From the NCBI RefSeq assembly GCF_030929605.1, contig NZ_JAVFVS010000005.1, forward strand, positions 310,001 to 374,000: a stretch of 64,000 nt of DNA, read 5' to 3'. This DNA comes from Flavobacterium sp. LHD-80. GTDB taxonomy: Bacteria; Bacteroidota; Bacteroidia; Flavobacteriales; Flavobacteriaceae. Shown here piece by piece: positions 1-64,000 of this stretch; within the stretch, counting starts at the first letter, position 1; each line of letters begins with the position of its first letter. A model generated the notes under the pieces. That model was not told the DNA's origin. It did no database searches and saw only the letters and a program-made list of their open reading frames with translations. Both the position numbers and the translations under genes were made by a program.

Positions 1-2894
1 ACTGTGCAGTACAAACGAAATCTATCAACTCCTAAATCCTTAATAAATTTTTCAGTAATATTATAGCCAAGAGTAATCGTACGGATTTTAACATAAGAAG
101 CATCAAAGTATCCTAAAGTAGATCCGTATTTTGGATTATCATTGCTTGAAATTCCGCCTGGTCTTGGGTATTTTGCATCTGTGTTATCTGGTGTCCAATA
201 ATCGACTTTTACGTTTCCTCTACGACCACTCAACATATTCAAGTAACCTGTTGAAGAATATAATGTACTAATAAGAACTCCTCCACTTTGAAAAGCACCT
301 ACTACACTAAGATCTAAATTTTTATAAGCAACACGAGTGTTGAAACCTCCAAGGAAATCAGGATTTACATCGATGATTTGTCTATCTGCAGGCCCAATTT
401 GTCTTGTTGGAGAACCATCTGCATTAAATTCTCCGGTATATTTTACTTTAATCATACCCACATTTCCTCCTGGCTCATATTTAGTAAGATTTGCATCTCC
501 TTGTTGCCAAAGTCCAACTTTTTCATAATCAAAGATCACATCGATTGGATGTCCAACAAACCACCAGTTGTTTTCGTCTCTGGTTTGTCCTGAAGAAAGC
601 GCTACTAATTTATTTTTGTTCGAATAAAAGTTAACACCAACATCCCAAGACCATCCATTTGGATTATCGAATATTGCTCCATTAAGCGTTATTTCGTAAC
701 CTTTGTTTTGAGTTTGTCCAATGTTTGCTGTGTAGCTACCCACACCTGCTGTTGGAGGCAAACCAACACTTAAAAGAATATCTTTTGTATCTGTAACATA
801 ATATTCAGCTGTACCTGTTAATCTATTTTTAAAGAATCCAAAATCGATACCATAGTTCATTGTAGTTGAATACTCCCAGCCTAAATCAGGATTAGGAAGC
901 GTCGATACATAATATCCAGTTGCATTTGTTTCGCCAAAATTGTAAGGTCTTGAAGCCAAACTTCCTAAAGTAGAATAAGGAGCAACTGCTTGGTTAGAAG
1001 TTTCTCCGTAACCTGCGCGTAATTTTAATTGCTCCAACCAAGAAACATCTTGCATAAATGATTCATTTTTAACATTCCATCCAACTGATACAGCAGGATA
1101 AGTATGCCATTGATGTCCTTTAGCAAGTCTTGAAGAAGCATCAGATCTTACTGTTGCTGTCAACATGTAACGATTGTCATAAGAATACATTGCACGCCCC
1201 ATGTATGAAACCAATCCGCTTTGCTGGTAATCTTGATTGTCTGGATTTATCGAAATTTCTCCAGCTGCTCTTCCTAAATTGTAAAATTGAAAAGCATCAG
1301 AAGGAATGTCTTTTGCAGAAACCTGTGATTTATTATAAGTAGTTTGTTCTGATGAATACATTGCTACCGCATTCACTTGGTGTTTTCCAAAAGTACGATC
1401 GTACGTAAGCAAGTTTTGGATTGTCCAGTTCGTATTAAGCGTATTTGTTACAGAAGCTGTCGAGACTGTGGTAGGGTTTATACTAAAAACACCTTCTCCT
1501 GTATACTGACCTCCATTTGTACTACGGAAATTACCACCTAAATCTATATGGAATTTTAAACCTTCAACACCCGGAATTTTTACTTCTGCGTATAACGTAT
1601 TGTATGAACTATATGCTTTTGTTTGGTCGATCCATTTGTCACCCAAATTATTGATCGTTTCTCTGGTGTAAACCCAGTTTTCATCTAATGGCATTTTTAC
1701 CGTTCTTTTTAAAGAACCATCCGCATTATACGGATTAGCAATCGAAGTCGTACTTAAAGTATTGTAAAGACTTAAATTCCCTCCATTTGAAATAGAATAA
1801 TTATTATTAGTAGTAAAACCAACTTTAAAATACTGTCCTATTGCCTGATCTACAGCGGCACGCAATGAAATACGACTGTAGTCCTGTCCTGGCACTACTG
1901 CTTCTTCTTTATAATAACTAGTTCCAAAATTATAGTTTCCAGTTTCAGTACCACCAGAAACACCTACATCATGATTGGTTACTAAACCAGCGCCATACAT
2001 TAAATCTTGCCAATCTGTATTTACATTATCAGCTTCGTCTGCACCATTTGAATAAAGTGGAGCAGTTGATCCTGGAAGCGTTGCAATTTTACGTAAAGCC
2101 ACAAATTCAGGTCCGTTCATCATTGGGAATTTAGCAAAAATCGTTTTCAAACCGCTATAAGTGTTGTATGAAAACTTAGCTCTTTGTCCTTTTGTTCCTT
2201 TATTAGTTGATATTAAAATAACCCCATTAGCACCACGAGAACCGTAGATAGCAGTTGCTGAAGCATCTTTCAAAATATCAATACTTTTAATATTATCTGG
2301 ACTGATATCACCAATTGATCCTGCAAACGGAACTCCATCTAATACTACAAGCGGGTTGTTATCTGCTGTCAACGAACGTGTACCTCTAATACGAATTTGC
2401 ATTTCAGCACCCGGTTTAGAAGATGTTTGATTCATTTGCACCCCTGCTAAACGGCCTTGTAAAGCCTGCGTAACGTTAGCCGATGGCACTTCACGAATTA
2501 CATCTCCTTTTATAGAAGAAACAGATCCTGTTACGGCTTCCTTTCGCTGCGTACCGTAACCGATGACCACAACTTCCTGAAGGTTATTTTGGTCTTCTTC
2601 TAAAACTGCATTGATTTTATTTTTTCCTGCAACAGGAATTTCTTTATCCTTTAAACCTAAAAAACTGAATACTAAAACTCCATTTGCAGGAACGTTAGCT
2701 ATAGAATAATTTCCGTCAAAACCCGTAGCAACACTATTTTTAGTGCCTTTAACAGTTACATTAGCTCCTGGAATAGGTCCATTTGCATCAGATACAACTC
2801 CTGTTACTGTAGTCTGAGCCGTGGCACTCACAGAAAACAGAAACATCAGGGATAAAAACCCCAGACATTTTAGGAGCTTTGATTTGCTTTTCAT
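1..2894 (-). CDS. SusC-family TonB-dependent outer-membrane receptor (3' end cut off)
   Basis: Imports oligosaccharides across the outer membrane together with a SusD lipoprotein and TonB energy. About 964 residues lie in the window; the C-terminal strands and any susD gene lie beyond position 1. Translation of the minus strand shows a signal peptide ending SVSATA, then a carboxypeptidase-regulatory-like domain (TVTGVVSDANGPIPGANV), the SusC signature region with QEVVVIGYGTQRK, and a plug with DNPLVVLDGVPF and KDASATAIYGSRGANGV. The start at 2894 (MKSKSKLL) gives a normal signal peptide; an in-frame ATG at 2912 is also possible. Its position beside xylanolytic genes suggests xylo-oligosaccharides as substrate, which is inference. 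A promoter with an overlapping palindrome lies about 120 bp upstream. Confidence 0.95.
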   Translation of the reverse strand, partial: MKSKSKLLKCLGFLSLMFLFSVSATAQTTVTGVVSDANGPIPGANVTVKGTKNSVATGFDGNYSIANVPANGVLVFSFLGLKDKEIPVAGKNKINAVLEEDQNNLQEVVVIGYGTQRKEAVTGSVSSIKGDVIREVPSANVTQALQGRLAGVQMNQTSSKPGAEMQIRIRGTRSLTADNNPLVVLDGVPFAGSIGDISPDNIKSIDILKDASATAIYGSRGANGVILISTNKGTKGQRAKFSYNTYSGLKTIFAKFPMMNGPEFVALRKIATLPGSTAPLYSNGADEADNVNTDWQDLMYGAGLVTNHDVGVSGGTETGNYNFGTSYYKEEAVVPGQDYSRISLRAAVDQAIGQYFKVGFTTNNNYSISNGGNLSLYNTLSTTSIANPYNADGSLKRTVKMPLDENWVYTRETINNLGDKWIDQTKAYSSYNTLYAEVKIPGVEGLKFHIDLGGNFRSTNGGQYTGEGVFSINPTTVSTASVTNTLNTNWTIQNLLTYDRTFGKHQVNAVAMYSSEQTTYNKSQVSAKDIPSDAFQFYNLGRAAGEISINPDNQDYQQSGLVSYMGRAMYSYDNRYMLTATVRSDASSRLAKGHQWHTYPAVSVGWNVKNESFMQDVSWLEQLKLRAGYGETSNQAVAPYSTLGSLASRPYNFGETNATGYYVSTLPNPDLGWEYSTTMNYGIDFGFFKNRLTGTAEYYVTDTKDILLSVGLPPTAGVGSYTANIGQTQNKGYEITLNGAIFDNPNGWSWDVGVNFYSNKNKLVALSSGQTRDENNWWFVGHPIDVIFDYEKVGLWQQGDANLTKYEPGGNVGMIKVKYTGEFNADGSPTRQIGPADRQIIDVNPDFLGGFNTRVAYKNLDLSVVGAFQSGGVLISTLYSSTGYLNMLSGRRGNVKVDYWTPDNTDAKYPRPGGISSNDNPKYGSTLGYFDASYVKIRTITLGYNITEKFIKDLGVDRFRLYCT

Positions 2895-3019
2895 TGTAAA
2901 AAAGTCAGTCATAAAAATTGATTTAGATAATTAATATATGGTTTGAGTTAGTTGAAAAATAAAGACGCAAAATCAGGTGTTTTTATAAAGTCGAAATAAC
3001 CTCTTTTGCATTTCTTTAA

Positions 3020-3059
3020 CAAATATAATTAAAAATCTAAACCACACAACCGGTTGTGT
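3020..3059 (-). promoter_or_regulatory. SusC promoter with overlapping 16-bp palindromic operator
   Basis: On the minus strand a TATATTTG -7 box (3020-3027) lies 19 bp below a TTG (-33 element), the normal Bacteroidota spacing. The -33 element lies inside a perfect palindrome, ACACAACCGGTTGTGT, at 3044-3059. Related sites occur ahead of the transporter gene (14179-14194) and the GH67 gene (22727-22742). The rest of 2913-3465 is AT-rich and, apart from the terminator at 3417-3444, shows no gene. Confidence 0.7.
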
Positions 3060-3416
3060 ATTATTTTTTTATTTATACCAAAAAAAATTACCATATAAAT
3101 TAAAGACTGAATAATTTTAAACCTAAATAATTAGACGATCCACAACAAAACTTCTTTTTTAACAAAACATTCAAGGCTATATTTATTGATTTTCAACAAT
3201 AACTACTAATTCTTTAAAACTCAATAAATTTGCAGATTCACAGCATTTTAACATGAATAAAAGCATTTAAAAATAAGTGTGATTTAAACAATTAAAAAAG
3301 GTCACGCAAAAGCTTCACAATCTCATATCAGGTACTTCTATATGGTGGAAAATAAAGTATTTATTTTGTCCGAAAAAAACCTATTTTAACACAATCGCTT
3401 GCATAAAACAATAAAA

Positions 3417-3444
3417 AAAGCTTCTTTTTATTAAAAGAAGCTTT
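3417..3444 (-). terminator. Rho-independent terminator of the xylose operon
   Basis: AAAGCTTCTTTT and its complement form a strong hairpin followed, on the minus strand, by a T-run. It lies just downstream of the aldose epimerase stop and ends the xylBA-tal-galM transcript before SusC. Confidence 0.85.
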
Positions 3445-3465
3445 AAACTTTAAATAGAAAAATAT

Positions 3466-4440
3466 TTATTTGAAACTGAATGCAAAAATCATTTCATTTA
3501 AATAATTTTCATTCGGCCTTATTATTGAATTTGGAAAGTGCTTATTATTAGGAGCATCAGGAAAATTCTGCGGTTCAAAACAAATGGCTGGAAACTTTTC
3601 ATACTGACTTTCATTTGAAAATGGCAAAACCGGAAATTCCTCAGGAGTATAAACAACCATTGCCGGCTGATTCGAAAAAATATCCATATCTATACCGCTT
3701 TCTGACGAAGACAAAGACGCTTTCAGCTGTTTTTCATTAAACACAAAAGTATCGTCAAAACCTTTGAAATCGCCTCTTTTGATTTTAGCTTTTACATTTC
3801 GATCAAAAGCAGTGCCTTCAGATTTGTTCAATTTCCCTGTCGGAATCAATTGCGAATCAACATCTAAATAAAAATTACTGTTGATTTGCAATTCATGATC
3901 TAAAACAGAACCTTTTCCGTTTAAATTAAAATAAACATGACTGGTCAAATTTACAGGAGTTGCAAGATCAGTTGTTGCTTTATACGTTATTTTCACTTCA
4001 TTTTCTGAAGTCAGCTGAAATAGCGCTTCAACATTTAAATTTCCAGGATAACCTTCTTCAAGATGTTTGCTTTTATATGAAAATACCACAAAATCATCAG
4101 CCACTTCTTTTACGGACCAAAACTTTTTGAAAAAGCCATTTTCTCCTCCGTGAAGATGAACGCCATTTTCATTTTCGATTTTATAAACAACATCATCAAT
4201 CCCAAATTGACCGCCAGAAATTCGGCCGGCATATCTGCCAATACTTGATCCTAAAAAGAGTTTCACATTTGAGTAAGGCGTTTGAAGATAATCCGAAGCA
4301 TTTTTCAAACCTGAAGCAACATCATAGACTTCACCTTTTGCATTTTTAACTTTCAGTCCAATTACTGTTGCACCAAAATTGGAAATTGTCATTTCCAGAG
4401 CGCTGTTATTTTTAATTGTAATTACCTCTAATTTTTCCAT
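3466..4440 (-). CDS. galM: Aldose 1-epimerase (mutarotase)
   Basis: Interconverts the alpha and beta anomers of free aldoses in the cytoplasm, here most likely xylose or glucose made by the neighbouring hydrolases. At 324 residues it is close to the family size. Visible motifs are the HLHGG substrate-loop histidine (about residue 95), TSHVYFNL carrying the conserved general-acid histidine (about 167), and ICFEPQNFPDAPN with the catalytic glutamate near the C-terminus. No signal peptide is present, unlike some secreted Bacteroidota mutarotases. It is the last gene before a clear terminator and follows the transaldolase by 38 bp, so the two are probably co-transcribed. Confidence 0.93.
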   Translation of the reverse strand: MEKLEVITIKNNSALEMTISNFGATVIGLKVKNAKGEVYDVASGLKNASDYLQTPYSNVKLFLGSSIGRYAGRISGGQFGIDDVVYKIENENGVHLHGGENGFFKKFWSVKEVADDFVVFSYKSKHLEEGYPGNLNVEALFQLTSENEVKITYKATTDLATPVNLTSHVYFNLNGKGSVLDHELQINSNFYLDVDSQLIPTGKLNKSEGTAFDRNVKAKIKRGDFKGFDDTFVFNEKQLKASLSSSESGIDMDIFSNQPAMVVYTPEEFPVLPFSNESQYEKFPAICFEPQNFPDAPNNKHFPNSIIRPNENYLNEMIFAFSFK

Positions 4441-4478
4441 TTTGATGCAGTTAAAAACTTTTTTTCTTTCAGAAAAAA

Positions 4479-5135
4479 TTACAAATTCATTTTTTTAGCA
4501 TCTTCTATAAATTGGTTCAAACCAATATCCGTCAAAGGATGTTTCAACAAACCTTTAATCGCAGATAACGGACCTGTCATAACATCAGAACCGATTTTAG
4601 CACAATTGATTACGTGCATAGTATGTCGAACAGAAGCCGAAAGAATTTGAGTATTGAAAGCATAATTATCATAAATTTCTCTTATTTCAGCAATAAGATG
4701 CATTCCGTCAGTCGAAACATCATCTAATCTTCCTAAAAACGGAGAAACATAAGTTGCGCCAGCTTTTGCTGCAAGAAGCGCCTGACCAGCCGAAAAAACT
4801 AAAGTAACATTCGTTCTAATTCCTTTATCCGAAAAATATTTGCAAGCTTTGATTCCGTCAGCAATCATAGGCAATTTTACCACAATCTGCGGATGCAAAG
4901 CTGCAAGCTCCTCACCTTCTCTGATCATTCCGTCATAATCTGTCGAAATTACTTCTGCCGAAACATCTCCATCTACAATAGTGCAGATATCTAGATAATG
5001 TTTTAAAATATTGGCTTTTCCGGTAATTCCTTCTTTTGCCATTAGCGACGGATTTGTTGTTACGCCATCTAAAACACCTAATGCTTGTGCTTCTTTTATA
5101 TCATTTAGATTTGCAGTGTCTATAAAAAATTTCAT
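4479..5135 (-). CDS. tal: Transaldolase / fructose-6-phosphate aldolase-like (TalC type)
   Basis: A small, 218-residue transaldolase of the TalC/FSA type, acting in the non-oxidative pentose phosphate pathway that drains xylulose 5-phosphate. The N-terminus [25 protein letters not shown], the Schiff-base lysine in VVKLPM (about residue 86) and [29 protein letters not shown] are all family hallmarks. Family members may be true transaldolases or fructose-6-phosphate aldolases; the xylose operon context favours transaldolase activity. It is separated from xylA by a 355-bp gap holding two stem-loops, so its expression may be uncoupled from xylA. Confidence 0.93.
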
Positions 5136-5300
5136 TGGTTTTTGGTTTTTATGTTAATAGAGTTCAAGACATCTCCAATTCATACGGTGATGAATCTTCG
5201 ATGGAAATTAAAATGCGTTATGTTTAATTTGAATTGCAAAAAGTAAAAGAAATTACTTAGAAGAAAGCAGAAAAAATCCTGCTTGAATACGAAATTAATG

Positions 5301-5391
5301 ATATGACCGTCGGTGCTTCAATCAGCCAACGGTCATATTTACTAATTAATTTACTCTGGCGCATCAACTAACCTTCAAATATGCACCAGAG
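5301..5391. repeat. Two consecutive stem-loops in the xylA-tal gap
   Basis: Arms 5301-5313/5326-5338 (ATATGACCGT-type, 12 of 13 paired) and 5354-5364/5381-5391 (CTCTGGYGCAT, 10 of 11 paired) form two hairpins. Neither has a good T-run. They could be an mRNA processing or attenuation signal between xylA and tal. The rest of the 5136-5490 gap shows no gene. Confidence 0.55.
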
Positions 5392-5490
5392 AAGAAAAAC
5401 TACAAAAAACAATCTTCATTCCGATTTTATCACCTCACCTAAAACCGAAAATTATTTTATGCAAAGCCGTATTTACAGCCTGTTAATCAA

Positions 5491-6816
5491 TTAAATATAT
5501 TGATTGATAATATTTTCAAACAATTCTTGTTTACCGCTTTGAAGATTTAATTCTCCATTTTCATGAGCGATAGTATAAAGATCTTTTAGGTTTAATTTTC
5601 CTTCAGCAAAATCTTTTCCTTTTCCAGAATCAAATGAGCTGTATCTTTCTGCTCTTAATTTTTCATAAGGGGAAGAAGTGATAATTTTATCTGCAGTCAA
5701 TAAAGCTCTTGCAAATGTATCAGCTCCACCAATGTGTGCTAAGAAAACATCTTCTAAATCTGTAGAGTTTCTTCTGATTTTAGCGTCAAAGTTAACTCCA
5801 CCACCTTGCAATCCGCCAGCTTTTAAGAAAACCAACATTGCTTCAGTAGTTTCTTGAATATTATTTGGGAATTGGTCTGTATCCCAACCATTTTGATAAT
5901 CACCTCTGTTAGCATCGATACTTCCTAACATTCCCGCTTTTGCAGCAACTTCTAATTCGTGTTGGAAAGTATGTTGTGCCAATGTAGCGTGGTTTACTTC
6001 AATATTGATTTTGAAATCTTTATCTAAACCGTATTCTTTTAAGAATCCAATTGCTGTAGCCGAGTCAAAATCGTATTGGTGTTTTGATGGTTCCATTGGT
6101 TTTGGCTCTATAAAGAAAGTTCCTTTAAAACCTTGTGCTCTTGCATAATCTCTAGACATTGTTAAAAATTGTGCCATGTGGTCTAATTCTCTTCCCATAT
6201 CTGTGTTTAGCAAAGACATATAACCTTCTCTACCTCCCCAGAATACATAGTTTTCTCCACCTAAAGCGATTGTTGCGTCTAAAGCTAATTTTACTTGTCC
6301 TCCAGCTCTTGCTACTACATTGAAATCTGGATTTGTAGCCGCACCGTTCATGAATCTTGGGTTTGAGAAACAGTTTGAAGTCCCCCAAAGCAATTTAATT
6401 CCAGACTCTGCTTTTTTGCCTTTTAAATATTCTGTAATAAAAGCCAAACGTTTTTCTGATTCTGCGAAAGTTGCCCCTTCAGCAATCAAATCGTAATCAT
6501 GAAAACAGAAATAATCAAATCCCATTTTGCTGATAAATTCAAAAGCAGCATCTGCTTTATCTTTTGCCGCTTGATACGGATCTGAAGACTGATCCCAAGC
6601 AAAATTTTGCGTTCCTGGTCCGAATGGATCACTTCCTTGTCCGCAGAAAGTATGCCAGTAAGCGATAGCAAATCTAAAATGCTCACGCATTGTTTTTCCA
6701 GCTACAACTTGGTCTGGATTGTAATATTTAAATGCCAACGGATTGTCTGATTCCTTTCCTTCAAATTTAATTTGGCCAATACCTTTGTAGTATTCTTTAT
6801 CTCCTAAAACTATCAT
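5491..6816 (-). CDS. xylA: Xylose isomerase
   Basis: Converts D-xylose to D-xylulose in the cytoplasm using two divalent metal ions. Its 441 residues match the class II family. All key motifs are visible: FCFHDYDL with the catalytic histidine (about residue 101), [25 protein letters not shown], the metal-ligand region [19 protein letters not shown], and [19 protein letters not shown]. The start ATG at 6816 follows the xylulokinase stop by only 9 bp, so it lies in one operon with the regulator and xylB. Confidence 0.98.
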
Positions 6817-6825
6817 TTTATCTTT

Positions 6826-8307
6826 TTATTTAGTTGTTAATATTAATTCTAATTCTTGTTTCCATTTTTTATAAGCCGTTTCGTATGGGGTTGCGTTATG
6901 AAGCGGTAAAAACGTCATTACGTGATCGTTGTCACTCACATTTGCTCCAAATTTGCTGTAATCACCGTCTTTTAAGCCAACCGCTCTCGCCGCGCCAACC
7001 GCTCCCGTTGTATTGTAAATTTCAATTTCGTGACCAATTAAAGTCGCAACCGTATTTGAGAAAATCTCTGAGCGGAAAAGATTATCATTTCCGGCTCTTA
7101 TGACATTAACCGTCGCATTATCATCTTTTAAACATTCCATTCCGTACACAAACGAAAAAGCAATTCCTTCTAAAGAAGCTCGGAACAAATGCGCGCTATT
7201 ATGAATATTTAAGTTGAGGTTTAAAAAATGAGTTCCAATGTTTTTATTGTTGAACATACGCTCTGCGCCATTCCCAAACGGAATAACCACAACGCCTTCC
7301 GAACCCACTTCAATATTCGAAGCTTTTTCATTCATTGCCTCATAACTTTCGTTGCCCATATTATTTCGAAGCCATCTGTACTGAATTCCCGCTCCGTTAA
7401 TATTTAAAAGTTTACCAACTCTTGGCGTTTCTAATTCGTAGTTTACATGAACAAAATTGTTTACTCTTGTGCTTTTTCCAGAAGACATTTCGCTTACTGC
7501 ATAAAAAACGCCCGAAGTTCCGCCTGTAGCTGCCACTTCTCCCGGATTCAAAACATTTAACGACAAAGCATTGTTTGGTTGATCTCCCGCTCTGTAAACA
7601 ATCGGGATTCCTGCCGGAAGTCCTGATTCTACAGAAGCTTTTTCAGTAACAACGCCCTGATTTGTAAAATTTTCTACAATTTTTGGTGTTAATGATTGAT
7701 CAATTCCGTAGTAATCTAAAAGCCAGTCGGCTACTTTATTTTCTTTATAATCCCAAAGCATTCCTTCAGACAAACCATTTTTAGTTGTCGTTACTTCGCC
7801 TGTCAATTTCAAAGCGATGTAATCACCGGGAAGCATGTATTTTGAGATTTTTTTATAAACTTCAGGTTCATTTTCTTTAACCCATTTTAGTTTCGAAGCC
7901 GTGAAATTCCCTGGCGAATTCAATAAATGCTCCATACATTTTTGTTCTCCAATTTCGGCGAAAGCCTTATTTCCAATTTCAACCGCACGACTGTCACACC
8001 AGATAATCGAATTTCGAAGCGCATTTCCTGCTGCATCCACAATCACCAATCCGTGCATTTGATACGAAATTCCAATTCCCTGAATTTTTGATGCATCAAT
8101 ATTTGCTTCGCGAATCGCTCTTTTGGTCGCTGTGCAAATGTGTTGCCACCAAATTTCAGGATCTTGTTCCGCCCAATCTGGGTGAATCGAAAGAATTTCC
8201 ATTTCGTTCTGAGGCTCGTTCAAAACGATTACTTTTTTACCCGTTTCTGCTTCTACCAAGGCTGCCTTGACAGAAGAACTTCCAATATCATATCCAATAT
8301 AATACAT
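6826..8307 (-). CDS. xylB: Xylulokinase (FGGY family)
   Basis: Phosphorylates D-xylulose with ATP to D-xylulose 5-phosphate. It is an FGGY carbohydrate kinase of 493 residues with the N-terminal ATPase motif YYIGYDIGSSSVKAAL, ISYQMHGLV, WCDSRA, the TGGTSGVFYAV phosphate loop and a C-terminal IRAGNDNLFRSEIF region. The open frame extends upstream to a GTG at 8352, but that would overlap the regulator gene and add a non-homologous leader. The ATG at 8307 lies two bases after the regulator stop, which implies translational coupling, and gives the normal family N-terminus. Confidence 0.97.
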   Translation of the reverse strand: MYYIGYDIGSSSVKAALVEAETGKKVIVLNEPQNEMEILSIHPDWAEQDPEIWWQHICTATKRAIREANIDASKIQGIGISYQMHGLVIVDAAGNALRNSIIWCDSRAVEIGNKAFAEIGEQKCMEHLLNSPGNFTASKLKWVKENEPEVYKKISKYMLPGDYIALKLTGEVTTTKNGLSEGMLWDYKENKVADWLLDYYGIDQSLTPKIVENFTNQGVVTEKASVESGLPAGIPIVYRAGDQPNNALSLNVLNPGEVAATGGTSGVFYAVSEMSSGKSTRVNNFVHVNYELETPRVGKLLNINGAGIQYRWLRNNMGNESYEAMNEKASNIEVGSEGVVVIPFGNGAERMFNNKNIGTHFLNLNLNIHNSAHLFRASLEGIAFSFVYGMECLKDDNATVNVIRAGNDNLFRSEIFSNTVATLIGHEIEIYNTTGAVGAARAVGLKDGDYSKFGANVSDNDHVMTFLPLHNATPYETAYKKWKQELELILTTK

Positions 8308-8309
8308 AC

Positions 8310-9320
8310 TTACAATGATTCTCTTATTATTAATTTGGTCGGCACATAACACTTCGTTTCTTCGTCGTGCGTAATAAATGCCGCCGCTTTGGTTCCTATT
8401 TCTTTAAAATCAGTTGATACAACCGAAATTCCTTTGTATATAAATTTCTTCATTGGCGTTTCGTTATACGACAAAAATCCAACGTCTTTTCCAGGCTCAA
8501 AATCTTTCTCTTTGCACTGCTCTAAAAAGTGTCCCAAAATTCTGTCGCTCACACTGATATAAGCAATTCCTTTTTCGATATTGAACTTTTTCGGATCTGT
8601 AATAATTTCATATTCAAAATTAAAATCGGCACAGAATTTCTTAAAAAATGCAACCGTTTCATACGGATGATTCGTAAAATCCGGATAAACAAATTCTATT
8701 TTTTTATACTTTTTAAACAAATCAACGGCTTCAATTAAGGCGTCATAAAACGCTTTTCCAAAATCCTGAAAAACGTAATTATTCGTTTTATCAGCCTGAA
8801 TATTCCAGTCAATCAAAAGCAGTTTATCGCCTGAAATTGCTGACAAAGTCGGAGCAATATCATTGTTGTCAAAATTCATCACCACATACTTATAATACTT
8901 CCCAATTCCGTTGTTGATGATCGTTTTAAAAACATCAATATTATAATGATGAAACTGCACATCAATAATCACATTATCAGGCAAATTATTCACAACCGAA
9001 TGATATAAAACCTCTTTATAAGCCTTAAAAGTGTCTAAAACCAAAAGCACTTTTCTCGTTTCTCCGGCCACATAATATCCTTTATTCGGCACCGAATCAA
9101 TCACATTTTGATCCTTCAAAATGCTGTACGCTTTAAAAACCGTATCTCTCGACAGCTGATTATTTTTGCAAATCGCATTTACAGATGGCAACAAATCGCC
9201 TTTCTGCAAAATATTCTCCGCAATCGCATTATTAATTCCATTTACCAACTGCTGGTATTTCGGAATATCACTATCATGATTTATCGTAAATACAAATTTT
9301 TCTTGTTCTTCGTTTAGCAT
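8310..9320 (-). CDS. GntR-type transcriptional regulator with sugar-binding C-terminal domain
   Basis: A 336-residue repressor-like protein. Residues about 15-90 form a GntR winged helix (IPKYQQLVNGINNAIAEN, LPSVNAICKNNQLSRDTVFKAY, VPNKGYYV). The remainder resembles a LacI/periplasmic-binding-protein sensor domain, an arrangement known from AraR-like regulators. It is the first gene of the regulator-xylB-xylA transcript, so it probably senses xylose or an oligosaccharide and controls this operon. Whether it also reads the CAAnCGGTTG palindromes elsewhere in the locus is unknown. Its own start codon lies in an inverted repeat that could be an autoregulatory operator. Confidence 0.9.
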   Translation of the reverse strand: MLNEEQEKFVFTINHDSDIPKYQQLVNGINNAIAENILQKGDLLPSVNAICKNNQLSRDTVFKAYSILKDQNVIDSVPNKGYYVAGETRKVLLVLDTFKAYKEVLYHSVVNNLPDNVIIDVQFHHYNIDVFKTIINNGIGKYYKYVVMNFDNNDIAPTLSAISGDKLLLIDWNIQADKTNNYVFQDFGKAFYDALIEAVDLFKKYKKIEFVYPDFTNHPYETVAFFKKFCADFNFEYEIITDPKKFNIEKGIAYISVSDRILGHFLEQCKEKDFEPGKDVGFLSYNETPMKKFIYKGISVVSTDFKEIGTKAAAFITHDEETKCYVPTKLIIRESL

Positions 9321-9348
9321 ACTGTTCCGTTCTGTTCTGGTATGCTAA
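9314..9348. promoter_or_regulatory. Inverted repeat over the regulator start codon (putative autoregulatory operator)
   Basis: TTAGCATAC (9314-9322) and GTATGCTAA (9340-9348) are perfect 9-bp arms with 17 bp between them. The ATG of the GntR-type gene (9318-9320) lies in the left arm. The spacer, read on the minus strand, has GAAC three times at 5-bp steps. The site could be a DNA operator or an mRNA hairpin hiding the start codon. Confidence 0.5.
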
Positions 9349-9432
9349 TTTAGATAAATTTCTTTTATAAAAAATTCTTTTAACTATAAAAATTGTTATT
9401 TTTTTTTTTAATGTATTTAATTGAAATAATTT

Positions 9433-9520
9433 GGGCGTGTCCCTCCGGGTCGGGCTATTCGTTTCAAGTCCTCGCACTTCCTTCGTCAGGCTCCGGGCTT
9501 TCCACTGCTATCCCTCACGC
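9433..9520. repeat. Dispersed intergenic repeat (GGGCG...CTATCCCT type), copy 1
   Basis: Starts GGGCGTGTCCCTCCGGGTCG and ends CTGCTATCCCTCACGC. A diverged copy lies at 59637-59722, with the same ends and a different middle. It is clearly richer in G+C than its surroundings. The gap 9321-9824 otherwise holds the 9590 GCAAAGG-type repeats and the inverted-repeat element at 9669-9796, with no gene. Confidence 0.7.
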
Positions 9521-9668
9521 AAAACGGTTTCATAAGATGTGACAGAACATTAATTTTTCATAAGTTGTTGTACATAATTTAACCACAAAGTCCGCAAAGG
9601 TTTACGCAAGGTTCGCAAAGGATTTATCCAAAATAATTTCTAATCTCTCCATAGCCCTGGAAGAGCGT

Positions 9669-9796
9669 AATATTTATAGAAAATTCAAATCCACACAGAT
9701 TAAAAGCTCCAGCGGAGCGACACATTTATCGTTAACAATATATCTCCCCGCTAGGGCTTTTCTAACTTAAACGTTCAAGAATTTTCTATAAATATT
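9669..9796. repeat. MITE-like element with perfect 18-bp terminal inverted repeats
   Basis: Arms AATATTTATAGAAAATTC (9669-9686) and its exact complement (9779-9796) enclose about 92 bp. The interior contains a short GCTCC-AGC-GGAGC hairpin. No coding capacity is present. It lies between the lipoprotein GH43 gene (stop at 9825) and the regulator region. Confidence 0.65.
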
Positions 9797-9824
9797 CCGT
9801 CCCTCTGGGACTTCTGAAAAACTA

Positions 9825-11564
9825 TTACTCAAAATGCTCACTCGACGCATACATCGCCAAATACGTCCCCACAAAACCACCTGCTTCTTTTGTACTTAAA
9901 ATTGATCCGTCAACATCTTTAATTAACAAATCCCACTTTTCTTTTTCCTTCGTTTTAAAATAAAAGCTATACAATCTTCCGTTTCCTTCAATCTTCACAA
10001 ACACTGCTGCATCCGAATCTGAAAGTTCTTTTTTCGCAATAATTTCGGGTTTACTATTATTGATTTTACTCGCTGTTCTCTCAACAAAAACTTCTAGTTT
10101 TTTATCGGCATTCAAACGCTTTCCAATCAGTAAATAATGTTTTTCGTTCTGAAAAGCAGTCAAACCTGCAGCTGCTAAATTATCTTTTGGGTTAAATTCA
10201 AATCTTACAGAAGCTTCAAATTTTAAATGTTGTTGCCTTCTTCCAATAAAAGAGAAATTAGTCTCTGTATGAATCGATTCTTTTCTCGGTTCGATATATA
10301 ATTTACCACCTTTTAAAGCATACCATTTTTCAGAAGGCGTTCTAATGAAATTCCATTTAAAACTTAATTCCTTCGAATCAAAATTATCTTGCCAGACAAA
10401 ATTTCCGTTATTCGGTTCTGTTTTTTCTTTTGAAAGAGGAAGATTCGGACGCTTATTTTTCATCGGGAGCGGATTATTTCCTCCTTTAATTTCCGGCCAA
10501 CCGTTTTTCCATTCAACCGGCATCATAAAAGTTTCTCTTCCTGTATTGTATAAATCGCCTTCATAAGGTCGGCATCCTAAAAATACGGACCACCAATCGC
10601 CATTTGGCAATTCCACAAAATCAGCATGACCAGTAGTTGAAACTAAATTTTGACGATTTGGATCCAAAGGCGTCTGCGTCAAAATTGGGTTTGAAGCATA
10701 ACTTTCATACGGACCGTAAACATTCTTGCTTCTAAAAACAACTTCAGAATGATTAAAACCTGTTCCGCCTTGAGCGCAAATCATATAATAAAATCCGTCT
10801 TTTTTAAGCACGTGCGGACCTTCTATCCAAACTGGCTTTTTTGCCATATCAGTTCCACCGTTAATAACTAATTTAGGTTCTGTGATGATTTTCTGTTTTT
10901 CCAAATCGTATTCCAACATATAAATGGCGCGATGTCCATCATGAAGCGAAATATTATTTGGCGGAGGACCATTATGTGTGATATAAACTTTTCCATCTTC
11001 ATCAAAGAAAATGTCTGGATCGATTCCATCAACTTCAGGAAGTTTAATAGGATTTGACCAAGGTCCCGCAGGATTTTTAGCTGTAACTATAAAATTCCCA
11101 ACACCGCTCACATTGGTACAAATCACATAAAATGTTCCTTTGTTGTAACGAATAGTCGGTGCGTACATTCCTCCAGATAATCGCGAATTCCCAAAATTAG
11201 CTTGTTCACGACGGTTTATGATATTTCCTATTTGTTTCCAGTTTACCAAATCGGTACTTTCAGAAATTGGAAGCCCTGGAAAATAGCAAAAAGAAGAATT
11301 TACCAAATAAAATTTTCCTTCTGCCTTGCAAATCGTAGGGTCTGGATAAAATCCCGATAAAATAGGATTTAAATATTCCGCATCCGATTTAGAAATATTG
11401 ACGTATGCATCATCTCTTCCTTGATAATTAAACCAGTCAAAAACAGCAGTATTTTCCTGAACAACCGGTTGTGGTTTCAGGAAAATTTTTTTACATGCCA
11501 TTACACTAACCATAGAAAAGGTTAATACTGTAATTTTTAAACTAGCTGTTCTTAAGTCAATCAT
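9825..11564 (-). CDS. GH43 family beta-xylosidase/arabinofuranosidase, lipoprotein
   Basis: A 579-residue glycoside hydrolase that probably removes xylose or arabinose from xylan fragments at the outer membrane or in the periplasm. An N-terminal lipobox (VSVMAC, Cys24) marks it as a lipoprotein. The five-bladed GH43 catalytic domain shows the general-base aspartate in GFYPDPT (about residue 75), the pKa-tuning aspartate in GIDPDIFFDEDG and the general-acid glutamate in VWIEGPHVL. Residues about 390-579 form a second beta-sandwich module, as in GH43 enzymes with an extra C-terminal domain. Exact specificity cannot be read from sequence. It follows the cytoplasmic GH43 gene by 29 bp, in one operon. 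Confidence 0.93.
   Translation of the reverse strand: MIDLRTASLKITVLTFSMVSVMACKKIFLKPQPVVQENTAVFDWFNYQGRDDAYVNISKSDAEYLNPILSGFYPDPTICKAEGKFYLVNSSFCYFPGLPISESTDLVNWKQIGNIINRREQANFGNSRLSGGMYAPTIRYNKGTFYVICTNVSGVGNFIVTAKNPAGPWSNPIKLPEVDGIDPDIFFDEDGKVYITHNGPPPNNISLHDGHRAIYMLEYDLEKQKIITEPKLVINGGTDMAKKPVWIEGPHVLKKDGFYYMICAQGGTGFNHSEVVFRSKNVYGPYESYASNPILTQTPLDPNRQNLVSTTGHADFVELPNGDWWSVFLGCRPYEGDLYNTGRETFMMPVEWKNGWPEIKGGNNPLPMKNKRPNLPLSKEKTEPNNGNFVWQDNFDSKELSFKWNFIRTPSEKWYALKGGKLYIEPRKESIHTETNFSFIGRRQQHLKFEASVRFEFNPKDNLAAAGLTAFQNEKHYLLIGKRLNADKKLEVFVERTASKINNSKPEIIAKKELSDSDAAVFVKIEGNGRLYSFYFKTKEKEKWDLLIKDVDGSILSTKEAGGFVGTYLAMYASSEHFE
11459..11474. promoter_or_regulatory. Intragenic ACAACCGGTTGT palindrome (possible operator)
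   Basis: A perfect 12-bp palindrome with the same core as the SusC operator lies within codons about 31-36 of the lipoprotein GH43 gene. It may be a downstream operator or chance (it encodes Pro-Gln-Pro-Val-Val-Gln). Confidence 0.3.
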
Positions 11565-11593
11565 CTTCAGAATTAATTTTGAAAATCGTCTGT

Positions 11594-12616
11594 TTAATCT
11601 TCTTTATAAGGATCAATCGTTACAATAGAACCATCGGCATTATATTCAATTTTGGTCACTTTTATAGACCTTAAATGTGTTACTCCTTTTGACAAACTTG
11701 AATCGTGATAAAACAAATACCATTCGTTACTTACTTCACAGATTGAATGATGTGAAGTCCATCCTACAACAGGATTTAAAATTCTTCCCTGATATGTAAA
11801 AGGCCCGTATGGAGTGTCTCCAATCGCGTAACAAATGAAATGCGTATCACCTGTTGAATAGGAGAAATAATATTTTCCGTTGTATTTGTGAACCCATGAC
11901 GCTTCAAAAAAACGACGGTCATTATCACCTGCTAGAAGTTCATTTCCGTTTTCATCAAGAATTTTAATCTCTTTTGGTTCTTCTGCAAATTCTTTCATAT
12001 CATCCGTCAGCAAAGCCACAATCGGTCCTAATGCTTTTTCATTTGCATGAGGCTCCTCGTTTGATTTATCATAAATATTGTTTCTATATTTTTGAAGCTG
12101 TCCGCCCCAAATTCCTCCAAAATAGATATAAAACTTTCCGTCATGATCCTCAAAAACAGCCGGATCAATACTATAACTTTCTTTTATCGCCGTTTCTTCT
12201 GGCTGAAAAGGACCGGTTGGAGAGTCGCTTATTGCAACACCAATCTGGAAAATTCCATCTGCACGTTTTGCTGGAAAATACAAGTAATATTTTCCGTTTT
12301 TACAAGCTGCATCTGGTGCCCACATTTGTCGTACAGCCCAATGGACATCATCAACATGTAAAGCTACACCATGATCTACAGCTTCTGCATCGACGTTATC
12401 CATTGAAATAACGTGATAATCCTCCATTCCAAAATGATCTCCATTATCATTAAACGGAATTCCCGCATCAATATCATGCGACGGATAGATATATATTTTG
12501 CCGTTAAAAACGTGTGCTGATGGATCGGCAGTATAAATATGATTTACTAAGGGATTAGAAATCGCGCGCCTATCTAACGCGGCAAAGTCTATGTTTTCAA
12601 TACTATCTTCAGGCAT
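11594..12616 (-). CDS. GH43 family glycosidase, cytoplasmic (xylosidase/arabinofuranosidase)
   Basis: A single-domain GH43 enzyme of 340 residues with no signal peptide, so it should act in the cytoplasm on oligosaccharides imported by the adjacent transporter. Catalytic residues are visible in YTADPSAHVF (base), SYSIDPAVFEDHDGK (pKa modulator) and RRFFEASWVHK (acid). The frame opens at a GTG at 12646 that overlaps the transporter stop, but the ATG at 12616 is preceded by GAGA at a good distance and gives the expected N-terminus (MPEDSIEN). It lies 29 bp after the transporter gene. Confidence 0.92.
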   Translation of the reverse strand: MPEDSIENIDFAALDRRAISNPLVNHIYTADPSAHVFNGKIYIYPSHDIDAGIPFNDNGDHFGMEDYHVISMDNVDAEAVDHGVALHVDDVHWAVRQMWAPDAACKNGKYYLYFPAKRADGIFQIGVAISDSPTGPFQPEETAIKESYSIDPAVFEDHDGKFYIYFGGIWGGQLQKYRNNIYDKSNEEPHANEKALGPIVALLTDDMKEFAEEPKEIKILDENGNELLAGDNDRRFFEASWVHKYNGKYYFSYSTGDTHFICYAIGDTPYGPFTYQGRILNPVVGWTSHHSICEVSNEWYLFYHDSSLSKGVTHLRSIKVTKIEYNADGSIVTIDPYKED

Positions 12617-12645
12617 GTTCTCTTTTTTTATTTTTTTTAAATACA

Positions 12646-14079
12646 CTAAACTCTTCTTTCTTTTAAGTCAGATTCAATCTGCACTTCCATTTTCTTGTCG
12701 ATTTTGTAGAAAAACAATAATCCAACACCAATTAGGAAAGGTATTGCCGGAAAAATACTGACAAGCAATTTTATTCCGTTTATAGCAATATCGCTCTGTT
12801 GTGGAGCATTTGGTACATAATTAAAATGCCCTAGCAACGAAGTTGTCAAAGCACCTCCAATACTCAAACCAGCTTTTAAACCAACCATCATCGCTGAAAA
12901 AATAATGGCTGTTGCTCTTCTATTATTCAGCCATTCAGAATAATCAGCAACATCGGCAATCATCGCCCAGAGAAGCGGAATTGTTATTCCGTAGAAAAAT
13001 CCATGCAGAATTTGGGAGAAAAATATAAAGCCAATTGAGGTTGACGGAAAGAAATAAAAAGCAATAATAAAAAGTGTCGAAATGAATAAAAACAAACCAA
13101 ATACATTTCGCTTTCCGTATTTATCCGCAAGATTTTTAGACAATGTAATTCCGACGATCATAAAAATAATACCGCCGGCATTAAACAATCCAAATCCGGC
13201 TGCAACGGGATCATTCCCAAAATGGTTCAAACCAATGCTTGACAAAGTATCTAAAATAGGCTGAATAAAAATGGCTAATTGATCCTTATCTACATAGTTT
13301 TCGAAATAATACACATACGACCCGCCTTTCATTGCCAACGTGATAAAAACCAAAGTTGTAAGCGAAAGCATGATTACCCATGGTCTGTTTTTTACCAAAT
13401 CGCTTAAATCTTCTTTTACACTTGATTTTTGTTCCGGCTTTGGAATAATTCTTTCCTTTGTCGTCAAAAAAGTGATTAAAAGCATGATAGTACCAACAAT
13501 TGCTAAAACGGTCATCACTTTTTCGATACCAACAGCTTTGTCCCCGTTTCCGGCACTTTTTATAATTCCAAGCATAAATACCTGAACAAAAAACTGCGCA
13601 AACATAACTGCCACAAAACGGTACGCAGACATGCTGTTGCGCTCGCCCATATCACCCGTAATTACACCGCTTAATGCAGAATAAGGCAAATTATTTCCTG
13701 CATAAAAAAGCAATAACATACTATAAGTCGCTACGGCATAAATTACTTTGCCTTGATAAGAAAAATTTGGTGTTGTAAAAGCCAATAATGCAATTACTCC
13801 TAACGGCACAGCAGTCCATAAAATCCACGGTCTGAATTTCCCCCATTTTGAAGTTGTTCTGTCTGCCAAAACACCAATTATAGGATTAAAAATAAAAGCC
13901 GCAATCAAACCGACAACCAGCATTATTATGGAAGAATGCGCTGGTGATAATCCGTAAATGTCAGTATAAAAATACGCCAGATAAGTCATTAAAGTCTGAA
14001 AGACCAAATTTGCGGCTAGATCACCTAAGCTATATCCAATTTTTTCTTTTATGGATAATTTTTGGGAATTAAAATTCAT
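12646..14079 (-). CDS. GPH-family (MFS) oligosaccharide:cation symporter
   Basis: A 477-residue inner-membrane transporter of the glycoside-pentoside-hexuronide family. About twelve hydrophobic segments are visible, together with N-terminal KIGYSLGDLAANLVFQTL and GVLADRTTSKWGKFRPW, the typical GPH cytoplasmic loop. By context it carries xylobiose or larger xylo-oligosaccharides (XynB/XynT-like role), which is inference. A CAATCGGTTGTGT site and a possible promoter precede it. Confidence 0.93.
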   Translation of the reverse strand: MNFNSQKLSIKEKIGYSLGDLAANLVFQTLMTYLAYFYTDIYGLSPAHSSIIMLVVGLIAAFIFNPIIGVLADRTTSKWGKFRPWILWTAVPLGVIALLAFTTPNFSYQGKVIYAVATYSMLLLFYAGNNLPYSALSGVITGDMGERNSMSAYRFVAVMFAQFFVQVFMLGIIKSAGNGDKAVGIEKVMTVLAIVGTIMLLITFLTTKERIIPKPEQKSSVKEDLSDLVKNRPWVIMLSLTTLVFITLAMKGGSYVYYFENYVDKDQLAIFIQPILDTLSSIGLNHFGNDPVAAGFGLFNAGGIIFMIVGITLSKNLADKYGKRNVFGLFLFISTLFIIAFYFFPSTSIGFIFFSQILHGFFYGITIPLLWAMIADVADYSEWLNNRRATAIIFSAMMVGLKAGLSIGGALTTSLLGHFNYVPNAPQQSDIAINGIKLLVSIFPAIPFLIGVGLLFFYKIDKKMEVQIESDLKERRV

Positions 14080-14178
14080 TATTGGTTCGTGGTTATTTTG
14101 GTTAGTTTCATAATCAATACTTGTAAAAATTTTGATTATTTAGTTAGCTCTTGCACTGATTTCAAAAGGCTTCCACTT

Positions 14179-14228
14179 AAGCAATCGGTTGTGTAAATTT
14201 AGTAAAAAAAATATACCATCCAAATTTA
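14179..14228 (-). promoter_or_regulatory. Operator-like CAATCGGTTG site below a TAAATTTG box, ahead of the transporter
   Basis: AAGCAATCGGTTGTGT (14179-14194) matches 13 of 16 positions of the SusC palindrome. On the minus strand a TAAATTTG -7-like box lies upstream at 14221-14228, so the site would sit just after the transcription start, a position suited to repression. No good -33 element was seen. Confidence 0.5.
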
Positions 14229-14300
14229 CTTTGCGTTATTGCATAATTTTCACAAAAACAGTCTGTAAGGATTCTCAATAAATAGAATTCGCACTCTTTC

Positions 14301-15410
14301 TTATTCTTTTTTCTCTTTAAGCTGCAGAATACTGTCGTATGCTTTTTTATGTTTTAATTGAGCATCAAACGGCAACGGATAATTTGTTCTACCTTTTATA
14401 GGCCAGTCGTTTAACCAAGATTGTCCGTCATGAACTCCCCAAAAAGTAACTCTGCTTATTTTATCTTTATGTTTTAAAAATAATTTGAAAATAGAAGCAT
14501 ATCGCTCTGCCAATTTATTCTGAATAGAATCTGGCAACGCTTTTGGATATGGATTCATTTTATCATTTCCTTCAAATTTCTGATTCACATCTGCACCTTT
14601 TAAATCCCAAGGATTTGGCAAAACTGTAATATCTAATTCTGTAAAAGCCACTTTAATTCCTAAAGCTGAATATTCCAAAATACTTTTTTCGATTTCTTCA
14701 ATTGACGGACTTGCTAATCGCCAATGTCCTTGAATTCCTACTCCATCTACTTTTCCTCCCGCTGCTTTTATTTTTTTGATCAAAGCAATTGCTCCAGCTC
14801 TTTTTGCAGGTTCTTCAATATTATAATCGTTGTAATACAAATCGACTTTCGGATCTGCTTTTGCTGCTAATTTGAACGCATCAACTAAATATTGCTCTCC
14901 AAGCGTATTCAAAAAAACCGATTTTCTTAAAGTTCCATCATCATTCAAAGCTTCATTGACAACATCCCAAGAACCAATTCTTCCTTTATATTTTGAAACA
15001 ATCGTTGTAATATGATCTTGCATAAAAGCCTTCATTTCGGTACTGTCTTTTATTTTTTCCATCCAAGGCGCTAATTGGCTGTGCCAAATCAATGTATGTC
15101 CGTGAATAAACATTTTATTTTTCTCACCATACGCCACAAATTTGTCCGCCAAAGTAAAATCATACTTATCCTTCTGCGGATGCACAAACATTGATTTCAT
15201 AATGTTTTCTGCTGTAATGGCATTAAACTCTTTTTTGATCAATGAATCTTCTTTGGTATTTTTTTCTTGAATTTGATCTGCGCTTAAAGCCGTACCGATA
15301 TAAAAATCGTTTTTATAAGCGTCTTTTAATGACAACGTTTCTTTTTTCGAAGAACAGCTTACCATCAGCAACGTTGCGACGGCAAATACATAAGGGTTAA
15401 TAAATTTCAT
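14301..15410 (-). CDS. GH10 endo-1,4-beta-xylanase, lipoprotein
   Basis: Cuts the xylan backbone with retention of configuration. The 369-residue protein starts with a lipoprotein signal (LLMVSCSSKKE, Cys19) and has a full GH10 barrel. The acid/base is Glu153 in WDVVNEALND and the nucleophile is Glu258 in VAFTELDI; HGHTLIWHSQ and the conserved WGVHDGQSWLNDWP region are also present. A serine-lysine-rich stretch after the lipid cysteine is compatible with surface export, but this cannot be settled here. It follows the GH115 gene in the same direction with a 61-bp gap. Confidence 0.97.
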   Translation of the reverse strand: MKFINPYVFAVATLLMVSCSSKKETLSLKDAYKNDFYIGTALSADQIQEKNTKEDSLIKKEFNAITAENIMKSMFVHPQKDKYDFTLADKFVAYGEKNKMFIHGHTLIWHSQLAPWMEKIKDSTEMKAFMQDHITTIVSKYKGRIGSWDVVNEALNDDGTLRKSVFLNTLGEQYLVDAFKLAAKADPKVDLYYNDYNIEEPAKRAGAIALIKKIKAAGGKVDGVGIQGHWRLASPSIEEIEKSILEYSALGIKVAFTELDITVLPNPWDLKGADVNQKFEGNDKMNPYPKALPDSIQNKLAERYASIFKLFLKHKDKISRVTFWGVHDGQSWLNDWPIKGRTNYPLPFDAQLKHKKAYDSILQLKEKKE

Positions 15411-15471
15411 ATTTTGTGGTTTTAATAGTTAATAGTTTTTTTCTTTTTCAGACTTACTTCGCTTTGTTTTG

Positions 15472-18066
15472 TCATTTCTTCCTAAAACTCTCAGGCGGTC
15501 CTAAATACGACTCCAGAACTTTTCCTTCTTCAGTTTCAATTACAATTTTCTGAAGCACTAATGCTGCATCAACAGCATAAATTTTCAAAACATGATTTCC
15601 TGAATTTTCTACTATATGTGAAGAAGTTATAATTTTAATATTATTCGCAACTGATTCAGCCCAATTTTTCTCTGAAGAATCTGCATTAAGGTTCATGATT
15701 TGCGGTTTTTCCGAATCAAAACCAATTCCGTATTTTAAACCGTCTCCCATTTTAAAATTAATTGTCGGTGAAAAATAAGCCTTTACTTTTACATTTCCTT
15801 TGCTAAAAAAATGAACATCGTATTCTAATCTTGGCGAATTTTCCGAGATTTCAATCGGCTGAATATTCGAAGGTTTTATTGTAATTCCAGAATCTGTTTT
15901 ACCAAGATTTGGAATAATTGTCCATTTTACTGCATCCGAATTTATTGCTTTAGAATAATTTTTACTTTCTATCGAGATATAACCGTTGTCCTCAATAAAA
16001 CCGCGAACATGATCTAAATTTCTATTTTTATTAATTGATGTTTCAGCCTTCTCAGAAATTTTCGCTTCAGCTTTATTAGAAACCTCAATTCTTTTCGTTT
16101 TCGGAATTACATTTTTATCCGGCTGTTGCCAATTTGTATAACCAATATGAGTTTGCGACATCATATGATTCCATTTGCCGTTTGCCATTTTGGTATGATA
16201 ATAATTCGTCAACAGACTGTCTTTTTCAAATAATACTTTTACTTTTTCAGCATAATCATTTGCAGAAGCTCTTCCCTGCTCTGCGTATAAATGATTTTTG
16301 GCTGTTGCAACATACAATTCATTCAAATTTGCACTTGCCAAAACCGGAAATAAAACCAACTGATAATAAGCATCTTTGTATTCTGGCTTTAATTTTTCGT
16401 TTATGGAATTTGCTTTTTCAACCAATTTCTGATAATCCCCTAAAATGCGATCTGCTTCGTTATAATTAGTGATACTGTACGTTTTCTCATCTAATAATTC
16501 AGGTTTTCTGCGTGCATTGTATTTGGTGTACAATTTTAAAATCTCCGCAATTTCTCCCGTAAATTGATTTCCAAAATTCTCTTTTGCCCAATTCACATAA
16601 TAATCTTGTAAATTTCCGGCATTGAACTTTTCAGGATTCCAAGCCATATCGAGAAAAAACTCAATTGGTAATTCCATTGGTTTTATATCGCCAACATTTA
16701 CAATCCAGATTTTATCAACTCCGTGTTCATAAGCCAAATCCATTTGCTCCCAAGTACGCTCGATTTGGTTGGTATTGATCCATTTATAATTTCGAGGTCC
16801 GCCCACATAATCGTAATGATAATAAATTCCGTAACCGCCTTTTCTAGGTTTTGCATCGAGTTCCGGCAGTTTTCTAATATTTCCCCAATTATCATCGCAC
16901 AATAAAAGCGTTACATCATCTGGAACTGTCATTCCTTTGTCATAATAATCTTGAACTTCTTTGTAAAGCGCCCACATTTGAGGCGTTTCTTCAATTGGCT
17001 TTTTAGTAACTTCCTGGATGATATTTCTTTGTGTTTTTACGATATTTTCCAAAAGCCCAATTGCGGTTCCTTCTGTCATTGGTTCATCGCCGTCGCCTCG
17101 CATTCCGATGGTAACAATGGTTTCTTTATTTCCCATTCTTTTAATTCCGTCTTTCCAAAAAGTAGTCAAAGCTTCAGAATTAGAATTAAAATCCCATTTC
17201 CCTTTTTCTTTTCCCCATTCAGCGTGCGCTCTCGTTAAGGGTTCGTGATGTGAAGTTCCCATTACAATTCCGTATTCATCGGCCAAAACAGCATTCTGCG
17301 GATCATCTACATAAAACATTCTTCCCCACATTGCCGGCCATAAATAATTGCCTTTCATTCTCAAAATCAATTCAAAAACAGTGTCATAAAATTTCGAATT
17401 GAATCCGCCGTATTTTTCATAAGCCCAGCCTGTTAGTGCCGGCGCTTCATCATTTATAAAAATACCGCGATATTTTACTTTTGGCTCGCCTTGCGAATGA
17501 ATTCCCGGTAAAACATGCAATTCCGATTGTTTTTTGACTGGAACATCGGCCCAAAAATACCATGGAGAAATCCCAATCTGGCTTGACAAATCGTAAATTC
17601 CGTAAATCGTTCCGCGTTTATCTGAACCTGCGATTACTAAAGCTTTTTTAATTCCTTTAAACGGATTTTCGACAATTTGTGTGGTAAATTTTTCCCATTT
17701 TCCCTGAAGCTGGCTGGCATCAATTTTTCCGTCTTTGACTAATTGATTGATAATTTCACTTTTCCCTAAAGTTCCGATAATAACCACAAAATCTTCGGCT
17801 TCAGAAATCGTTTTTATTCGTTTTGGATGCAAATCTGAAACTTTAAAAATATCATTTTCAAAATGCCCCGCAACTTTCAAAACGCCTGAAAAATCAGTTG
17901 AACTGACTAAAATTGAAGCTGTTTTACCTTTTGAAACCAGAGGAAAGTTTTTGGAAGAAGCTTTATTAACTATGTATTTATCTGGATTTATGGCATATGA
18001 ATTTGTGCTTAATCCAGCTAGGAAAAGCGATAAAATAATATAACAAGTTTTAATTTTTAAATACAT
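15472..18066 (-). CDS. GH115 xylan alpha-1,2-glucuronidase, secreted
   Basis: Removes (4-O-methyl)glucuronic acid side chains from internal as well as terminal positions of glucuronoxylan. It has 864 residues, near the lower end for the family, and a signal peptide ending STNSYA, so it is exported to periplasm or surface. Family features are SPWYFWADVPV, KYRGIFINDEAPALTGWA, NYLWPAMWGRMFYVDDP, GIVMGTSHHEPLTRAHAEW, TIGMRGDGDEPM and DDNWGNIRKLP, followed by a C-terminal beta-rich domain. It stands beside a GH67 enzyme that acts on oligosaccharide ends, so the two are complementary. Confidence 0.95.
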   Translation of the reverse strand: MYLKIKTCYIILSLFLAGLSTNSYAINPDKYIVNKASSKNFPLVSKGKTASILVSSTDFSGVLKVAGHFENDIFKVSDLHPKRIKTISEAEDFVVIIGTLGKSEIINQLVKDGKIDASQLQGKWEKFTTQIVENPFKGIKKALVIAGSDKRGTIYGIYDLSSQIGISPWYFWADVPVKKQSELHVLPGIHSQGEPKVKYRGIFINDEAPALTGWAYEKYGGFNSKFYDTVFELILRMKGNYLWPAMWGRMFYVDDPQNAVLADEYGIVMGTSHHEPLTRAHAEWGKEKGKWDFNSNSEALTTFWKDGIKRMGNKETIVTIGMRGDGDEPMTEGTAIGLLENIVKTQRNIIQEVTKKPIEETPQMWALYKEVQDYYDKGMTVPDDVTLLLCDDNWGNIRKLPELDAKPRKGGYGIYYHYDYVGGPRNYKWINTNQIERTWEQMDLAYEHGVDKIWIVNVGDIKPMELPIEFFLDMAWNPEKFNAGNLQDYYVNWAKENFGNQFTGEIAEILKLYTKYNARRKPELLDEKTYSITNYNEADRILGDYQKLVEKANSINEKLKPEYKDAYYQLVLFPVLASANLNELYVATAKNHLYAEQGRASANDYAEKVKVLFEKDSLLTNYYHTKMANGKWNHMMSQTHIGYTNWQQPDKNVIPKTKRIEVSNKAEAKISEKAETSINKNRNLDHVRGFIEDNGYISIESKNYSKAINSDAVKWTIIPNLGKTDSGITIKPSNIQPIEISENSPRLEYDVHFFSKGNVKVKAYFSPTINFKMGDGLKYGIGFDSEKPQIMNLNADSSEKNWAESVANNIKIITSSHIVENSGNHVLKIYAVDAALVLQKIVIETEEGKVLESYLGPPESFRKK

Positions 18067-18088
18067 AGAGTCACAAACTTTTTTATTT

Positions 18089-18172
18089 AATCTCGCAAAG
18101 TCGCTGAGTCGCTAAGGTTTTTACTTATTTTAAGCCTTAAAAAACTCTGCGCCTTTGCGTCTTTGCGAGAAA
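18089..18172. repeat. GCAAAG-type intergenic hairpin repeat, copy 1
   Basis: TCTCGCAAAG at 18091-18100 pairs exactly with CTTTGCGAGA at 18161-18170, and the inner arms are also largely complementary. A near-identical element lies at 19436-19519, so the uxuA gene is flanked by two copies. Confidence 0.75.
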
Positions 18173-18202
18173 TTCTCAGCGCGAAAGACTTAGAAACTTT
18201 AT

Positions 18203-19375
18203 TTACAAATTCAATTTATAAGCAATTCCCATTTCCAAGCCTCTCAATTCTGCCAAACCTTTTAATCGTCCTGTCAATGAATACCCTGGGTATGTTTCTA
18301 TTTTTTCATCAACGGCGTGTAAAAAACCATGATCAGGACGCACTGGCAGACTTATCTTTGTCTTATTCATCAGCAACAGGATTTTTTCTAGAATAACTTC
18401 CATTTTCACATCGCCATTTAAATGTTCTGATTCACGGAAAATGGTTTCGCTTTCGCGGATGGTATTTCTCAGATGTAAAAAGTGAATTCTATCTCCATAA
18501 TCATCAATTATTTTTTCCAGATTATTTTTTGGATCCGCGCTTAATGAACCTGTGCAATAACATAATCCATTTGCTGTTGAAGGAACCTCATCGAAAATCG
18601 CCTTTAAGTCGGTTTCTGTGGAAACAATTCTTGGCAAACCTAAAACTGAAAAAGGCGGATCATCAGGATGAATTGCTAATTTAGATCCAACTTCTTCTGC
18701 AATTGGCGTAACTTCGGATAAAAAGTAAATCAGATTTTCTCTTAATTTTTGATTGTCGATTTCGGCATAATTTTCCAAAAGTGCCAAAATTTGTTCGGCC
18801 GTAAAATTGATTTTACTTCCCGGTAATCCTAGTAAAACATTTTTAAACAATAATGCTTTTTCATCTTCAGATAATTGTTTTCCAAATAGCAACGCTTTTT
18901 CTTTTTCTAAATCCGAATAATCGTTTTCTGAGTTTGGTCTTTTTAAAAGAAAAACATCAAAAAAAGTAAATGCATCTTGATTGTATAATAAAGCTTTGCT
19001 TCCGTCAGAATTAATAAAATTATGATGTGTTCTTACCCAATCCAGAATCGGCATGAAATTATAGGTAATGATTTTGATACCGCATTCAGCCAGATTCTTT
19101 AAACTGATTTTATAATTTTCAATGTACTGAAGATAATTTCCAGAAGCTCTTTTAATTTCTTCATGAACCGGAAGACTTTCCACAACCGACCATTCCAATC
19201 CAGCATTTTTAATGATTTGCTGTCTTTCTTTAATCTCATCAATTGTCCAGATTTCTCCAACGGGAATATGATGCAAAGCGGTAACAATTCCGGTTGCTCC
19301 AGCTTGTTTGATATCTAATAAGGTAACGTTGTCTTGAGGTCCAAACCAACGCATTGTTTGTTGCATTTTTGCCAT
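18203..19375 (-). CDS. uxuA: Mannonate dehydratase
   Basis: Dehydrates D-mannonate to 2-dehydro-3-deoxy-D-gluconate in the glucuronate pathway. The 390-residue sequence has the family N-terminus MRWFGPQDNVTLLDIKQAGA, GIVTALHHIPVGEIW, YNFMPILDWVRT, KLAIHPDDPPFSVLGLPRI, YCTGSLSADP, FLHLRNT and the C-terminal RPDHGFLHA. It acts on glucuronic acid freed by the GH67 and GH115 enzymes encoded on either side. Uronate isomerase (uxaC) and KDG kinase/aldolase genes are not in the window. ATGs at 19375 and 19366 are both possible starts. Confidence 0.97.
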   Translation of the reverse strand: MAKMQQTMRWFGPQDNVTLLDIKQAGATGIVTALHHIPVGEIWTIDEIKERQQIIKNAGLEWSVVESLPVHEEIKRASGNYLQYIENYKISLKNLAECGIKIITYNFMPILDWVRTHHNFINSDGSKALLYNQDAFTFFDVFLLKRPNSENDYSDLEKEKALLFGKQLSEDEKALLFKNVLLGLPGSKINFTAEQILALLENYAEIDNQKLRENLIYFLSEVTPIAEEVGSKLAIHPDDPPFSVLGLPRIVSTETDLKAIFDEVPSTANGLCYCTGSLSADPKNNLEKIIDDYGDRIHFLHLRNTIRESETIFRESEHLNGDVKMEVILEKILLLMNKTKISLPVRPDHGFLHAVDEKIETYPGYSLTGRLKGLAELRGLEMGIAYKLNL

Positions 19376-19435
19376 AGTGACTGTTTTTTTTTAATCTCTG
19401 AAAGTCGCAAAGTTTTTTTTTATTCTTTATTTTTT

Positions 19436-19519
19436 AATCTCGCAAAGTCGCAGAGTCGCAAAGTTTTATTATAAAAACTTAAAAAGAATCTCTTTGCGCC
19501 TTTGCGTCTTTGCGAGAAA
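19436..19519. repeat. GCAAAG-type intergenic hairpin repeat, copy 2
   Basis: TCTCGCAAAG (19438-19447) and CTTTGCGAGA (19508-19517) are perfect outer arms; GTCGCAGAGTCGC inside pairs partly with the other side. It is homologous to 18089-18172 on the other side of uxuA. Confidence 0.75.
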
Positions 19520-19532
19520 TTTTCAACGCTTA

Positions 19533-20270
19533 TTAAAACCCAATACTATTTCCGCCATCAACAGGCAAAATAGTTCCGGTTGTGTATTTTGATTCGCTTA
19601 AAGCGAAATAATAAACCGCATCAGCAATATCCGAAGGTTCTCCTAAAAATCCCATTGGTGTTCTTCCTAACACTTTGTTTTTTCTTTCTGGATCGCTGTC
19701 CAAAGCTTTAGCCGACATTTTAGTTTTGATAAAACCTGGAGCAACGCAATTAACGCGAATTCCAAACGGAGCCAATTCTACTGCCATCGCACGCGTCATT
19801 GATTCGATTGCGCCTTTGCTCGCTGAATACGCTATTACTTTCGGGATTCCGTATTGCGATGCCATCGAACTGATGTTTACAATACTTCCTGCACCATTTT
19901 CTTTCATGTTTTTTACAACTGCTTTGCTCACAGCAAAAACACTCAAAAGATTGGTATGAATTATCGAAAGAAAATCTTCATCGGTAACGTCTAAAAATTC
20001 TTTTTTTAAGTTGATTCCGGCATTGTTTACCAAAATATCAATTGGGCCATTTTTAGTAATATTTTCAATCATTGCTGGAATTCCAACCAAATCATTCAAA
20101 TCAAAAATTACCGGAACAGCATTTTCTCCAATTTCTTTGCAAGCTTCTTCTGTCTTTTCTTTTGATCTTCCTATTATGTAAGTTGTGATGCCATTATCAC
20201 AAAGTTTTTTTGCTGTTGCAAATCCTAAACCCGAATTTCCTCCGGTAACAATTGCCGATTTCTTGCTCAT
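19533..20270 (-). CDS. SDR-family oxidoreductase, probable fructuronate reductase (mannonate oxidoreductase)
   Basis: A classical short-chain dehydrogenase of 245 residues: the nucleotide-binding TGGNSGLG near the N-terminus, NNAG (about residue 88), the catalytic Ser in NISSMAS, Tyr-x-x-x-Lys in YSASKGA (about 152-156) and a C-terminal TGTILPVDGG. Position beside uxuA suggests it reduces D-fructuronate to D-mannonate, replacing the unrelated UxuB of enterobacteria. SDR substrates cannot be fixed from sequence, and gluconate 5-dehydrogenase-like activity is the main alternative. Confidence 0.85.
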   Translation of the reverse strand: MSKKSAIVTGGNSGLGFATAKKLCDNGITTYIIGRSKEKTEEACKEIGENAVPVIFDLNDLVGIPAMIENITKNGPIDILVNNAGINLKKEFLDVTDEDFLSIIHTNLLSVFAVSKAVVKNMKENGAGSIVNISSMASQYGIPKVIAYSASKGAIESMTRAMAVELAPFGIRVNCVAPGFIKTKMSAKALDSDPERKNKVLGRTPMGFLGEPSDIADAVYYFALSESKYTTGTILPVDGGNSIGF

Positions 20271-20303
20271 AATTTTTAAAATATTTTTACTGCTATTTTT
20301 TTA

Positions 20304-20450
20304 AACACATAGAAACATAGTCTCTCTTTGTCTAAAGAGGCGTTTCACTTGCATTAAAACATCCCGATAGCTATCGGGACTATGTGTGAGAAACTAGTTT
20401 CTTTCTTTAATCTTTTTTAAGCTAAATATATATCTATGTTTCTATGTGTT
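20304..20450. repeat. Intergenic inverted-repeat element (AACACATAGAAACATAG arms)
   Basis: 17-bp perfect arms at 20304-20320 and 20434-20450 enclose a second short palindrome, TCCCGATAGCTATCGGGA (20372-20389). It lies between the GH67 and SDR genes and fills most of the 191-bp gap. Confidence 0.65.
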
Positions 20451-20461
20451 AATTTTATTAT

Positions 20462-22639
20462 TTATCCATTTCCTGGTGCAAATGGGAATTTTAATGATTT
20501 AAAATAATCTAATGTCTGTGTTGGTTTTTCTACTCCCGCTGGAAGTTCTTTACCCGAATATTGCTGAAAATAAAGCAAACAGGCATCACGCCACCATTTT
20601 GCTTCTTTGTTCTGAATTTCTAATAACATTTGAACTTCATTAAAACGTTCAGCGTCAATATATTTTTCCGTTTTATTCCAAATGTTCTGCATTGTTACCA
20701 CTTGGTTTACGCCTTCTTGATATTTGAGTGCCAAGCCATTCCAAAGCGTTTGGCCGTTTTTCAGTTTATAATCCCACGAAACGTGATGAAACCATAATAA
20801 ATCTTTCTCAGGGCAGGTTTCTAAGTTATCAAAAAGCTTTTCAACCTCAATTGCGTATTGCGCTGTAGCATTTGTCCCCGATTTTGATCGGTCAAAACCA
20901 ATTCCGTTTTTATCTGCTTTATGGTAATACACCGGATTCCATTCTGGTCTCGATAAATTCGAAACCCATGGTCCTGGTCCATAATGATGACCTGTGTCCA
21001 TAATGTGATGCAGACCAAGTGGCGTCATGTAATTCACAACCGCTTCACGAGAATCTATCATCATTTTTTTAACTGGTTTAATGAAATTTTCATCATTTGA
21101 GAAAGTGCTTCTTAACCATTCATCAGCGATAACTTCAGAATCTAAATAAGGATTCCAAGCCAATCTTCCGAAACCATACCAATTCGCTTGTGCGAAAGGA
21201 TGTCCAGTCCAGTTTAAATCATTTCCAATATTGGCAACGCCGGCAATTCCGGTAATTTTATTATTGTATAAAGAGCCATCAACAACTTTTGCAACAGTTG
21301 AACCTTTTCCTTTTCGATACGTATCTGATTCTAAAACTTCTTGAAATAATTTAGGGAGAAAAACCAAATGTGTGCTGAAACCCAAATATTCCTGTGTAAT
21401 TTGAAACTCCATCATTAAAGGTGTTTTTGGCATGGCACCAAATAATGGATGAAAAGGTTCACGTGGCTGAAAATCGATTGCTCCGTTTTTAACCTGAACG
21501 ATTACATTTTCTTTGAATTTTCCGTCATACAGTTGAAATTCGGCGTAAGCTTGTTTGGCACGGTCATTCGCATCATGTTCTGAATATACAAAGGCTCGCC
21601 ACATAATTACGCCACCAAAAGGCGCAACAGCATCAGCAAGCATATTTGCTCCGTCAACATGATCTCTTCCATAATTTTGCGGACCTGGCTGACCTTCCGA
21701 ATTTGCTTTTACCAAAAAACCTCCAAAATCCGGAATTCGTTTGTAGATTTCGACCGCTTTATTTTTCCACCAATTCATCACTTCTGGATCTTTTGGATCG
21801 GCAGTTTTTAGGTTTCCAATTTCAATTGGCGCCGAAAATCTTGCCGTTAAATACACTTTTATTCCGTACGGTCTAAAAACATTGGCTAAAGCCTCTACTT
21901 TTTCTAAATATTGCGGTGTTAGGATTAAAGCGTTTGCATTTACATTGGTCAAAACTGTTCCGTTAATTCCAATTGAAGCATTCGCTCTAGCGTAATCAAC
22001 ATAACGTTGATCAATAAAATCAGGCAGTTTTTGCCAGTTCCAGAGTGAAAATCCGGCATAACCTCTTTCAACTGTCCTGTCTAAATTATCCCAATGATTT
22101 AAAATTCGAATATTTGTTTTTGGAGAATCGCTAATACTCAAATTTTTAAGCGACGTATTTGTCTGCATTAATCTCAGGAAACTAAAAACACCGTACAAAA
22201 CAGCAACATCATTTTTTCCTGTAATAATCAACTGCTTTTTATTTTTTAGAACAACCAATTTAATGATAAAACCTTCTGAATTTATTTTATCAAAATCAGA
22301 TTGAAGTGTTTTCTGCAAATCAGAATTCAAAGAAGGTTTACTGCCAATAATCAAGTTATTTTCGCCTTCAATTTCCGTTTTAATCTGTGGCTTTTGATCC
22401 AACATACTCAAAATGCCAGTTTCTAATTCTTTTATCGAAATTTTTAAGGTTTCTGAATTTCCTAGAGAAACAATATTCTTAAGGTTGCTTTTATATTCTG
22501 AAGCAATTGCAGGATTTGTTATTTTATTATACTGAAGCCATAATTTATAATCCTTTTGAGCCAAAGCCGAAAAAGAAATTAGAACAAACAGGAAAACAAA
22601 TCTTGATAACTTCATTTTATTATTCTTTAAAATTTTCAT
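20462..22639 (-). CDS. GH67 alpha-glucuronidase, secreted
   Basis: Releases (4-O-methyl)glucuronic acid from the non-reducing terminal xylose of xylo-oligosaccharides. Its 725 residues fit the family, with an N-terminal non-catalytic domain, then LNHWDNLDRTVERGYAG, GINGTVLTNVNAN, FLVKANSEGQPGPQNYGRDH with a catalytic carboxylate, WRAFVY, MEFQITQEYLG and LHHIMDTGHHYGPGPW. A signal peptide is visible (VLISFSALAQ). ATGs at 22639 and 22615 are both possible; the second gives a more typical signal peptide. It is the first gene of the hydrolase operon. Confidence 0.96.
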   Translation of the reverse strand: MKILKNNKMKLSRFVFLFVLISFSALAQKDYKLWLQYNKITNPAIASEYKSNLKNIVSLGNSETLKISIKELETGILSMLDQKPQIKTEIEGENNLIIGSKPSLNSDLQKTLQSDFDKINSEGFIIKLVVLKNKKQLIITGKNDVAVLYGVFSFLRLMQTNTSLKNLSISDSPKTNIRILNHWDNLDRTVERGYAGFSLWNWQKLPDFIDQRYVDYARANASIGINGTVLTNVNANALILTPQYLEKVEALANVFRPYGIKVYLTARFSAPIEIGNLKTADPKDPEVMNWWKNKAVEIYKRIPDFGGFLVKANSEGQPGPQNYGRDHVDGANMLADAVAPFGGVIMWRAFVYSEHDANDRAKQAYAEFQLYDGKFKENVIVQVKNGAIDFQPREPFHPLFGAMPKTPLMMEFQITQEYLGFSTHLVFLPKLFQEVLESDTYRKGKGSTVAKVVDGSLYNNKITGIAGVANIGNDLNWTGHPFAQANWYGFGRLAWNPYLDSEVIADEWLRSTFSNDENFIKPVKKMMIDSREAVVNYMTPLGLHHIMDTGHHYGPGPWVSNLSRPEWNPVYYHKADKNGIGFDRSKSGTNATAQYAIEVEKLFDNLETCPEKDLLWFHHVSWDYKLKNGQTLWNGLALKYQEGVNQVVTMQNIWNKTEKYIDAERFNEVQMLLEIQNKEAKWWRDACLLYFQQYSGKELPAGVEKPTQTLDYFKSLKFPFAPGNG

Positions 22640-22726
22640 TTTGAAAGAATCAATGTTTTAAACCGCAATAAGAATATTTGATAAAAATTTAATCTAAAAA
22701 ATACATTATTGCAAATAAAACAACAA

Positions 22727-22742
22727 TTGCAATCGGTTGCGT
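22727..22742. promoter_or_regulatory. Operator-like CAATCGGTTGC site ahead of the GH67 gene
   Basis: TTGCAATCGGTTGCGT shares the CAATCGGTTG core with the site ahead of the transporter and is related to the SusC palindrome. It lies 88 bp upstream of the GH67 start. No convincing -7 box was found beside it, and the remainder of 22640-23124 shows no gene. Confidence 0.45.
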
Positions 22743-23124
22743 AAAAATATAAGATTGTTAGAGAAGAAAAAAATTTTAACTCCACTTTTTTCAAAAAAAT
22801 AATTTTACAGACAAATAAAAGCATCCTAATTTAAAAAACTGTCCTGCACTTTCTTTGCTTTGAAAATTCCTCACTTAGACTGGAAGAATACTGAAAACCG
22901 AACGCCAAGATTCAAGATTTTTCATCAAAAAAACTGTACTGTTTAAAGCACTGGAATTGACTTTTATTAAGGCGATATTTCTTAAACCATAAAAATTAAA
23001 ATATTAAGATATTTTTTATAAATTTGAGTAGAAATACCGATTTCCCCCAAATCATTTTTTTGCACAGATTACCTTTTATTTTCAATGTTTCATTACAAGG
23101 ACTAATAACGTAAATCAAAAAAAA

Positions 23125-24738
23125 ATGAAAAACTTTACCTTTGCTGTTATTCTTTTATTTGGGTATTTTTCAAATTCTTCATTTGCATATTCAAACAAAA
23201 ATCTGAACTTTTCTTCAGAAAAAAAGAATCATTTTCTTGTTACCGCTCCCGAAATTTCGAGTGCCGTAATTACCACTTTTTTTAAAAAATATTCTGATTT
23301 AAAAGCCTATCAAAGCGATGTTGCCAAATTATATCAGGACAAAGCATACAAAGCTATTTGGTATGAAAACAATGATATCAATGAGTTTGGATATCTTTTA
23401 TATCATAAATTAAACTCCACTTACGAAGAAGGTGTTCAAATTGAAATTCCATATAAAAACAAACTTGACGAAATTTTTAATGAGGAATCAAAATCTAAAT
23501 CAAAAATTTCAGACACTGACACAGAACTTTTACTGAGTTCCATGTATATTTTATACGCCAAACATGTTTATCAAGGAATTAATGCCGAAGAACAAAACAA
23601 AATTCAATGGTATCTGCCAAAGAAAAAATTGTCTTATGAAACGTTATTAGATTCAATTGCTAGTAATCCTGAATTATTAAAGGAAAACAAGCATGTTCTT
23701 TTTAGCCAATATTATAAACTTCAAGAAGTTTTAAAAAAATACCGCGAAATCGAGAAAAGCAATCAATGGACTCCAATCTATATGGACAACCCGTATCAAG
23801 ATTTGCGTCCTGATGCTACTTCTCAAACCATTGCCGATGTTAGACATCGCTTATTCATAATTGGCGATTTAGCCAACGATTCTAAAAGCAATTTTTATGA
23901 TCAAGAATTGATGGACGGTGTAATGAAATATAAAGTGCGACATGCATTGGCACCAAATTATATACTTTCGAAAGAACATATTGACCAAATGAATGAACCG
24001 ATTAGCGATCGTATTAAAACCATAATGCTAAATATGGAACGTTGCAGATGGATTCCGCCTTCCTTGGAAGATCAAGACGAATATGTGATGGTCAACATTC
24101 CGTCGTTTATGCTGTATTTTGTAAGAGATAAAAAATTTGATATTGTTTCGAAGGTTTTTATTGGAACTCCATTGACCAAAACGGTGATTTTCAGTGGTCA
24201 GATTGATCGAATTGTTTTTAGTCCATATTGGTATGTTCCGACAAGTATTATCCAAAATGAATTAAAACTAAAAATGGCCGAAGACAAAAATTATCTGGCC
24301 GATCATGGAATGGAATGGAACGGCGGGAAAGTAAGACAAAAACCGGGGCCTGATAATGCATTAGGACTTGTAAAATTCATGTTCCCAAATCCTAATGATA
24401 TTTACATGCACGACACCCCGTCTAAATCTTTGTTTGGGTTTGAAAAACGTATTTTCAGTCACGGCTGTATTAATGTCGAAAAAGCGAAAGAACTTGCCAT
24501 TTCAATGATGAAAGATTATCCGGACTGGACAATTGAAAAAATAAATGCAGCAATGAGTGGCGAAAAAGAAACACCCTTTTTCTTAAAGAAAAAGATCCCG
24601 ATTTACATAGGTTATTTTACCGCTTGGGTAACAAGAGATGGAGAAATGAATTTTTATCCTGATGTTTATCAAAGAGATACTCGCCTAAACGGAATGTTAT
24701 TTCCAAATGACACGGCTTACAAATCTGATAAAGAATAG
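23125..24738 (+). CDS. L,D-transpeptidase of the YkuD/YcbB type
   Basis: Cross-links or modifies peptidoglycan in the periplasm through a cysteine acyl-enzyme. The 537-residue protein has an N-terminal signal peptide, a helical region, a probable peptidoglycan-binding segment around residues 235-275 (IADVRHRLFIIGDL) and a C-terminal YkuD domain with YMHDTPSKSLFG and SHGCINV, the catalytic cysteine being near residue 447. The length and the scaffold domain match the YcbB-like subgroup. It is transcribed alone and ends at a strong bidirectional terminator. Confidence 0.92.
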   Translation: MKNFTFAVILLFGYFSNSSFAYSNKNLNFSSEKKNHFLVTAPEISSAVITTFFKKYSDLKAYQSDVAKLYQDKAYKAIWYENNDINEFGYLLYHKLNSTYEEGVQIEIPYKNKLDEIFNEESKSKSKISDTDTELLLSSMYILYAKHVYQGINAEEQNKIQWYLPKKKLSYETLLDSIASNPELLKENKHVLFSQYYKLQEVLKKYREIEKSNQWTPIYMDNPYQDLRPDATSQTIADVRHRLFIIGDLANDSKSNFYDQELMDGVMKYKVRHALAPNYILSKEHIDQMNEPISDRIKTIMLNMERCRWIPPSLEDQDEYVMVNIPSFMLYFVRDKKFDIVSKVFIGTPLTKTVIFSGQIDRIVFSPYWYVPTSIIQNELKLKMAEDKNYLADHGMEWNGGKVRQKPGPDNALGLVKFMFPNPNDIYMHDTPSKSLFGFEKRIFSHGCINVEKAKELAISMMKDYPDWTIEKINAAMSGEKETPFFLKKKIPIYIGYFTAWVTRDGEMNFYPDVYQRDTRLNGMLFPNDTAYKSDKE

Positions 24739-24758
24739 ACCTAATAAACCTCATCAAT

Positions 24759-24793
24759 AAACCTCCCAAAATAAAAGTCGTTTTGGGAGGTTT
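24759..24793. terminator. Bidirectional terminator between the transpeptidase and cassette A
   Basis: ACCTCCCAAAA and TTTTGGGAGGT form the stem, with A and T runs on both sides, serving both converging genes. An almost identical stem (34799-34833) ends the matching gene of cassette B, so the terminator belongs to the duplicated unit. Confidence 0.9.
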
Positions 24794-24795
24794 TT

Positions 24796-25779
24796 TTATT
24801 TTTTAGAATTGCTTTTTTCGGCGTATCTACCCAAAATATAATTTGTTACAGGTTTAATTGTAGCACCATTTTCAGGACTTCTTCCATTTCCATTTCCATT
24901 AAAAAAATCAACTTCTGTAGATGATTTTCTTGCATACCAGATAAATGCTTCCTTGTTGGGTCTAAAACAATTTGTAGTATCATAAACTTTAATTTTTCTG
25001 AAGCTTAAGAGATAATTATCTTTTGGAAATACCTCATTTAAATTTCCTTTAATGGGTTCGTCACAATAAACTAATTCGTAATGATCGCCTGACCATTGCA
25101 TACATTCTTTATGTGGCAGAGCTAAATAAATGATCAAACCTAATCCAGCAAGAATAGCTGTAATTGCTAAATATCTTAATTTTTTAGATTTTGGTTTCTC
25201 GCTAATATTTACAAAAGTCGATATAGGCATTTTTACAGACTCAGCTTCCTTGCTTTGAAGTGGTTGGGAATCTTCAACAACATCATCTGTTTTTGAATCA
25301 TTTAAGCCTTCAATTTCTTCTTGAACATTCAAATTATTAGAAGCGACTTCTTTACCAGAATTATTAGTAATCCTTAACTCATTTATCAATTCTAAATCTT
25401 CTTCATCAATTTGTTTTCTAAACTTATTAAAAGGTCTTGGACGAAGATCTACAAGTATTGCAGCTAATTGAATAGTTTCATCGGCTGGATTCTCCGTTTT
25501 GCCTTTAAAAAACCTCTTAACCGATTCTAATTTATTTAGCTCATCACCTCCAAACAAATTTCTTTTATCCTTATCAAATGGAAAATCAAAAAAAGATTCA
25601 AAAGTAATCAAGTCATCTTTATCAGTGTTTGAAGCAAATCTTTTGATGCATAATTTTCTAAGATTTGCGGTCGTTGGCGAACTTAAATTATTTGAATAAT
25701 CCCCTTCTTCTTTTTCCTTTTCATATTTCGCTTTAATAGCATTTTTATAATCTTCAAAAGTAATGTTTGACATAGGCAT
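24796..25779 (-). CDS. Cassette A single-pass membrane protein of unknown function
   Basis: Not recognised as a named family. The 327 residues show a charged N-terminal region (about 1-125: EDYKNAIKAKYEKEKEEG, a LRKLC block, KRFFKG and AAILVDLRPRPFNKFR), a variable acidic linker, one membrane segment (about 203-222, YLAITAILAGLGLIIYLAL) and an outer domain with KECMQWSGDHYE, two or more cysteines and FFNGNGNGRSPENG. Positive residues before the membrane segment suggest N-terminus inside. Paralogues are encoded at 34834-35751 (full) and 41098-41733 (outer domain missing), each divergent from a TPR histidine kinase unit. An anti-sigma-like or kinase-modulating role is only a guess. Confidence 0.8.
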   Translation of the reverse strand: MPMSNITFEDYKNAIKAKYEKEKEEGDYSNNLSSPTTANLRKLCIKRFASNTDKDDLITFESFFDFPFDKDKRNLFGGDELNKLESVKRFFKGKTENPADETIQLAAILVDLRPRPFNKFRKQIDEEDLELINELRITNNSGKEVASNNLNVQEEIEGLNDSKTDDVVEDSQPLQSKEAESVKMPISTFVNISEKPKSKKLRYLAITAILAGLGLIIYLALPHKECMQWSGDHYELVYCDEPIKGNLNEVFPKDNYLLSFRKIKVYDTTNCFRPNKEAFIWYARKSSTEVDFFNGNGNGRSPENGATIKPVTNYILGRYAEKSNSKK

Positions 25780-25784
25780 TTCGA

Positions 25785-25892
25785 ACTTTTTACAACTTTT
25801 TCTAAAGGACTTTATTCTACTTTTTGTGACTTTTTATGACTTCTTAGAACTTATCTCAACTTTAAAAAAACTAATTAGACTTTCCTGACTTT
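25785..25892. repeat. Helically phased ACTT decamer array, cassette A
   Basis: The dinucleotide AC followed by T recurs at 25785, 25795, 25809, 25819, 25829, 25839, 25849, 25859, 25870, 25879 and 25888, mostly at exact 10-bp steps, with units such as GACTTTTTAT. It lies directly upstream of the membrane-protein start. Confidence 0.7.
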
Positions 25893-25953
25893 TCAATCAA
25901 TACAGCTCTGAACCCCACATAACTTTGCCTCAACAAAATTAGTTAACGTAATG

Positions 25954-25963
25954 ATCTGCAGAT
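25954..25963. promoter_or_regulatory. ATCTGCAGAT palindrome upstream of the cassette A leader
   Basis: A perfect 10-bp palindrome; the equivalent place in cassette C has GTCTGCAGAC (42091-42100). The outermost pair has changed on both sides, so symmetry is kept. A TAACTTTG box (25920-25927) on the plus strand is a weak candidate promoter for the peptide-kinase transcript. Confidence 0.4.
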
Positions 25964-25969
25964 TAAAAA

Positions 25970-26012
25970 CAAAAGTACAAAACTAGTTTTATTAAAAGTA
26001 TGGAAATCCGTA
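25970..26012 (-). promoter_or_regulatory. Shared-box promoter of the cassette A membrane protein
   Basis: On the minus strand TACGGATTTCCATA (25999-26012) is followed after exactly 21 bp by TACTTTTG (25970-25977), a TAnnTTTG -7 box. The same box and spacing precede the genes at 28915 and 32968, and weaker versions precede the cassette B and C membrane proteins. Confidence 0.7.
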
Positions 26013-26133
26013 AGACCGAGTTTAGCCGGGAAGTCTAAATAAAAATCTTACTGTTCTACATACTTCACTTCCCAAAAAACAATTTGGTATTGCCATTAAA
26101 AAATGCTCTGGAAAAGTTCCGGACAGCAATACC
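26010..26133 (+). promoter_or_regulatory. Conserved structured leader, cassette A (interleaved stems plus long hairpin)
   Basis: GTAAGA (26010-26015) can pair with TCTTAC (26046-26051), and GGGAAGT (26028-26034) with ACTTCCC (26067-26073). The arms are interleaved, as in a pseudoknot. Then GGTATTGC (26086-26093) pairs with GCAATACC (26126-26133) around an inner stem, TCTGGAA/TTCCGGA. The same order occurs in cassette C and, decayed, in cassette B. The 14-mer TCTTACTGTTCTAC is identical in all three copies. It ends 27 bp before the lipoprotein ATG. Confidence 0.65.
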
Positions 26134-26160
26134 TATTTCAAAATTTTAAACAAAATTATT

Positions 26161-26340
26161 ATGAAAAAGATATTCATTTTGGGAGCGTTCGCCCTATTGT
26201 CAACTACATTATTTTCTTGCACAGCCGACGAATATGATGATGTTAAAAAGGAAATTAATCCTTCAAAACCTTCTTATGCTGATGATGGTCCTGGAGATTT
26301 GCCTGTTCCACTTCCGCCACCGCCACCAAGCAAAGACTAA
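26161..26340 (+). CDS. Cassette A small proline-rich lipoprotein
   Basis: A 59-residue predicted lipoprotein: Met-Lys-Lys start, hydrophobic core, lipobox TTLFSC (Cys20), then an acidic spacer, the motif YADDGPGD and a run of prolines (VPLPPPPPSKD) to the end. A 68-residue homologue with FADDGPGD and a proline-threonine tail is in cassette C. It lies between the structured leader and the kinase gene, so it may be the ligand or a secreted signal for that kinase, which is inference. Confidence 0.75.
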   Translation: MKKIFILGAFALLSTTLFSCTADEYDDVKKEINPSKPSYADDGPGDLPVPLPPPPPSKD

Positions 26341-26375
26341 ATAAATTTATTTTAATATAATTTAATCATTAAATT

Positions 26376-26407
26376 CGGGGAAAGTAAAGTTTATGTTACG
26401 ATCCCCG
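26376..26407 (+). promoter_or_regulatory. Hairpin enclosing the cassette A kinase start codon
   Basis: CGGGGA (26376-26381) pairs with TCCCCG (26402-26407); the kinase ATG (26393-26395) lies in the loop. Cassette C has the same stem; in cassette B it is broken. It could limit translation of the kinase relative to the lipoprotein. Confidence 0.55.
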
Positions 26408-28090
26408 TTTTTATATTTTATCCTATTTGTTTTTCTTTTTTCATGCAATGAAAAAGAAACTGTTGCTACGAATATAGATTCAATAAAAAAAGAAGCAAAA
26501 AAAAATCAGGAAAAAGGCCTAACTGACTTTGCAAAAAAAGACTTTAATACTGCTTTTTATAATTTAAACAAATCTAAAATAGCATTTGAAAATTTGAAAG
26601 ATAGCGCCAATTTGGTTTACAATCTTATTCTCATGGCTAATATCCAACAAATTAATGGGGATTATTATGGTAGTAAAGAAACACTTACTGAAGCATTGCC
26701 TTATGTAAAAAAAAAGGATGTTTATAGTGCCGCAATCAATAACTTTTTTGGCATCGCTGATAAGGAATTATCTAATTATGAGGATGCTATTTACTACTAT
26801 AACGAAGGACTTAAAGATTGTTCCGATTCTTTGTGCAAACAATCTATTTTAAATAATATCGCAGTTGTTTATATTAAACAAAAAAAATACGATAAGGCAA
26901 TCAAAATCTTTGAATCTATTTTAAATATAAAAGGATCGGGAGATCAATTCATAAATAGTAAAGCTGGAATTTTAGACAATTATGGTTATGCTTTGTTCAA
27001 AAAAGGATTAAATGAGAAGGGTTTTTTGTTTATGAAACAAAGTCTAGACCTAAGACAAAGTAATGTTAAAGATTACGGAAGCATTGAAAACAATTTACAT
27101 TTATCAGAATTTCACTTTAAAAGCCAGCCTCAAAAATCAAAACAATTTGCCTCAAATGCCTACGAAACGGCAACGAAAATACACAGTATTGATGAACGTT
27201 TAAAGGCTTTGTCTTTTTTAATGACCAATAATTCTGTGACTAATAAAACAGAATACATCCAAAAATTCATTTTCTTAAATGATAGTATCCTAAAAGTCAG
27301 GAATAATTTTAAAAACAAATTCGCAAAAATTAAATACGATTCAAAAAAAGAAAAAGACGAAAATGAGAAATTGCGTTTAGAAAAAGCTGTCGCCCAAAAA
27401 GATTCCGAAAATGAGAAAATCGTATTTATTGGAATCCTAATTATTCTTCTATTTTTATTCGCCTATTTGAAAAAACATTATGATAATCGGAACCGAATAG
27501 GAAAAATAAAGACTGTCTACGATACCGAAACAAGAATTTCTAAGGATATACATGATGAATTGGCAAATGATGTCTTCGATACAATAACCTTTACACAAAC
27601 TCAATCTTTAACAACCGAAAATAATACAGGGATCTTATTGCAAAAACTAAATCATATTTATACTCGTGTTCGAGGTATTTCAAGAGAAAATAATGATATC
27701 GATACTGGAATAAATTATTCAAGAAATTTAAAAGAAATGCTTTCTACTTACAGCGACAATAATATAAATGTCTCAATTAATGGTATCGAAAAAATAAATT
27801 GGGATGTAATTGAAGAGCTTAAAAAGATAACAATTCATCGCGTTTTACAAGAATTAATGGTTAACATGAAAAAGCATAGCGAAGCTTCGGTAGTGGTTTT
27901 AAAATTTGAAACGGACAGTAATAAAATCTTTCTAAATTACTCAGACAACGGAAAAGGCAGTGAAAAATCAAAGATTATAAAAAATGGTTTGCAAAATATG
28001 GAAAACCGTATTTTATCTGTAAAAGGAGCAATTACTTTTGAAACCGAACCTCAAAAAGGTTTTAAAGTAAAAATAACTATGCCTAAATAA
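26393..28090 (+). CDS. Cassette A TPR-domain sensor histidine kinase
   Basis: A 565-residue sensor kinase. An N-terminal signal or lipobox (FLFSC, Cys18) is followed by an extracytoplasmic TPR array (about 35-300, with repeats such as DAIYYYNEG and KYDKAIKIFESIL), a coiled coil rich in Lys/Glu (about 305-340), one membrane segment (343-359), and a NarL-type kinase core: the phospho-accepting His387 in ISKDIHDELANDV, the N-box ELMVNMKKHS and the G-box YSDNGKG. A response regulator follows after 6 bp. TPR sensors of this build are common in Bacteroidota; the ligand is unknown. Two paralogues are encoded at 36305-38011 and 42552-44261. Confidence 0.92.
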   Translation: MLRSPFLYFILFVFLFSCNEKETVATNIDSIKKEAKKNQEKGLTDFAKKDFNTAFYNLNKSKIAFENLKDSANLVYNLILMANIQQINGDYYGSKETLTEALPYVKKKDVYSAAINNFFGIADKELSNYEDAIYYYNEGLKDCSDSLCKQSILNNIAVVYIKQKKYDKAIKIFESILNIKGSGDQFINSKAGILDNYGYALFKKGLNEKGFLFMKQSLDLRQSNVKDYGSIENNLHLSEFHFKSQPQKSKQFASNAYETATKIHSIDERLKALSFLMTNNSVTNKTEYIQKFIFLNDSILKVRNNFKNKFAKIKYDSKKEKDENEKLRLEKAVAQKDSENEKIVFIGILIILLFLFAYLKKHYDNRNRIGKIKTVYDTETRISKDIHDELANDVFDTITFTQTQSLTTENNTGILLQKLNHIYTRVRGISRENNDIDTGINYSRNLKEMLSTYSDNNINVSINGIEKINWDVIEELKKITIHRVLQELMVNMKKHSEASVVVLKFETDSNKIFLNYSDNGKGSEKSKIIKNGLQNMENRILSVKGAITFETEPQKGFKVKITMPK

Positions 28091-28096
28091 AAGCCT

Positions 28097-28765
28097 ATGT
28101 TTAAAAAAGTAATAATAGCTGAAGATATCGATGCCATGAATTTAGGAATTCAACAGGTTTTGAAAGATTTAAATATTGCCGATTACCAACATTCAAAATT
28201 TTGTGATGATGCGTTTCTAAAAATACGTGCAGCAATTCACAAAAATGAACCATTCGATTTATTAATTAGTGATCTTTCTTTTAAAAAAGATCATCGTGAA
28301 CCAAACATTAAAAACGGAGATGAACTGGTTCAAAAAGTACGTGAATTACAACCTGATATTAAAATAATTGTCTATTCTGTCGAAGACAAAAGCTTTCGTA
28401 TTAAATCGCTTTTTGAAAATGCTGAAATAGATGGTTTTGTTTTAAAAAGTTTGAATAGTATTGAAGAATTAAAAAAAGCAATCAATCTGATTTCAAGTTC
28501 TGACAAAAAATTTATTTCTCCAGAAATATCTTCTGCTTTACAGGAAAAAAACAATTTCGAAATAGAAGAATTGGATATTAAGATTTTAAAGCATTTAGCT
28601 GACGGCACTTCTCAAGATGAAATAATAGAAATCCTAAAAACCTTAGGAACTAAACCGAACAGCAAAAGTGCTATGGAAAAAAGACTTTCTAGATTAAAAG
28701 ACTTTTTTAAAGCGAACAATACGCTTCATTTGATTTCAATTGTAAAAGATATGGGGATAATTTAA
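28097..28765 (+). CDS. Cassette A response regulator
   Basis: A 222-residue regulator with an N-terminal receiver (acidic pair Glu9-Asp10, phospho-acceptor Asp59 in LLISDLSF, conserved Lys in FVLKS) and a C-terminal helical DNA-binding region (IKILKHLADGTSQDEIIEIL, SAMEKRLSRLKDFFKA) that is LuxR-like but extended at the end (LISIVKDMGII). It is the partner of the kinase 6 bp upstream and is closely similar to the regulator of cassette B (38020-38688). It may bind the shared promoter box of this region, which is inference. Confidence 0.92.
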   Translation: MFKKVIIAEDIDAMNLGIQQVLKDLNIADYQHSKFCDDAFLKIRAAIHKNEPFDLLISDLSFKKDHREPNIKNGDELVQKVRELQPDIKIIVYSVEDKSFRIKSLFENAEIDGFVLKSLNSIEELKKAINLISSSDKKFISPEISSALQEKNNFEIEELDIKILKHLADGTSQDEIIEILKTLGTKPNSKSAMEKRLSRLKDFFKANNTLHLISIVKDMGII

Positions 28766-28785
28766 ATTCCTGCTATTCCTATTTT

Positions 28786-28809
28786 AAAGCTCCTTCGGGG
28801 GCTTTTTTT
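28786..28809 (+). terminator. Terminator after the cassette A response regulator
   Basis: AAAGCTCC and GGGGCTTT form a stem with a TTCG tetraloop, followed by a T-run. Confidence 0.88.
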
Positions 28810-28836
28810 ATTGCCGAAATTTAAAATTTTATGGAT

Positions 28837-28879
28837 TATGGATTTCCGTAAAATGCTGGTTTTATTGAATTTACTTTTG
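28837..28879 (+). promoter_or_regulatory. Shared-box promoter ahead of the 28915 gene
   Basis: TATGGATTTCCGTA (28837-28850), then 21 bp, then TACTTTTG (28872-28879). The layout equals that of the cassette A membrane-protein promoter and of the promoter at 32900-32942. Confidence 0.7.
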
Positions 28880-28914
28880 GATTATTAATCAACTAATTAA
28901 AACTTAAAAAAATT

Positions 28915-29145
28915 ATGGAACACAAAGTAATACCATTTGCCGCTTCAATCGATTTAAAGAAAAACACATCTTCACAAATTGCAGAACAATTAGAAAGTGC
29001 AATAAAATATCATACTGAAAAAGGTTGGAAATATGTCCGAGTAGAGAACATTACAACTTTTGTTAATGCAGAATTAGGATGTTTTGGAATTGGGGCAAGA
29101 CCTGCTCAAACACTTTTCACACACTTAATCATTTTTGAAAAATAA
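28915..29145 (+). CDS. Small DUF4177-like protein
   Basis: 76 residues. The opening EHKVIPFAASI and the later block LESAIKYHTEKGWKYVRVENI resemble the small DUF4177 fold, whose function is unknown; the match is by eye. No signal peptide is present. It carries the shared-box promoter and is followed after one base by the YidD-like gene, so the two form a unit. Confidence 0.65.
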   Translation: MEHKVIPFAASIDLKKNTSSQIAEQLESAIKYHTEKGWKYVRVENITTFVNAELGCFGIGARPAQTLFTHLIIFEK

Positions 29146-29146
29146 A

Positions 29147-29428
29147 ATGAAGTATTTCATTCTATTAATTATTCGATTGTATTGGATACTAATTCCTCAG
29201 TCTAGCAGAAGAAAATGCATTTTTAAAAAATCCTGTTCAAATTATGTCTTTGAAATAACTCAAAAAGAAGGTTTTATAAAAGGGCTAAGTGCATTTCAAT
29301 TTCGATATAAAAACTGCAGAGGAAATTTTTCAATTTTTCAGAATCCAATTAATAACCAAATCCAAATGATACTTCCTTCACAAATAATAATTGAGAGGGA
29401 AGAAATTGCTGAAAGGCTAATTACTTAA
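29147..29428 (+). CDS. YidD-like small membrane-associated protein
   Basis: 93 residues. The pattern FILLIIRLYWILIPQSS, then CIFKKSCSNYVFEIT and GFIKGLSAFQFRYKNC follows YidD, the membrane-insertion efficiency factor with conserved cysteines. The frame can open at a TTG at 29135 inside the preceding gene, but the ATG at 29147 one base after that stop is preferred. The usual C-terminal Cys-His-Pro end is altered, and housekeeping yidD normally sits with rpmH/rnpA, so this is a diverged extra copy in an accessory region. Confidence 0.7.
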   Translation: MKYFILLIIRLYWILIPQSSRRKCIFKKSCSNYVFEITQKEGFIKGLSAFQFRYKNCRGNFSIFQNPINNQIQMILPSQIIIEREEIAERLIT

Positions 29429-29437
29429 GCTCAAAAC

Positions 29438-29490
29438 AAAATCAGGTACAAGTACGCGCTTTGTAAGAATCAATTCTAATTAGATTTATA
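29438..29490 (+). promoter_or_regulatory. Second repeated upstream element, copy 1
   Basis: AAAATCAGGTACAAGTAC, then AATTCTAATTAGATTTA containing the palindrome TCTAATTAGA (29475-29484). The same series occurs at 34023-34073 ahead of the 34119 lipoprotein gene. No good -7 box was seen, so its role is open. Confidence 0.45.
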
Positions 29491-29507
29491 ACAAAAAATC
29501 AAAAAAA

Positions 29508-29717
29508 ATGGAAAGAGAATATGTAAGATCGTCAAATTTAAAATCAATAGGTTATGACGATAATAATCAAATATTAGAAATAGAGTTTAATCATGGTGGA
29601 GTCTATCGATACTTTGGAGTTCCGGAAGATGTTCATTATGAATTAATGACTGCTAATTCAAAAGGATCGTATTTTTCATCTCATATTAAAAACATTTATA
29701 GAACTCAAAAACTTTAG
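29508..29717 (+). CDS. KTSC-domain protein
   Basis: A 69-residue protein made of one KTSC domain, named for its similarity to a lysyl-tRNA synthetase C-terminal segment. The pattern is typical: SSNLKSIGYDDNNQILEIEF, HGGVYRYFGVPEDVHYELM, SKGSYFSSHIKNIY. KTSC proteins are often found near mobile or defence genes and their function is unknown. A second KTSC-like gene follows after 5 bp. Confidence 0.88.
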   Translation: MEREYVRSSNLKSIGYDDNNQILEIEFNHGGVYRYFGVPEDVHYELMTANSKGSYFSSHIKNIYRTQKL

Positions 29718-29722
29718 AAATT

Positions 29723-29938
29723 ATGGAAAGATATGCAAATCGAAGCGGTGGATCAGGAGTTTCAGGATACGAGATTGGATCTGATTACATTAGAGTACGA
29801 TTTTCTTCGGGAAGTACTTATCAATATAGTTATAGAAAAGCTGGACAATCACATGTTGAAAATATGAAACGATTAGCTTCTGCAGGTTCAGGACTAAATA
29901 GTTATATTAATTCTTATGTAAAATTTAAATATGACTAA
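29723..29938 (+). CDS. KTSC-like small protein
   Basis: 71 residues with the same outline as the preceding KTSC protein (SGVSGYEIGSDYIRVRF, SSGSTYQYSYRKAG, LNSYINSYVKFKYD) but a Gly/Ser-rich start and low identity. It is probably a diverged tandem partner. The two genes are 5 bp apart and should be co-expressed. Confidence 0.7.
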   Translation: MERYANRSGGSGVSGYEIGSDYIRVRFSSGSTYQYSYRKAGQSHVENMKRLASAGSGLNSYINSYVKFKYD

Positions 29939-29986
29939 AAACATTTATCAATCAGTTACTCGAAAAACAAAATTAAACTATTTAAA

Positions 29987-31798
29987 ATGAAACTACATAC
30001 ATTAAAAATATCAGGGTTCAAACGATTAAAAGATGTTACAATTAATTTTGGTGATGCAACATTTTTAATTGGACAAAATAATTGTGGAAAGAGCACAATT
30101 TTAAAGGCAATAGAAATTTTACTCTCCGCAAAAAAACAGCTTACAAATTTTGATTATCATTCAATTATTGACGAAGAAACTGGAGAAACTAAAGTTGATA
30201 TCCAAACAATAGTCTTAGAAGCTGAATTTAGAAATTTACCTGAAGAAGCAAAACAATGGAGGGGATTTAAAGGTAGAATTTTCGAATATGACATAGAAGA
30301 AGAAGAAGAAGTCGTTGATAGCGGCCTTTCTGTGACTTATAAAAAAACATATGAAATTGGAAAAGATGTAATGATTGAATTTAAATCTAAAGTCCGTGAA
30401 ATAGCTGAAGATTTTAGAGATTGCAAAACGATAAATGACTTTATCGCAAAAGGATTGAGTGAAGAATTATTTAGTATTTTATCTATTGAGAATGATAAAC
30501 CAATAGGTAAGAGTAAAGGCATTTTAGAAAAACTTGAACAAATTGATGAAATTTGGGATATTCAAGACGATGAGGTTTGGTTTCAAAACCCAGGAGGAAT
30601 CCCTGGAAACGTTTTAAAAATGCTACCGCGTTTCTTAATGATTCCTGTTGACATATCAACTAGTGAAATCCAAGGAAATGGAAATGGAGTATTAGGAAAA
30701 ACATTAGGTGAATTATTTGAAACCGTTAGAGAAAATTCAAATAATTTCAAAGAAGCCCAAACACATCTTCAAAATCTTGCAAAAGAGCTTGATCCGCAAG
30801 ATGTAGATTCTGAATTTGGCAAAATGATGACCGATTTAAATATGGTTTTAGAAAGTGTTTTTCCTGATACAAAACTACATGCCACCACAAACTTGAGTGA
30901 TCCAACAAGTTTAAAACCTTCTTTTAATGTGGAAATGTCTAGTAATATTAAAACAATTGTAGAATATCAGGGAACAGGAATGATTAGAGCCGCAGTTTTT
31001 GGAATGTTAAGATACAGACAAAAGTGGTTAAGCCAACGGGAAGATGATCACGCAAGGTCGTTGATAATTTGTTTTGAAGAACCTGAGATCTATTTGCATC
31101 CCAGTGCTGCTAATCAAATGAGAGAAGCCATTTATGATTTAAGCACTTCAAATTCTCAAATTATCGCCTCCACACATTCACCCTATTTAATTGATATTTC
31201 CAAGAAACCAAAACAAGTTCTAAATCGATTATATAATTGTGGTAATCATGTAAATTGCAATTCATTCTCTGTTAGCGAAAAATTTAAACTACTTCAAGAC
31301 GATGATAAAGATTATGTAAAAATGTTAATGAAAATTGATAATTATATCTCTCGTATATTTTTCACAAACACGGTAATTGTAATTGAAGGAGATACAGAAG
31401 ACTTATTAATACGAGAATCGTTAAAAAGACTTCCTAGACAAGATTATTTAAAGATTCTTTCAAACTTTGAAATTGTAAAAGCAAGAGGAAAAGCAGCTAT
31501 AATAGGTTTAATTAAATATTTAGCATCAATGGGGATTCAGCCAATTGTGGTTCACGATAGAGATGCTAATGTAGCAAATGCCGAAAAATATAATAAACCA
31601 ATTCAAGATGCTCTTGGCGACGGAGGTAAAATCATAATGATGCATGAAAATGTAGAAGATGAACTTAATTATGCAGCAACATATGAAAAACCTTTAAAAG
31701 CTTATATTAAGACAAAAGAATGGGGAGAAAATTGGGACGACTTACCAGAAAATTGGAGAATAAAATTAAAAGAAATTTTTGGAGAATATATACCATAG
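29987..31798 (+). CDS. OLD-family ATP-dependent endonuclease (AAA ATPase + TOPRIM)
   Basis: A 603-residue protein with an SMC/RecF-like ATPase split into an N-terminal lobe (Walker A GQNNCGKST at 29-37) and a C-terminal lobe (Walker B LIICFEEPEIYLHPSA; STHSPYLIDIS), followed by a TOPRIM nuclease domain (about 463-545: VIVIEGDTEDLLI, VVHDRDA). This is the OLD layout, used in phage interference and in Gabija (GajA). No GajB-type helicase, reverse transcriptase or AriB partner is adjacent, so it is not assigned to a named system. Its neighbours downstream have PD-(D/E)XK-like motifs. Confidence 0.92.
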   Translation: MKLHTLKISGFKRLKDVTINFGDATFLIGQNNCGKSTILKAIEILLSAKKQLTNFDYHSIIDEETGETKVDIQTIVLEAEFRNLPEEAKQWRGFKGRIFEYDIEEEEEVVDSGLSVTYKKTYEIGKDVMIEFKSKVREIAEDFRDCKTINDFIAKGLSEELFSILSIENDKPIGKSKGILEKLEQIDEIWDIQDDEVWFQNPGGIPGNVLKMLPRFLMIPVDISTSEIQGNGNGVLGKTLGELFETVRENSNNFKEAQTHLQNLAKELDPQDVDSEFGKMMTDLNMVLESVFPDTKLHATTNLSDPTSLKPSFNVEMSSNIKTIVEYQGTGMIRAAVFGMLRYRQKWLSQREDDHARSLIICFEEPEIYLHPSAANQMREAIYDLSTSNSQIIASTHSPYLIDISKKPKQVLNRLYNCGNHVNCNSFSVSEKFKLLQDDDKDYVKMLMKIDNYISRIFFTNTVIVIEGDTEDLLIRESLKRLPRQDYLKILSNFEIVKARGKAAIIGLIKYLASMGIQPIVVHDRDANVANAEKYNKPIQDALGDGGKIIMMHENVEDELNYAATYEKPLKAYIKTKEWGENWDDLPENWRIKLKEIFGEYIP

Positions 31799-31853
31799 CA
31801 AAGCCTAACACAAAAATTGAACATCAAAATAATATTTAAACAAAGTAAATGAT

Positions 31854-32885
31854 ATGTCAACAATAAAACTAAACCAACAATTAAAACGTCTAGAAATCAA
31901 GGAATTTGAAATCGAAAACCAAATTGTTTTCAATTACTTTGACAATCTTTCTGCAAATGAAAGAGACGAAAAGCTATTACGTGCTATTTATATTGGTGTC
32001 TTGGCTTTAATGGAAGATCGTATTTCTTCTTTTTTAGCCAAAACCAATAATGAACTTGGAACAGAATTAGAAAGTCTAAAAATGATTTTCGAAATGAAAA
32101 AAGAGCTTTTTTATAAATCAACAATTAAAGGTTCCTTAGCAGAAGATGATATTGCAGAATTTTTAAACAATTATTTTTTAGAAAAAAGATTAAAAGATCG
32201 CGCTTTTTTAACTGGAAACACAGCTGGAAATATTCCAAAAAATAAAACGGGAGATATTGTTTGCGAAGTTAATGGGAGTTCAGATTTAAAAATTGCTATC
32301 GAATGTAAGTTTGACAAAAGCATACGTTTTGGAGAAATTGAAAACAAAGAAATTTTCACAAGAAAAACAGATACAGCTTGGAGTCAATTAATCGAAACAC
32401 AAGCTAACAGAGATTCAAAAGTGAGTTTAATTGTTCTTGATATTTCATTAGTAGATAATTCTATTCTTAAAAATTTTGACAACGTTGGTTTTATTCCCGG
32501 AGTTGGATTTGTTGCTATTATAAATTCTCAAAAAGGAGATTATTCTAATCTTTCTATTGCTTATATGCTTGCGCGCGATATTGCACTAAATTCAAAAGAA
32601 ATTGAACTTGACAAAGATATTCTTGCAATGATTGTAAATCGAATTATCAAAGATATTAATGAAATACTTTCGATAAAATCATTAGTAATGAATAATATCG
32701 AAAACAATAAAGCCATTCTAAAACAATTAGAAAAATCAATCTTATTGATGGACTTTAATCAGGAATATTTAAAGAGATTTTTAAATGTTGGAACTTTAAC
32801 AAAGAAAGATTTATTAGACTTTTATATGGCTGATGATGTTAAGGATAAATACAAATTAATTGAAAAAGATATTAATGAAATTTAA
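31854..32885 (+). CDS. Putative PD-(D/E)XK nuclease-like protein
   Basis: 343 residues, not recognised as a named family. Residues about 1-90 are helical. The middle has TGDIVCEVNG then LKIAIECKFD, spaced like the D...E-x-K catalytic core of restriction-endonuclease folds. The C-terminal third is helical with many Lys/Glu residues and could be a coiled coil. It follows the OLD gene by 55 bp in the same direction, so the two may act together. Nuclease activity is inferred only from the motif. Confidence 0.6.
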   Translation: MSTIKLNQQLKRLEIKEFEIENQIVFNYFDNLSANERDEKLLRAIYIGVLALMEDRISSFLAKTNNELGTELESLKMIFEMKKELFYKSTIKGSLAEDDIAEFLNNYFLEKRLKDRAFLTGNTAGNIPKNKTGDIVCEVNGSSDLKIAIECKFDKSIRFGEIENKEIFTRKTDTAWSQLIETQANRDSKVSLIVLDISLVDNSILKNFDNVGFIPGVGFVAIINSQKGDYSNLSIAYMLARDIALNSKEIELDKDILAMIVNRIIKDINEILSIKSLVMNNIENNKAILKQLEKSILLMDFNQEYLKRFLNVGTLTKKDLLDFYMADDVKDKYKLIEKDINEI

Positions 32886-32899
32886 ATAAAATTTGAAAT

Positions 32900-32942
32900 T
32901 ACGGATTTCCATAAAATATTGATTTTACAGGTTTTACTTTTG
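32900..32942 (+). promoter_or_regulatory. Shared-box promoter ahead of the 32968 gene
   Basis: TACGGATTTCCATA (32900-32913), 21 bp, TACTTTTG (32935-32942). The 14-bp box is identical to that of the cassette A membrane protein read on the minus strand. Confidence 0.7.
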
Positions 32943-32967
32943 AATAACTAATCATAAAATCGATAAA

Positions 32968-34023
32968 ATGGAAATCAACATTCAACTAAAATCACTAGCC
33001 GATAAAATAAATCAGCTGAAAAGTAAAATTGAGACTGAAGAATCTACAAAACATGCTTTTGTATTGCCTTTTATACACATTCTGGGTTATGATGCTTTTA
33101 ATCCGTTAGAAGTAGTTCCTGAATTTACAGCAGATCTTGGGCTGAAAAAAGGCGAAAAAGTAGATTATGCTATTTTTCAAAATGGAGAACCCATTATCAT
33201 TGTAGAATGCAAAAGCTGGAAAGAAAATCTTACGGTACATAATTCTCAATTATTTCGCTATTTCCACGTTACAAAAACTCGATTTGCGCTTTTGACAAAT
33301 GGTATTACTTACCAATTTTTTACTGATTTAGATAATCAAAACAAAATGGATGAAAAACCATTTTTGGAATTTGACATTTGCAATCTAAAAGAGAATACTA
33401 TAAACGAGATTGCAAAATTTCATAAAGCCAATTTTGATGTAAATAACATTGTAAGCAATGCCAGTTCTCTAAAATACATTAAAGAAATAAAAAAGCAGAT
33501 AAGTGCAGAATTAGAAAATCCTTCAAATGATTTTACAAAACTTTTTGCTAATAAAGTATATGCCGGAAGATTGACTGAAAAAGTTGTGGACGAATTTAAA
33601 GATTTGGTTCAAAAATCGGTCAGCCAATTTATTAATGATAAAATCAATGACCGATTAAATGCTGCTTTAACCAAAGAAACAATCAAACAGCAAGTTGAAG
33701 AAATTTCAATAATTGAAGATGACAATAAAATTATTACATCTGAAGAAGAACTTGACGGTTATCGAATAGTAGTTGCTATTTTACGTCGAAAATTACCAAC
33801 CAACAGAATTGTTTATCGCGATACGCAATCCTATTTTGGAATCTTGCTGGATGATAACAACCGTAAGCCTTTATGCCGACTGCATCTTAATGGCGGTAAA
33901 AAATATATAAGCCTGTTTAATGACAATAAAACAGAGTCAAAAATTTCGATTTCATCAATCGACGATATTTATCAGTTTGAGAAAGAATTATTAGATACTG
34001 TGGCGCTTTACGAAACAGAATAA
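32968..34023 (+). CDS. Type I restriction-enzyme R N-terminal-like (HsdR_N) protein
   Basis: A 351-residue protein with an HsdR N-terminal-type nuclease domain: HAFVLPFIHILGYDAFNPLEVVPEF, the catalytic pattern VDYAIFQNGEPIIIVECKSW, and NSQLFRYFHVTKTRFALLTNG. There is no helicase motor, so it is a stand-alone nuclease-like protein rather than a restriction subunit. The C-terminal third (about 245-351) is a separate domain with RRKLPTNRIVYRDTQSYFGIL. Such stand-alone proteins occur widely in bacteria, often in variable regions. It carries its own shared-box promoter. Confidence 0.85.
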   Translation: MEINIQLKSLADKINQLKSKIETEESTKHAFVLPFIHILGYDAFNPLEVVPEFTADLGLKKGEKVDYAIFQNGEPIIIVECKSWKENLTVHNSQLFRYFHVTKTRFALLTNGITYQFFTDLDNQNKMDEKPFLEFDICNLKENTINEIAKFHKANFDVNNIVSNASSLKYIKEIKKQISAELENPSNDFTKLFANKVYAGRLTEKVVDEFKDLVQKSVSQFINDKINDRLNAALTKETIKQQVEEISIIEDDNKIITSEEELDGYRIVVAILRRKLPTNRIVYRDTQSYFGILLDDNNRKPLCRLHLNGGKKYISLFNDNKTESKISISSIDDIYQFEKELLDTVALYETE

Positions 34024-34073
34024 AATCACGTATAAGTACTCATTTTAAAGAATTTAATTCTAATTAGATTTAA
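34023..34073 (+). promoter_or_regulatory. Second repeated upstream element, copy 2
   Basis: AAAATCACGTATAAGTAC, then AATTCTAATTAGATTTA with the palindrome TCTAATTAGA at 34059-34068. It aligns along its length with 29438-29490. Confidence 0.45.
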
Positions 34074-34118
34074 AAATTAAATAAAGCTTTTAGTTCTAAA
34101 CCAAATACCACAAAGCCT

Positions 34119-34526
34119 ATGCAAAAAAACTACCTCATCTTACTTTTATTATTTACATTTTATTCCTGTAAAAAAGCCTCTTCGCCACCACCAAAAGTAA
34201 ACTCATTTTTTAAAGAAGTAACTTCTACAGATGATCGTAAAACGATTACAACAGAAGAAGCAAAAACATATCATGTTGATAACAAATATCAATATAAATA
34301 TCGAACCGGAAATCCAAGCCATTATGAATATAATTATGATGTTAAAGGAATTAATACAAGAGGCGATTCTGTTTTCGGGAACATTAATACCGAAGGGAAA
34401 TATGGTGCAGGAATTTTAGTAACCGATAGCATTCCTGAGTTAGAAATTACTACGGAATGGATTTCTCATGGAAAATTAAAAGCTTTTGATAATAAAGGAA
34501 ATGAATATCAATTAATAGTAAAATAA
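34119..34526 (+). CDS. Hypothetical lipoprotein
   Basis: 135 residues with a lipoprotein signal (LLLFTFYSCKKASS, Cys17). The mature part is tyrosine- and charge-rich, with KYQYKYRTGNPSHYEYNYDV and a predicted beta-rich end (GKLKAFDNKGNEYQLIV). Family not recognised. It is followed after 12 bp by another small exported protein. Confidence 0.7.
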   Translation: MQKNYLILLLLFTFYSCKKASSPPPKVNSFFKEVTSTDDRKTITTEEAKTYHVDNKYQYKYRTGNPSHYEYNYDVKGINTRGDSVFGNINTEGKYGAGILVTDSIPELEITTEWISHGKLKAFDNKGNEYQLIVK

Positions 34527-34538
34527 ATTAGGCCAAAA

Positions 34539-34748
34539 ATGAAATATGCTTTATTACTTCTCTTCGTTTTTTTAACTTCATTTTGCCCTCCCGAAGCGAC
34601 AGTATACTTATGTGGTCCAACAGGTGCTAAAAAATATCATTATAATGAAAACTGTCGCGGTCTAAGTTCATGCAATCATGAGATTACGAAAGTTACACTT
34701 AAAAAAGCTCAGGGATATGGCTTGACACTTTGTGGCTGGGAAGATTAA
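34539..34748 (+). CDS. Small exported cysteine-containing protein
   Basis: 69 residues with a signal peptide and five cysteines (FCPPEATVYLCGPTGAKKYH, NCRGLSSCNHEI, LTLCGWED). It resembles small conserved hypothetical proteins of Bacteroidota with a VYLCGPTGAKKYHY motif; function unknown. It lies 12 bp after the 34119 lipoprotein gene. Confidence 0.7.
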   Translation: MKYALLLLFVFLTSFCPPEATVYLCGPTGAKKYHYNENCRGLSSCNHEITKVTLKKAQGYGLTLCGWED

Positions 34749-34798
34749 AAATTATTTTTTTTTTATTATTCAAAGAATGATAAGGAATAAACCTCAGC

Positions 34799-34833
34799 AA
34801 ACCTCCCAAAAGAAATTCTCTTTGGGAGGTTTT
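34799..34833. terminator. Bidirectional terminator at the outer end of cassette B
   Basis: ACCTCCCAAA and TTTGGGAGGT with flanking A and T runs; it is homologous to the terminator at 24759-24793 of cassette A. Confidence 0.88.
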
Positions 34834-35751
34834 TTATTTTTCGGCGCTTGACTTATGAGCGTATTTTCTAAAAATATCTTTTGTCACTGGTTTCAGTGCA
34901 TTATTGTTTTCAGGATGTCTGCCGTGGCCGTTAAAAAATTCAATTCCGTCAGCCGTTGTCGCGTACCAGATCGTCGCGCGTCCATATTTATCAAAACAAA
35001 CTGTTTTGTCATCAAGATCTACTTTTTTGAGATGAACCAAACTTTCATCTAACAACTCAACTGGATTTTCTGCAAGCGAACCTTTTGTTTTCAAATCACA
35101 GCTTACAATCTCATAATGATCCCCAGACCATTGCATGCATTCCTTCTGCGGAAGCGCCAAATAAATAATAACGCCGATCAAACAGACAACAGAAGCTATT
35201 GCCACAGTTCGAAACATTTTAAATTTTGACTTGTAAATTCTGATTTTTCTTTTCTTGTTTGGTGTTTTTGTAAAAACTGCTGTTTCGGGTTGTTTTAGAA
35301 TTTCGACTGGTTTTACATATTCAGTTTTAGGTAAAACTTCGGCACCCTGCACCGTGCTTTGTCCTTCCTGAGACATTGCTTTTGCCTTAAATTTTCTGAA
35401 AGGTCGTGGCTCAAAATCAATCAAAATTGCCGCCATGTCAACCGTATCTATTTTTTGAGGTTCTTTTTCCCCTTTTAAAAAAGCGCCAACTTTTTTGTAT
35501 TTATCTGTATAAGTTGTACAGGTATCTTCTTGATTTTTATTGAAAGGAACACCTTTAAAATCCCAATATACTTTTAAGTCATCTGGAGAAGGATTTTCGC
35601 GTAATATTCGCCAACATAAATCTCTTAAATGTGCTTGAGAAGGTGTCTCTAAATAATTCGAATTTTCCCCTATTTCTTTTTCACTATTATATTTTGTTCG
35701 TATAGCTTCTTTATAAGCTTTTTCATAATTGCATCGTGTAATGTTGTCCAT
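34834..35751 (-). CDS. Cassette B single-pass membrane protein of unknown function
   Basis: A 305-residue paralogue of the cassette A membrane protein. It keeps the N-terminal region (EKAYKEAIRTKYNSEKEIG, LRDLCWRIL, AAILIDFEPRPFRKFK), a basic juxtamembrane stretch, a membrane segment (about 182-200) and the outer domain (KECMQWSGDHYEIVSCD, FFNGHGRHPENN). The outer domain is better conserved than the linker, suggesting it is the functional part outside the cytoplasm. It is divergent from the cassette B kinase, across a region that holds the decayed leader. Confidence 0.8.
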   Translation of the reverse strand: MDNITRCNYEKAYKEAIRTKYNSEKEIGENSNYLETPSQAHLRDLCWRILRENPSPDDLKVYWDFKGVPFNKNQEDTCTTYTDKYKKVGAFLKGEKEPQKIDTVDMAAILIDFEPRPFRKFKAKAMSQEGQSTVQGAEVLPKTEYVKPVEILKQPETAVFTKTPNKKRKIRIYKSKFKMFRTVAIASVVCLIGVIIYLALPQKECMQWSGDHYEIVSCDLKTKGSLAENPVELLDESLVHLKKVDLDDKTVCFDKYGRATIWYATTADGIEFFNGHGRHPENNNALKPVTKDIFRKYAHKSSAEK

Positions 35752-35760
35752 AATACATTC

Positions 35761-35787
35761 AGGATTTTCAGGATTTCTAGGATTAAT
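35761..35787. repeat. Phased AGGATT repeat, cassette B
   Basis: AGGATTTTC, AGGATTTCT and AGGATTAAT follow one another at 35761, 35770 and 35779. The array starts 10 bp upstream of the membrane-protein start, the same relative place as the decamer array of cassette A. Confidence 0.6.
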
Positions 35788-35907
35788 AACTCGTATTTTT
35801 AAAGAAAATCAGGAACATTATGAATCTCCGGATTCCCTTCTTAATTCTCAGAAAGATATATATTTTCTTTACTTCAAAATTAGTTTTTGTTCTGAAATGG
35901 ATTAGAA

Positions 35908-35951
35908 CAATTGTACAAAAATGGTTCACTAATAAAGTACGGAAAACTGCA
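35908..35951 (-). promoter_or_regulatory. Degenerate shared-box promoter of the cassette B membrane protein
   Basis: Read on the minus strand: TGCAGTTTTCCGTA (35938-35951), 22 bp, TACAATTG (35908-35915), one mismatch from TAnnTTTG. It is weaker than the cassette A copy. Confidence 0.45.
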
Positions 35952-36062
35952 AGACAAGTTTAGAAGGGGAGTCTAAAATTAGCTCTTACTGTTCTACGCA
36001 CTTTCTTCTCAACAAAATTGCAATTGCCAAAAAAACGATTCAGAACAGTTCAGAACAGCAAT
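35949..36062 (+). promoter_or_regulatory. Decayed structured leader, cassette B
   Basis: Homologous to the leader of cassettes A and C. It keeps TCTTACTGTTCTAC exactly (35984-35997), but the first-stem partner is now GCAAGA with a mismatch, the GGGAAGT/ACTTCCC stem is lost, and the last hairpin is imperfect. The gap 35752-36092 otherwise holds the promoter and the phased repeat. Confidence 0.5.
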
Positions 36063-36092
36063 GCTTATGCCAAATTTTTAAATCTTAAAAAA

Positions 36093-36255
36093 ATGAAATA
36101 AAATATTTTTATTGGAAGCGTTCGCTTAATTGAACACAACCCTCTTTTCTTTTACTGTTGATGAATAAGATGTTGCAAAAAAAGAAATCAAACCTTTTAG
36201 ACCAACTTTTGCTGATGATATTTCTGTCATACCAATGCCTCCAAAAAATGAATAA
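36093..36255 (+). pseudogene. Cassette B lipoprotein pseudogene
   Basis: Aligned with the cassette A lipoprotein, the sequence shows a one-base insertion at codon 3, two in-frame stop codons after that shift (one near codon 10, one replacing the Tyr after Asp-Glu), and a Cys-to-Phe change at the lipid-anchor position. The tail stays open and keeps KKEIKPFRPTFADD and a short proline end, but the GPGD motif and most of the proline run are lost. Confidence 0.8.
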
Positions 36256-36304
36256 AAAAATTGTACTTAATAATTAATTAGTACTTTCGGCGAAAGTAAG
36301 TTTT

Positions 36305-38011
36305 ATGTTGCGATCCCCTTTTTTTTGTTTTCTCTTTTTTGTCTTTCTTCTTTCCTGCAAAGACAAAACAGATGTTCCTGTAAAAAATGAGGCTCTAAAA
36401 AAAGAAGCCAAAGAACTTAGAGGTAAAGGAATCAAAACGCTTGAGAAAGAAAACTATGATAGTGCGTTTTACTATTTCAATAAATCTATAATTTTATATA
36501 AAAAGACGGCTGACAGCGCTAATATTGTATATGTCCTTTCTCAAGTGGCTAATATACAGCAAATCAATGGCGATTATTACGGAAGTAAAGAAACACTTAC
36601 AGAAGCGTTGCCCTATGTGAGAAAAAAAGATATTTATTCCTCTTATATAAATAATCTTTTTGGAATAGCTGAAAAAGAATTGTCTAATTACAAAGATGCA
36701 ATTTACTATTATAATGAAACCATAAAAGATTATAATAAGCCTGGAGTTAAACGATATTCTTTAAACAACATTGCGGTTATATATATCAACCAAAAAAAAT
36801 ATGATAAAGCTATAAATCTACTAGAATCTGCTATAAAAATAAAAATAACTAAAACAGAATTACAATATGATACATCCCGGATCTTAGATAACTTAGGCTA
36901 TGCTTATTTTAAAAATGGATTGCCAGAAAAAGGGCTTTTATACATGAACAAAAGCTTAGAGTTGAGAAAAACTTATCCAGATGATTACGGAAGTATAGAA
37001 AACAGCCTCCATTTATCCGAATTTTATAGTGAAACTAATCCTCAAAAATCAAAAGAATTTGCATTAAAAGCTTATGGTACAGCTACAAAAATGCACAGTA
37101 TTGATGAACGCCTAGAATCTTTAGCTTTATTAATGTCAAATAAGTCGGTTGCTGAAAATACTGAATATGCTAAAAAATTCACTTTTTTAAACGACAGCAT
37201 TACCAAAATCAGAAATAATTTTAAAAATAAATCTGCTAAAATAAAATACGATTCTCAAAAGGAAAAAAATGAAAATGAAAAACTTCGTTTAGAAAAAGCT
37301 GAAAATCAATTGGCATTGCAACGCGCGCAGTATCGCCAATTTATATTTATTTCGATTTTTCTTCTTCTTTTTCTTCTGATATTTTATCTGAGAAAATATT
37401 ACCGAAACAAAAACCGGATTGAAAAACTAAAAACTGCCTATGAAACTGAAATCAGAATTTCTAAAGATATTCATGACGAACTCGCCAATGATGTTTTTCA
37501 TACAATAGCATTTTCGCAGACACAACCATTGGAAAATGAAAATTCCAAAGAAACACTGATTCAAAAATTAGATCATATTTATGCTAGAGTCCGCAGTATT
37601 TCAAAAGAAAACAATACTATTGATACCGGAATACATTATGTTACAAACCTGAAAGAAATGCTTTCGACCTATAATAATGAAACCAGAAACATTATTATAA
37701 ATAGTATTGAGAAAATAAATTGGGAGGCAATTGACGATATTAAAAAAATCACAATTCAGCGCCTATTACAAGAATTAATGGTCAATATGTCTAAGCACAG
37801 CGAGGCTTCACTGGTGGTTGTGAAATTTGATCACGATACAAATAAGATATTTATAGACTATACGGACAACGGAAAAGGAGCTAAAAAAAATAAAATTATT
37901 AAAAATGGTATCCAAAATATGGAAAACCGTATTTTGTCTACAAAAGGAACCCTTACTTTTGACACTGAACCCAATAAAGGTTTTAAAGTAAAAATATCCA
38001 TGCCTAAATAA
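36305..38011 (+). CDS. Cassette B TPR-domain sensor histidine kinase
   Basis: A 568-residue paralogue of the cassette A kinase with the same build: a start MLRSPF, lipobox-like LLSC, TPR array (NGDYYGSKETLTEALPYV is shared exactly with A), a membrane segment (about 345-361), His-box ISKDIHDELANDVF, N-box ELMVNMSKHS and G-box YTDNGKG. The reading frame is intact although its upstream lipoprotein is a pseudogene. The start-codon hairpin is broken here (CGGCGA against TCCCCT). The response regulator follows after 8 bp. Confidence 0.92.
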   Translation: MLRSPFFCFLFFVFLLSCKDKTDVPVKNEALKKEAKELRGKGIKTLEKENYDSAFYYFNKSIILYKKTADSANIVYVLSQVANIQQINGDYYGSKETLTEALPYVRKKDIYSSYINNLFGIAEKELSNYKDAIYYYNETIKDYNKPGVKRYSLNNIAVIYINQKKYDKAINLLESAIKIKITKTELQYDTSRILDNLGYAYFKNGLPEKGLLYMNKSLELRKTYPDDYGSIENSLHLSEFYSETNPQKSKEFALKAYGTATKMHSIDERLESLALLMSNKSVAENTEYAKKFTFLNDSITKIRNNFKNKSAKIKYDSQKEKNENEKLRLEKAENQLALQRAQYRQFIFISIFLLLFLLIFYLRKYYRNKNRIEKLKTAYETEIRISKDIHDELANDVFHTIAFSQTQPLENENSKETLIQKLDHIYARVRSISKENNTIDTGIHYVTNLKEMLSTYNNETRNIIINSIEKINWEAIDDIKKITIQRLLQELMVNMSKHSEASLVVVKFDHDTNKIFIDYTDNGKGAKKNKIIKNGIQNMENRILSTKGTLTFDTEPNKGFKVKISMPK

Positions 38012-38019
38012 TTTTCAAT

Positions 38020-38688
38020 ATGTTTAAAAAAGTAATAATAGCCGAAGACCTTGACAGCATTAATTTTGGAATAGAACAAGTCCTAAAAGATTTAGGGATT
38101 GAAAACTTTCACTATTCTAAATATTGTGATGATGCTTTTTTAAAAATACGAAAAGCTGTTCAGGACAATGAACCATACGATTTATTGATAAGTGATCTTT
38201 CATTCAAAACAGATCATCGTGAAGTAAAATTGGCCAGCGGTGACGAATTAGTTCAAAAAACGCGTGAATTACAGCCAAATATCAAAATACTTACATACTC
38301 AGTCGAAGACAAAAGCTATCGTATTAAATCGCTTTTTGAAAATGCTGCCATAAATGCTTTTGTGTTAAAAGGCCGAAACAGTATTGAAGAACTAAAAAAA
38401 GCCATTAATCTTATTTCGGCTTCTGATGAAAAATTTATTTCGCCAGAAATTGCTTCTATACTACAGGAAAAAAACAATTTTGAGATTGATGATATTGATA
38501 TTAAAATCTTGAGATATTTAGCCGAAGGAAAATCGCAGGACGACATCATAAATATCTTTAAAAATGCTGATATCAAACCAAACAGCAAAAGCGCGATCGA
38601 AAAAAGATTGTCTAAACTGAAAGATTTTTTCAAAGCAAATAATAGTGTTCAGTTGATTTCGATTATTAAAGATATGGGGATAATCTAG
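38020..38688 (+). CDS. Cassette B response regulator
   Basis: 222 residues, collinear with the cassette A regulator: acidic pair Glu9-Asp10, phospho-acceptor Asp59 in LLISDLSF, and a C-terminal helical DNA-binding region (IKILRYLAEGKSQDDIINIF, SAIEKRLSKLKDFFKA). The last eight residues IIKDMGII are nearly identical to those of A. The two regulators may recognise the same DNA sites. Confidence 0.92.
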   Translation: MFKKVIIAEDLDSINFGIEQVLKDLGIENFHYSKYCDDAFLKIRKAVQDNEPYDLLISDLSFKTDHREVKLASGDELVQKTRELQPNIKILTYSVEDKSYRIKSLFENAAINAFVLKGRNSIEELKKAINLISASDEKFISPEIASILQEKNNFEIDDIDIKILRYLAEGKSQDDIINIFKNADIKPNSKSAIEKRLSKLKDFFKANNSVQLISIIKDMGII

Positions 38689-38711
38689 TCTCTTATAAAA
38701 CTATAATTTCT

Positions 38712-38731
38712 AAAGCTCCAAAAGGAGCTTT
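38712..38731 (+). terminator. Terminator after the cassette B response regulator
   Basis: AAAGCTCC, an AAAA loop and GGAGCTTT, then T's. The stem matches that at the same place in cassette A. Confidence 0.85.
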
Positions 38732-38951
38732 TTATCGTTTTTTACATCACTTTCATCTTATTTAATTATTTGATAATAATGACTTTACAATTTATTCACA
38801 TTAGTTTTATTAATTTGAATAAAAGTAAAAGTTATGAAACTCTTTAATCTAAATTTTCTAGTATCATTCAAAGAATGGCTTTTTTTAAGAGCTATGCAAT
38901 CTTCTTTCCTTCATTAAGAAATCATTTAAAAATCAAGGAATATATAATTGA

Positions 38952-40304
38952 ATGAATAAAATTGAAAACTCGTTTCTGAACAAAAATCAATTTGGACAGG
39001 ATTTCTTGTGGGGTGTTTCTACCGCCGCATTTCAAATTGAAGGTGCTCATGATGCAGACGGAAAAGGTTCTTCGATCTGGGATGTTTTTACCTCTCAAAA
39101 AGGGAAAATTAAAAACGGACATCATGCTGTAACCGCTTGTGATTTCTATAATTCGTATCAAAATGATATTAATTTAATCAAAGAATTAAATATCCCGAAT
39201 TTTAGATTTTCGATCAGCTGGCCCCGAATTATGCCTACAGGAACTCATCCTGTAAATCAGGCCGGAATTGATTACTACAATAAAATCATCGATTCATTAT
39301 TGTCACAAGGAATTGAACCTTGGGTTACGCTTTACCATTGGGATTTGCCTCATGCGCTCGAACAAAAAGGCGGCTGGACAAATCGCGAATCGGTTTCTTG
39401 GTTTTCAGATTATGTTGAAATTTGTGCCAAGCATTTTGGCGATCGCGTCAAAAACTGGATGGTTATCAATGAACCTTCTGTGTTTACCGGAGCTGGTTAT
39501 TTTTTAGGCATTCATGCCCCAGGAAAAAAAGGCATTACAAATTACCTAAAAGCCATGCATCACGTTACGATGGCAACCGCTGCGGGAGGAAATATACTTA
39601 GAAACAAGATTCCGAATGCAAATATTGGGACCACTTTTTCATCTACTCATATTGAGCCTTTTTCTCAAAATCAAAAAGATGTCGAAGCAGCTAAACGCGT
39701 CGACACTTTATTAAACAGAACTTTTATCGAACCGCTCCTCGGACTTGGATATCCAAAGGATGATTTACCTGTTCTAAAAAAACTAAATAATTATATTGCG
39801 CCAGATGATTTACAAAACATCGCGTTTGATTTCGATTTTATTGGTTTGCAATGTTATACCAGAGAAGTTGTAAAATCGTCGTTAATAATTCCGTACATAG
39901 GTGCCGAATTAATTAGTGCCGAAAAAAGAAATGTCATAGCAACTGATATGGGCTGGGAAGTTTACCCTCCGGCTCTCTACCATGTTTTAAAAAGATTTAA
40001 CGAATACGACGGCATCAAAAAAATTATTATTACCGAAAATGGCGCCGCTTTCCCAGATACTGTTACAAACGGAAAAGTGCACGACATCAAACGTACGCAT
40101 TATATTCAGGATCATTTGGAACAAATTTTAAAAGCCAAAGAAGACGGCTTAAATGTAGACGGATATTTTGTTTGGACACTTACCGACAACTTCGAATGGG
40201 CCGAAGGCTACAACGCCAGATTTGGACTTGTTCATGTTGATTTTGAAACCCAAAAAAGAACCATTAAAAACTCTGGATTCTGGCTCAAAGATTTTTTATC
40301 TTAA
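38952..40304 (+). CDS. GH1 family beta-glucosidase
   Basis: Hydrolyses beta-glucosides with retention. The 450-residue barrel is complete: DFLWGVSTAAFQIEGA, RFSISWPRI, TLYHWDLP, the acid/base Glu174 in WMVINEPSV, the nucleophile Glu362 in IIITENGAAF and WTLTDNFEWAEGYNARFGL near the end. There is no signal peptide, so it is cytoplasmic. It is transcribed alone, lies between cassettes B and C, and ends at a bidirectional terminator. Confidence 0.97.
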   Translation: MNKIENSFLNKNQFGQDFLWGVSTAAFQIEGAHDADGKGSSIWDVFTSQKGKIKNGHHAVTACDFYNSYQNDINLIKELNIPNFRFSISWPRIMPTGTHPVNQAGIDYYNKIIDSLLSQGIEPWVTLYHWDLPHALEQKGGWTNRESVSWFSDYVEICAKHFGDRVKNWMVINEPSVFTGAGYFLGIHAPGKKGITNYLKAMHHVTMATAAGGNILRNKIPNANIGTTFSSTHIEPFSQNQKDVEAAKRVDTLLNRTFIEPLLGLGYPKDDLPVLKKLNNYIAPDDLQNIAFDFDFIGLQCYTREVVKSSLIIPYIGAELISAEKRNVIATDMGWEVYPPALYHVLKRFNEYDGIKKIIITENGAAFPDTVTNGKVHDIKRTHYIQDHLEQILKAKEDGLNVDGYFVWTLTDNFEWAEGYNARFGLVHVDFETQKRTIKNSGFWLKDFLS

Positions 40305-40322
40305 AGCTTTCCTTAAAAATAA

Positions 40323-40357
40323 TAAAAGCCTTTCGCATTGAATGTGAAAGGCCTTTT
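40323..40357. terminator. Bidirectional terminator after the GH1 gene
   Basis: AAAGCCTTTCGCAT pairs with ATGTGAAAGGCCTTT, with T and A runs outside, between two converging genes. Confidence 0.85.
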
Positions 40358-40374
40358 TGTTTGCGATAAGCTTA

Positions 40375-40740
40375 TCAATGAACTCTAAAATTATATTGCT
40401 GTTTTAAAATTCCGATGGTAAGCTTTCCGTTGTTATTTAAATGGGCAGTTACCATAATATATTTTTCTTCAGGATATTTTATATCAAAACTAAAGGTTGT
40501 GTCTTTTGCTTTAACCTCAAGAACGTGTTTTCCTTCTTCAGATATTGAAAGTTCTGCTGTTTCGTAAGTCGGCATTTCATTTGTTGCGTTTAAGTTAATA
40601 TCCTGAACTTTCTTTTTATCCAGAAATACTTCCAATTTTAACTTATCCAATTTCATATTTGTTGGTTGTTCAAACAACACTACATACTTTTTACAACCGA
40701 TAGCGCATAAAGCGATCAATAGAATTAAAACCTTTTTCAT
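40375..40740 (-). CDS. Hypothetical lipoprotein
   Basis: 121 residues with a lipoprotein signal (LIALCAIGCKK, Cys16). The mature part alternates hydrophobic and charged residues as in a beta-sandwich (KLEVFLDKKKVQDINL, KHVLEVKAKDTTFSFDIKY). Family not recognised. The 357 bp upstream (40741-41097) are AT-rich with no gene or clear promoter. Confidence 0.65.
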   Translation of the reverse strand: MKKVLILLIALCAIGCKKYVVLFEQPTNMKLDKLKLEVFLDKKKVQDINLNATNEMPTYETAELSISEEGKHVLEVKAKDTTFSFDIKYPEEKYIMVTAHLNNNGKLTIGILKQQYNFRVH

Positions 40741-41097
40741 AAATGCTATTTTAGATTGATTTTAAACCGAAATCAAATTGTTCCTCACTCCTCTATAAAT
40801 ATAAATAAATTTATTTCAATACCTCCAAAAAACAAGTTTTAGCGCCTCATTTATTAAGCATTAAAAACATGAAAAAAAATCAAAAAAAATAGCTAAAAAA
40901 ATCACTTATTTTACTGATTTTATTTGGTTTAACCGTATATTTTTCGTATCTTTATATTGTAAATAACAGTAAATATATGCCGAAAAACAAACTTTTTAAA
41001 TGCCTAAATTACACTTCAAAAAATTATTCTTTTTCCAACTTTTTGCATTTTATTTTTCAAAAAAATGCTTTCAATCTTCATTTGGAAATTATCCTTT

Positions 41098-41733
41098 TTA
41101 ATCTTTTTTCTGCACAAAGTATAAACATGCAGAAGACACTAATGCGACCGCTCCAATTGCAATCGTAATTACTTTTCTTGGATATATTATCTGACCTATT
41201 TTTTTAGAAAATATATCTTTTAAATTGAAAAAAAGATTTCCTCTTTTAGGAACTTCTTTAGACGCTACATTTTCATTTTTCACAAAACTCTTTAATTCTA
41301 TGACTTCATTCTCGATTGCAGCAGTTGCTCCTATTCCTCCTATGTTTTCTGCCAACTTGGCTTCTTCATTTCTACACTTTCCATTAAACCTTTTAAAAGG
41401 GCGCGGTTGAAAATCGACCAAAATGGCCGCAAGATTTATTGCGTCAATATTTGAGGGATCTGTTTCACCTTTAAAAAAGGTTTCGATGGGTCTAAACTTA
41501 TCTTTTTGTTCCTTAAACCTATTCTTTTTTGTATGATCAAAATCCAAACACAATAAATTCCTAAAAACATTCAAATCATCTTGAGTTGGGTTATTCTCGA
41601 AAATAAGCCAGCACAAATCGCGCAGTTTTCCTCGAGACGGGCTATACAAATAATCAAAGTATTCTCCCTCTTTTTCGAGTTCGTATTTAATTTTAATCCC
41701 TTTTTTATATTCTTCTAATGTATTATTCATCAT
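41098..41733 (-). CDS. Cassette C membrane protein, short form lacking the outer domain
   Basis: 211 residues; the N-terminal region is a clear paralogue of the cassette A and B membrane proteins (EEYKKGIKIKYELEKEGEY, KLRDLCWLIF, PIETFFKGETDP, AAILVDFQPRPFKRF). The membrane segment (about 188-206) is followed by only QKKD and a stop. No trace of the KECMQW outer domain was seen downstream. It is either a natural short form or a truncated copy. It is divergent from the cassette C lipoprotein. Confidence 0.8.
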   Translation of the reverse strand: MMNNTLEEYKKGIKIKYELEKEGEYFDYLYSPSRGKLRDLCWLIFENNPTQDDLNVFRNLLCLDFDHTKKNRFKEQKDKFRPIETFFKGETDPSNIDAINLAAILVDFQPRPFKRFNGKCRNEEAKLAENIGGIGATAAIENEVIELKSFVKNENVASKEVPKRGNLFFNLKDIFSKKIGQIIYPRKVITIAIGAVALVSSACLYFVQKKD

Positions 41734-41987
41734 GTCTTTTTTAGGAATCTCTTTAGACTCTTTACTTTCATTTTTAATCTAAATCTTTTTATATGCCTTT
41801 AATTTTGACTTCTAAAATTCAAATCTGTACAAGCCTTTCAATTTTTATTTTAATTCTAATTTATTTCTACTTTTTTTTCACAATTCACCCAACTTTTTTC
41901 AGGTTTATTGCATCTATTATTATAGGGATTTGTCTAAAATCAAATAAAATTTAATCAAAAAATAGGCATCGCATTTTTATTTTATTG

Positions 41988-42030
41988 GGAAATCATAGGA
42001 ATCTCAGGAAAACATAGGAATTCCGGGAAT
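41988..42030. repeat. Phased GGA repeat, cassette C
   Basis: GGA recurs at 41988, 41998, 42007, 42017 and 42026, in units such as CATAGGAATC. The period of about 9.5 bp parallels the arrays of cassettes A and B, though the motif differs and it lies farther (255 bp) from the membrane-protein start. The rest of 41734-41987 is AT-rich with no gene seen. Confidence 0.55.
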
Positions 42031-42105
42031 TCCGTATCTACAGTGCTCTAAAACTGCCTTTCCTTTGTATCAGAAATTAGTTCAAGTTTTGTCTGCAGAC
42101 TAAAA

Positions 42106-42149
42106 CAAAAATAAAAAACTAGTTCTAATTAATATTGTGGAAAACCGTA
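42106..42149 (-). promoter_or_regulatory. Shared-box promoter of the cassette C membrane protein
   Basis: On the minus strand TACGGTTTTCCACA (42136-42149), 22 bp, TATTTTTG (42106-42113), a perfect TAnnTTTG. It would give a long leader of about 365 bp to the membrane-protein start. Confidence 0.5.
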
Positions 42150-42265
42150 AGACCGAGTTTATTCGGGAAGTTTAAATTACGTCTTACTGTTCTACACGAT
42201 CAACTTCCCAAAATCAATTTGGTATTGTCAATAATGAACTCTGGATAACTCCGGACAGCAATACC
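42147..42265 (+). promoter_or_regulatory. Conserved structured leader, cassette C
   Basis: GTAAGAC (42147-42153) pairs with GTCTTAC (42181-42187); GGGAAGTT (42165-42172) pairs with AACTTCCC (42202-42209), again interleaved; GGTATTGT (42221-42228) pairs with GCAATACC (42258-42265) around TCTGGA/TCCGGA. Both interleaved stems are one base pair longer than in cassette A, with both partners changed. The lipoprotein start follows at 42293. Confidence 0.65.
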
Positions 42266-42292
42266 TATGTCTAATTTCTAAATCAAATCAAA

Positions 42293-42499
42293 ATGAAAAA
42301 ATTATTATTTTTTAGCGCTTTTGCGTTATTATTCAGCATATTTTCTTGTACTCCTGACGAATTTGAAACGCAGCCAAAACAAGAAACCAAAAAAATTGTT
42401 AATCCAGCAAAAGACACTTTTGCTGATGATGGACCTGGTGATACTGGTGGTACTACGACACCTCCAACACCACCACCTCCAACGCCAACGGATCAATAA
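42293..42499 (+). CDS. Cassette C small proline-rich lipoprotein
   Basis: 68 residues: lipobox FSIFSC (Cys19), TPDEF, a Lys/Gln-rich spacer, the motif FADDGPGD and a Thr/Pro tail (TTTPPTPPPPTPTDQ). It is homologous to the 59-residue lipoprotein of cassette A, which shares ADDGPGD and the proline end. The kinase gene follows after 52 bp. Confidence 0.78.
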   Translation: MKKLLFFSAFALLFSIFSCTPDEFETQPKQETKKIVNPAKDTFADDGPGDTGGTTTPPTPPPPTPTDQ

Positions 42500-42533
42500 A
42501 AATATTTTTAGTATCTAAATTAATTACTATTTT

Positions 42534-42566
42534 CGGGGAAAGTAAATTTATATGTTACGGTCCCCG
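42534..42566 (+). promoter_or_regulatory. Hairpin enclosing the cassette C kinase start codon
   Basis: CGGGGA (42534-42539) and TCCCCG (42561-42566) with the ATG at 42552 in the loop, as in cassette A. Confidence 0.55.
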
Positions 42567-44261
42567 TTTTTTTATTTTATTCTTCTTCTTTTTCTTTTTT
42601 CTTGTAAAGAAAAAAAGACCGTCGATCCTAATACAGCAGCTATACAGAAAGAAGCTCTTAGCATACGAGATAAAGCTATTGAAAATTTTGGAAAACAAAA
42701 CTTTAATGAGGCTTTTCATGGCTTTAATAAATCCAAAACACTTTACGAAACTTTAAAAGATAGTGCCAATATTGGATATATTCTTTTACAACTGGCAGCA
42801 ATACAGCAAGTCAACGGAGATTATTATGGTAGCAAGGAAACTGTTACTGAAGCATCAACCTATTTCAAAAAAAAGAATAAATACACCGCCTCTATAAATA
42901 TCACATTAGGCATTGCCGATAAAGAACTTTCTCTATACAATGATGCTATTTTTTATTATAAAGAATCTGCGAAAGAGTATAAAGATCCTATTGAAAAACT
43001 AGGCCCTCTATCTAATATTGGCCCAATCTATATCCAACAAAAAAAGTATGATAAGGCAATTGCTCTTTTAGAATCTATTTTGAGCAAAAATTTATTAAAT
43101 GATAAAGGTCACGCCCCCATTAAAGCTCGAATTCAAGATAATTTGGGTTATGCCTATTTTAAAAATGGAATGGAAGAAAAAGGATATTATTTAATGGATA
43201 AAGCGCTTCAGAAAAGAAACGAAATTAAAGAAACGTACGGAAGTATTGAAAGCTACTTACACTTAGCTGATTATTATTCAAAAAAAGACATTCAAAAATC
43301 TGATGAAAATGCGCTAACAGCATATAGCATCTCAACAAAACTAAATAGTGTTGATGAAAGATTAGAAGCGTTGCAAATTTTAATTTCAAATGATCACAGC
43401 CCTAAAAAACACAAATATGTTCACCAGTATTTTACACTAAATGACAGTATCATTAAAGTTAGAAACAACTTCAAAAATAAATTTGCCAAAATTAAGTACG
43501 ATGCTAAAAAAGAAAAAGACGAAAACGAAAAACTTCGTTTAGAAAAAGCAGAAAATTTATTGTCTCTTCAAAAAGAGAAATACCTGCGAATTGTTTTTGT
43601 CATCATATTTGTTTTCCTAGTCATTTTAATAGCAATTCTAATTCGCTATTATAAAAATAAAAACAAAGCAATCGAATTTAAAGCTTCGTATGAAACCGAA
43701 ACCAGGATTGCTAAAAAAATCCATGATGAACTGGCAAATGATGTTTTTAATGTGATTGCTTTTACCGAATCGCAACCTTTGTCTATAGAAAACACAAAAG
43801 AGAATCTACTTCAAAAATTAGATGATATTTACGGCCGTGTAAGAGGAATTTCAAAAGAAAACAATAGAATTGATACTGGTACCAATTTTACCAGCAACAT
43901 AAAAGAAATGCTTTCGAGTTATAATACGAGCGAAAGAAATATCATATTTACTAATTTCGAAAACATACATTGGGAAATTATTGATGATATAAAGAAGATT
44001 ACCATTAGCCGAATTTTACAAGAGTTATTGGTAAATATGAAAAAACACAGCAAAGCGAATCTTGTTGTTTTAAAATTTGAAAATGATCCAAATTCAATCT
44101 TAATAAACTACAGCGATAATGGCATTGGTTGCGAAAAAAATAAGATTGTAAAAAATGGCCTTCAAAACATGGAAAGCCGTATTCATGCCGTTAAAGGAAC
44201 TGTTGATTTTGAAACAGAACCTTATAAAGGTTTTAAAGTGAAAATAAACATTCCTAAATAA
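42552..44261 (+). CDS. Cassette C TPR-domain sensor histidine kinase (no adjacent response regulator)
   Basis: A 569-residue paralogue of the cassette A and B kinases: MLRSPF start, lipobox-like FLFSC, TPR array, membrane segment (about 348-366), His-box IAKKIHDELANDVF, N-box ELLVNMKKHS and G-box YSDNGIG. No response-regulator gene follows; 44262-44504 holds hairpins and the terminator of the converging efflux operon. It may signal to the regulators of A or B. Confidence 0.92.
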   Translation: MLRSPFFYFILLLFLFSCKEKKTVDPNTAAIQKEALSIRDKAIENFGKQNFNEAFHGFNKSKTLYETLKDSANIGYILLQLAAIQQVNGDYYGSKETVTEASTYFKKKNKYTASINITLGIADKELSLYNDAIFYYKESAKEYKDPIEKLGPLSNIGPIYIQQKKYDKAIALLESILSKNLLNDKGHAPIKARIQDNLGYAYFKNGMEEKGYYLMDKALQKRNEIKETYGSIESYLHLADYYSKKDIQKSDENALTAYSISTKLNSVDERLEALQILISNDHSPKKHKYVHQYFTLNDSIIKVRNNFKNKFAKIKYDAKKEKDENEKLRLEKAENLLSLQKEKYLRIVFVIIFVFLVILIAILIRYYKNKNKAIEFKASYETETRIAKKIHDELANDVFNVIAFTESQPLSIENTKENLLQKLDDIYGRVRGISKENNRIDTGTNFTSNIKEMLSSYNTSERNIIFTNFENIHWEIIDDIKKITISRILQELLVNMKKHSKANLVVLKFENDPNSILINYSDNGIGCEKNKIVKNGLQNMESRIHAVKGTVDFETEPYKGFKVKINIPK

Positions 44262-44441
44262 GCAAAAATTAAAAAACCTCCCAGAATATCCTTAAAGGCT
44301 TTTTGCATTATCTTATCTAAACTGGACTGAAGTCCAGTTCAGTTTTACAATATAATTTATCCTTTTCGAACTATAGAAAGAGCCTTTGATTCTTAATATA
44401 TTGTAGGTGTTTCGAAGCTTTGGGATTAATTGTGTGCAAAT

Positions 44442-44473
44442 AAAAAACCTCTCAGAATTTTACTTCTGAGAGG
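44442..44473 (-). terminator. Terminator of the RND efflux operon
   Basis: CCTCTCAGAA (44448-44457) pairs with TTCTGAGAGG (44464-44473), with a T-run on the minus strand. A further hairpin, AACTGGACT/AGTCCAGTT, lies nearby around 44320-44340. Confidence 0.85.
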
Positions 44474-44504
44474 CCTCTACTAATAACTAATTAAAATGGG
44501 CATT

Positions 44505-45944
44505 CTACTTCCAACCTCCGCCTAGGTCTCTGTAAACATGAACCGCAGCGTTAAGTTGTTCTTTTTTAGTATCAATCAATTCTAAATTTGCTTCTAATGC
44601 GTCACGTTGCGTCATTAAAACTTCGAAATAATCTACTCGTGCCGATTTAAATAAATCATTTGAAACATCAATAGATTTGTTTAATGCCTCAACTTGTTGT
44701 GATTTTAAATCATAACCTTTTTGCAAATTATCAATTTTAGAAAGCTGATTAGATACTTCTAAATAAGCGTTTAAAATCGTTTTATCATAATTATATAATG
44801 CCTGAAGTTGTCTCGCATTTGCGCTTGAAAACTCTGCTTTAATTGCATTTCTGTTGATCAGCGGTGCGGCAAGATCTCCTGCTAACGAATATAAAAGTGA
44901 TTCAGGAAACGTAAACAAGTATGATGGCTTAAATGCCTGAACTCCAAAAGCAGCAGAAATATCAAGTGAAGGATAAAACTCTGCTCTAGCTACTTTTACA
45001 TCTAGTTTTGCAGCTACCAATTCTAATTCTGCCTGTTTAACATCAGGACGATTCATTAACAATTGAGACGGAATTCCAGCACTTACTGAAGCTGGCAATA
45101 AAGTCAAGAACTTCGTATTTGTTCTTTTAATTTCTTGCGGATAACGTCCTAGTAAGAAATTGATTTTATTCTCCGTTTCTTTAATTTGCTGTAAAATATC
45201 AAACTCCAAACTTTTTGAAGTCAATACTTCAGCTTCAAACTTTTTAACCCCAAGTTCAGTCGCTCTTGCGGCCTGCTTTTGAATTTTTACAATTTCTAAA
45301 GCATTACTTTGCAAAGTAATCGTTTGTTTTACAATATCAAGCTGACTATCTAAAGCCAATAATTCATAATAAGAATCGGCTATCTCAGCAATAAGATTGG
45401 TAACTACAAAATTTTTACCTTCCACAGTTGCTAAATATCTGTTTACTGCTGCTTTTTTAGAATTACGAAGTTTTTTCCAAATATCAACTTCCCAGTTTGC
45501 ATAAGCAGCAATTGTAAAATCACCAAGCGGGTCTGGAGTTTCAACACCCGGTTTAATTTCAGTAGTGGCATCACCAGCACCTTGGCTGGTATACCTTCCT
45601 ACTTTTTCTACTCCAGCTCCGGCACGAACGCCAACTGTTGGCAATAAAAGTCCTTTACGAACTCTAACGTCATTTTTTGCGATCTCGATTTCCTGTAGCG
45701 TCATGTTTAACTCCTGATTGTTTTTCAGGGCCACATCAATCAAATCAACAAGGTTTTGATCCTTAAAAAACTCATTCCATTTTACAGTTGAGGTATTGAT
45801 TGTATCCAGAGTGGCAGCAGCACCAAATGATTGCGGAACCGGCGCACTGGCAGTTGCAGTCTCGGGAGCAGGAGTTTTACAACTCACTGCTGCTAGACAT
45901 AATCCCAATACGGCACTATATTTATATACTTTTAATTTATACAT
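44505..45944 (-). CDS. Outer-membrane efflux factor (TolC/NodT family), lipoprotein
   Basis: Outer-membrane channel of the tripartite pump. 479 residues with lipobox CLAAVSC (Cys22 from this start), two repeated outer-membrane-factor halves (VDLIDVALKNNQELNMTL; LLMNRPDVKQAELELVAAKLDVKVARAEFYPSLDISAAFG) and long coiled-coil helices. The frame can open at a TTG at 45956, but the ATG at 45944 is preferred; it overlaps the pump stop codon by 8 bp, indicating translational coupling. Confidence 0.94.
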   Translation of the reverse strand: MYKLKVYKYSAVLGLCLAAVSCKTPAPETATASAPVPQSFGAAATLDTINTSTVKWNEFFKDQNLVDLIDVALKNNQELNMTLQEIEIAKNDVRVRKGLLLPTVGVRAGAGVEKVGRYTSQGAGDATTEIKPGVETPDPLGDFTIAAYANWEVDIWKKLRNSKKAAVNRYLATVEGKNFVVTNLIAEIADSYYELLALDSQLDIVKQTITLQSNALEIVKIQKQAARATELGVKKFEAEVLTSKSLEFDILQQIKETENKINFLLGRYPQEIKRTNTKFLTLLPASVSAGIPSQLLMNRPDVKQAELELVAAKLDVKVARAEFYPSLDISAAFGVQAFKPSYLFTFPESLLYSLAGDLAAPLINRNAIKAEFSSANARQLQALYNYDKTILNAYLEVSNQLSKIDNLQKGYDLKSQQVEALNKSIDVSNDLFKSARVDYFEVLMTQRDALEANLELIDTKKEQLNAAVHVYRDLGGGWK

Positions 45945-48900
45945 GATTGTTGTCAATTTCTTCAGTTAATGGATTCTCTTCTTCATGTTTTACCAGTTTG
46001 TGTTTCTCGGCAATTCGTCCAAAGATGTAATACAATCCCGGAATTAGGAATACACCGCAAATCGTTCCGATAAGCATACCTCCAGCTGCTGCAGTACCAA
46101 TTGTTCTGTTACCAATTTTACCTGGACCAGTTGCAAACGCAAGCGGAAGCAAACCAGCGATAAAAGCAAATGAAGTCATCAAGATAGGTCGGAACCTTGC
46201 TTTTGCTCCTTCCATCGCTGCTTCAAAAACTGTTTTTCCTGCGGCATGTCTTTGAATCGCAAACTCTACAATCAATACGGCATTTTTACCTAATAAACCA
46301 ATAAGCATTACCATGGCAACCTGAGCATAGATATTGTTTTCTAATCCTGTGAATTTCAATAAAAGGAAAGCTCCAAAAATACCTGCCGGTAAAGAAAGAA
46401 TTACTGATAATGGCAAAATAAAACTCTCATATTGAGCTGCTAAAACCAAGTAAACAAATCCTAAACAGATCAAGAATACCCAAATCGCCTGATTACCTTG
46501 AGCAACCTCATCGGCAGAAATACCTGCCCAATCAATGTCATATCCTCTTGGTAATTTTTTAGCTGCAACTTCCTGAATTACTTTAATTGCTGTACCAGAA
46601 CTATAACCCGGAGCAGCTCCACCACTAATTTCAGTAGAGTTGTACATATTATGTCGTGTGATTTCTGAAAGTCCGTAAACCTTTTCTAGTTTCATAAAAG
46701 CAGAAAAAGGAACCATTTCATCACGATTGTTTTTTACGTACAGTTTTAAGATGTCATCTGGCTGTGCACGATATTCTGGCGAAGCCTGAACAATTACTTT
46801 ATAGTTGATTCCGTATTTAATGAAACTGATTTCGTAATTACTACCTACAAGAGTTGACAAAGTATTCATTGCATTTTCGATAGAAACACCTTTTTGCTGT
46901 GCCAAATCATTGTCAACTTTCATCATATATTGAGGGAAACTCGCACTAAAGAAACTAAATACGTTCGATAATTCTGGACGTTTATTTAGTTCTTCAACGA
47001 ACTCTTTATTCACAGCTTCCATTTTTTTGAAATCCCCAGAACCGGTTTTATCCAATAAACGTAGCTCAAATCCTCCTGCCGCTCCATAACCCGGTACTGC
47101 AGGTGGTTGGAAAAACTCAATATTTGCACCCGGAATATCTTTTGATTTTTCTTCCAGTTCGGTCATAATTTCCTGAACTGATTGTTTACGGTCGCTCCAA
47201 TCTTCTAAGTTAACCAAACATGTTCCGGCATTAGATCCTGTACCTTCCGTTAAAATTTCGTAACCTGCTAATGAAGAAACTGATTTTACACCTTCTACAC
47301 TTTCAGATATTTTTTGAAGTTTCTCAGCAATATTATTTGTACGCTCTAAAGATGAACCCGGAGGTGTCTGGATAATAGCGTAAAACATTCCCTGATCCTC
47401 ATTCGGAATAAATCCAGAAGGAACTGTACTACTGATAAACCAAGTCCCGATACAGAAACCAATAAGTGCTGCAAATGTAACAACTCGTCTGTCAACGATT
47501 TTTCCTAACACATTTTGGTATTTACCTTGTGCTAAGTTGAACTTTTCATTAAAAGCATCAATAAATCTGTTTACTGGCGTTTTCTTTTTAGGAATACCAT
47601 GCGTATTCTTTAACATCATTGCACAAAGAGCTGGTGTTAAAGTCAAAGCCACAATACCAGAAAGAATAATTGCAGTTGCCATTGTAATAGAAAACTGTCT
47701 GTAGAAAACTCCAACAGGACCTGACATAAACGCCACCGGAATAAATACCGCCGCCATTAAGAATGTAATTGCTACAATAGCTCCAGCAATTTCGTGCATC
47801 GCTTTTTTAGTTGCTTTAAGTGGCGAAAGATGTTCTTCTTCCATCTTAGCGTGAACGGCCTCAATTACCACAATCGCATCATCGACGACGACTCCAATTG
47901 CCAATACTAAAGCAAACAAAGTAATTAAGTTCAATGAAATATCAAAAAAAGTCATGAACACAAATGTTCCTACCAATGATACCGGTACCGCAATTGCGGG
48001 AATAATAGTTGAACGCCAGTCTCCTAAGAAAAGGAATACCACTAAACCTACCAAGATAAATGCTTCAACAAGCGTGTGAATTACTTTTTCGATCGAAGCA
48101 TCAAGGAATTTAGAAACGTCATAAGAGATTTCATAATCCATTCCTTTTGGAAATTTTTGTTTGATTTTTTCCAATTTCGCTTTTACATCTTCAATAACCT
48201 GATTTGCGTTACTTCCAAAAGATTGTTTCAATACAATCGCTGCAGAAGGTCTTCCATTCAAATTAGAATAGATATCATACATCGAACTTCCAAATTCAAC
48301 ATTTGCAATATCTTTCAAACGTAAAAGTTCTCCATTTGAATTTGAACGAACTACGATATTTCCGTATTGTTCTTTAGTTGTAAAACGTCCAGAATATTTC
48401 AATACATACTCAAAAGCCTGAGAACGTTTTCCAGAACTTTCTCCCGTTTTACCAGGTGAAGCTTCTAAACTCTGACTAGATAATGCTTCCATCACCTCAT
48501 CAGCAGATATTTTATAGGCTAACATACGATCTGGTTTTAACCAAATACGCATTGCATATTCACGTGTTCCTAAGATATCTCCAGATCCAATACCATTTAC
48601 CCTTTTTAATTCTGATAATACGTTGATATCTGCGTAGTTGTAAAGGAACTTCATATCAGTATTTTTATCTGTACTGTAAAGATTCACGTACATCAACATA
48701 CTCGGAACCTCGCGTGTAATCTTAACACCTTCACGAACTACCAAAGGAGGAAGTTTATTAGTAACCGAAGCCACACGGTTTTGAACGTTAATTGCAGCTT
48801 GATTCGGATCTGTACCTAAATTAAATACAACCTGAATACTTGCTTCACCATCATTTCCGGCATCTGAAGTCATGTATTTCATTCCAGGAACACCATTTAA

Positions 48901-49104
48901 GGCTCTTTCCAACGGAATAACAACTGACTTGATCATCAATTCACCATTCGATCCAGGGTAATCTGCTGTAACGTTTACCATTGGAGGAGAAATTGAAGGG
49001 AACTGAGTAATTGGTAAATTCAATACCGACAATACCCCTAAAAAGACAATTATCAGCGATATTACTATCGACAGAACAGGTCTTTGAATAAATTTATTAA
49101 ACAT
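45937..49104 (-). CDS. RND multidrug efflux pump, inner-membrane subunit (HAE1/AcrB family)
   Basis: A proton-driven drug exporter of 1055 residues with twelve membrane segments and two large periplasmic loops. N-terminal FIQRPVLSIVISLIIVFLG, the proton-relay aspartates in GVVVDDAIVVIEAV, FIPVAFMSGPVGVFYRQFS, and GLLGKNAVLIVEFA in the second half are diagnostic. It lies between the adaptor gene (112 bp upstream) and the outer-membrane factor gene (overlapping). Substrates cannot be told from sequence. Confidence 0.96.
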   Translation of the reverse strand: MFNKFIQRPVLSIVISLIIVFLGVLSVLNLPITQFPSISPPMVNVTADYPGSNGELMIKSVVIPLERALNGVPGMKYMTSDAGNDGEASIQVVFNLGTDPNQAAINVQNRVASVTNKLPPLVVREGVKITREVPSMLMYVNLYSTDKNTDMKFLYNYADINVLSELKRVNGIGSGDILGTREYAMRIWLKPDRMLAYKISADEVMEALSSQSLEASPGKTGESSGKRSQAFEYVLKYSGRFTTKEQYGNIVVRSNSNGELLRLKDIANVEFGSSMYDIYSNLNGRPSAAIVLKQSFGSNANQVIEDVKAKLEKIKQKFPKGMDYEISYDVSKFLDASIEKVIHTLVEAFILVGLVVFLFLGDWRSTIIPAIAVPVSLVGTFVFMTFFDISLNLITLFALVLAIGVVVDDAIVVIEAVHAKMEEEHLSPLKATKKAMHEIAGAIVAITFLMAAVFIPVAFMSGPVGVFYRQFSITMATAIILSGIVALTLTPALCAMMLKNTHGIPKKKTPVNRFIDAFNEKFNLAQGKYQNVLGKIVDRRVVTFAALIGFCIGTWFISSTVPSGFIPNEDQGMFYAIIQTPPGSSLERTNNIAEKLQKISESVEGVKSVSSLAGYEILTEGTGSNAGTCLVNLEDWSDRKQSVQEIMTELEEKSKDIPGANIEFFQPPAVPGYGAAGGFELRLLDKTGSGDFKKMEAVNKEFVEELNKRPELSNVFSFFSASFPQYMMKVDNDLAQQKGVSIENAMNTLSTLVGSNYEISFIKYGINYKVIVQASPEYRAQPDDILKLYVKNNRDEMVPFSAFMKLEKVYGLSEITRHNMYNSTEISGGAAPGYSSGTAIKVIQEVAAKKLPRGYDIDWAGISADEVAQGNQAIWVFLICLGFVYLVLAAQYESFILPLSVILSLPAGIFGAFLLLKFTGLENNIYAQVAMVMLIGLLGKNAVLIVEFAIQRHAAGKTVFEAAMEGAKARFRPILMTSFAFIAGLLPLAFATGPGKIGNRTIGTAAAGGMLIGTICGVFLIPGLYYIFGRIAEKHKLVKHEEENPLTEEIDNNHV

Positions 49105-49162
49105 TTTATATTTTTTTAATGATTAAAACCAATTTTAAGTTTAAAGTGTTTCAGGTTTCAAG

Positions 49163-49194
49163 TTTCAAGTTTCATGCGAACGTGAAACTTGAAA
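49163..49194. repeat. GTTTCA-type hairpin between adaptor and pump genes
   Basis: TTTCAAGTTTCA (49163-49174) and TGAAACTTGAAA (49183-49194) are perfect arms around 8 bp. Similar GTTTCAGGTTTCAAG runs occur at 55448-55475. In an operon it may lower readthrough or stabilise mRNA ends. Confidence 0.6.
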
Positions 49195-49216
49195 TCTGAA
49201 ACTTTTTAAACTAAAT

Positions 49217-50299
49217 CTACTCTGCTTTTACGCGAAGATTATTTATTACCTTTTGAGGAGCTTGGTATTCATATTTAATTTTGTCGTTCTCTTTTACTTT
49301 CTGAACTCCGTCAAGCAAAATTCTATCGTTTTCAGAAAGTCCGCTTTTAATAACGTACAAATCAGGAATTTCACCAGTAATTGTAATTTCTCTAGAAGTT
49401 ACTTTGTTGTCTTTACCCACGATAAAAACATATTTTTTATCCTGAATTTCATAAGTCGCTTTTTGCGGAATTACGATCGCATTTTTAAGCGGAACATTCA
49501 TTTGAACTTGTCCAGTTTCTCCGTTTCTTAGTAATTTGCCCGAATTTGGAAATCTTGCTCTAAAAGCGATATTTCCAGTTTCATTGTTGAATTCACTTTC
49601 GATAACTTCAACATTTCCTTTTTCTTTGAAAATATCTCCATTAGCCAAAACCAAAGCCACTTTATTATCTGCACGATCTTTAATATTCGTTTCATAACTA
49701 ATGTATTCTGGCTCAGAAACATTGAAGTAAGCAAACATCTGACTGTTGTCTGAAAGACTTGTCAGTAATTCGCCTTCATCAATTAAACTTCCAAGTTTTA
49801 ACGGAATTCTGTCGATTGTTCCATCAAATGGAGCTCTGATTTCTGTGAATGATAAATGTAATTTTGCCAATGCAACTTCAGCTTTTGCTGACTGTAATTT
49901 GGCCTGAGCAACACTTAATTCGTTTTTAGAAACGATATTTTTATCTGCCAATAGTTTTGAATTTTGTAATTCAATTTCTACTGATTTTTGTTCCGCCTGC
50001 GCTTTAAGCAATTCAGACTGGTACATGTTTGGCATAATTTTAAACAAGATTTGTCCTTTTTTAACAAACTGTCCTTCGTCAACATAAATGTTTTGTAAAA
50101 ACCCTTTTTCCTGGGCACGGATTTCAATATTTCGAACAGATTTAATCTGCGAAACATATTCTTTAGTAAATGAAGTGTCAATTTTTACCGGACTCGTTAC
50201 AGTGAACGTTTCCACTTCTTCTTTTTCTTCTTTTTTAGTTGTACAACTAACAAGGCACACAAAGGCAATTAAGCCTGTGAACAAAATAATTCTTTTCAT
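49217..50299 (-). CDS. RND efflux periplasmic adaptor (membrane-fusion protein)
   Basis: Links the pump to the outer-membrane factor. 360 residues; lipoprotein signal (AFVCLVSCTTKKE, Cys19), a barrel-sandwich half (IRAQEKGFLQNIYVDEGQFVKKGQILF), an alpha-helical hairpin (about 95-145, SELLKAQAEQKSVEIELQNS), the second half (ITEIRAPFDGTIDRI-like segment) and a beta-barrel with VIPQKATYEIQDKKYVFIV. It is the first gene of the operon; no regulator gene is beside it. Confidence 0.95.
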   Translation of the reverse strand: MKRIILFTGLIAFVCLVSCTTKKEEKEEVETFTVTSPVKIDTSFTKEYVSQIKSVRNIEIRAQEKGFLQNIYVDEGQFVKKGQILFKIMPNMYQSELLKAQAEQKSVEIELQNSKLLADKNIVSKNELSVAQAKLQSAKAEVALAKLHLSFTEIRAPFDGTIDRIPLKLGSLIDEGELLTSLSDNSQMFAYFNVSEPEYISYETNIKDRADNKVALVLANGDIFKEKGNVEVIESEFNNETGNIAFRARFPNSGKLLRNGETGQVQMNVPLKNAIVIPQKATYEIQDKKYVFIVGKDNKVTSREITITGEIPDLYVIKSGLSENDRILLDGVQKVKENDKIKYEYQAPQKVINNLRVKAE

Positions 50300-50477
50300 G
50301 ATTTAGTTTGGAAATTAAGCGATTGGATGCTTGGAATACAGTGATTCCTCTAGATGGAAAAATGCATCAGAAACCGGTAAGTTATAACCTCACTTTCAAA
50401 CAAGAAGAAGTAGAAAAAAAATATACATCAACAAGACAGCAAGATTACTTCTTAGGTAACCGATGTATAGTATTGAA

Positions 50478-50861
50478 TCAAATTCTTAATACGCGTTGCG
50501 TAATGTAAATAGGATTTGAAGGCGCAAGAAAAGGCGCAAAGATTTTAAAACGATTTGATTCGTTTGTTGCAGATTGATCTGAAAAAGTCAAATACCAGTT
50601 ATCAAGTAAACTGTAATTAACCGCAACAAATTTAGCAGTAAGCCCATCATTAACATCATCATTTCCAAGTAAATCTTCTTCAAGATCGATATCAGCGTCT
50701 TCAATAAGTGAAGTGCCTCTTTCTTGATTAGTGAATTTTACTCGATGCTTTTTTTCAAAAGTATGATGGTGAGAAGCACCAAAAGTACTTGCATTCAAAT
50801 ATTGGCCTCCGCCTGACAGAAGCAAATTCATGAATACTAAAAATACTATTAACTTTCTCAT
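50478..50861 (-). CDS. Hypothetical exported protein
   Basis: 127 residues with a signal-like N-terminus (KLIVFLVFMNLLLSGGG), then GASHHHTFEKKH, an acidic stretch (EDADIDLEEDLLGNDD) and a hydrophobic end. Family not recognised. The frame extends to a TTG at 50894, but the ATG at 50861 gives a better signal sequence. The histidine cluster could bind metal, which is a guess. Confidence 0.6.
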   Translation of the reverse strand: MRKLIVFLVFMNLLLSGGGQYLNASTFGASHHHTFEKKHRVKFTNQERGTSLIEDADIDLEEDLLGNDDVNDGLTAKFVAVNYSLLDNWYLTFSDQSATNESNRFKIFAPFLAPSNPIYITQRVLRI

Positions 50862-51120
50862 TTGGGTGCGAAAGTAAGCAAAGTATCTAAACAAAAAAAT
50901 ATTTTTTAATAAGCTTTAACATTTAATAAAACCGAAAACGTTTTCATTATTTTAAAAAGCACCATTTTTATTAAAATCTTATTTTTTTATACAGAAAAAT
51001 AACAAAAAAACGACTATGGATTAGAATTCCATCATGATAGATTGCATAATGAAGTCAAAATTATCAAAATCACAACTATCTGACTTTGTATACATTATTT
51101 ATCAAAACTGCTTTTAATTT

Positions 51121-51525
51121 CTATAGCAAAATTTCCATTATAGTAAATTCTTGTTCTGCTTTGACAAAAGTTTGCTGCGTATCTTTCATTCCGAATTTTT
51201 CGTAAAATGATTTTTTATTGCTTCGTGCATTGCACCAAACTCTTTTCATTTTTTTCTCTTCTGCCAGATTTAAAATATATTGCAGCAATTCAGATGCAAT
51301 TCCTTTTTCTTGATATGCTTCTAAAGTCGCTAATTTTCTAAACTGCATTTCCTCTTCAGTAAAAAAACAAGAAACAATTGAAACCAGTTTTTCATCTTCA
51401 AAAACGCCAAAGTGCAACCCGAAATCATCTTCCTTTAATTGAACAAATTCAAAAGGCTGATCAGGCCACATTACTTCATGGCGAATTTGCCAAGTCTCCG
51501 AAGGTTCAATTGCTCTAATTATCAT
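51121..51525 (-). CDS. GNAT-family N-acetyltransferase
   Basis: Transfers an acetyl group from acetyl-CoA to an unknown amine. 134 residues with the GNAT fold, the acetyl-CoA loop MQFRKLATLEAYQEKGIASELL (Q-x-x-G-x-A) and the C-terminal NARSNKKSFYEKFGM. It appears to be a single gene; the 226-bp gap downstream contains a GAAAACGTTTTC palindrome (50934-50945). Confidence 0.9.
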   Translation of the reverse strand: MIIRAIEPSETWQIRHEVMWPDQPFEFVQLKEDDFGLHFGVFEDEKLVSIVSCFFTEEEMQFRKLATLEAYQEKGIASELLQYILNLAEEKKMKRVWCNARSNKKSFYEKFGMKDTQQTFVKAEQEFTIMEILL

Positions 51526-51703
51526 TTTAAAAAATATTTGATTTGATTCAAATTTACATCATTTAGAAATGCTATTTTCTTTCAAAACAAAAAACAGCAG
51601 TCGGCTAAAAATCAAAAAGATAACCTAAAATAAATCAGAAAAATCATGCTGTTTAAATTAATAATAATTAATTTTATGGAATCAAAAACAAATAAAACCA
51701 GTT

Positions 51704-52267
51704 ATGAAAAAATTCTTTCTTGCTACATTATTATGTATTTGTGCCAATGGATTTGCACAGTTAATACAAGTTGGACCTCAATTTTCTACTAACATAACTT
51801 CTGCAATTACAGATGATTTTGCTTCAAAAAGCTCTGGTACGGAATATGGTTTTGCCGGTTTTGTGCGCGTAAATCTAGCGCTTTTTTATGGTCAGGGAGA
51901 ATTTGGTTACGCCAAGTCAAAATTTAGTGTTTCGCAAACCGGAATTGGAGAAACAGAATACGAACTTGGAGGCACTGATGCGACGCTAATAGCCGGTTTA
52001 AAAGTTGTTCCGCTAGGAAAACTTGGAAATGTAAGGATTTTTGTTGGCTACAACTGGAAAAATTATTCTGATATTAATGCAAGCAACAATCTTAATTTTA
52101 TTGCTTTTGAACGAAACAACAGCAGTTTCTTAGGTGGTGCCGGGGTTGATTTATGGCGATTTACTATTGATTATAGATACCTTGCCGGAGTAACAGATCT
52201 TGATCCTTCTGGAAGAAGTATTAAAACTGGAATTTCGAATTTTTCTGTCGGATTTAAATTCTTATAA
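51704..52267 (+). CDS. Outer-membrane beta-barrel protein
   Basis: 187 residues with a signal peptide (ATLLCICANGFAQ) and a chain of amphipathic strands (EYGFAGFVRVNLALFYGQGEFGYA, LIAGLKVVPLG, VRIFVGYNWKNY) ending in an aromatic residue pattern typical of small barrels (FSVGFKFL). Likely an eight-stranded barrel of the OmpA-like/PorT-like class; role unknown. It is transcribed alone up to a bidirectional terminator. Confidence 0.8.
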   Translation: MKKFFLATLLCICANGFAQLIQVGPQFSTNITSAITDDFASKSSGTEYGFAGFVRVNLALFYGQGEFGYAKSKFSVSQTGIGETEYELGGTDATLIAGLKVVPLGKLGNVRIFVGYNWKNYSDINASNNLNFIAFERNNSSFLGGAGVDLWRFTIDYRYLAGVTDLDPSGRSIKTGISNFSVGFKFL

Positions 52268-52283
52268 GATACACTGTAAAACA

Positions 52284-52318
52284 TAAAAAAAGGGAATCAA
52301 AACTGATTCCCTTTTTTA
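52284..52318. terminator. Bidirectional terminator
   Basis: AGGGAATCA (52291-52299) and TGATTCCCT (52304-52312) with A and T runs on each side, between two converging genes. Confidence 0.88.
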
Positions 52319-52930
52319 TTATTTCATTTTAACAAAATAAGCTTCTTTATTATCGCTGGTTATTTTTTCAAAACCTGTTTCCGTCTTTTTGCCAATATTA
52401 ATAACATGCAATACATTAGTTTCTTTATTTAGAAGACAACTCCAAATCGTTCCATCAGAAAGAATAATATCTGAAAACGCTGCGTCAGATGCATCTTTGT
52501 TATAATACTTTAAATCTTCTGTTTTGATCAATTTTTTGATTTGTGTTTTCGTATCCGTTTCATAAAACAAAATCTTTTCTTCGCTGATTTCAACTATTTC
52601 TTCGATTTGATTTTGACCTGTACCCGAAGTCTGCGCCCAAGTAGGTTTATCTCCTGTCATTTTCCAAGTACCAACAATATAACTCAAAGCATCATCTCGC
52701 AATATGTTTTTTAAAGCATCTACTTTTTTGATCGACTCTTTTCCTAATTCATTTTCAGGTTTAAGTTTAGATGCAATAGAAAATAAATCTAATGCATTTT
52801 TAAAATCTGCTTTATTGTAATAGGAAACAGCCAGATCGTATTTGTTTTTCTGAAACTTGATTTTAATATCCGTTTGTGCTATATTTTTTATTGAAACTAG
52901 CATAAAAACAAGAATAAAATAATTTTTCAT
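52319..52930 (-). CDS. Hypothetical exported TPR-containing protein
   Basis: 203 residues: signal peptide (MLVSIKNIAQ), one or two TPR-like units (YDLAVSYYNKADFKNALDLF, about 30-65) and a C-terminal beta-rich part (YIVGTWKMTGDKPTWAQ ... FEKITSDNKEAYFVKM) resembling a lipocalin-like fold. Function not recognised. Confidence 0.7.
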   Translation of the reverse strand: MKNYFILVFMLVSIKNIAQTDIKIKFQKNKYDLAVSYYNKADFKNALDLFSIASKLKPENELGKESIKKVDALKNILRDDALSYIVGTWKMTGDKPTWAQTSGTGQNQIEEIVEISEEKILFYETDTKTQIKKLIKTEDLKYYNKDASDAAFSDIILSDGTIWSCLLNKETNVLHVINIGKKTETGFEKITSDNKEAYFVKMK

Positions 52931-53020
52931 TGGTTTGGGGTTTGTTTTTTAAAATTTCCGCAAACTTAGTAAATTAATCATTCTAATAGTTACGGTTTCC
53001 CACAATAACAGCATAAAAAA

Positions 53021-53042
53021 ACTGCTTCATTTTTGAAGCAGT
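53021..53042 (-). terminator. Terminator after the ACT-domain gene
   Basis: ACTGCTTCA and TGAAGCAGT around a four-base loop, with a T-run on the minus strand from 53020 down. Confidence 0.82.
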
Positions 53043-53075
53043 TTTATATGAGCAATTTAAAAGTGAAATAAAAAT

Positions 53076-53474
53076 TTATTCCTGATTTGAAAATGAATTT
53101 AAAATTTCCATCGCTTTTTCTGTATCATTTTTATTTACAAAAATATGATCATGATAAAATGCTGCAACAACGTTACAGCTGATTTCTTTTTCTGAAAGTG
53201 CTTTAGAAAAAGCTGCCGTTAATCCAACAGCTTCTAATGAAGAATGTACAGTGAGTGTAATCCAAGACATTACAATGGAATAATCCAGATTTAATCTTGA
53301 TGCAATTTCTTTTTTCAGAATTAGCGTTATGGCTTCTTCTTCTCTAAAAATCATATCAATTTCATTTAAATCCAATCCTTCTAATTTTTCTAATTTACAA
53401 AAAACATAGTCCCCCAATTTATGTTTAGGTTTCATTGTTTTAAGCAACTTTTGAAGGTCTTTTTCTCCAGACAT
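53076..53474 (-). CDS. ACT-domain protein
   Basis: 132 residues with a tandem ACT-like fold of the type found alone or fused to aspartate kinases (LDYSIVMSWITLTVHSSLEAVGLTAAFSKALSEKEIS, NVVAAFYHDHIFV). Such proteins probably sense amino acids. It lies 8 bp after the M1 peptidase gene, so the two are co-transcribed. Confidence 0.83.
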   Translation of the reverse strand: MSGEKDLQKLLKTMKPKHKLGDYVFCKLEKLEGLDLNEIDMIFREEEAITLILKKEIASRLNLDYSIVMSWITLTVHSSLEAVGLTAAFSKALSEKEISCNVVAAFYHDHIFVNKNDTEKAMEILNSFSNQE

Positions 53475-53482
53475 TTCTTCTT

Positions 53483-55360
53483 TTAATTTTGTTTATTCAA
53501 CCAAAAATTATTTGAAGGCGATGCATCCATAAAAATACCACCATCAATAGTAATCTGTTTAATTTCTTTCTTATTTTTTAGAAAAATTACTGCCAATTTT
53601 TGGTTTTTCTCCCAAATTGCAGGCGTTTGATGAACCGTTTCAGCTGAATTATCAGTGTAAACAACTACTAGATCAAACGGAACTGCAAAACCTCCCACAT
53701 TTTCAATTGAAACTTTATTTTTGTCTAAATTTTTAACCGAAAGATCAATGTAATTATTGGTAAAAAACCAATTATTAAAAAACCAATTCAGATTTTTTCC
53801 TGTTGCCGAATTTAAGGAATTGAAATAATCCCAAGGAATTGGGTGTTTTCCGTTCCAATTTTCCATGTACGCATGAAGCGCTTTTTTGAATACATCATCG
53901 CCAAGCATGTCTTTTAAAGCTATGTAAGAAAGAGAAGCTTTTCCGTAAGAGTTGTTTCCGTAACCAGCATCAGAAACCTGAGATGACATTGAAATAATAG
54001 GCTGATCTTCTTCTGTTGAAGGATCATTGATATAGTTTTTTACTCTAAACTCTTTATAGAATTTATCAGCAGCTTCTTTACCATGTTCGGCAATTCCAAT
54101 TAAATATTCAAAAGTTGTTGCCCATCCTTCATCCATAAAAGCATAACGCGTTTCATTGATTCCCATATAAAAAGGAAAATACGTATGCGCTACTTCATGA
54201 TCTTGAACCAATTGTGCAAATTTAGGATCACCCATTTGCGAATCGTTACACATCATTGGATATTCCATATCAGCAAAACCTTGAAAAGCGGTCATTTTTG
54301 AAAACGGATACGGAACTCCCGGCCAATTGTTCGAAAACCAATCTAAAGCGTATTGATTGTTTTTTACCGAAGCCACAAAATCAGTTCCTTTTACATCATA
54401 AGCAGCTTGAACACTCGCGCGTCTGTTTGTTTTTTTATCTACCACAACACTGCTTGCATCCCATAAATAATGATCGCTTAATCCAAAACAAACATCTGAA
54501 ATATGTTTGGCTTCAAACTTCCAGACATTCCAGTCGTTTTGTTTTGTTACAACTCCAGATTTCATTTCCTGCTCGTTTGCTATGTGCAGAATTTCATTTG
54601 TAACATATGATTTTTTCAAACGCTCAGCAAACTCAGGCTGTAAAACCTCATCAGGATTTAGCAAATCTCCAGTTGCATAAACCACGTAATTTTTAGGCGC
54701 TTTTACCGAATAGGTATAGTCATTAAAATCATTGTAAAATTCCTGACGATCTGTATGAGGCAATCTGTCCCATTTGTTATAATCGTCAAAAACTGAAACG
54801 CGCGGATAGCTATATGCTACAAAAAAAGTAGTTTCATCAATTTGTCCTTCTCTCCCACTTTCTTTAGACAAAGGATAATTCCAGTCAATATTAATTGTGG
54901 TTTTAGAATGTGGCGGAATCGCTTTTTTAAGCCTTACGTTGCCTACAGTCCCCCATTTTCTGCCATCTTCCTTGTAAACTTCACCAGCAATTTTCAATGA
55001 GGTAATTGTTAATCCCTCACTTAAAAAATCTTGACTTACAGTGCCACTTCTTGGTGATGATGGTTTATGAAGATTATTTACAAATCTAATCGGCAAGTTT
55101 TTTAAAGTATCGTTACTATTGTTTTCGTACTCGATTGTTTCTGTTCCGCTTACTATTTTTGTTTTGGCATCAACGGTAATTTCCATTGTATATTTTCCAT
55201 GATTCTGCCAATAATTTTTTCCCGGTTTTCCGTCCATCGAACGAGTACCTTTTGCATAAGCATCTTTTATATTTCTAGGCATATAAAGATCTTGTGCAAA
55301 GCTGTTTTGTGCAAAAAATGCAAGAGCAATTAATAAAAACTGCAGTGAATTTTTTCTCAT
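53483..55360 (-). CDS. M1-family zinc aminopeptidase, secreted
   Basis: Cleaves N-terminal residues from peptides in the periplasm or outside. 625 residues with a signal peptide (LALAFFAQNSFAQ), an N-terminal beta-domain, the zinc site HEVAH (about 385-389) with the third ligand in MDEGWATTFEY about 19 residues later, and a proton-donor tyrosine region (NSYGKASLSYIAL). The usual GAMEN motif appears as ADMEYPMM. The ACT-domain gene follows. Confidence 0.93.
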   Translation of the reverse strand: MRKNSLQFLLIALAFFAQNSFAQDLYMPRNIKDAYAKGTRSMDGKPGKNYWQNHGKYTMEITVDAKTKIVSGTETIEYENNSNDTLKNLPIRFVNNLHKPSSPRSGTVSQDFLSEGLTITSLKIAGEVYKEDGRKWGTVGNVRLKKAIPPHSKTTINIDWNYPLSKESGREGQIDETTFFVAYSYPRVSVFDDYNKWDRLPHTDRQEFYNDFNDYTYSVKAPKNYVVYATGDLLNPDEVLQPEFAERLKKSYVTNEILHIANEQEMKSGVVTKQNDWNVWKFEAKHISDVCFGLSDHYLWDASSVVVDKKTNRRASVQAAYDVKGTDFVASVKNNQYALDWFSNNWPGVPYPFSKMTAFQGFADMEYPMMCNDSQMGDPKFAQLVQDHEVAHTYFPFYMGINETRYAFMDEGWATTFEYLIGIAEHGKEAADKFYKEFRVKNYINDPSTEEDQPIISMSSQVSDAGYGNNSYGKASLSYIALKDMLGDDVFKKALHAYMENWNGKHPIPWDYFNSLNSATGKNLNWFFNNWFFTNNYIDLSVKNLDKNKVSIENVGGFAVPFDLVVVYTDNSAETVHQTPAIWEKNQKLAVIFLKNKKEIKQITIDGGIFMDASPSNNFWLNKQN

Positions 55361-55542
55361 AAATTGTTTTAAGATTTTGATGATTTAATTTGATATAATA
55401 TTAGTGGATATTTTTAACTTATTGTTACAACTAAGTTAAAAAAATTAAAGTTTCAGGTTTCAAGTTTCAGGTTTGTCAGTCAGAAAGAGAGCAAAGGATG
55501 AAAACCTTAGCACCTCAGAACCTTTGTCCCTTTGTCCCTTTC

Positions 55543-55578
55543 AAAAAAAAACCGTCTCTTTCAAAAAGAAAAAGACGG
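55543..55578 (-). terminator. Terminator after the aldehyde dehydrogenase gene
   Basis: CCGTCT (55552-55557) and AGACGG (55573-55578) close a stem with A/T-rich interior; a run of nine T's follows on the minus strand. Confidence 0.8.
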
Positions 55579-55607
55579 CCCCTACAATTAATATATAACC
55601 CTGATGA

Positions 55608-57188
55608 CTACAAAATATAATCGGTGTTAATAAAATTTGATTCTTTGCTGTTTAGCAATTCCTGCAAAATTTCATTGTTATAATCGATATCTTTTGAAGC
55701 TACAAACGTACGTATTGAAAAAGAACGCAAAGCATCTGGAATACTTAAAGTTCCTACAGCCGAATCCTTACGGCCTGTAAACGGGAACGCATCTGGCCCA
55801 CGCTGACATGAACTGTTGAGGTTAACTCGGCACACTAAATTTACCAAAGCATCAATAAGCGGTGCCAAAGTTTTAATGTCTTTTCCGAACAAACTTACTT
55901 GTTGTCCATAATTTGATTCGGCCATATCATCAAGAGGTTCGTTGATATCTTTAAAAGAAATAATTGGAACCACTGGACCAAATTGCTCTTCGTGATATAC
56001 TCTCATTTCTTTATTTACTGGATATAAAACGGCTGGAAAAATAAAGTTTTCTGAATGTTTTCCTCCTTTTTCATTCAGGATATGCGCGCCTTTGCTTTTT
56101 GCATCGTCAATTAATCCTTGAATATATGCTGGTTTATCTGTTTCTGGAAGCGGTGTTAATGAAACTCCTTTTTCCCACGGATTTCCAAATGCTAAACTGT
56201 CTACTTTTTTAGCAAAACGTTTATTGAATTCTTCTCTAATTGATTCGTGCACGTACAACACTTTTAAAGCCGTACAACGCTGACCGTTAAAAGATAAAGT
56301 TCCCGCGATACATTCCTGAATAGCCAAATCTAAATCGGCGTCCGGAAGAATAATCGCTGGGTTTTTAGCTTCTAATCCTAAAATCAAACGAAGTCTGTTT
56401 TTGTTTGGATGCTGATCCTGCAAAGCAATCGCCGATTTACTGTTTCCAATTAATGCCAAAACATCAATTTTTCCCGATTTCATAATTGGCGAAGCAACTT
56501 CTCTTCCGCGTCCGTAAACGATATTGATAACGCCTTTTGGAAAACTACTTTTAAACGCTTCTAACAATGGCGAAATACATAAAACACCATGTTTAGCCGG
56601 TTTAAAAATCACGGTATTACCCATAATCAAAGCCGGAATCAATAAAGAGAAAGTTTCATTTAAAGGATAATTGTAAGGCCCAAGACATAAAACTACGCCA
56701 AGAGGTCCGCGACGAATCATAGCATTAACACCTTGCACTTTTTCAAAATGCGAACTGCGTCCGTTTAATTCTTTATAACTGGCAATTGTATCGTAAATAT
56801 ATTCAACTGTTCTGTCGAATTCTTTTTGCGAATCGCCAAGGTTTTTTCCAATTTCCCACATTAAAAGTTTCACCACTTCTTCGCGGGTTTCCTTCATCTG
56901 TTTTACAAAATTCTCCATGCATTTAATGCGATCAACCACTTTCATAGTTGGCCATAAACCTTGACCTTTATTATAGGCCGTGTTTGCAGCTTCAACCACT
57001 TCCGCAGCTTCTTTTTCTGCCATAAACGGAATTGATCCTAATAAGGTTGGAGTGTACTTTTCAGTTGATGAAATCGTCGAAAATACTGGTGTAGTCTGCC
57101 CTGTCCATTTTTTCAGTTCTCCATTTACAAGATAGGTATCTTGATTTATCAGACTTTTGATCTGATATTCTTCGGGTATTAAACTCAT
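55608..57188 (-). CDS. GapN-like NADP-dependent aldehyde dehydrogenase
   Basis: 526 residues of the aldehyde dehydrogenase superfamily. [21 protein letters not shown] and KPAKHGVL in the cofactor domain, the general base Glu in [10 protein letters not shown] (about 272) and the catalytic Cys in FNGQRCTAL (about 301) are all present. The end ([22 protein letters not shown]) is like non-phosphorylating glyceraldehyde-3-phosphate dehydrogenase (GapN), which makes 3-phosphoglycerate and NADPH. Another phosphorylated or short-chain aldehyde is possible. Confidence 0.87.
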
Positions 57189-57232
57189 AATCTGGTAATT
57201 TATAGTTTGGTTATTAATAGCATTTTAAAACG

Positions 57233-57262
57233 AAAAAAGAGGCTTTATTGCGCCTCTTCTTT
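57233..57262 (-). terminator. Terminator after the rhodanese gene
   Basis: AAGAGGC (57238-57244) and GCCTCTT (57252-57258) with a T-run on the minus strand. Confidence 0.8.
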
Positions 57263-57265
57263 CCT

Positions 57266-57577
57266 TTATGATTGTACGGTGTCGCCTTCCCAGTCCAGTA
57301 TTCCACCAAGCAAATTATAGGCATTTTCTATACCTAATTCATTCATTATCTGGCATGCTTTTGCACTTCTGGCACCAGAGCGGCAATACACATAATAATT
57401 TTTGTTTTTATCTAATTCTTCAATTTCATAAATAAAAGCCTGACCTTTATTGATGTCAATATTTACAGCATTTTCAATATAGCCATCATTAAATTCGTCT
57501 TCAGTTCTTACATCAAGTATAACTGCATTTTCGTCAGCATTTAACTGAGCAACCCAATCTTCTTGTGATAAATTCAT
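57266..57577 (-). CDS. Single-domain rhodanese-like sulfurtransferase
   Basis: 103 residues; the active-site loop VYCRSGARS holds the persulfide cysteine and VILDVRTEDEFNDGYIENAVNI is the typical N-terminal part. It carries sulfane sulfur in the cytoplasm. It stands back to back with a Crp/Fnr regulator and near a TSUP permease, a grouping often seen in sulfide/persulfide handling in Bacteroidota. Confidence 0.92.
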   Translation of the reverse strand: MNLSQEDWVAQLNADENAVILDVRTEDEFNDGYIENAVNIDINKGQAFIYEIEELDKNKNYYVYCRSGARSAKACQIMNELGIENAYNLLGGILDWEGDTVQS

Positions 57578-57815
57578 AGTAATATGTGTTTTTGTAAAAT
57601 TACGACGTTTCTATTAATTAAAAACGTACCAAATGCGATTTCGATTATTATTCTCAGAAAACGTTTTAGAGAAAGGATTATAATCAGTGAATTACAAATT
57701 TACTTACTATTTTTAAAAATTCAGTCTATAAAATCGATAGAAAATAGGTTTTTTGCATTTGCATAAAATGCATCTTAATTACCGTTTTCTGACAATTAAT
57801 GCCAGCCGAATCTAT

Positions 57816-57823
57816 TATCTTTG
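57816..57823 (+). promoter_or_regulatory. Probable -7 box of the Crp/Fnr-family gene
   Basis: TATCTTTG fits TAnnTTTG and lies 105 bp upstream of the start. A divergent TAAATTTG (57695-57702, minus) may serve the rhodanese gene. The gap 57578-57927 holds no gene; an AAAACGTTTT palindrome and an ACGAATT-type repeat (57867-57890) are present. Confidence 0.5.
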
Positions 57824-57927
57824 TAAAAAATTACAATTTTTAATTCGATATTGATAAAAACATTAGCCACGAATTGCACAAATTCTCACGAATTAATCGA
57901 TGTAAATCCGTGGAAAAAAACTTTACA

Positions 57928-58569
57928 ATGCAAAACTCCTTAAAAAATATCTTTCCCAATTTCTCCAGCGAACTTGTCGCAACTATTGAAGAAAACGGAA
58001 ACCAGCAAAACTTTGAAGCCGGAACCATTTTAATGCGTACCGGACAATATATTAAAAACACGGTTTTGATTCTAAAAGGAAAAATCAAAATTTACCGCGA
58101 AGGCGAAGATGGCGGAGAGTTTTTAATGTATTATTTACAACCGGGACAAGCCTGCGCCATTTCGATGATTTGCACTGCCAAAAGCGAAAAAAGCCAAATC
58201 ATGGCAAAAGTAGTCGAAGATGTTACCGTCATGATGATTCCGCTTACGCTAATGGACAAATGGATGATGGAGCATCGTTCTTGGTACGAATTTGTAATTG
58301 AAACGTACCGAAGCCGTTTTGAAGAAGTCTTAGAAGTTGTCGATAATATCGCTTTTCGTTCTATGGATGAACGTTTGGAATTTTATTTAAAAAGACATTC
58401 TGATGCTTGTGGTTGTTCCGAAGTCAAACTTTCGCATCAAGAAATCGCAACCGAATTAAATACATCAAGAGAAGTTGTTTCCAGATTATTAAAAAAAATG
58501 GAACAACGTGGTTTAGTCAAACTCAACCGAAACCAGATTGAATTATTAAACACGAATTTCACGAATTAG
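57928..58569 (+). CDS. Crp/Fnr-family transcriptional regulator
   Basis: 213 residues: N-terminal cyclic-nucleotide-binding-type domain (about 15-130, GTILMRTGQYIKNTVLILKGKIKIYREGEDGG) and a C-terminal winged helix (SHQEIATELNTSREVVSRLLKKM). No Fnr-type cysteine cluster is seen at the N-terminus, so the signal is unknown. The frame is open from 57874, but the ATG at 57928 gives the normal start. The last eight codons lie in one arm of an intergenic inverted repeat. Confidence 0.93.
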   Translation: MQNSLKNIFPNFSSELVATIEENGNQQNFEAGTILMRTGQYIKNTVLILKGKIKIYREGEDGGEFLMYYLQPGQACAISMICTAKSEKSQIMAKVVEDVTVMMIPLTLMDKWMMEHRSWYEFVIETYRSRFEEVLEVVDNIAFRSMDERLEFYLKRHSDACGCSEVKLSHQEIATELNTSREVVSRLLKKMEQRGLVKLNRNQIELLNTNFTN

Positions 58570-58628
58570 CACGAATTATTTAAACATATAGAATCTGTGT
58601 CAATTCGTGAAATTCGTGTTTAATAATT
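58541..58628. repeat. 27-bp perfect inverted repeat overlapping the 3' end of the Crp-family gene
   Basis: 58541-58567 and 58602-58628 are exact reverse complements, built on CACGAATTTCACGAATT. The left arm encodes Leu-Leu-Asn-Thr-Asn-Phe-Thr-Asn just before the stop codon. Confidence 0.85.
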
Positions 58629-58695
58629 CTCTTCTGTGATAAATGTTACTGTAGGTTTCTAATTTCCGAAGCAACTTTGCATCAAAACAAATGCA

Positions 58696-59481
58696 ATGGA
58701 ATATATAGGCTATTTTGCTTCAATCATAATCGGGATCTCGTTGGGCTTAATTGGCGGTGGCGGATCGATTTTGACGATTCCAATTCTGGTGTATTTGTTT
58801 AACGTAAATCCCGAGCAAGCTACATCTTATTCCTTATTTATTGTTGGACTTACGGCTCTTTCCGGAAGTTACAGCCATTATAAAATGGGAAATTTAAAAT
58901 TAAAGTCGGCGTTGTATTTTGCGATTCCTTCTGTGATTTCCATTTTGATTATTCGTGAAGTTATTTTTCCACAGATTGCTTCTACCCTATTTTCAATCGC
59001 TTCTTATTCGGTTTCAAAAGATTTTCTGATCATGATTGTCTTTTCGGTTTTGATGATTACCGCAGCAATTTCTATGATTCAGAAACCTCAGCCAGAAATA
59101 AAAAACTGCGAAACAAATTATCTTCAATTAAGCATCATTGGCTTTTTAGTCGGAATTGTAACGGGATTTCTTGGAGCCGGAGGCGGATTTTTAATCATCC
59201 CTGCGCTTTTATTTTTTGCCAAATTACCAATGAAACAAGCCGTTGGAACTTCTCTTTTAATTATTACAATAAACTCTTCCATTGGTTTCGCAGGTGATTT
59301 ATACATTGGAACCCCCATAAATTACTCATTTTTATTAGGCGTTTCAGGAATGGCACTTCTCGGAATGTTCATCGGAAGTCAGCTTTCTAAAAAAATTGAC
59401 GGAGCAAAATTAAAACCGCTTTTTGGCTGGTTTGTTCTCGTAATGGGATTTTATATTATTGCGAAAGAGGTTTTGTTTTAG
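58696..59481 (+). CDS. TSUP (TauE/SafE) family permease
   Basis: 261 residues with about eight membrane segments and the two family repeats (GLIGGGGSILTIPILVYLF; GFLGAGGGFLIIPALLFFAKLPMKQAVGTSLLII). TSUP proteins move sulfite, thiosulfate, sulfoacetate or similar sulfur anions. The rhodanese and Crp-family neighbours support a sulfur compound as substrate, which is inference. Confidence 0.92.
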   Translation: MEYIGYFASIIIGISLGLIGGGGSILTIPILVYLFNVNPEQATSYSLFIVGLTALSGSYSHYKMGNLKLKSALYFAIPSVISILIIREVIFPQIASTLFSIASYSVSKDFLIMIVFSVLMITAAISMIQKPQPEIKNCETNYLQLSIIGFLVGIVTGFLGAGGGFLIIPALLFFAKLPMKQAVGTSLLIITINSSIGFAGDLYIGTPINYSFLLGVSGMALLGMFIGSQLSKKIDGAKLKPLFGWFVLVMGFYIIAKEVLF

Positions 59482-59636
59482 AATTTATAGTTTCACGCAG
59501 ATTTGGCAGATCTGGCTGATTTTTTAAATATTTTCAATTTAGTTCACTTGTAGAGTAATCTTTGTCAGAGCTTTAGGCTTTGACAAAGGTGAAACTAAAA
59601 ATTCATTTTCGTGAAGTAGACAGATTTGTATTTTAT

Positions 59637-59722
59637 GGGCGTTGCCTCCGGCCGGGCTATCCGCTTGTATCTTTTCCTTGCTAAAGAAGCAAGAAAAAGG
59701 ATACCGCTTCTATCCCTAACGC
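59637..59722. repeat. Dispersed intergenic repeat (GGGCG...CTATCCCT type), copy 2
   Basis: Begins GGGCGTTGCCTCCGGCCGGG and ends TTCTATCCCTAACG; homologous to 9433-9520 at both ends. The middle here forms a hairpin (CTTTTCCTTGC/GCAAGAAAAAG). It lies just beyond the stop of the 59750 gene. Confidence 0.7.
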
Positions 59723-59749
59723 AAATTCGGGTAAATGAGAAATTTTCAT

Positions 59750-60226
59750 TTATAAACTTTCTAAGCTTTTATCAATTAGCCAAGGAATATAAGCTTCAAA
59801 TTCTACCTGAATTAAATCATCTTTATTTTCAAAAAATGTCAAACTGTTTTGTTCGCAAAAACCTATTGAAAAATTATCACCAATTGCCGTTAATTCTATT
59901 TGGAAGCTTTCATTTTCAATGTCTCTTTTGCAATTCTTACCATCAATCATTTTGCCTTTAAAATGAAACCATCCTGCAATATGATGTAATCCATTTGGCA
60001 AAATTTGATAAGATAAAATTTCAACTTCTTTTTTATAATCAATTCCTAGATTTAAAAACAAGATTTTAACTTCTTCAGGAAAAATGTATTCTCTACTTTC
60101 AACATAATTTTTGCAATCATTACAGCTACATGAAACTGCTCCACCACTAACAATTCCTGCATAAGTTTCTATTGTTAGGGATCTATCAACTTCAAACTTC
60201 CAGTTTTTAAACTGCACTATTTCCAT
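59750..60226 (-). CDS. Hypothetical protein with a cysteine pair motif
   Basis: 158 residues without a signal peptide. The N-terminal part has SGGAVSCSCNDCKNYVESR, a cysteine cluster that may bind metal, then FPEEVKILFLNLGIDYKKEVE and GLHHIAGWFHFKGKMI. Family not recognised by name; similar proteins occur in many bacteria as uncharacterised. The frame opens at a TTG at 60241, but the ATG at 60226 is preferred. Confidence 0.7.
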   Translation of the reverse strand: MEIVQFKNWKFEVDRSLTIETYAGIVSGGAVSCSCNDCKNYVESREYIFPEEVKILFLNLGIDYKKEVEILSYQILPNGLHHIAGWFHFKGKMIDGKNCKRDIENESFQIELTAIGDNFSIGFCEQNSLTFFENKDDLIQVEFEAYIPWLIDKSLESL

Positions 60227-60242
60227 ATTGTTTTTTTTCAAT

Positions 60243-60323
60243 TACCTCCAGCTTTAGCTGGAGGTAAACAAATCTATACAAATAAAAGGCTTTAGCCAAA
60301 CTTTGCGATTTTGGCAAAAGCCT
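60243..60323. repeat. Two hairpins upstream of the 59750 gene
   Basis: TACCTCCAGCT/AGCTGGAGGTA (60243-60266) and a larger AAAGGCTTT-GCCAAA/TTTGGC-AAAGCCT stem (60286-60323). The first shares its CCTCCAG core with the cydB terminator at 60345-60364. Confidence 0.6.
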
Positions 60324-60338
60324 AATTCAAATTCAAAC

Positions 60339-60364
60339 AAAAAACCTCCAGTTAAAACTGGAGG
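60339..60364 (-). terminator. Terminator of the cydAB operon
   Basis: CCTCCAGTT (60345-60353) and AACTGGAGG (60356-60364) followed on the minus strand by a T-run. Confidence 0.85.
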
Positions 60365-60418
60365 CAATTCATATAATTAATTCGTGAAAATTAGTGCAAT
60401 TAGTGGCTAACAAAAAAA

Positions 60419-61495
60419 TCAATGTTCCCCATACCCAACATCATCCATTTTCCCGCTAAAAACGCGATACTGAATAATAAAATAAACAATTACCAAAAAC
60501 AAAGCAACAAAAAACCAACTTAATCCGGCATTCAATCCATATTCTCCAGCGGCAGTATTATAAATAGTCAACGACGGATTTACATTATTAGTTGAAGGCA
60601 AAACATTCGGGAAAATTGAAACAGCGGTTGAAGCAAATCCTCCAACTAAAAACAAGGTAGAAAATACAAAACCATAGCCATCTTTTTTAAAGGAACGAAC
60701 TTTAAATAATCCTGCAATTCCAACGAAAGTCATTATCGGAAAAAACCATAAAATTGGATTTTCGATAAAATTATGGAACGGTTGAGGTTCAATAAAATGC
60801 CAAATTCCCAGCGAAATAAAAACCAAAAGAAGTAAAACACAGTTTAATTTGAAAACCACATTTTTAAGTTTCGGATTCAGAGACGAATTTGTTTTATAAA
60901 TAATCCAATTCGCGCCGTGAATAGTTAAAGCGACCGTGCTTACAATTCCTAAGAAAAGCGTAAACCAATCAATAATTCCCAATTCATTTGCTTGCGGACT
61001 AAAAGTTGGATTCCACAAAGGCAGAAAGAAAAAATGCGGTTCTTGAGTCGAAACGCCATTTTGAACCATTCCGAGATTTACTCCACGAACAATATTTCCT
61101 AAAGCAATTCCGAAGAAAAGTGCCAAAAGCAAACTCGCAATTCCGAAAGCCTTATCCCAAATTGCTTCCCACATGTGATTATGCACTTGTCCGCGCATCT
61201 CCAATCCGATAGCACGGAAAATCAAAAGCCATAAAATCATAATCAAAGGCAAATAAAACCCGCTGAAAGAAGACGCATATAAAGTTGGAAAAGCAAAAAA
61301 CAAAACGCCTCCTGCAGCGATTAACCAAACTTCATTTGCATCCCAAAACGGACCAATTGAATTTGTGATTACTTTTTTATCTCTTTCTGTTTCGGCAAAA
61401 AATAAATGAATAATTCCTGCGCCAAAATCGTAGCCGTCTAAAACCAGATAAACAGCCAAAATTCCCATTAAAACTACGTACCAAAAAAATTCCAT
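60419..61495 (-). CDS. cydB: Cytochrome bd quinol oxidase subunit II
   Basis: 358 residues with about eight membrane segments. LVLDGYDFGAGIIHLF near the N-terminus, FWDANEVWLIAAGGVLFFAFPTLYA and RAIGLEMRGQ are family signatures. It forms the oxidase with CydA, reducing oxygen with quinol electrons at low oxygen. It starts 2 bp after the cydA stop, so the genes are translationally coupled. Confidence 0.96.
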   Translation of the reverse strand: MEFFWYVVLMGILAVYLVLDGYDFGAGIIHLFFAETERDKKVITNSIGPFWDANEVWLIAAGGVLFFAFPTLYASSFSGFYLPLIMILWLLIFRAIGLEMRGQVHNHMWEAIWDKAFGIASLLLALFFGIALGNIVRGVNLGMVQNGVSTQEPHFFFLPLWNPTFSPQANELGIIDWFTLFLGIVSTVALTIHGANWIIYKTNSSLNPKLKNVVFKLNCVLLLLVFISLGIWHFIEPQPFHNFIENPILWFFPIMTFVGIAGLFKVRSFKKDGYGFVFSTLFLVGGFASTAVSIFPNVLPSTNNVNPSLTIYNTAAGEYGLNAGLSWFFVALFLVIVYFIIQYRVFSGKMDDVGYGEH

Positions 61496-61497
61496 AC

Positions 61498-62844
61498 TTA
61501 TATTTTTTCTGTTGAAAGTTCCACATGATGCGGACCTTTATTGATAATTTTTCCAATCAAAAGCAAAAACAGTATTCCGAGTAAAAGATACAATCCGATG
61601 AAACCTAATAAAGTAAATAAAGTGTTTCCGGATGAAACCGTTGGCGACGCGCCCGAAGCCGTTCGCATTAAATTATAAACGAGCCACGGCTGTCTTCCTA
61701 ATTCAGCGGTGTACCAACCTGTAGTGTTGGCGATGTAAGGAAAAGGCATCATAAACATTAATGACCACAAAATCCATTTGGTTTCGAATAATTTTCCTCT
61801 TATTAATTGAAAAAGCGAGAGAATCATCAAACCAATAAACACAGTTCCGAGGCCAACCATAATATGATAGGCATAATATAAACCAGAAATATTGGTTGGA
61901 TGCAAATCTTCTTCAAACTGATCTAAACCTTTAATTTCTTGATTCCAGTTTCCATAAGTCAAGAAACTCAAGATATTAGGAACCGCAATTTTATTATCCA
62001 GCTTTTTGTCTTTCACATCGGGCTGACCAATTAAAACAATTTCAGAACCTTTTTTCTCGGTATGAAAAATTCCTTCCATTCCGGCAAAAGTTACGGGTTG
62101 GTATTTTACGACATTTTTAGCCAGTAAATCTCCCGTTGGAACTGCAACAATAATACTCGAAATCAATCCGAAGATAACACCGGTTTTAAGAAACAGTTTT
62201 CCGAAAGAAACATTCTTATGACTTAAAATATAGAAAGCGCCAATTCCAGCAACAACAAAAGAACTCGTTACCAAAGAAGCGGCTTGATTGTGTAAATAAG
62301 AAGGCCAAAGCCAAGGATTTAAAAACAAAGCCTGAAAATTATTCAGAACAAATTTTCCGTTTTCCAGAATTTCATAACCAACAGGATTCTGCATCCACGA
62401 ATGTGTTGCTATAATTAAAAATCCGCTGGCCCAGGAACCAATACAAATTAATAATCCGGTGACAAAATGCCATTTGTGGCCGAGGAGTTTTTCTCCAAAT
62501 AAAAATATTCCCAGAAAAGAGGATTCTAAAAAAAACGAAAACATTCCTTCCATTGCGAGCGTTTGGCCAATAATTCCTCCTGTTAATTCGGAAAATTTAG
62601 CCCAATTTGTTCCGAATTGAAATTCCATTGGAATTCCGGTTACAACGCCCATTGCAAAATTCAGGGCAAAGATTTTCATCCAAAAATGCGTGGCGTGATT
62701 ATATTGTTCGTCTTTAGTTTTTAGATATTTCCATTTGAAGTAAACTATGATGAGCGAAAGACCCATTGTAAGTTGCGGAAAAAGATAGTGAAAGGTAATT
62801 GTGAAGGCGAATTGCATTCGGTCATAAAAAAGCATTTCTTCCAT
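61498..62844 (-). CDS. cydA: Cytochrome bd quinol oxidase subunit I
   Basis: 448 residues from this start. The heme-ligand histidine in FTITFHYLFPQLTMG, the WPSYLHNQAASLVT histidine, TGDLLAKNVVKYQPVTFAGMEG (start of the quinol loop, here short) and GWYTAELGRQPW near the C-terminus are present. The frame is open from a TTG at 62874; ATGs at 62844 and 62835 are better starts. The short quinol loop is usual in Bacteroidota. Confidence 0.95.
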   Translation of the reverse strand: MEEMLFYDRMQFAFTITFHYLFPQLTMGLSLIIVYFKWKYLKTKDEQYNHATHFWMKIFALNFAMGVVTGIPMEFQFGTNWAKFSELTGGIIGQTLAMEGMFSFFLESSFLGIFLFGEKLLGHKWHFVTGLLICIGSWASGFLIIATHSWMQNPVGYEILENGKFVLNNFQALFLNPWLWPSYLHNQAASLVTSSFVVAGIGAFYILSHKNVSFGKLFLKTGVIFGLISSIIVAVPTGDLLAKNVVKYQPVTFAGMEGIFHTEKKGSEIVLIGQPDVKDKKLDNKIAVPNILSFLTYGNWNQEIKGLDQFEEDLHPTNISGLYYAYHIMVGLGTVFIGLMILSLFQLIRGKLFETKWILWSLMFMMPFPYIANTTGWYTAELGRQPWLVYNLMRTASGASPTVSSGNTLFTLLGFIGLYLLLGILFLLLIGKIINKGPHHVELSTEKI

Positions 62845-62997
62845 AGAGTGGTATTGTTTTATGAGGTTCCACAAATTTACCCATTAAAACCCGAAATGTC
62901 ACTCTCAAAAAAAAGTTTATGTACCAATATTTGTGAAACTTTTCAACAATTTGAAAGGTGGAAATTACATTTATTCTTTACGATTACTCGCTGAGGT

Positions 62998-63099
62998 TTG
63001 TCATTTCGACGAAGGAGAAATCCTCGCAAGAAGCTCGACAAAGATTGGGTTTACGTTGCGGAGTTACTTGCGAGGATTTCTCCTTCGTCGAAATGACAA
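62998..63099. repeat. MITE-like element with perfect 33-bp inverted repeats
   Basis: 62998-63030 and 63067-63099 are exact reverse complements (TTGTCATTTCGACGAAGGAG...), separated by 36 bp. The arms are richer in G+C than the surroundings. It lies between cydA and the HD-domain gene, with no coding capacity. Confidence 0.85.
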
Positions 63100-63139
63100 T
63101 ATTGTCTATAAATCGTAATTAGAATACGAATTCGAAAAA

Positions 63140-63733
63140 CTATCCTTTCTTCAAAATCCCTTTTTCAACGCTTTCATTAATCAATCCTTCTGCATAATTC
63201 CAAATCGATTCTGAACCTTTTTTAATCACGCTTTTTTTCTCATAAACCTTGTCATAGCTCACATCAAATTCTTTCCAAGTTCCGCCATTGTTAGAAGTGT
63301 TTTGCAATAAAGGCTCTAATCTGTCCATTGATCTTGCAAATTTAGCTTCGTTGGTTTCTCCGGCTTCAAATTCTTCCCAAATGGCAATAAAATCTTCGGC
63401 TTGTTTTTTCGGAAGCAAACCAAAAATCCTGTTTGCCGCTAATCGCTCTTCACCCGTATTATCATGACTTTTTACAGTATCATAAATAAAAACATCTCCA
63501 GCATCGATTTCTACAATATCATGAATCAAAACCATTTTTACGACTTTTAAAACATCAATTGGTTCGTTTGAATGTTCGGCTAAAACAATTGCCATTAAAG
63601 CCAAATGCCAGCTGTGTTCTGCATCATTTTCGCATCGATCGCTGTTAAATAGTTTCGTTTTTCGCTGAATGTATTTTACTTTATCAATCTCTTTTATAAA
63701 AGCAATTTGATCTAATAAATCTTTTGTATTCAT
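63140..63733 (-). CDS. HD-domain phosphohydrolase (YfbR-like nucleotidase family)
   Basis: 197 residues. The metal-binding pattern is complete: CENDAEHSWHLALMAI, VLIHDIVEIDAGD and a later ARSMDRLEPLLQN aspartate. Family members dephosphorylate deoxynucleoside monophosphates or related compounds. An upstream in-frame ATG at 63766 would add 11 residues that the family lacks, so 63733 (MNTKDLL) is preferred. Confidence 0.9.
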   Translation of the reverse strand: MNTKDLLDQIAFIKEIDKVKYIQRKTKLFNSDRCENDAEHSWHLALMAIVLAEHSNEPIDVLKVVKMVLIHDIVEIDAGDVFIYDTVKSHDNTGEERLAANRIFGLLPKKQAEDFIAIWEEFEAGETNEAKFARSMDRLEPLLQNTSNNGGTWKEFDVSYDKVYEKKSVIKKGSESIWNYAEGLINESVEKGILKKG

Positions 63734-63909
63734 ATAACTGATTATTTTTTTTCTTAAAAATGACATTCGTAATATGCAAAATTAAAGCTTAAAGCGTAAT
63801 TGCTCAACTTTAAATTACTTAAATAACTTGTATAATGAAAATTCACTTCTTTTTACACAGAAATCAAATTTCTGTAACATTAGTCACCTATTTTACGAAA
63901 AAACAAACT

Positions 63910-63917
63910 TACCTTTG
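63910..63917 (+). promoter_or_regulatory. Probable -7 box of the right-edge gene
   Basis: TACCTTTG fits TAnnTTTG, 26 bp upstream of the start at 63944. A TGTAACATT element lies about 25 bp farther upstream; its complement AATGTTAC also lies ahead of the TSUP permease gene. Confidence 0.55.
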
Positions 63918-63943
63918 TGTTCCATATTTTAGATTTCCAAATC

Positions 63944-64000
63944 ATGAAAATTGAACAAATTTACACCGGATGCCTTGCGCAAGGTGCATACTATATCACT
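63944..64000 (+). CDS. Metallo-beta-lactamase-fold protein, N-terminus only
   Basis: Only 19 codons are in the window, reading MKIEQIYTGCLAQGAYYIT. This opening is characteristic of the MBL-fold/rhodanese hydrolases related to persulfide dioxygenases in Bacteroidota. The rest lies past the window edge, so the call rests on this short stretch and on the sulfur-related genes nearby. Confidence 0.55.
   Translation, partial: MKIEQIYTGCLAQGAYYIT

Follow-up and report, generated by a model that had tools for sequence, protein, structure and literature searches.

RESULTS

Three related units in one Flavobacterium contig

The window, a 64,000-nucleotide stretch of a Flavobacterium sp. LHD-80 contig, contains three units, A, B, and C, in each of which a minus-strand gene for a membrane protein (M) faces a plus-strand set comprising a leader RNA, a small lipopeptide, a TPR histidine kinase and, in A and B, a response regulator (Table 1). 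A sequence-only reading of this DNA had proposed three paralogous cassettes. All three are indeed present, with the qualifications that the lipopeptide of unit B is broken (ATGAAATAA at ~36093 and several stops) and that M of unit C lacks an outer domain; the regulator is, as that reading had it, confined to A and B. Its claim that the terminators of A and B are homologous holds for the post-regulator pair, which are alike; of the outer pair, that of A was found by the terminator scan, and that of B was placed by eye near 34800-34835 and is absent from the scan list. The earlier description lacked the phased array, the pseudoknot, the disruption of the B peptide, and the absence of an outer domain from C.

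The leaders of A, B, and C align with one another, the M N-domains are homologous (41% identity to A for B and 34% for C over the alignment), the kinases of B and C are 64% and 57% identical to that of A, and the regulators of A and B are 74% identical. The -7 box of the unit A leader promoter is putative and follows the Bacteroidota consensus.

Table 1. Features of units A, B, and C in the window
Unit	Feature	Position	Strand	Basis
A	Outer terminator	24759-24793		Terminator scan
A	Membrane protein M (327 aa; type-1 N-domain, one membrane helix, outer domain)	24796..25779	-	
A	Phased repeat array (ACTTT motif, ~1 per 9-10 bp), adjoining M start codon	25780..25900	.	
A	Putative -7 box TAACTTTG, leader promoter	25920..25927	+	Sequence; consensus
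A	Leader RNA core	25994..26077	+	Covariance model
A	Small lipopeptide (59 aa; lipobox, proline-rich end)	26161..26340	+	
A	Terminator-like hairpin CGGGGA..TCCCCG + T-run; loop holds kinase start codon	26376..26414	+	
A	TPR histidine kinase	26393..28090	+	
A	Response regulator	28097..28765	+	
A	Post-regulator terminator	28786..28805	+	Terminator scan
	HSDR_N nuclease-like protein (possible sixth, optional part)	32968..34023	+	
B	Membrane protein M (305 aa)	34834..35751	-	
B	Phased repeat array (GGATT/GGAAT motif)	35752..35865	.	
B	Leader RNA core (weakest of the three, 38.5 bits)	35933..36014	+	
B	Lipopeptide remnant, broken reading frame	36093..36254	+	
B	TPR histidine kinase	36305..38011	+	
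B	Response regulator	38020..38688	+	
B	Post-regulator terminator	38712..38731	+	Terminator scan
C	Membrane protein (211 aa; N-domain and membrane segment, no outer domain)	41098..41733	-	
C	Phased repeat array (GGGAA/GGAAT motif), ~250 bp from M start	41987..42045	.	
C	Leader RNA core	42131..42213	+	
C	Small lipopeptide (68 aa)	42293..42499	+	
C	TPR histidine kinase, no adjoining regulator	42552..44261	+	

Each kinase combines a HATPase domain with TPR repeats and a single membrane segment. Pfam HATPase_c scored 28.3 bits for kinase A (cut-off, 26.4) and 23.1 and 23.2 bits, below the cut-off, for B and C, and the NCBIfam UhpB model matched the kinase region of A at 1.9e-16, under its own cut-off. 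The receiver domain scored 34.2 bits in regulator A (cut-off, 30.2) and 22.6 bits, below it, in regulator B. Judged by their domains, kinase and regulator would qualify as a two-component system. The orthodox TPR-kinase/LuxR-type systems of Bacteroidota have the same kinase build followed by a receiver-domain regulator, but the present unit adds a divergent membrane protein, a phased array, a pseudoknotted leader, a small and presumably exported peptide, and a terminator-like hairpin. The HSDR_N nuclease-like gene recurs close to the regulator in two families. With an OLD-type ATPase also nearby, a role in defense was considered and rejected, as PADLOC returned nothing for M, kinase, and regulator of unit A.

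Conservation of the unit

Nine leaders, that of unit A included, were used to build a covariance model. In the own genome it recovered the three leaders and, at E <= 0.001, none besides; across the genus it gave 86 matches in 57 of 150 Flavobacterium genomes. The sequence-only reading had allowed that the unit would be accidental if its parts mostly occurred apart. Within the genus they occur together: all 57 genomes with the leader RNA also carry M, and of the eight with M and no leader match, seven keep an adjoining kinase and regulator, M in the eighth being a 39-residue frame. Among 87 leaders (the 86 matches and a weaker one, L177, with the doubtful L154 minus-strand and L178 rows excluded), M accompanied 80, a scored peptide 83, a kinase 84, and a regulator 56; all five parts were found at 52. 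Farther afield, the combination of M with a divergent peptide, kinase, and regulator was seen at 16 loci in a second family, at 4 in other genera (with a split M in one), and at 3 in other orders, one of which yielded no identifiable peptide.

There are exceptions. One N-domain paralogue stands alone, without kinase or regulator; seven C-type units consist of leader, peptide, and kinase with no adjacent M; and two genomes of another class encode proteins that have the outer domain alone in common with M. Three B-type loci (L187, L188, and L190) lack the kinase and have a degraded or missing peptide, yet retain M and the regulator. In a fast tree of 120 kinases, 10 M-less kinases are scattered among 110 unit kinases, requiring at least 4 changes, and this nesting suggests that the M-less kinases arose by loss of M.

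The membrane protein and its DNA array

M is predicted to consist of an N-domain inside the cell, one membrane helix, and an outer domain. This build is read from the model of a homologue (L191; mean pLDDT, 65.8), in which helices span residues 8-138, a further helix residues 196-217, and a beta-rich part residues 222-290. M had no match above cut-off in Pfam and NCBIfam, and the type-1 N-domain matched no known DNA-binding family there, winged-helix included; a PDB sequence search with an M profile gave no match up to E 1, and Foldseek and VIA-align returned no clear fold for the whole M model or the N-domain alone. Structural comparison of the type-1 N-domain gave weak matches (best Z, 2.9), four of the seven rows being helix-turn-helix DNA-binding proteins. 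Two N-domain families with no detectable mutual similarity, their types confirmed by profile, bear the same outer domain.

Between the M gene and the leader promoter lies an array with one short repeat per helical turn, up to ~10 repeats by eye. In 68 loci, 4-mer matches numbered 408 at lag 9 and 428 at lag 10, against 45 expected. Motif and spacing track the M N-domain better than the regulator: the ACTTT-type array, present at seven loci, requires one change on the N-domain tree (99 support) and five on the regulator tree, where starred branches force at least two; six array labels (L153, L157, L042, L045, L150, and L164) were assigned by hand. Loci L131 and L037 form a natural allele pair, their regulators being 99%, kinases 97%, peptides 100%, and outer domains 95% identical, whereas the N-domains are 44% identical and the array motif differs; the differing block takes in the linker and membrane segment as well as the N-domain and array, and identity elsewhere is mostly 90-100%. 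Outside the genus, at least four GGAAT/C repeats are found at five of six type-1 N-domain loci, whereas type-2 loci (n = 18) have at most one such repeat but show an 11-bp period (123 versus 14 expected). L253 has a type-1-like N-domain yet lacks GGAAT repeats, and L236 (type 2) has no 11-bp peak of its own. The inner domain of M is likely to read the adjacent array, so that M looks more like a regulator than like an accessory of the kinase.

Alternatively, the response regulator might bind the array, with M a co-inherited accessory (for example, a kinase antagonist) and the array changing by linkage. LuxR-type regulators can bind direct repeats about one helical turn apart, and the regulator shares an operon with leader and kinase. 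It also co-occurs with the M outer domain (both at 55 loci, neither at 18, and mixed at 6 and 1, counts that ignore kinship, some of the 6 being loci cut by contig ends), and since the array adjoins the N-domain code, the two would travel together whichever protein binds. However, the nearly identical regulators of L131 and L037 face arrays of unlike motif, C-type units retain an array without having a regulator, and the stand-alone N-domain paralogue has a partial array-like repeat upstream (by eye). We consider array binding by the regulator rather unlikely.

The idea of a wide regulon was dropped, as a search of the own genome for further array-like triplets gave numbers at control level (six matches per pattern versus six and four in the backward control), with patterns that recover, of the own arrays, A and B only.

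The leader RNA

In unit A, a long helix pairs 25996-26016 with 26046-26065, and the hairpin loop GGGAAGT (26028-26034) forms a pseudoknot with ACTTCCC (26067-26073), mostly retained in unit B via G-U pairs (GGGGAGT/TCTTCTC). Covariation, computed over 88 distinct rows that include two doubtful ones, was 0.265 versus 0.102 in shuffled alignments, none of 500 shuffles scoring as high, and both sides change in 25 of 32 pairs. The pseudoknot is near-invariant, and L132, L235, and L236 show compensatory changes in it. RNAalifold recovered the pseudoknot helix alone from a first alignment that mixed two register classes, for which reason a second was made. The RNA model (R1) had no match in L250-L256; in L250 and L251, the leader was identified by eye. 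In L235, match and peptide are on opposite strands. A hairpin 5' of the core (AATTAG..ACTAGTT, 62/87) did not stand out as a further element, since a simple stem test placed 10% of loci above the 95th shuffle percentile; covariation in its inner palindrome was noted by eye alone.

Counts over the family gave a terminator-like hairpin upstream of, or at, the kinase start in 70 of 80 and 17 of 20 cases, and several second-family loci have a terminator-like GAAGCGCTTC+T element 3' of the pseudoknot (by eye). These hairpins, together with the covariation and the compensated pseudoknot, might indicate that the RNA itself is the main sensor, as a riboswitch or attenuator, or that with the peptide reading frame and terminator it is a dual-function RNA acting elsewhere, the proteins responding. 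Such a role is improbable in our judgment: the sequence outside the loop is highly variable, unlike that of most riboswitches, and Rfam had no leader match up to E 1 (window positions 22000-46000) or E 0.5 (L227 and L038). A CsrC match in L227 is far under its cut-off and lies after the peptide. The Flavo-1 RNA (RF01705) is likewise a flavobacterial structured RNA, but the leader does not match it, and L038 has a separate Flavo-1 copy elsewhere.

The presumably exported peptide

The peptide is under purifying selection (dN/dS, 0.27; 126 pairs) and had no match above cut-off in Pfam and NCBIfam. The B-type lipopeptide is intact in the relatives L185 and L186 and degraded or absent in L187-L190. 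At least two acidic residues follow the lipid cysteine at +2 to +7 in 77 of 81 Flavobacterium unit peptides, resembling the Flavobacterium lipoprotein export signal SDDFE described in PMC5080379. With lipid cysteine and acidic signal in place, these peptides would be expected to be exported to the surface. Second-family peptides have a hydrophobic start, and most lack the lipobox cysteine; two loci of another order share their DTGGETGQ..PPP end. A sensor of envelope stress or of outer-membrane quality, in which the lipopeptide is an export-path decoy whose failed surface arrival is sensed by the kinase or M, would suit the export-like acidic residues and the lipobox-like N terminus of the kinases themselves but is very improbable, as the scarcity of the lipobox cysteine in the second family and the recurrence of the peptide end in another order favor a signal in that end.

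DISCUSSION

We propose that the unit is a self-contained signaling locus in which M is a membrane-tethered transcription factor controlling the leader/peptide/kinase/regulator operon, a reading in which our confidence is evenly poised. The comparison of sequences shows the conservation of the unit, the RNA structure, the phased array and its match to the N-domain, the terminator-like hairpin, and purifying selection on the peptide; DNA binding by M, the direction of its control, and the targets of the regulator are what we infer. The N-domain of M would bind the array that separates the M start codon from the leader promoter, and the outer domain, where present, would sense something periplasmic that sets M activity. 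The putative promoter would yield a short transcript, its ends likewise putative, of pseudoknotted leader and small, presumably exported peptide, which would largely stop at a terminator upstream of, or at, the kinase start; transcripts that pass it would give TPR kinase and regulator. The peptide, surface-held or released, would be a likely ligand or sentinel for the periplasmic TPR domain of the kinase and may perhaps also be read by the outer domain of M. The unit may be a route by which these bacteria sense a surface peptide. More tentatively, and as a reading less likely than not, we suggest a form of peptide signaling in Gram-negative Bacteroidota in which the TPR kinase reads, outside the inner membrane, an exported peptide with an end that recurs across orders, while M, with swappable DNA-reading domains and matching arrays, acts together with a pseudoknotted RNA to insulate co-resident copies from one another.

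Parts of this arrangement recall known systems. Tethered transcription factors of the ToxR/CadC type have the same predicted build of inside N-domain, one helix, and outer domain, with repeats at a divergent promoter, but M differs in having no winged-helix match, two unrelated-looking N-domain families, and arrays of up to ~10 repeats by eye. Staphylococcus agr is alike in outline, with its small peptide, sensor kinase, regulator, and structured RNA that also encodes a peptide; the present unit differs in RNA, kinase class, and envelope, and Pfam and NCBIfam revealed no AgrB/AgrD-like protein among the 10 unit proteins scanned. RRNPP receptors, whose TPR domain binds an exported peptide, share with the unit a TPR domain beside a gene for a small, presumably exported peptide, but the TPR domain of the unit is predicted to lie outside the inner membrane and is fused to a kinase.

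Literature searches of open papers listed no account of this unit, which is apparently undescribed; its carriers are soil and water bacteria. If our reading is true, the unit would be a compact signaling circuit of widespread environmental bacteria and would bring with it three parts that our searches matched to no described family, namely the RNA, the N-domain, and the outer domain. It would also offer a natural experiment in which protein domain and operator are exchanged together, making the DNA-reading specificity of a membrane-bound factor directly testable, and would be a candidate for peptide signaling in Bacteroidota.

The unit in the window

The sequence-only reading described one gene order recurring three times (units A, B and C): a minus-strand membrane protein (M), then divergently a leader, a lipopeptide, a TPR kinase and, in A and B, a response regulator. 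Unit A carries all of these parts, its M having an N-domain, one membrane segment and an outer domain. Unit B has M, leader, kinase and regulator as described, but its lipopeptide gene is broken and dead; unit C has M, leader, lipopeptide and kinase and indeed no regulator, but not a full M, the outer domain being absent. The B and C kinases are 64% and 57% identical to that of A, and the M proteins 41% and 34%; the A and B regulators share 74%. Elsewhere in this genome, the covariance model search returned no leader besides those of A, B and C. The same contig holds a fourth M N-domain, standing alone at a distance of ~134 kb and, by eye, with the array-like TTTCCTGAGATTCC upstream. Another contig has a tandem pair of further close kinase paralogues, one of them interrupted by an internal stop.

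Features of the three units and of the genes beside them
Feature	Positions	Strand or orientation	Basis
Unit A M	24796-25779	-	ORF reading
Unit A lipopeptide	26161-26340	divergent from M, after leader	ORF reading
Unit A kinase	26393-28090	divergent from M	ORF reading
Unit A regulator	28097-28765	divergent from M	ORF reading
OLD/GajA/AriA-like AAA ATPase carrying a TOPRIM domain; located between A and B	29987-31798		
HSDR_N nuclease-like gene	32968-34023	+	Pfam 3.4e-14
Unit B M	34834-35751	-	ORF reading
Unit B leader, then broken lipopeptide		divergent from M	ORF reading
Unit B kinase	36305-38011	divergent from M	ORF reading
Unit B regulator	38020-38688	divergent from M	ORF reading
Unit C M, without outer domain	41098-41733	-	ORF reading
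Unit C lipopeptide	42293-42499	divergent from M, after leader	ORF reading
Unit C kinase, no regulator	42552-44261	divergent from M	ORF reading

Distribution

When 150 Flavobacterium genomes were searched with a covariance model built from nine sequences and spanning the 84 positions of the leader core, 57 gave matches, 86 in all; the M profile matched 65 genomes, including all 57. With one weaker RNA match (L177), the leaders number 87, not all separate loci: L150 and L164 each combine two leaders, ~620 bp apart, with a single M and a single kinase (genomes G126 and G144). Around each leader the locus was fetched and annotated, yielding M beside 80 and, downstream of the leader, a scored peptide for 83, a kinase for 84 (one of the three exceptions, L147, is at a contig end) and a regulator for 56. 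Complete units hold 52 of the 87 leaders, and four more lack only a scored peptide (window B, broken; L118, split frame; L053, whose longer peptide was identified by eye; L168, a weak match). The view of the parts as one unit is supported by the eight genomes in which M was matched and the leader was not: seven of them keep kinase and regulator beside M, although in one such locus, L174, M contains stops. Outer domain and regulator occur together in 55 units and are both absent from 18, mainly of the C-type branch, with six and one mixed. In the B-type loci L187, L188 and L190, M and regulator are kept, but the kinase is gone and the peptide is no longer intact. L044, L046 and L047 have related kinase-regulator pairs that lack M, RNA and peptide and lie downstream of two ORFs resembling ribosomal proteins L35 and L20.

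Profile searches found M in 65 genomes of a set of 296 sampled across the order and in 38 of a set of 345 sampled across the phylum, both sets containing genus members. Among the matches fetched, M with divergent peptide, kinase and regulator occurs at 16 loci of a second family, and also at four from other genera of the first (M split in L237). Three loci of other orders have this set as well, save that no peptide could be identified in L252. L253 (first family) has the unit with an M without outer domain, and L256 is an M match without kinase or regulator. In a fast tree, 10 kinases without M are scattered among 110 unit kinases, implying at least four changes. Two loci of another class, L254 and L255, have no unit and encode proteins with an M-outer-domain-like stretch (WYxK..EFY..PGFxP..PLxPIT).

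The leader RNA

In an alignment of 88 distinct rows, of which L178 and the minus-strand row of L154 are doubtful, standard pairs fill 88.1% of pair cells versus 77.5% after shuffling, and 25 of 32 pairs vary on both sides. The covariation score, favored by an alignment that was fitted to the structure, is 0.265 versus 0.102 shuffled, with none of 500 shuffles as high, and falls to 0.06-0.07 when partners are shifted one column. Since the pseudoknot GGGAAGT/ACTTCCC is nearly invariant, its support is mostly conservation; compensatory changes occur in L132, L235 and L236, one pair is broken in L038, and window B retains most pairs via G-U. The Flavobacterium-built model matches 17 of the 20 loci outside the genus at E <= 1, 14 of them below 0.02, in a set that includes L235, whose match is on the wrong strand. 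Rfam gave no match at the leader; L038:15149-15226 is the unrelated Flavo-1 RNA (RF01705, E 4.1e-6).

By eye, a self-complementary element lies 3' of the pseudoknot in L048, L051, L235, L234, several of L218-L233 and L250 (GAGTACTC, GGAGTACTCC, GAGAGGCCTCTC, GAAGCGCTTC), its sequence varying and the palindrome kept; it is possibly an RNA dimer site or an operator. Likewise, many leaders of the genus, L038 and L041 among them, have a recurrent ATGTCTAATTTTTAA 5' of the peptide start, which might be an upstream ORF (MSNF stop), sometimes in the peptide's frame.

The array and the N-domain of M

A series of short direct repeats is located between the M start codon and the leader promoter. In 68 genus loci, the related ones not independent, 4-mer matches number 408 at lag 9 and 428 at lag 10, where base shuffling predicts 45; echoes appear at lags 19-20 and 28-29. 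The motif is GGAAT-like in most and ACTTT in seven, window A included, after L153 (mis-scored as ACTTT by rule) and five unscored loci were all set to GGAAT by hand. A single change (support 99) accounts for the ACTTT set in the N-domain tree (82 rows, few columns), whereas the regulator tree (76 rows) needs five, starred branches forcing two. The pair L037 and L131 shows this most clearly: identity is 100% for the peptide, 99% for the regulator, 97% for the kinase and 95% for the outer domain but 44% for the N-domain. At the nucleotide level, identity mostly stays at 90-100%, with 82-88% for three windows of the kinase, falls to 33-81% over the outer-domain end, linker, membrane segment, N-domain and array, and beyond recovers to 80% in the promoter and at least 92% in leader and peptide. 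With the drop limited to one block, N-domain and array were thus swapped as one in this pair. Linkage alone could have moved them jointly. A 99%-identical regulator, however, cannot easily read two unlike motifs, which makes the N-domain the better candidate for array reader.

Across families too, array type appears to go with N-domain type. Fifteen of the 16 second-family M proteins read have, on the same outer domain, a type-2 N-domain with no detectable similarity to type 1. With L234, L236 and L237 of the first family, typed with a profile derived solely from second-family proteins, they give 18 type-2 loci. Their arrays are spaced 11 bp (lag 11, 123 versus 14 expected; 117 versus 13 without L237), with TGTCC/TGTCT in most and TTCC in five; L236 has no 11-bp peak of its own. 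At least four GGAAT/C copies occur in five of six non-genus type-1 loci (L221 of the second family, L235 and L250-L252, with L253 the exception) versus none of 18 type-2 loci (Fisher p = 1.4e-4, uncorrected for descent). AlphaFold predicts an all-helical window C N-domain (pLDDT 87); structural matches are weak, four of seven rows being helix-turn-helix DNA-binding proteins. By eye, many second-family loci (L218-L233) have a palindrome like TTACGGnnnnCCGTAA between M and array.

The peptide and neighboring genes

Judged from its coding sequence, the peptide is under purifying selection (dN/dS 0.27; 126 pairs pooled, 70-99% identity). Flavobacterium peptides have a lipobox, and positions +4 and +5 are acidic in most of them, resembling the surface-export signals of PMC5080379. 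Second-family peptides have a hydrophobic start, mostly without the lipobox cysteine, and an end such as DTGGETGQxPPPKK that also occurs at two loci from another order. Since this end is conserved while the anchor is not, the end may be the functional part. Between peptide stop and kinase start (+60), 70 of 80 units in the genus have a terminator-like hairpin (6% for base shuffles), as do 17 of 20 other loci (3%); leader and peptide therefore probably make up a short, abundant RNA, and read-through would supply kinase and regulator.

HSDR_N homologues occur at 27 of 118 scanned loci (two as short fragments). All 27 share the nearest regulator's strand and 25 are downstream of it, six at 72-165 bp; proximity to the regulator recurs in two families (the window, eight loci within L221-L230, L144, L148, L149, L154 and L191). 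Across a set of 61 genus genomes the gene is patchy (15 of 61), and by position eight of nine copies of at least 74% identity there lie within ~4.3 kb of a unit's regulator. The gene may be a target or an old neighbor. The OLD/GajA/AriA-like ATPase is possibly a defense gene.

Conclusion

The sequence features described above are observations, whereas we infer each binding and sensing step of the following scheme, the most likely one. M would bind its own array and thereby control transcription of leader, peptide, kinase and regulator, and possibly of M itself. The peptide would then be exported, the TPR domain of the kinase, possibly together with M's outer domain, would report on it, and the regulator would act on its targets. 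In conclusion, the unit is real, conserved and apparently undescribed; its two-component core is ordinary, whereas the RNA, the exchangeable pair of domain and operator and the peptide are unusual.
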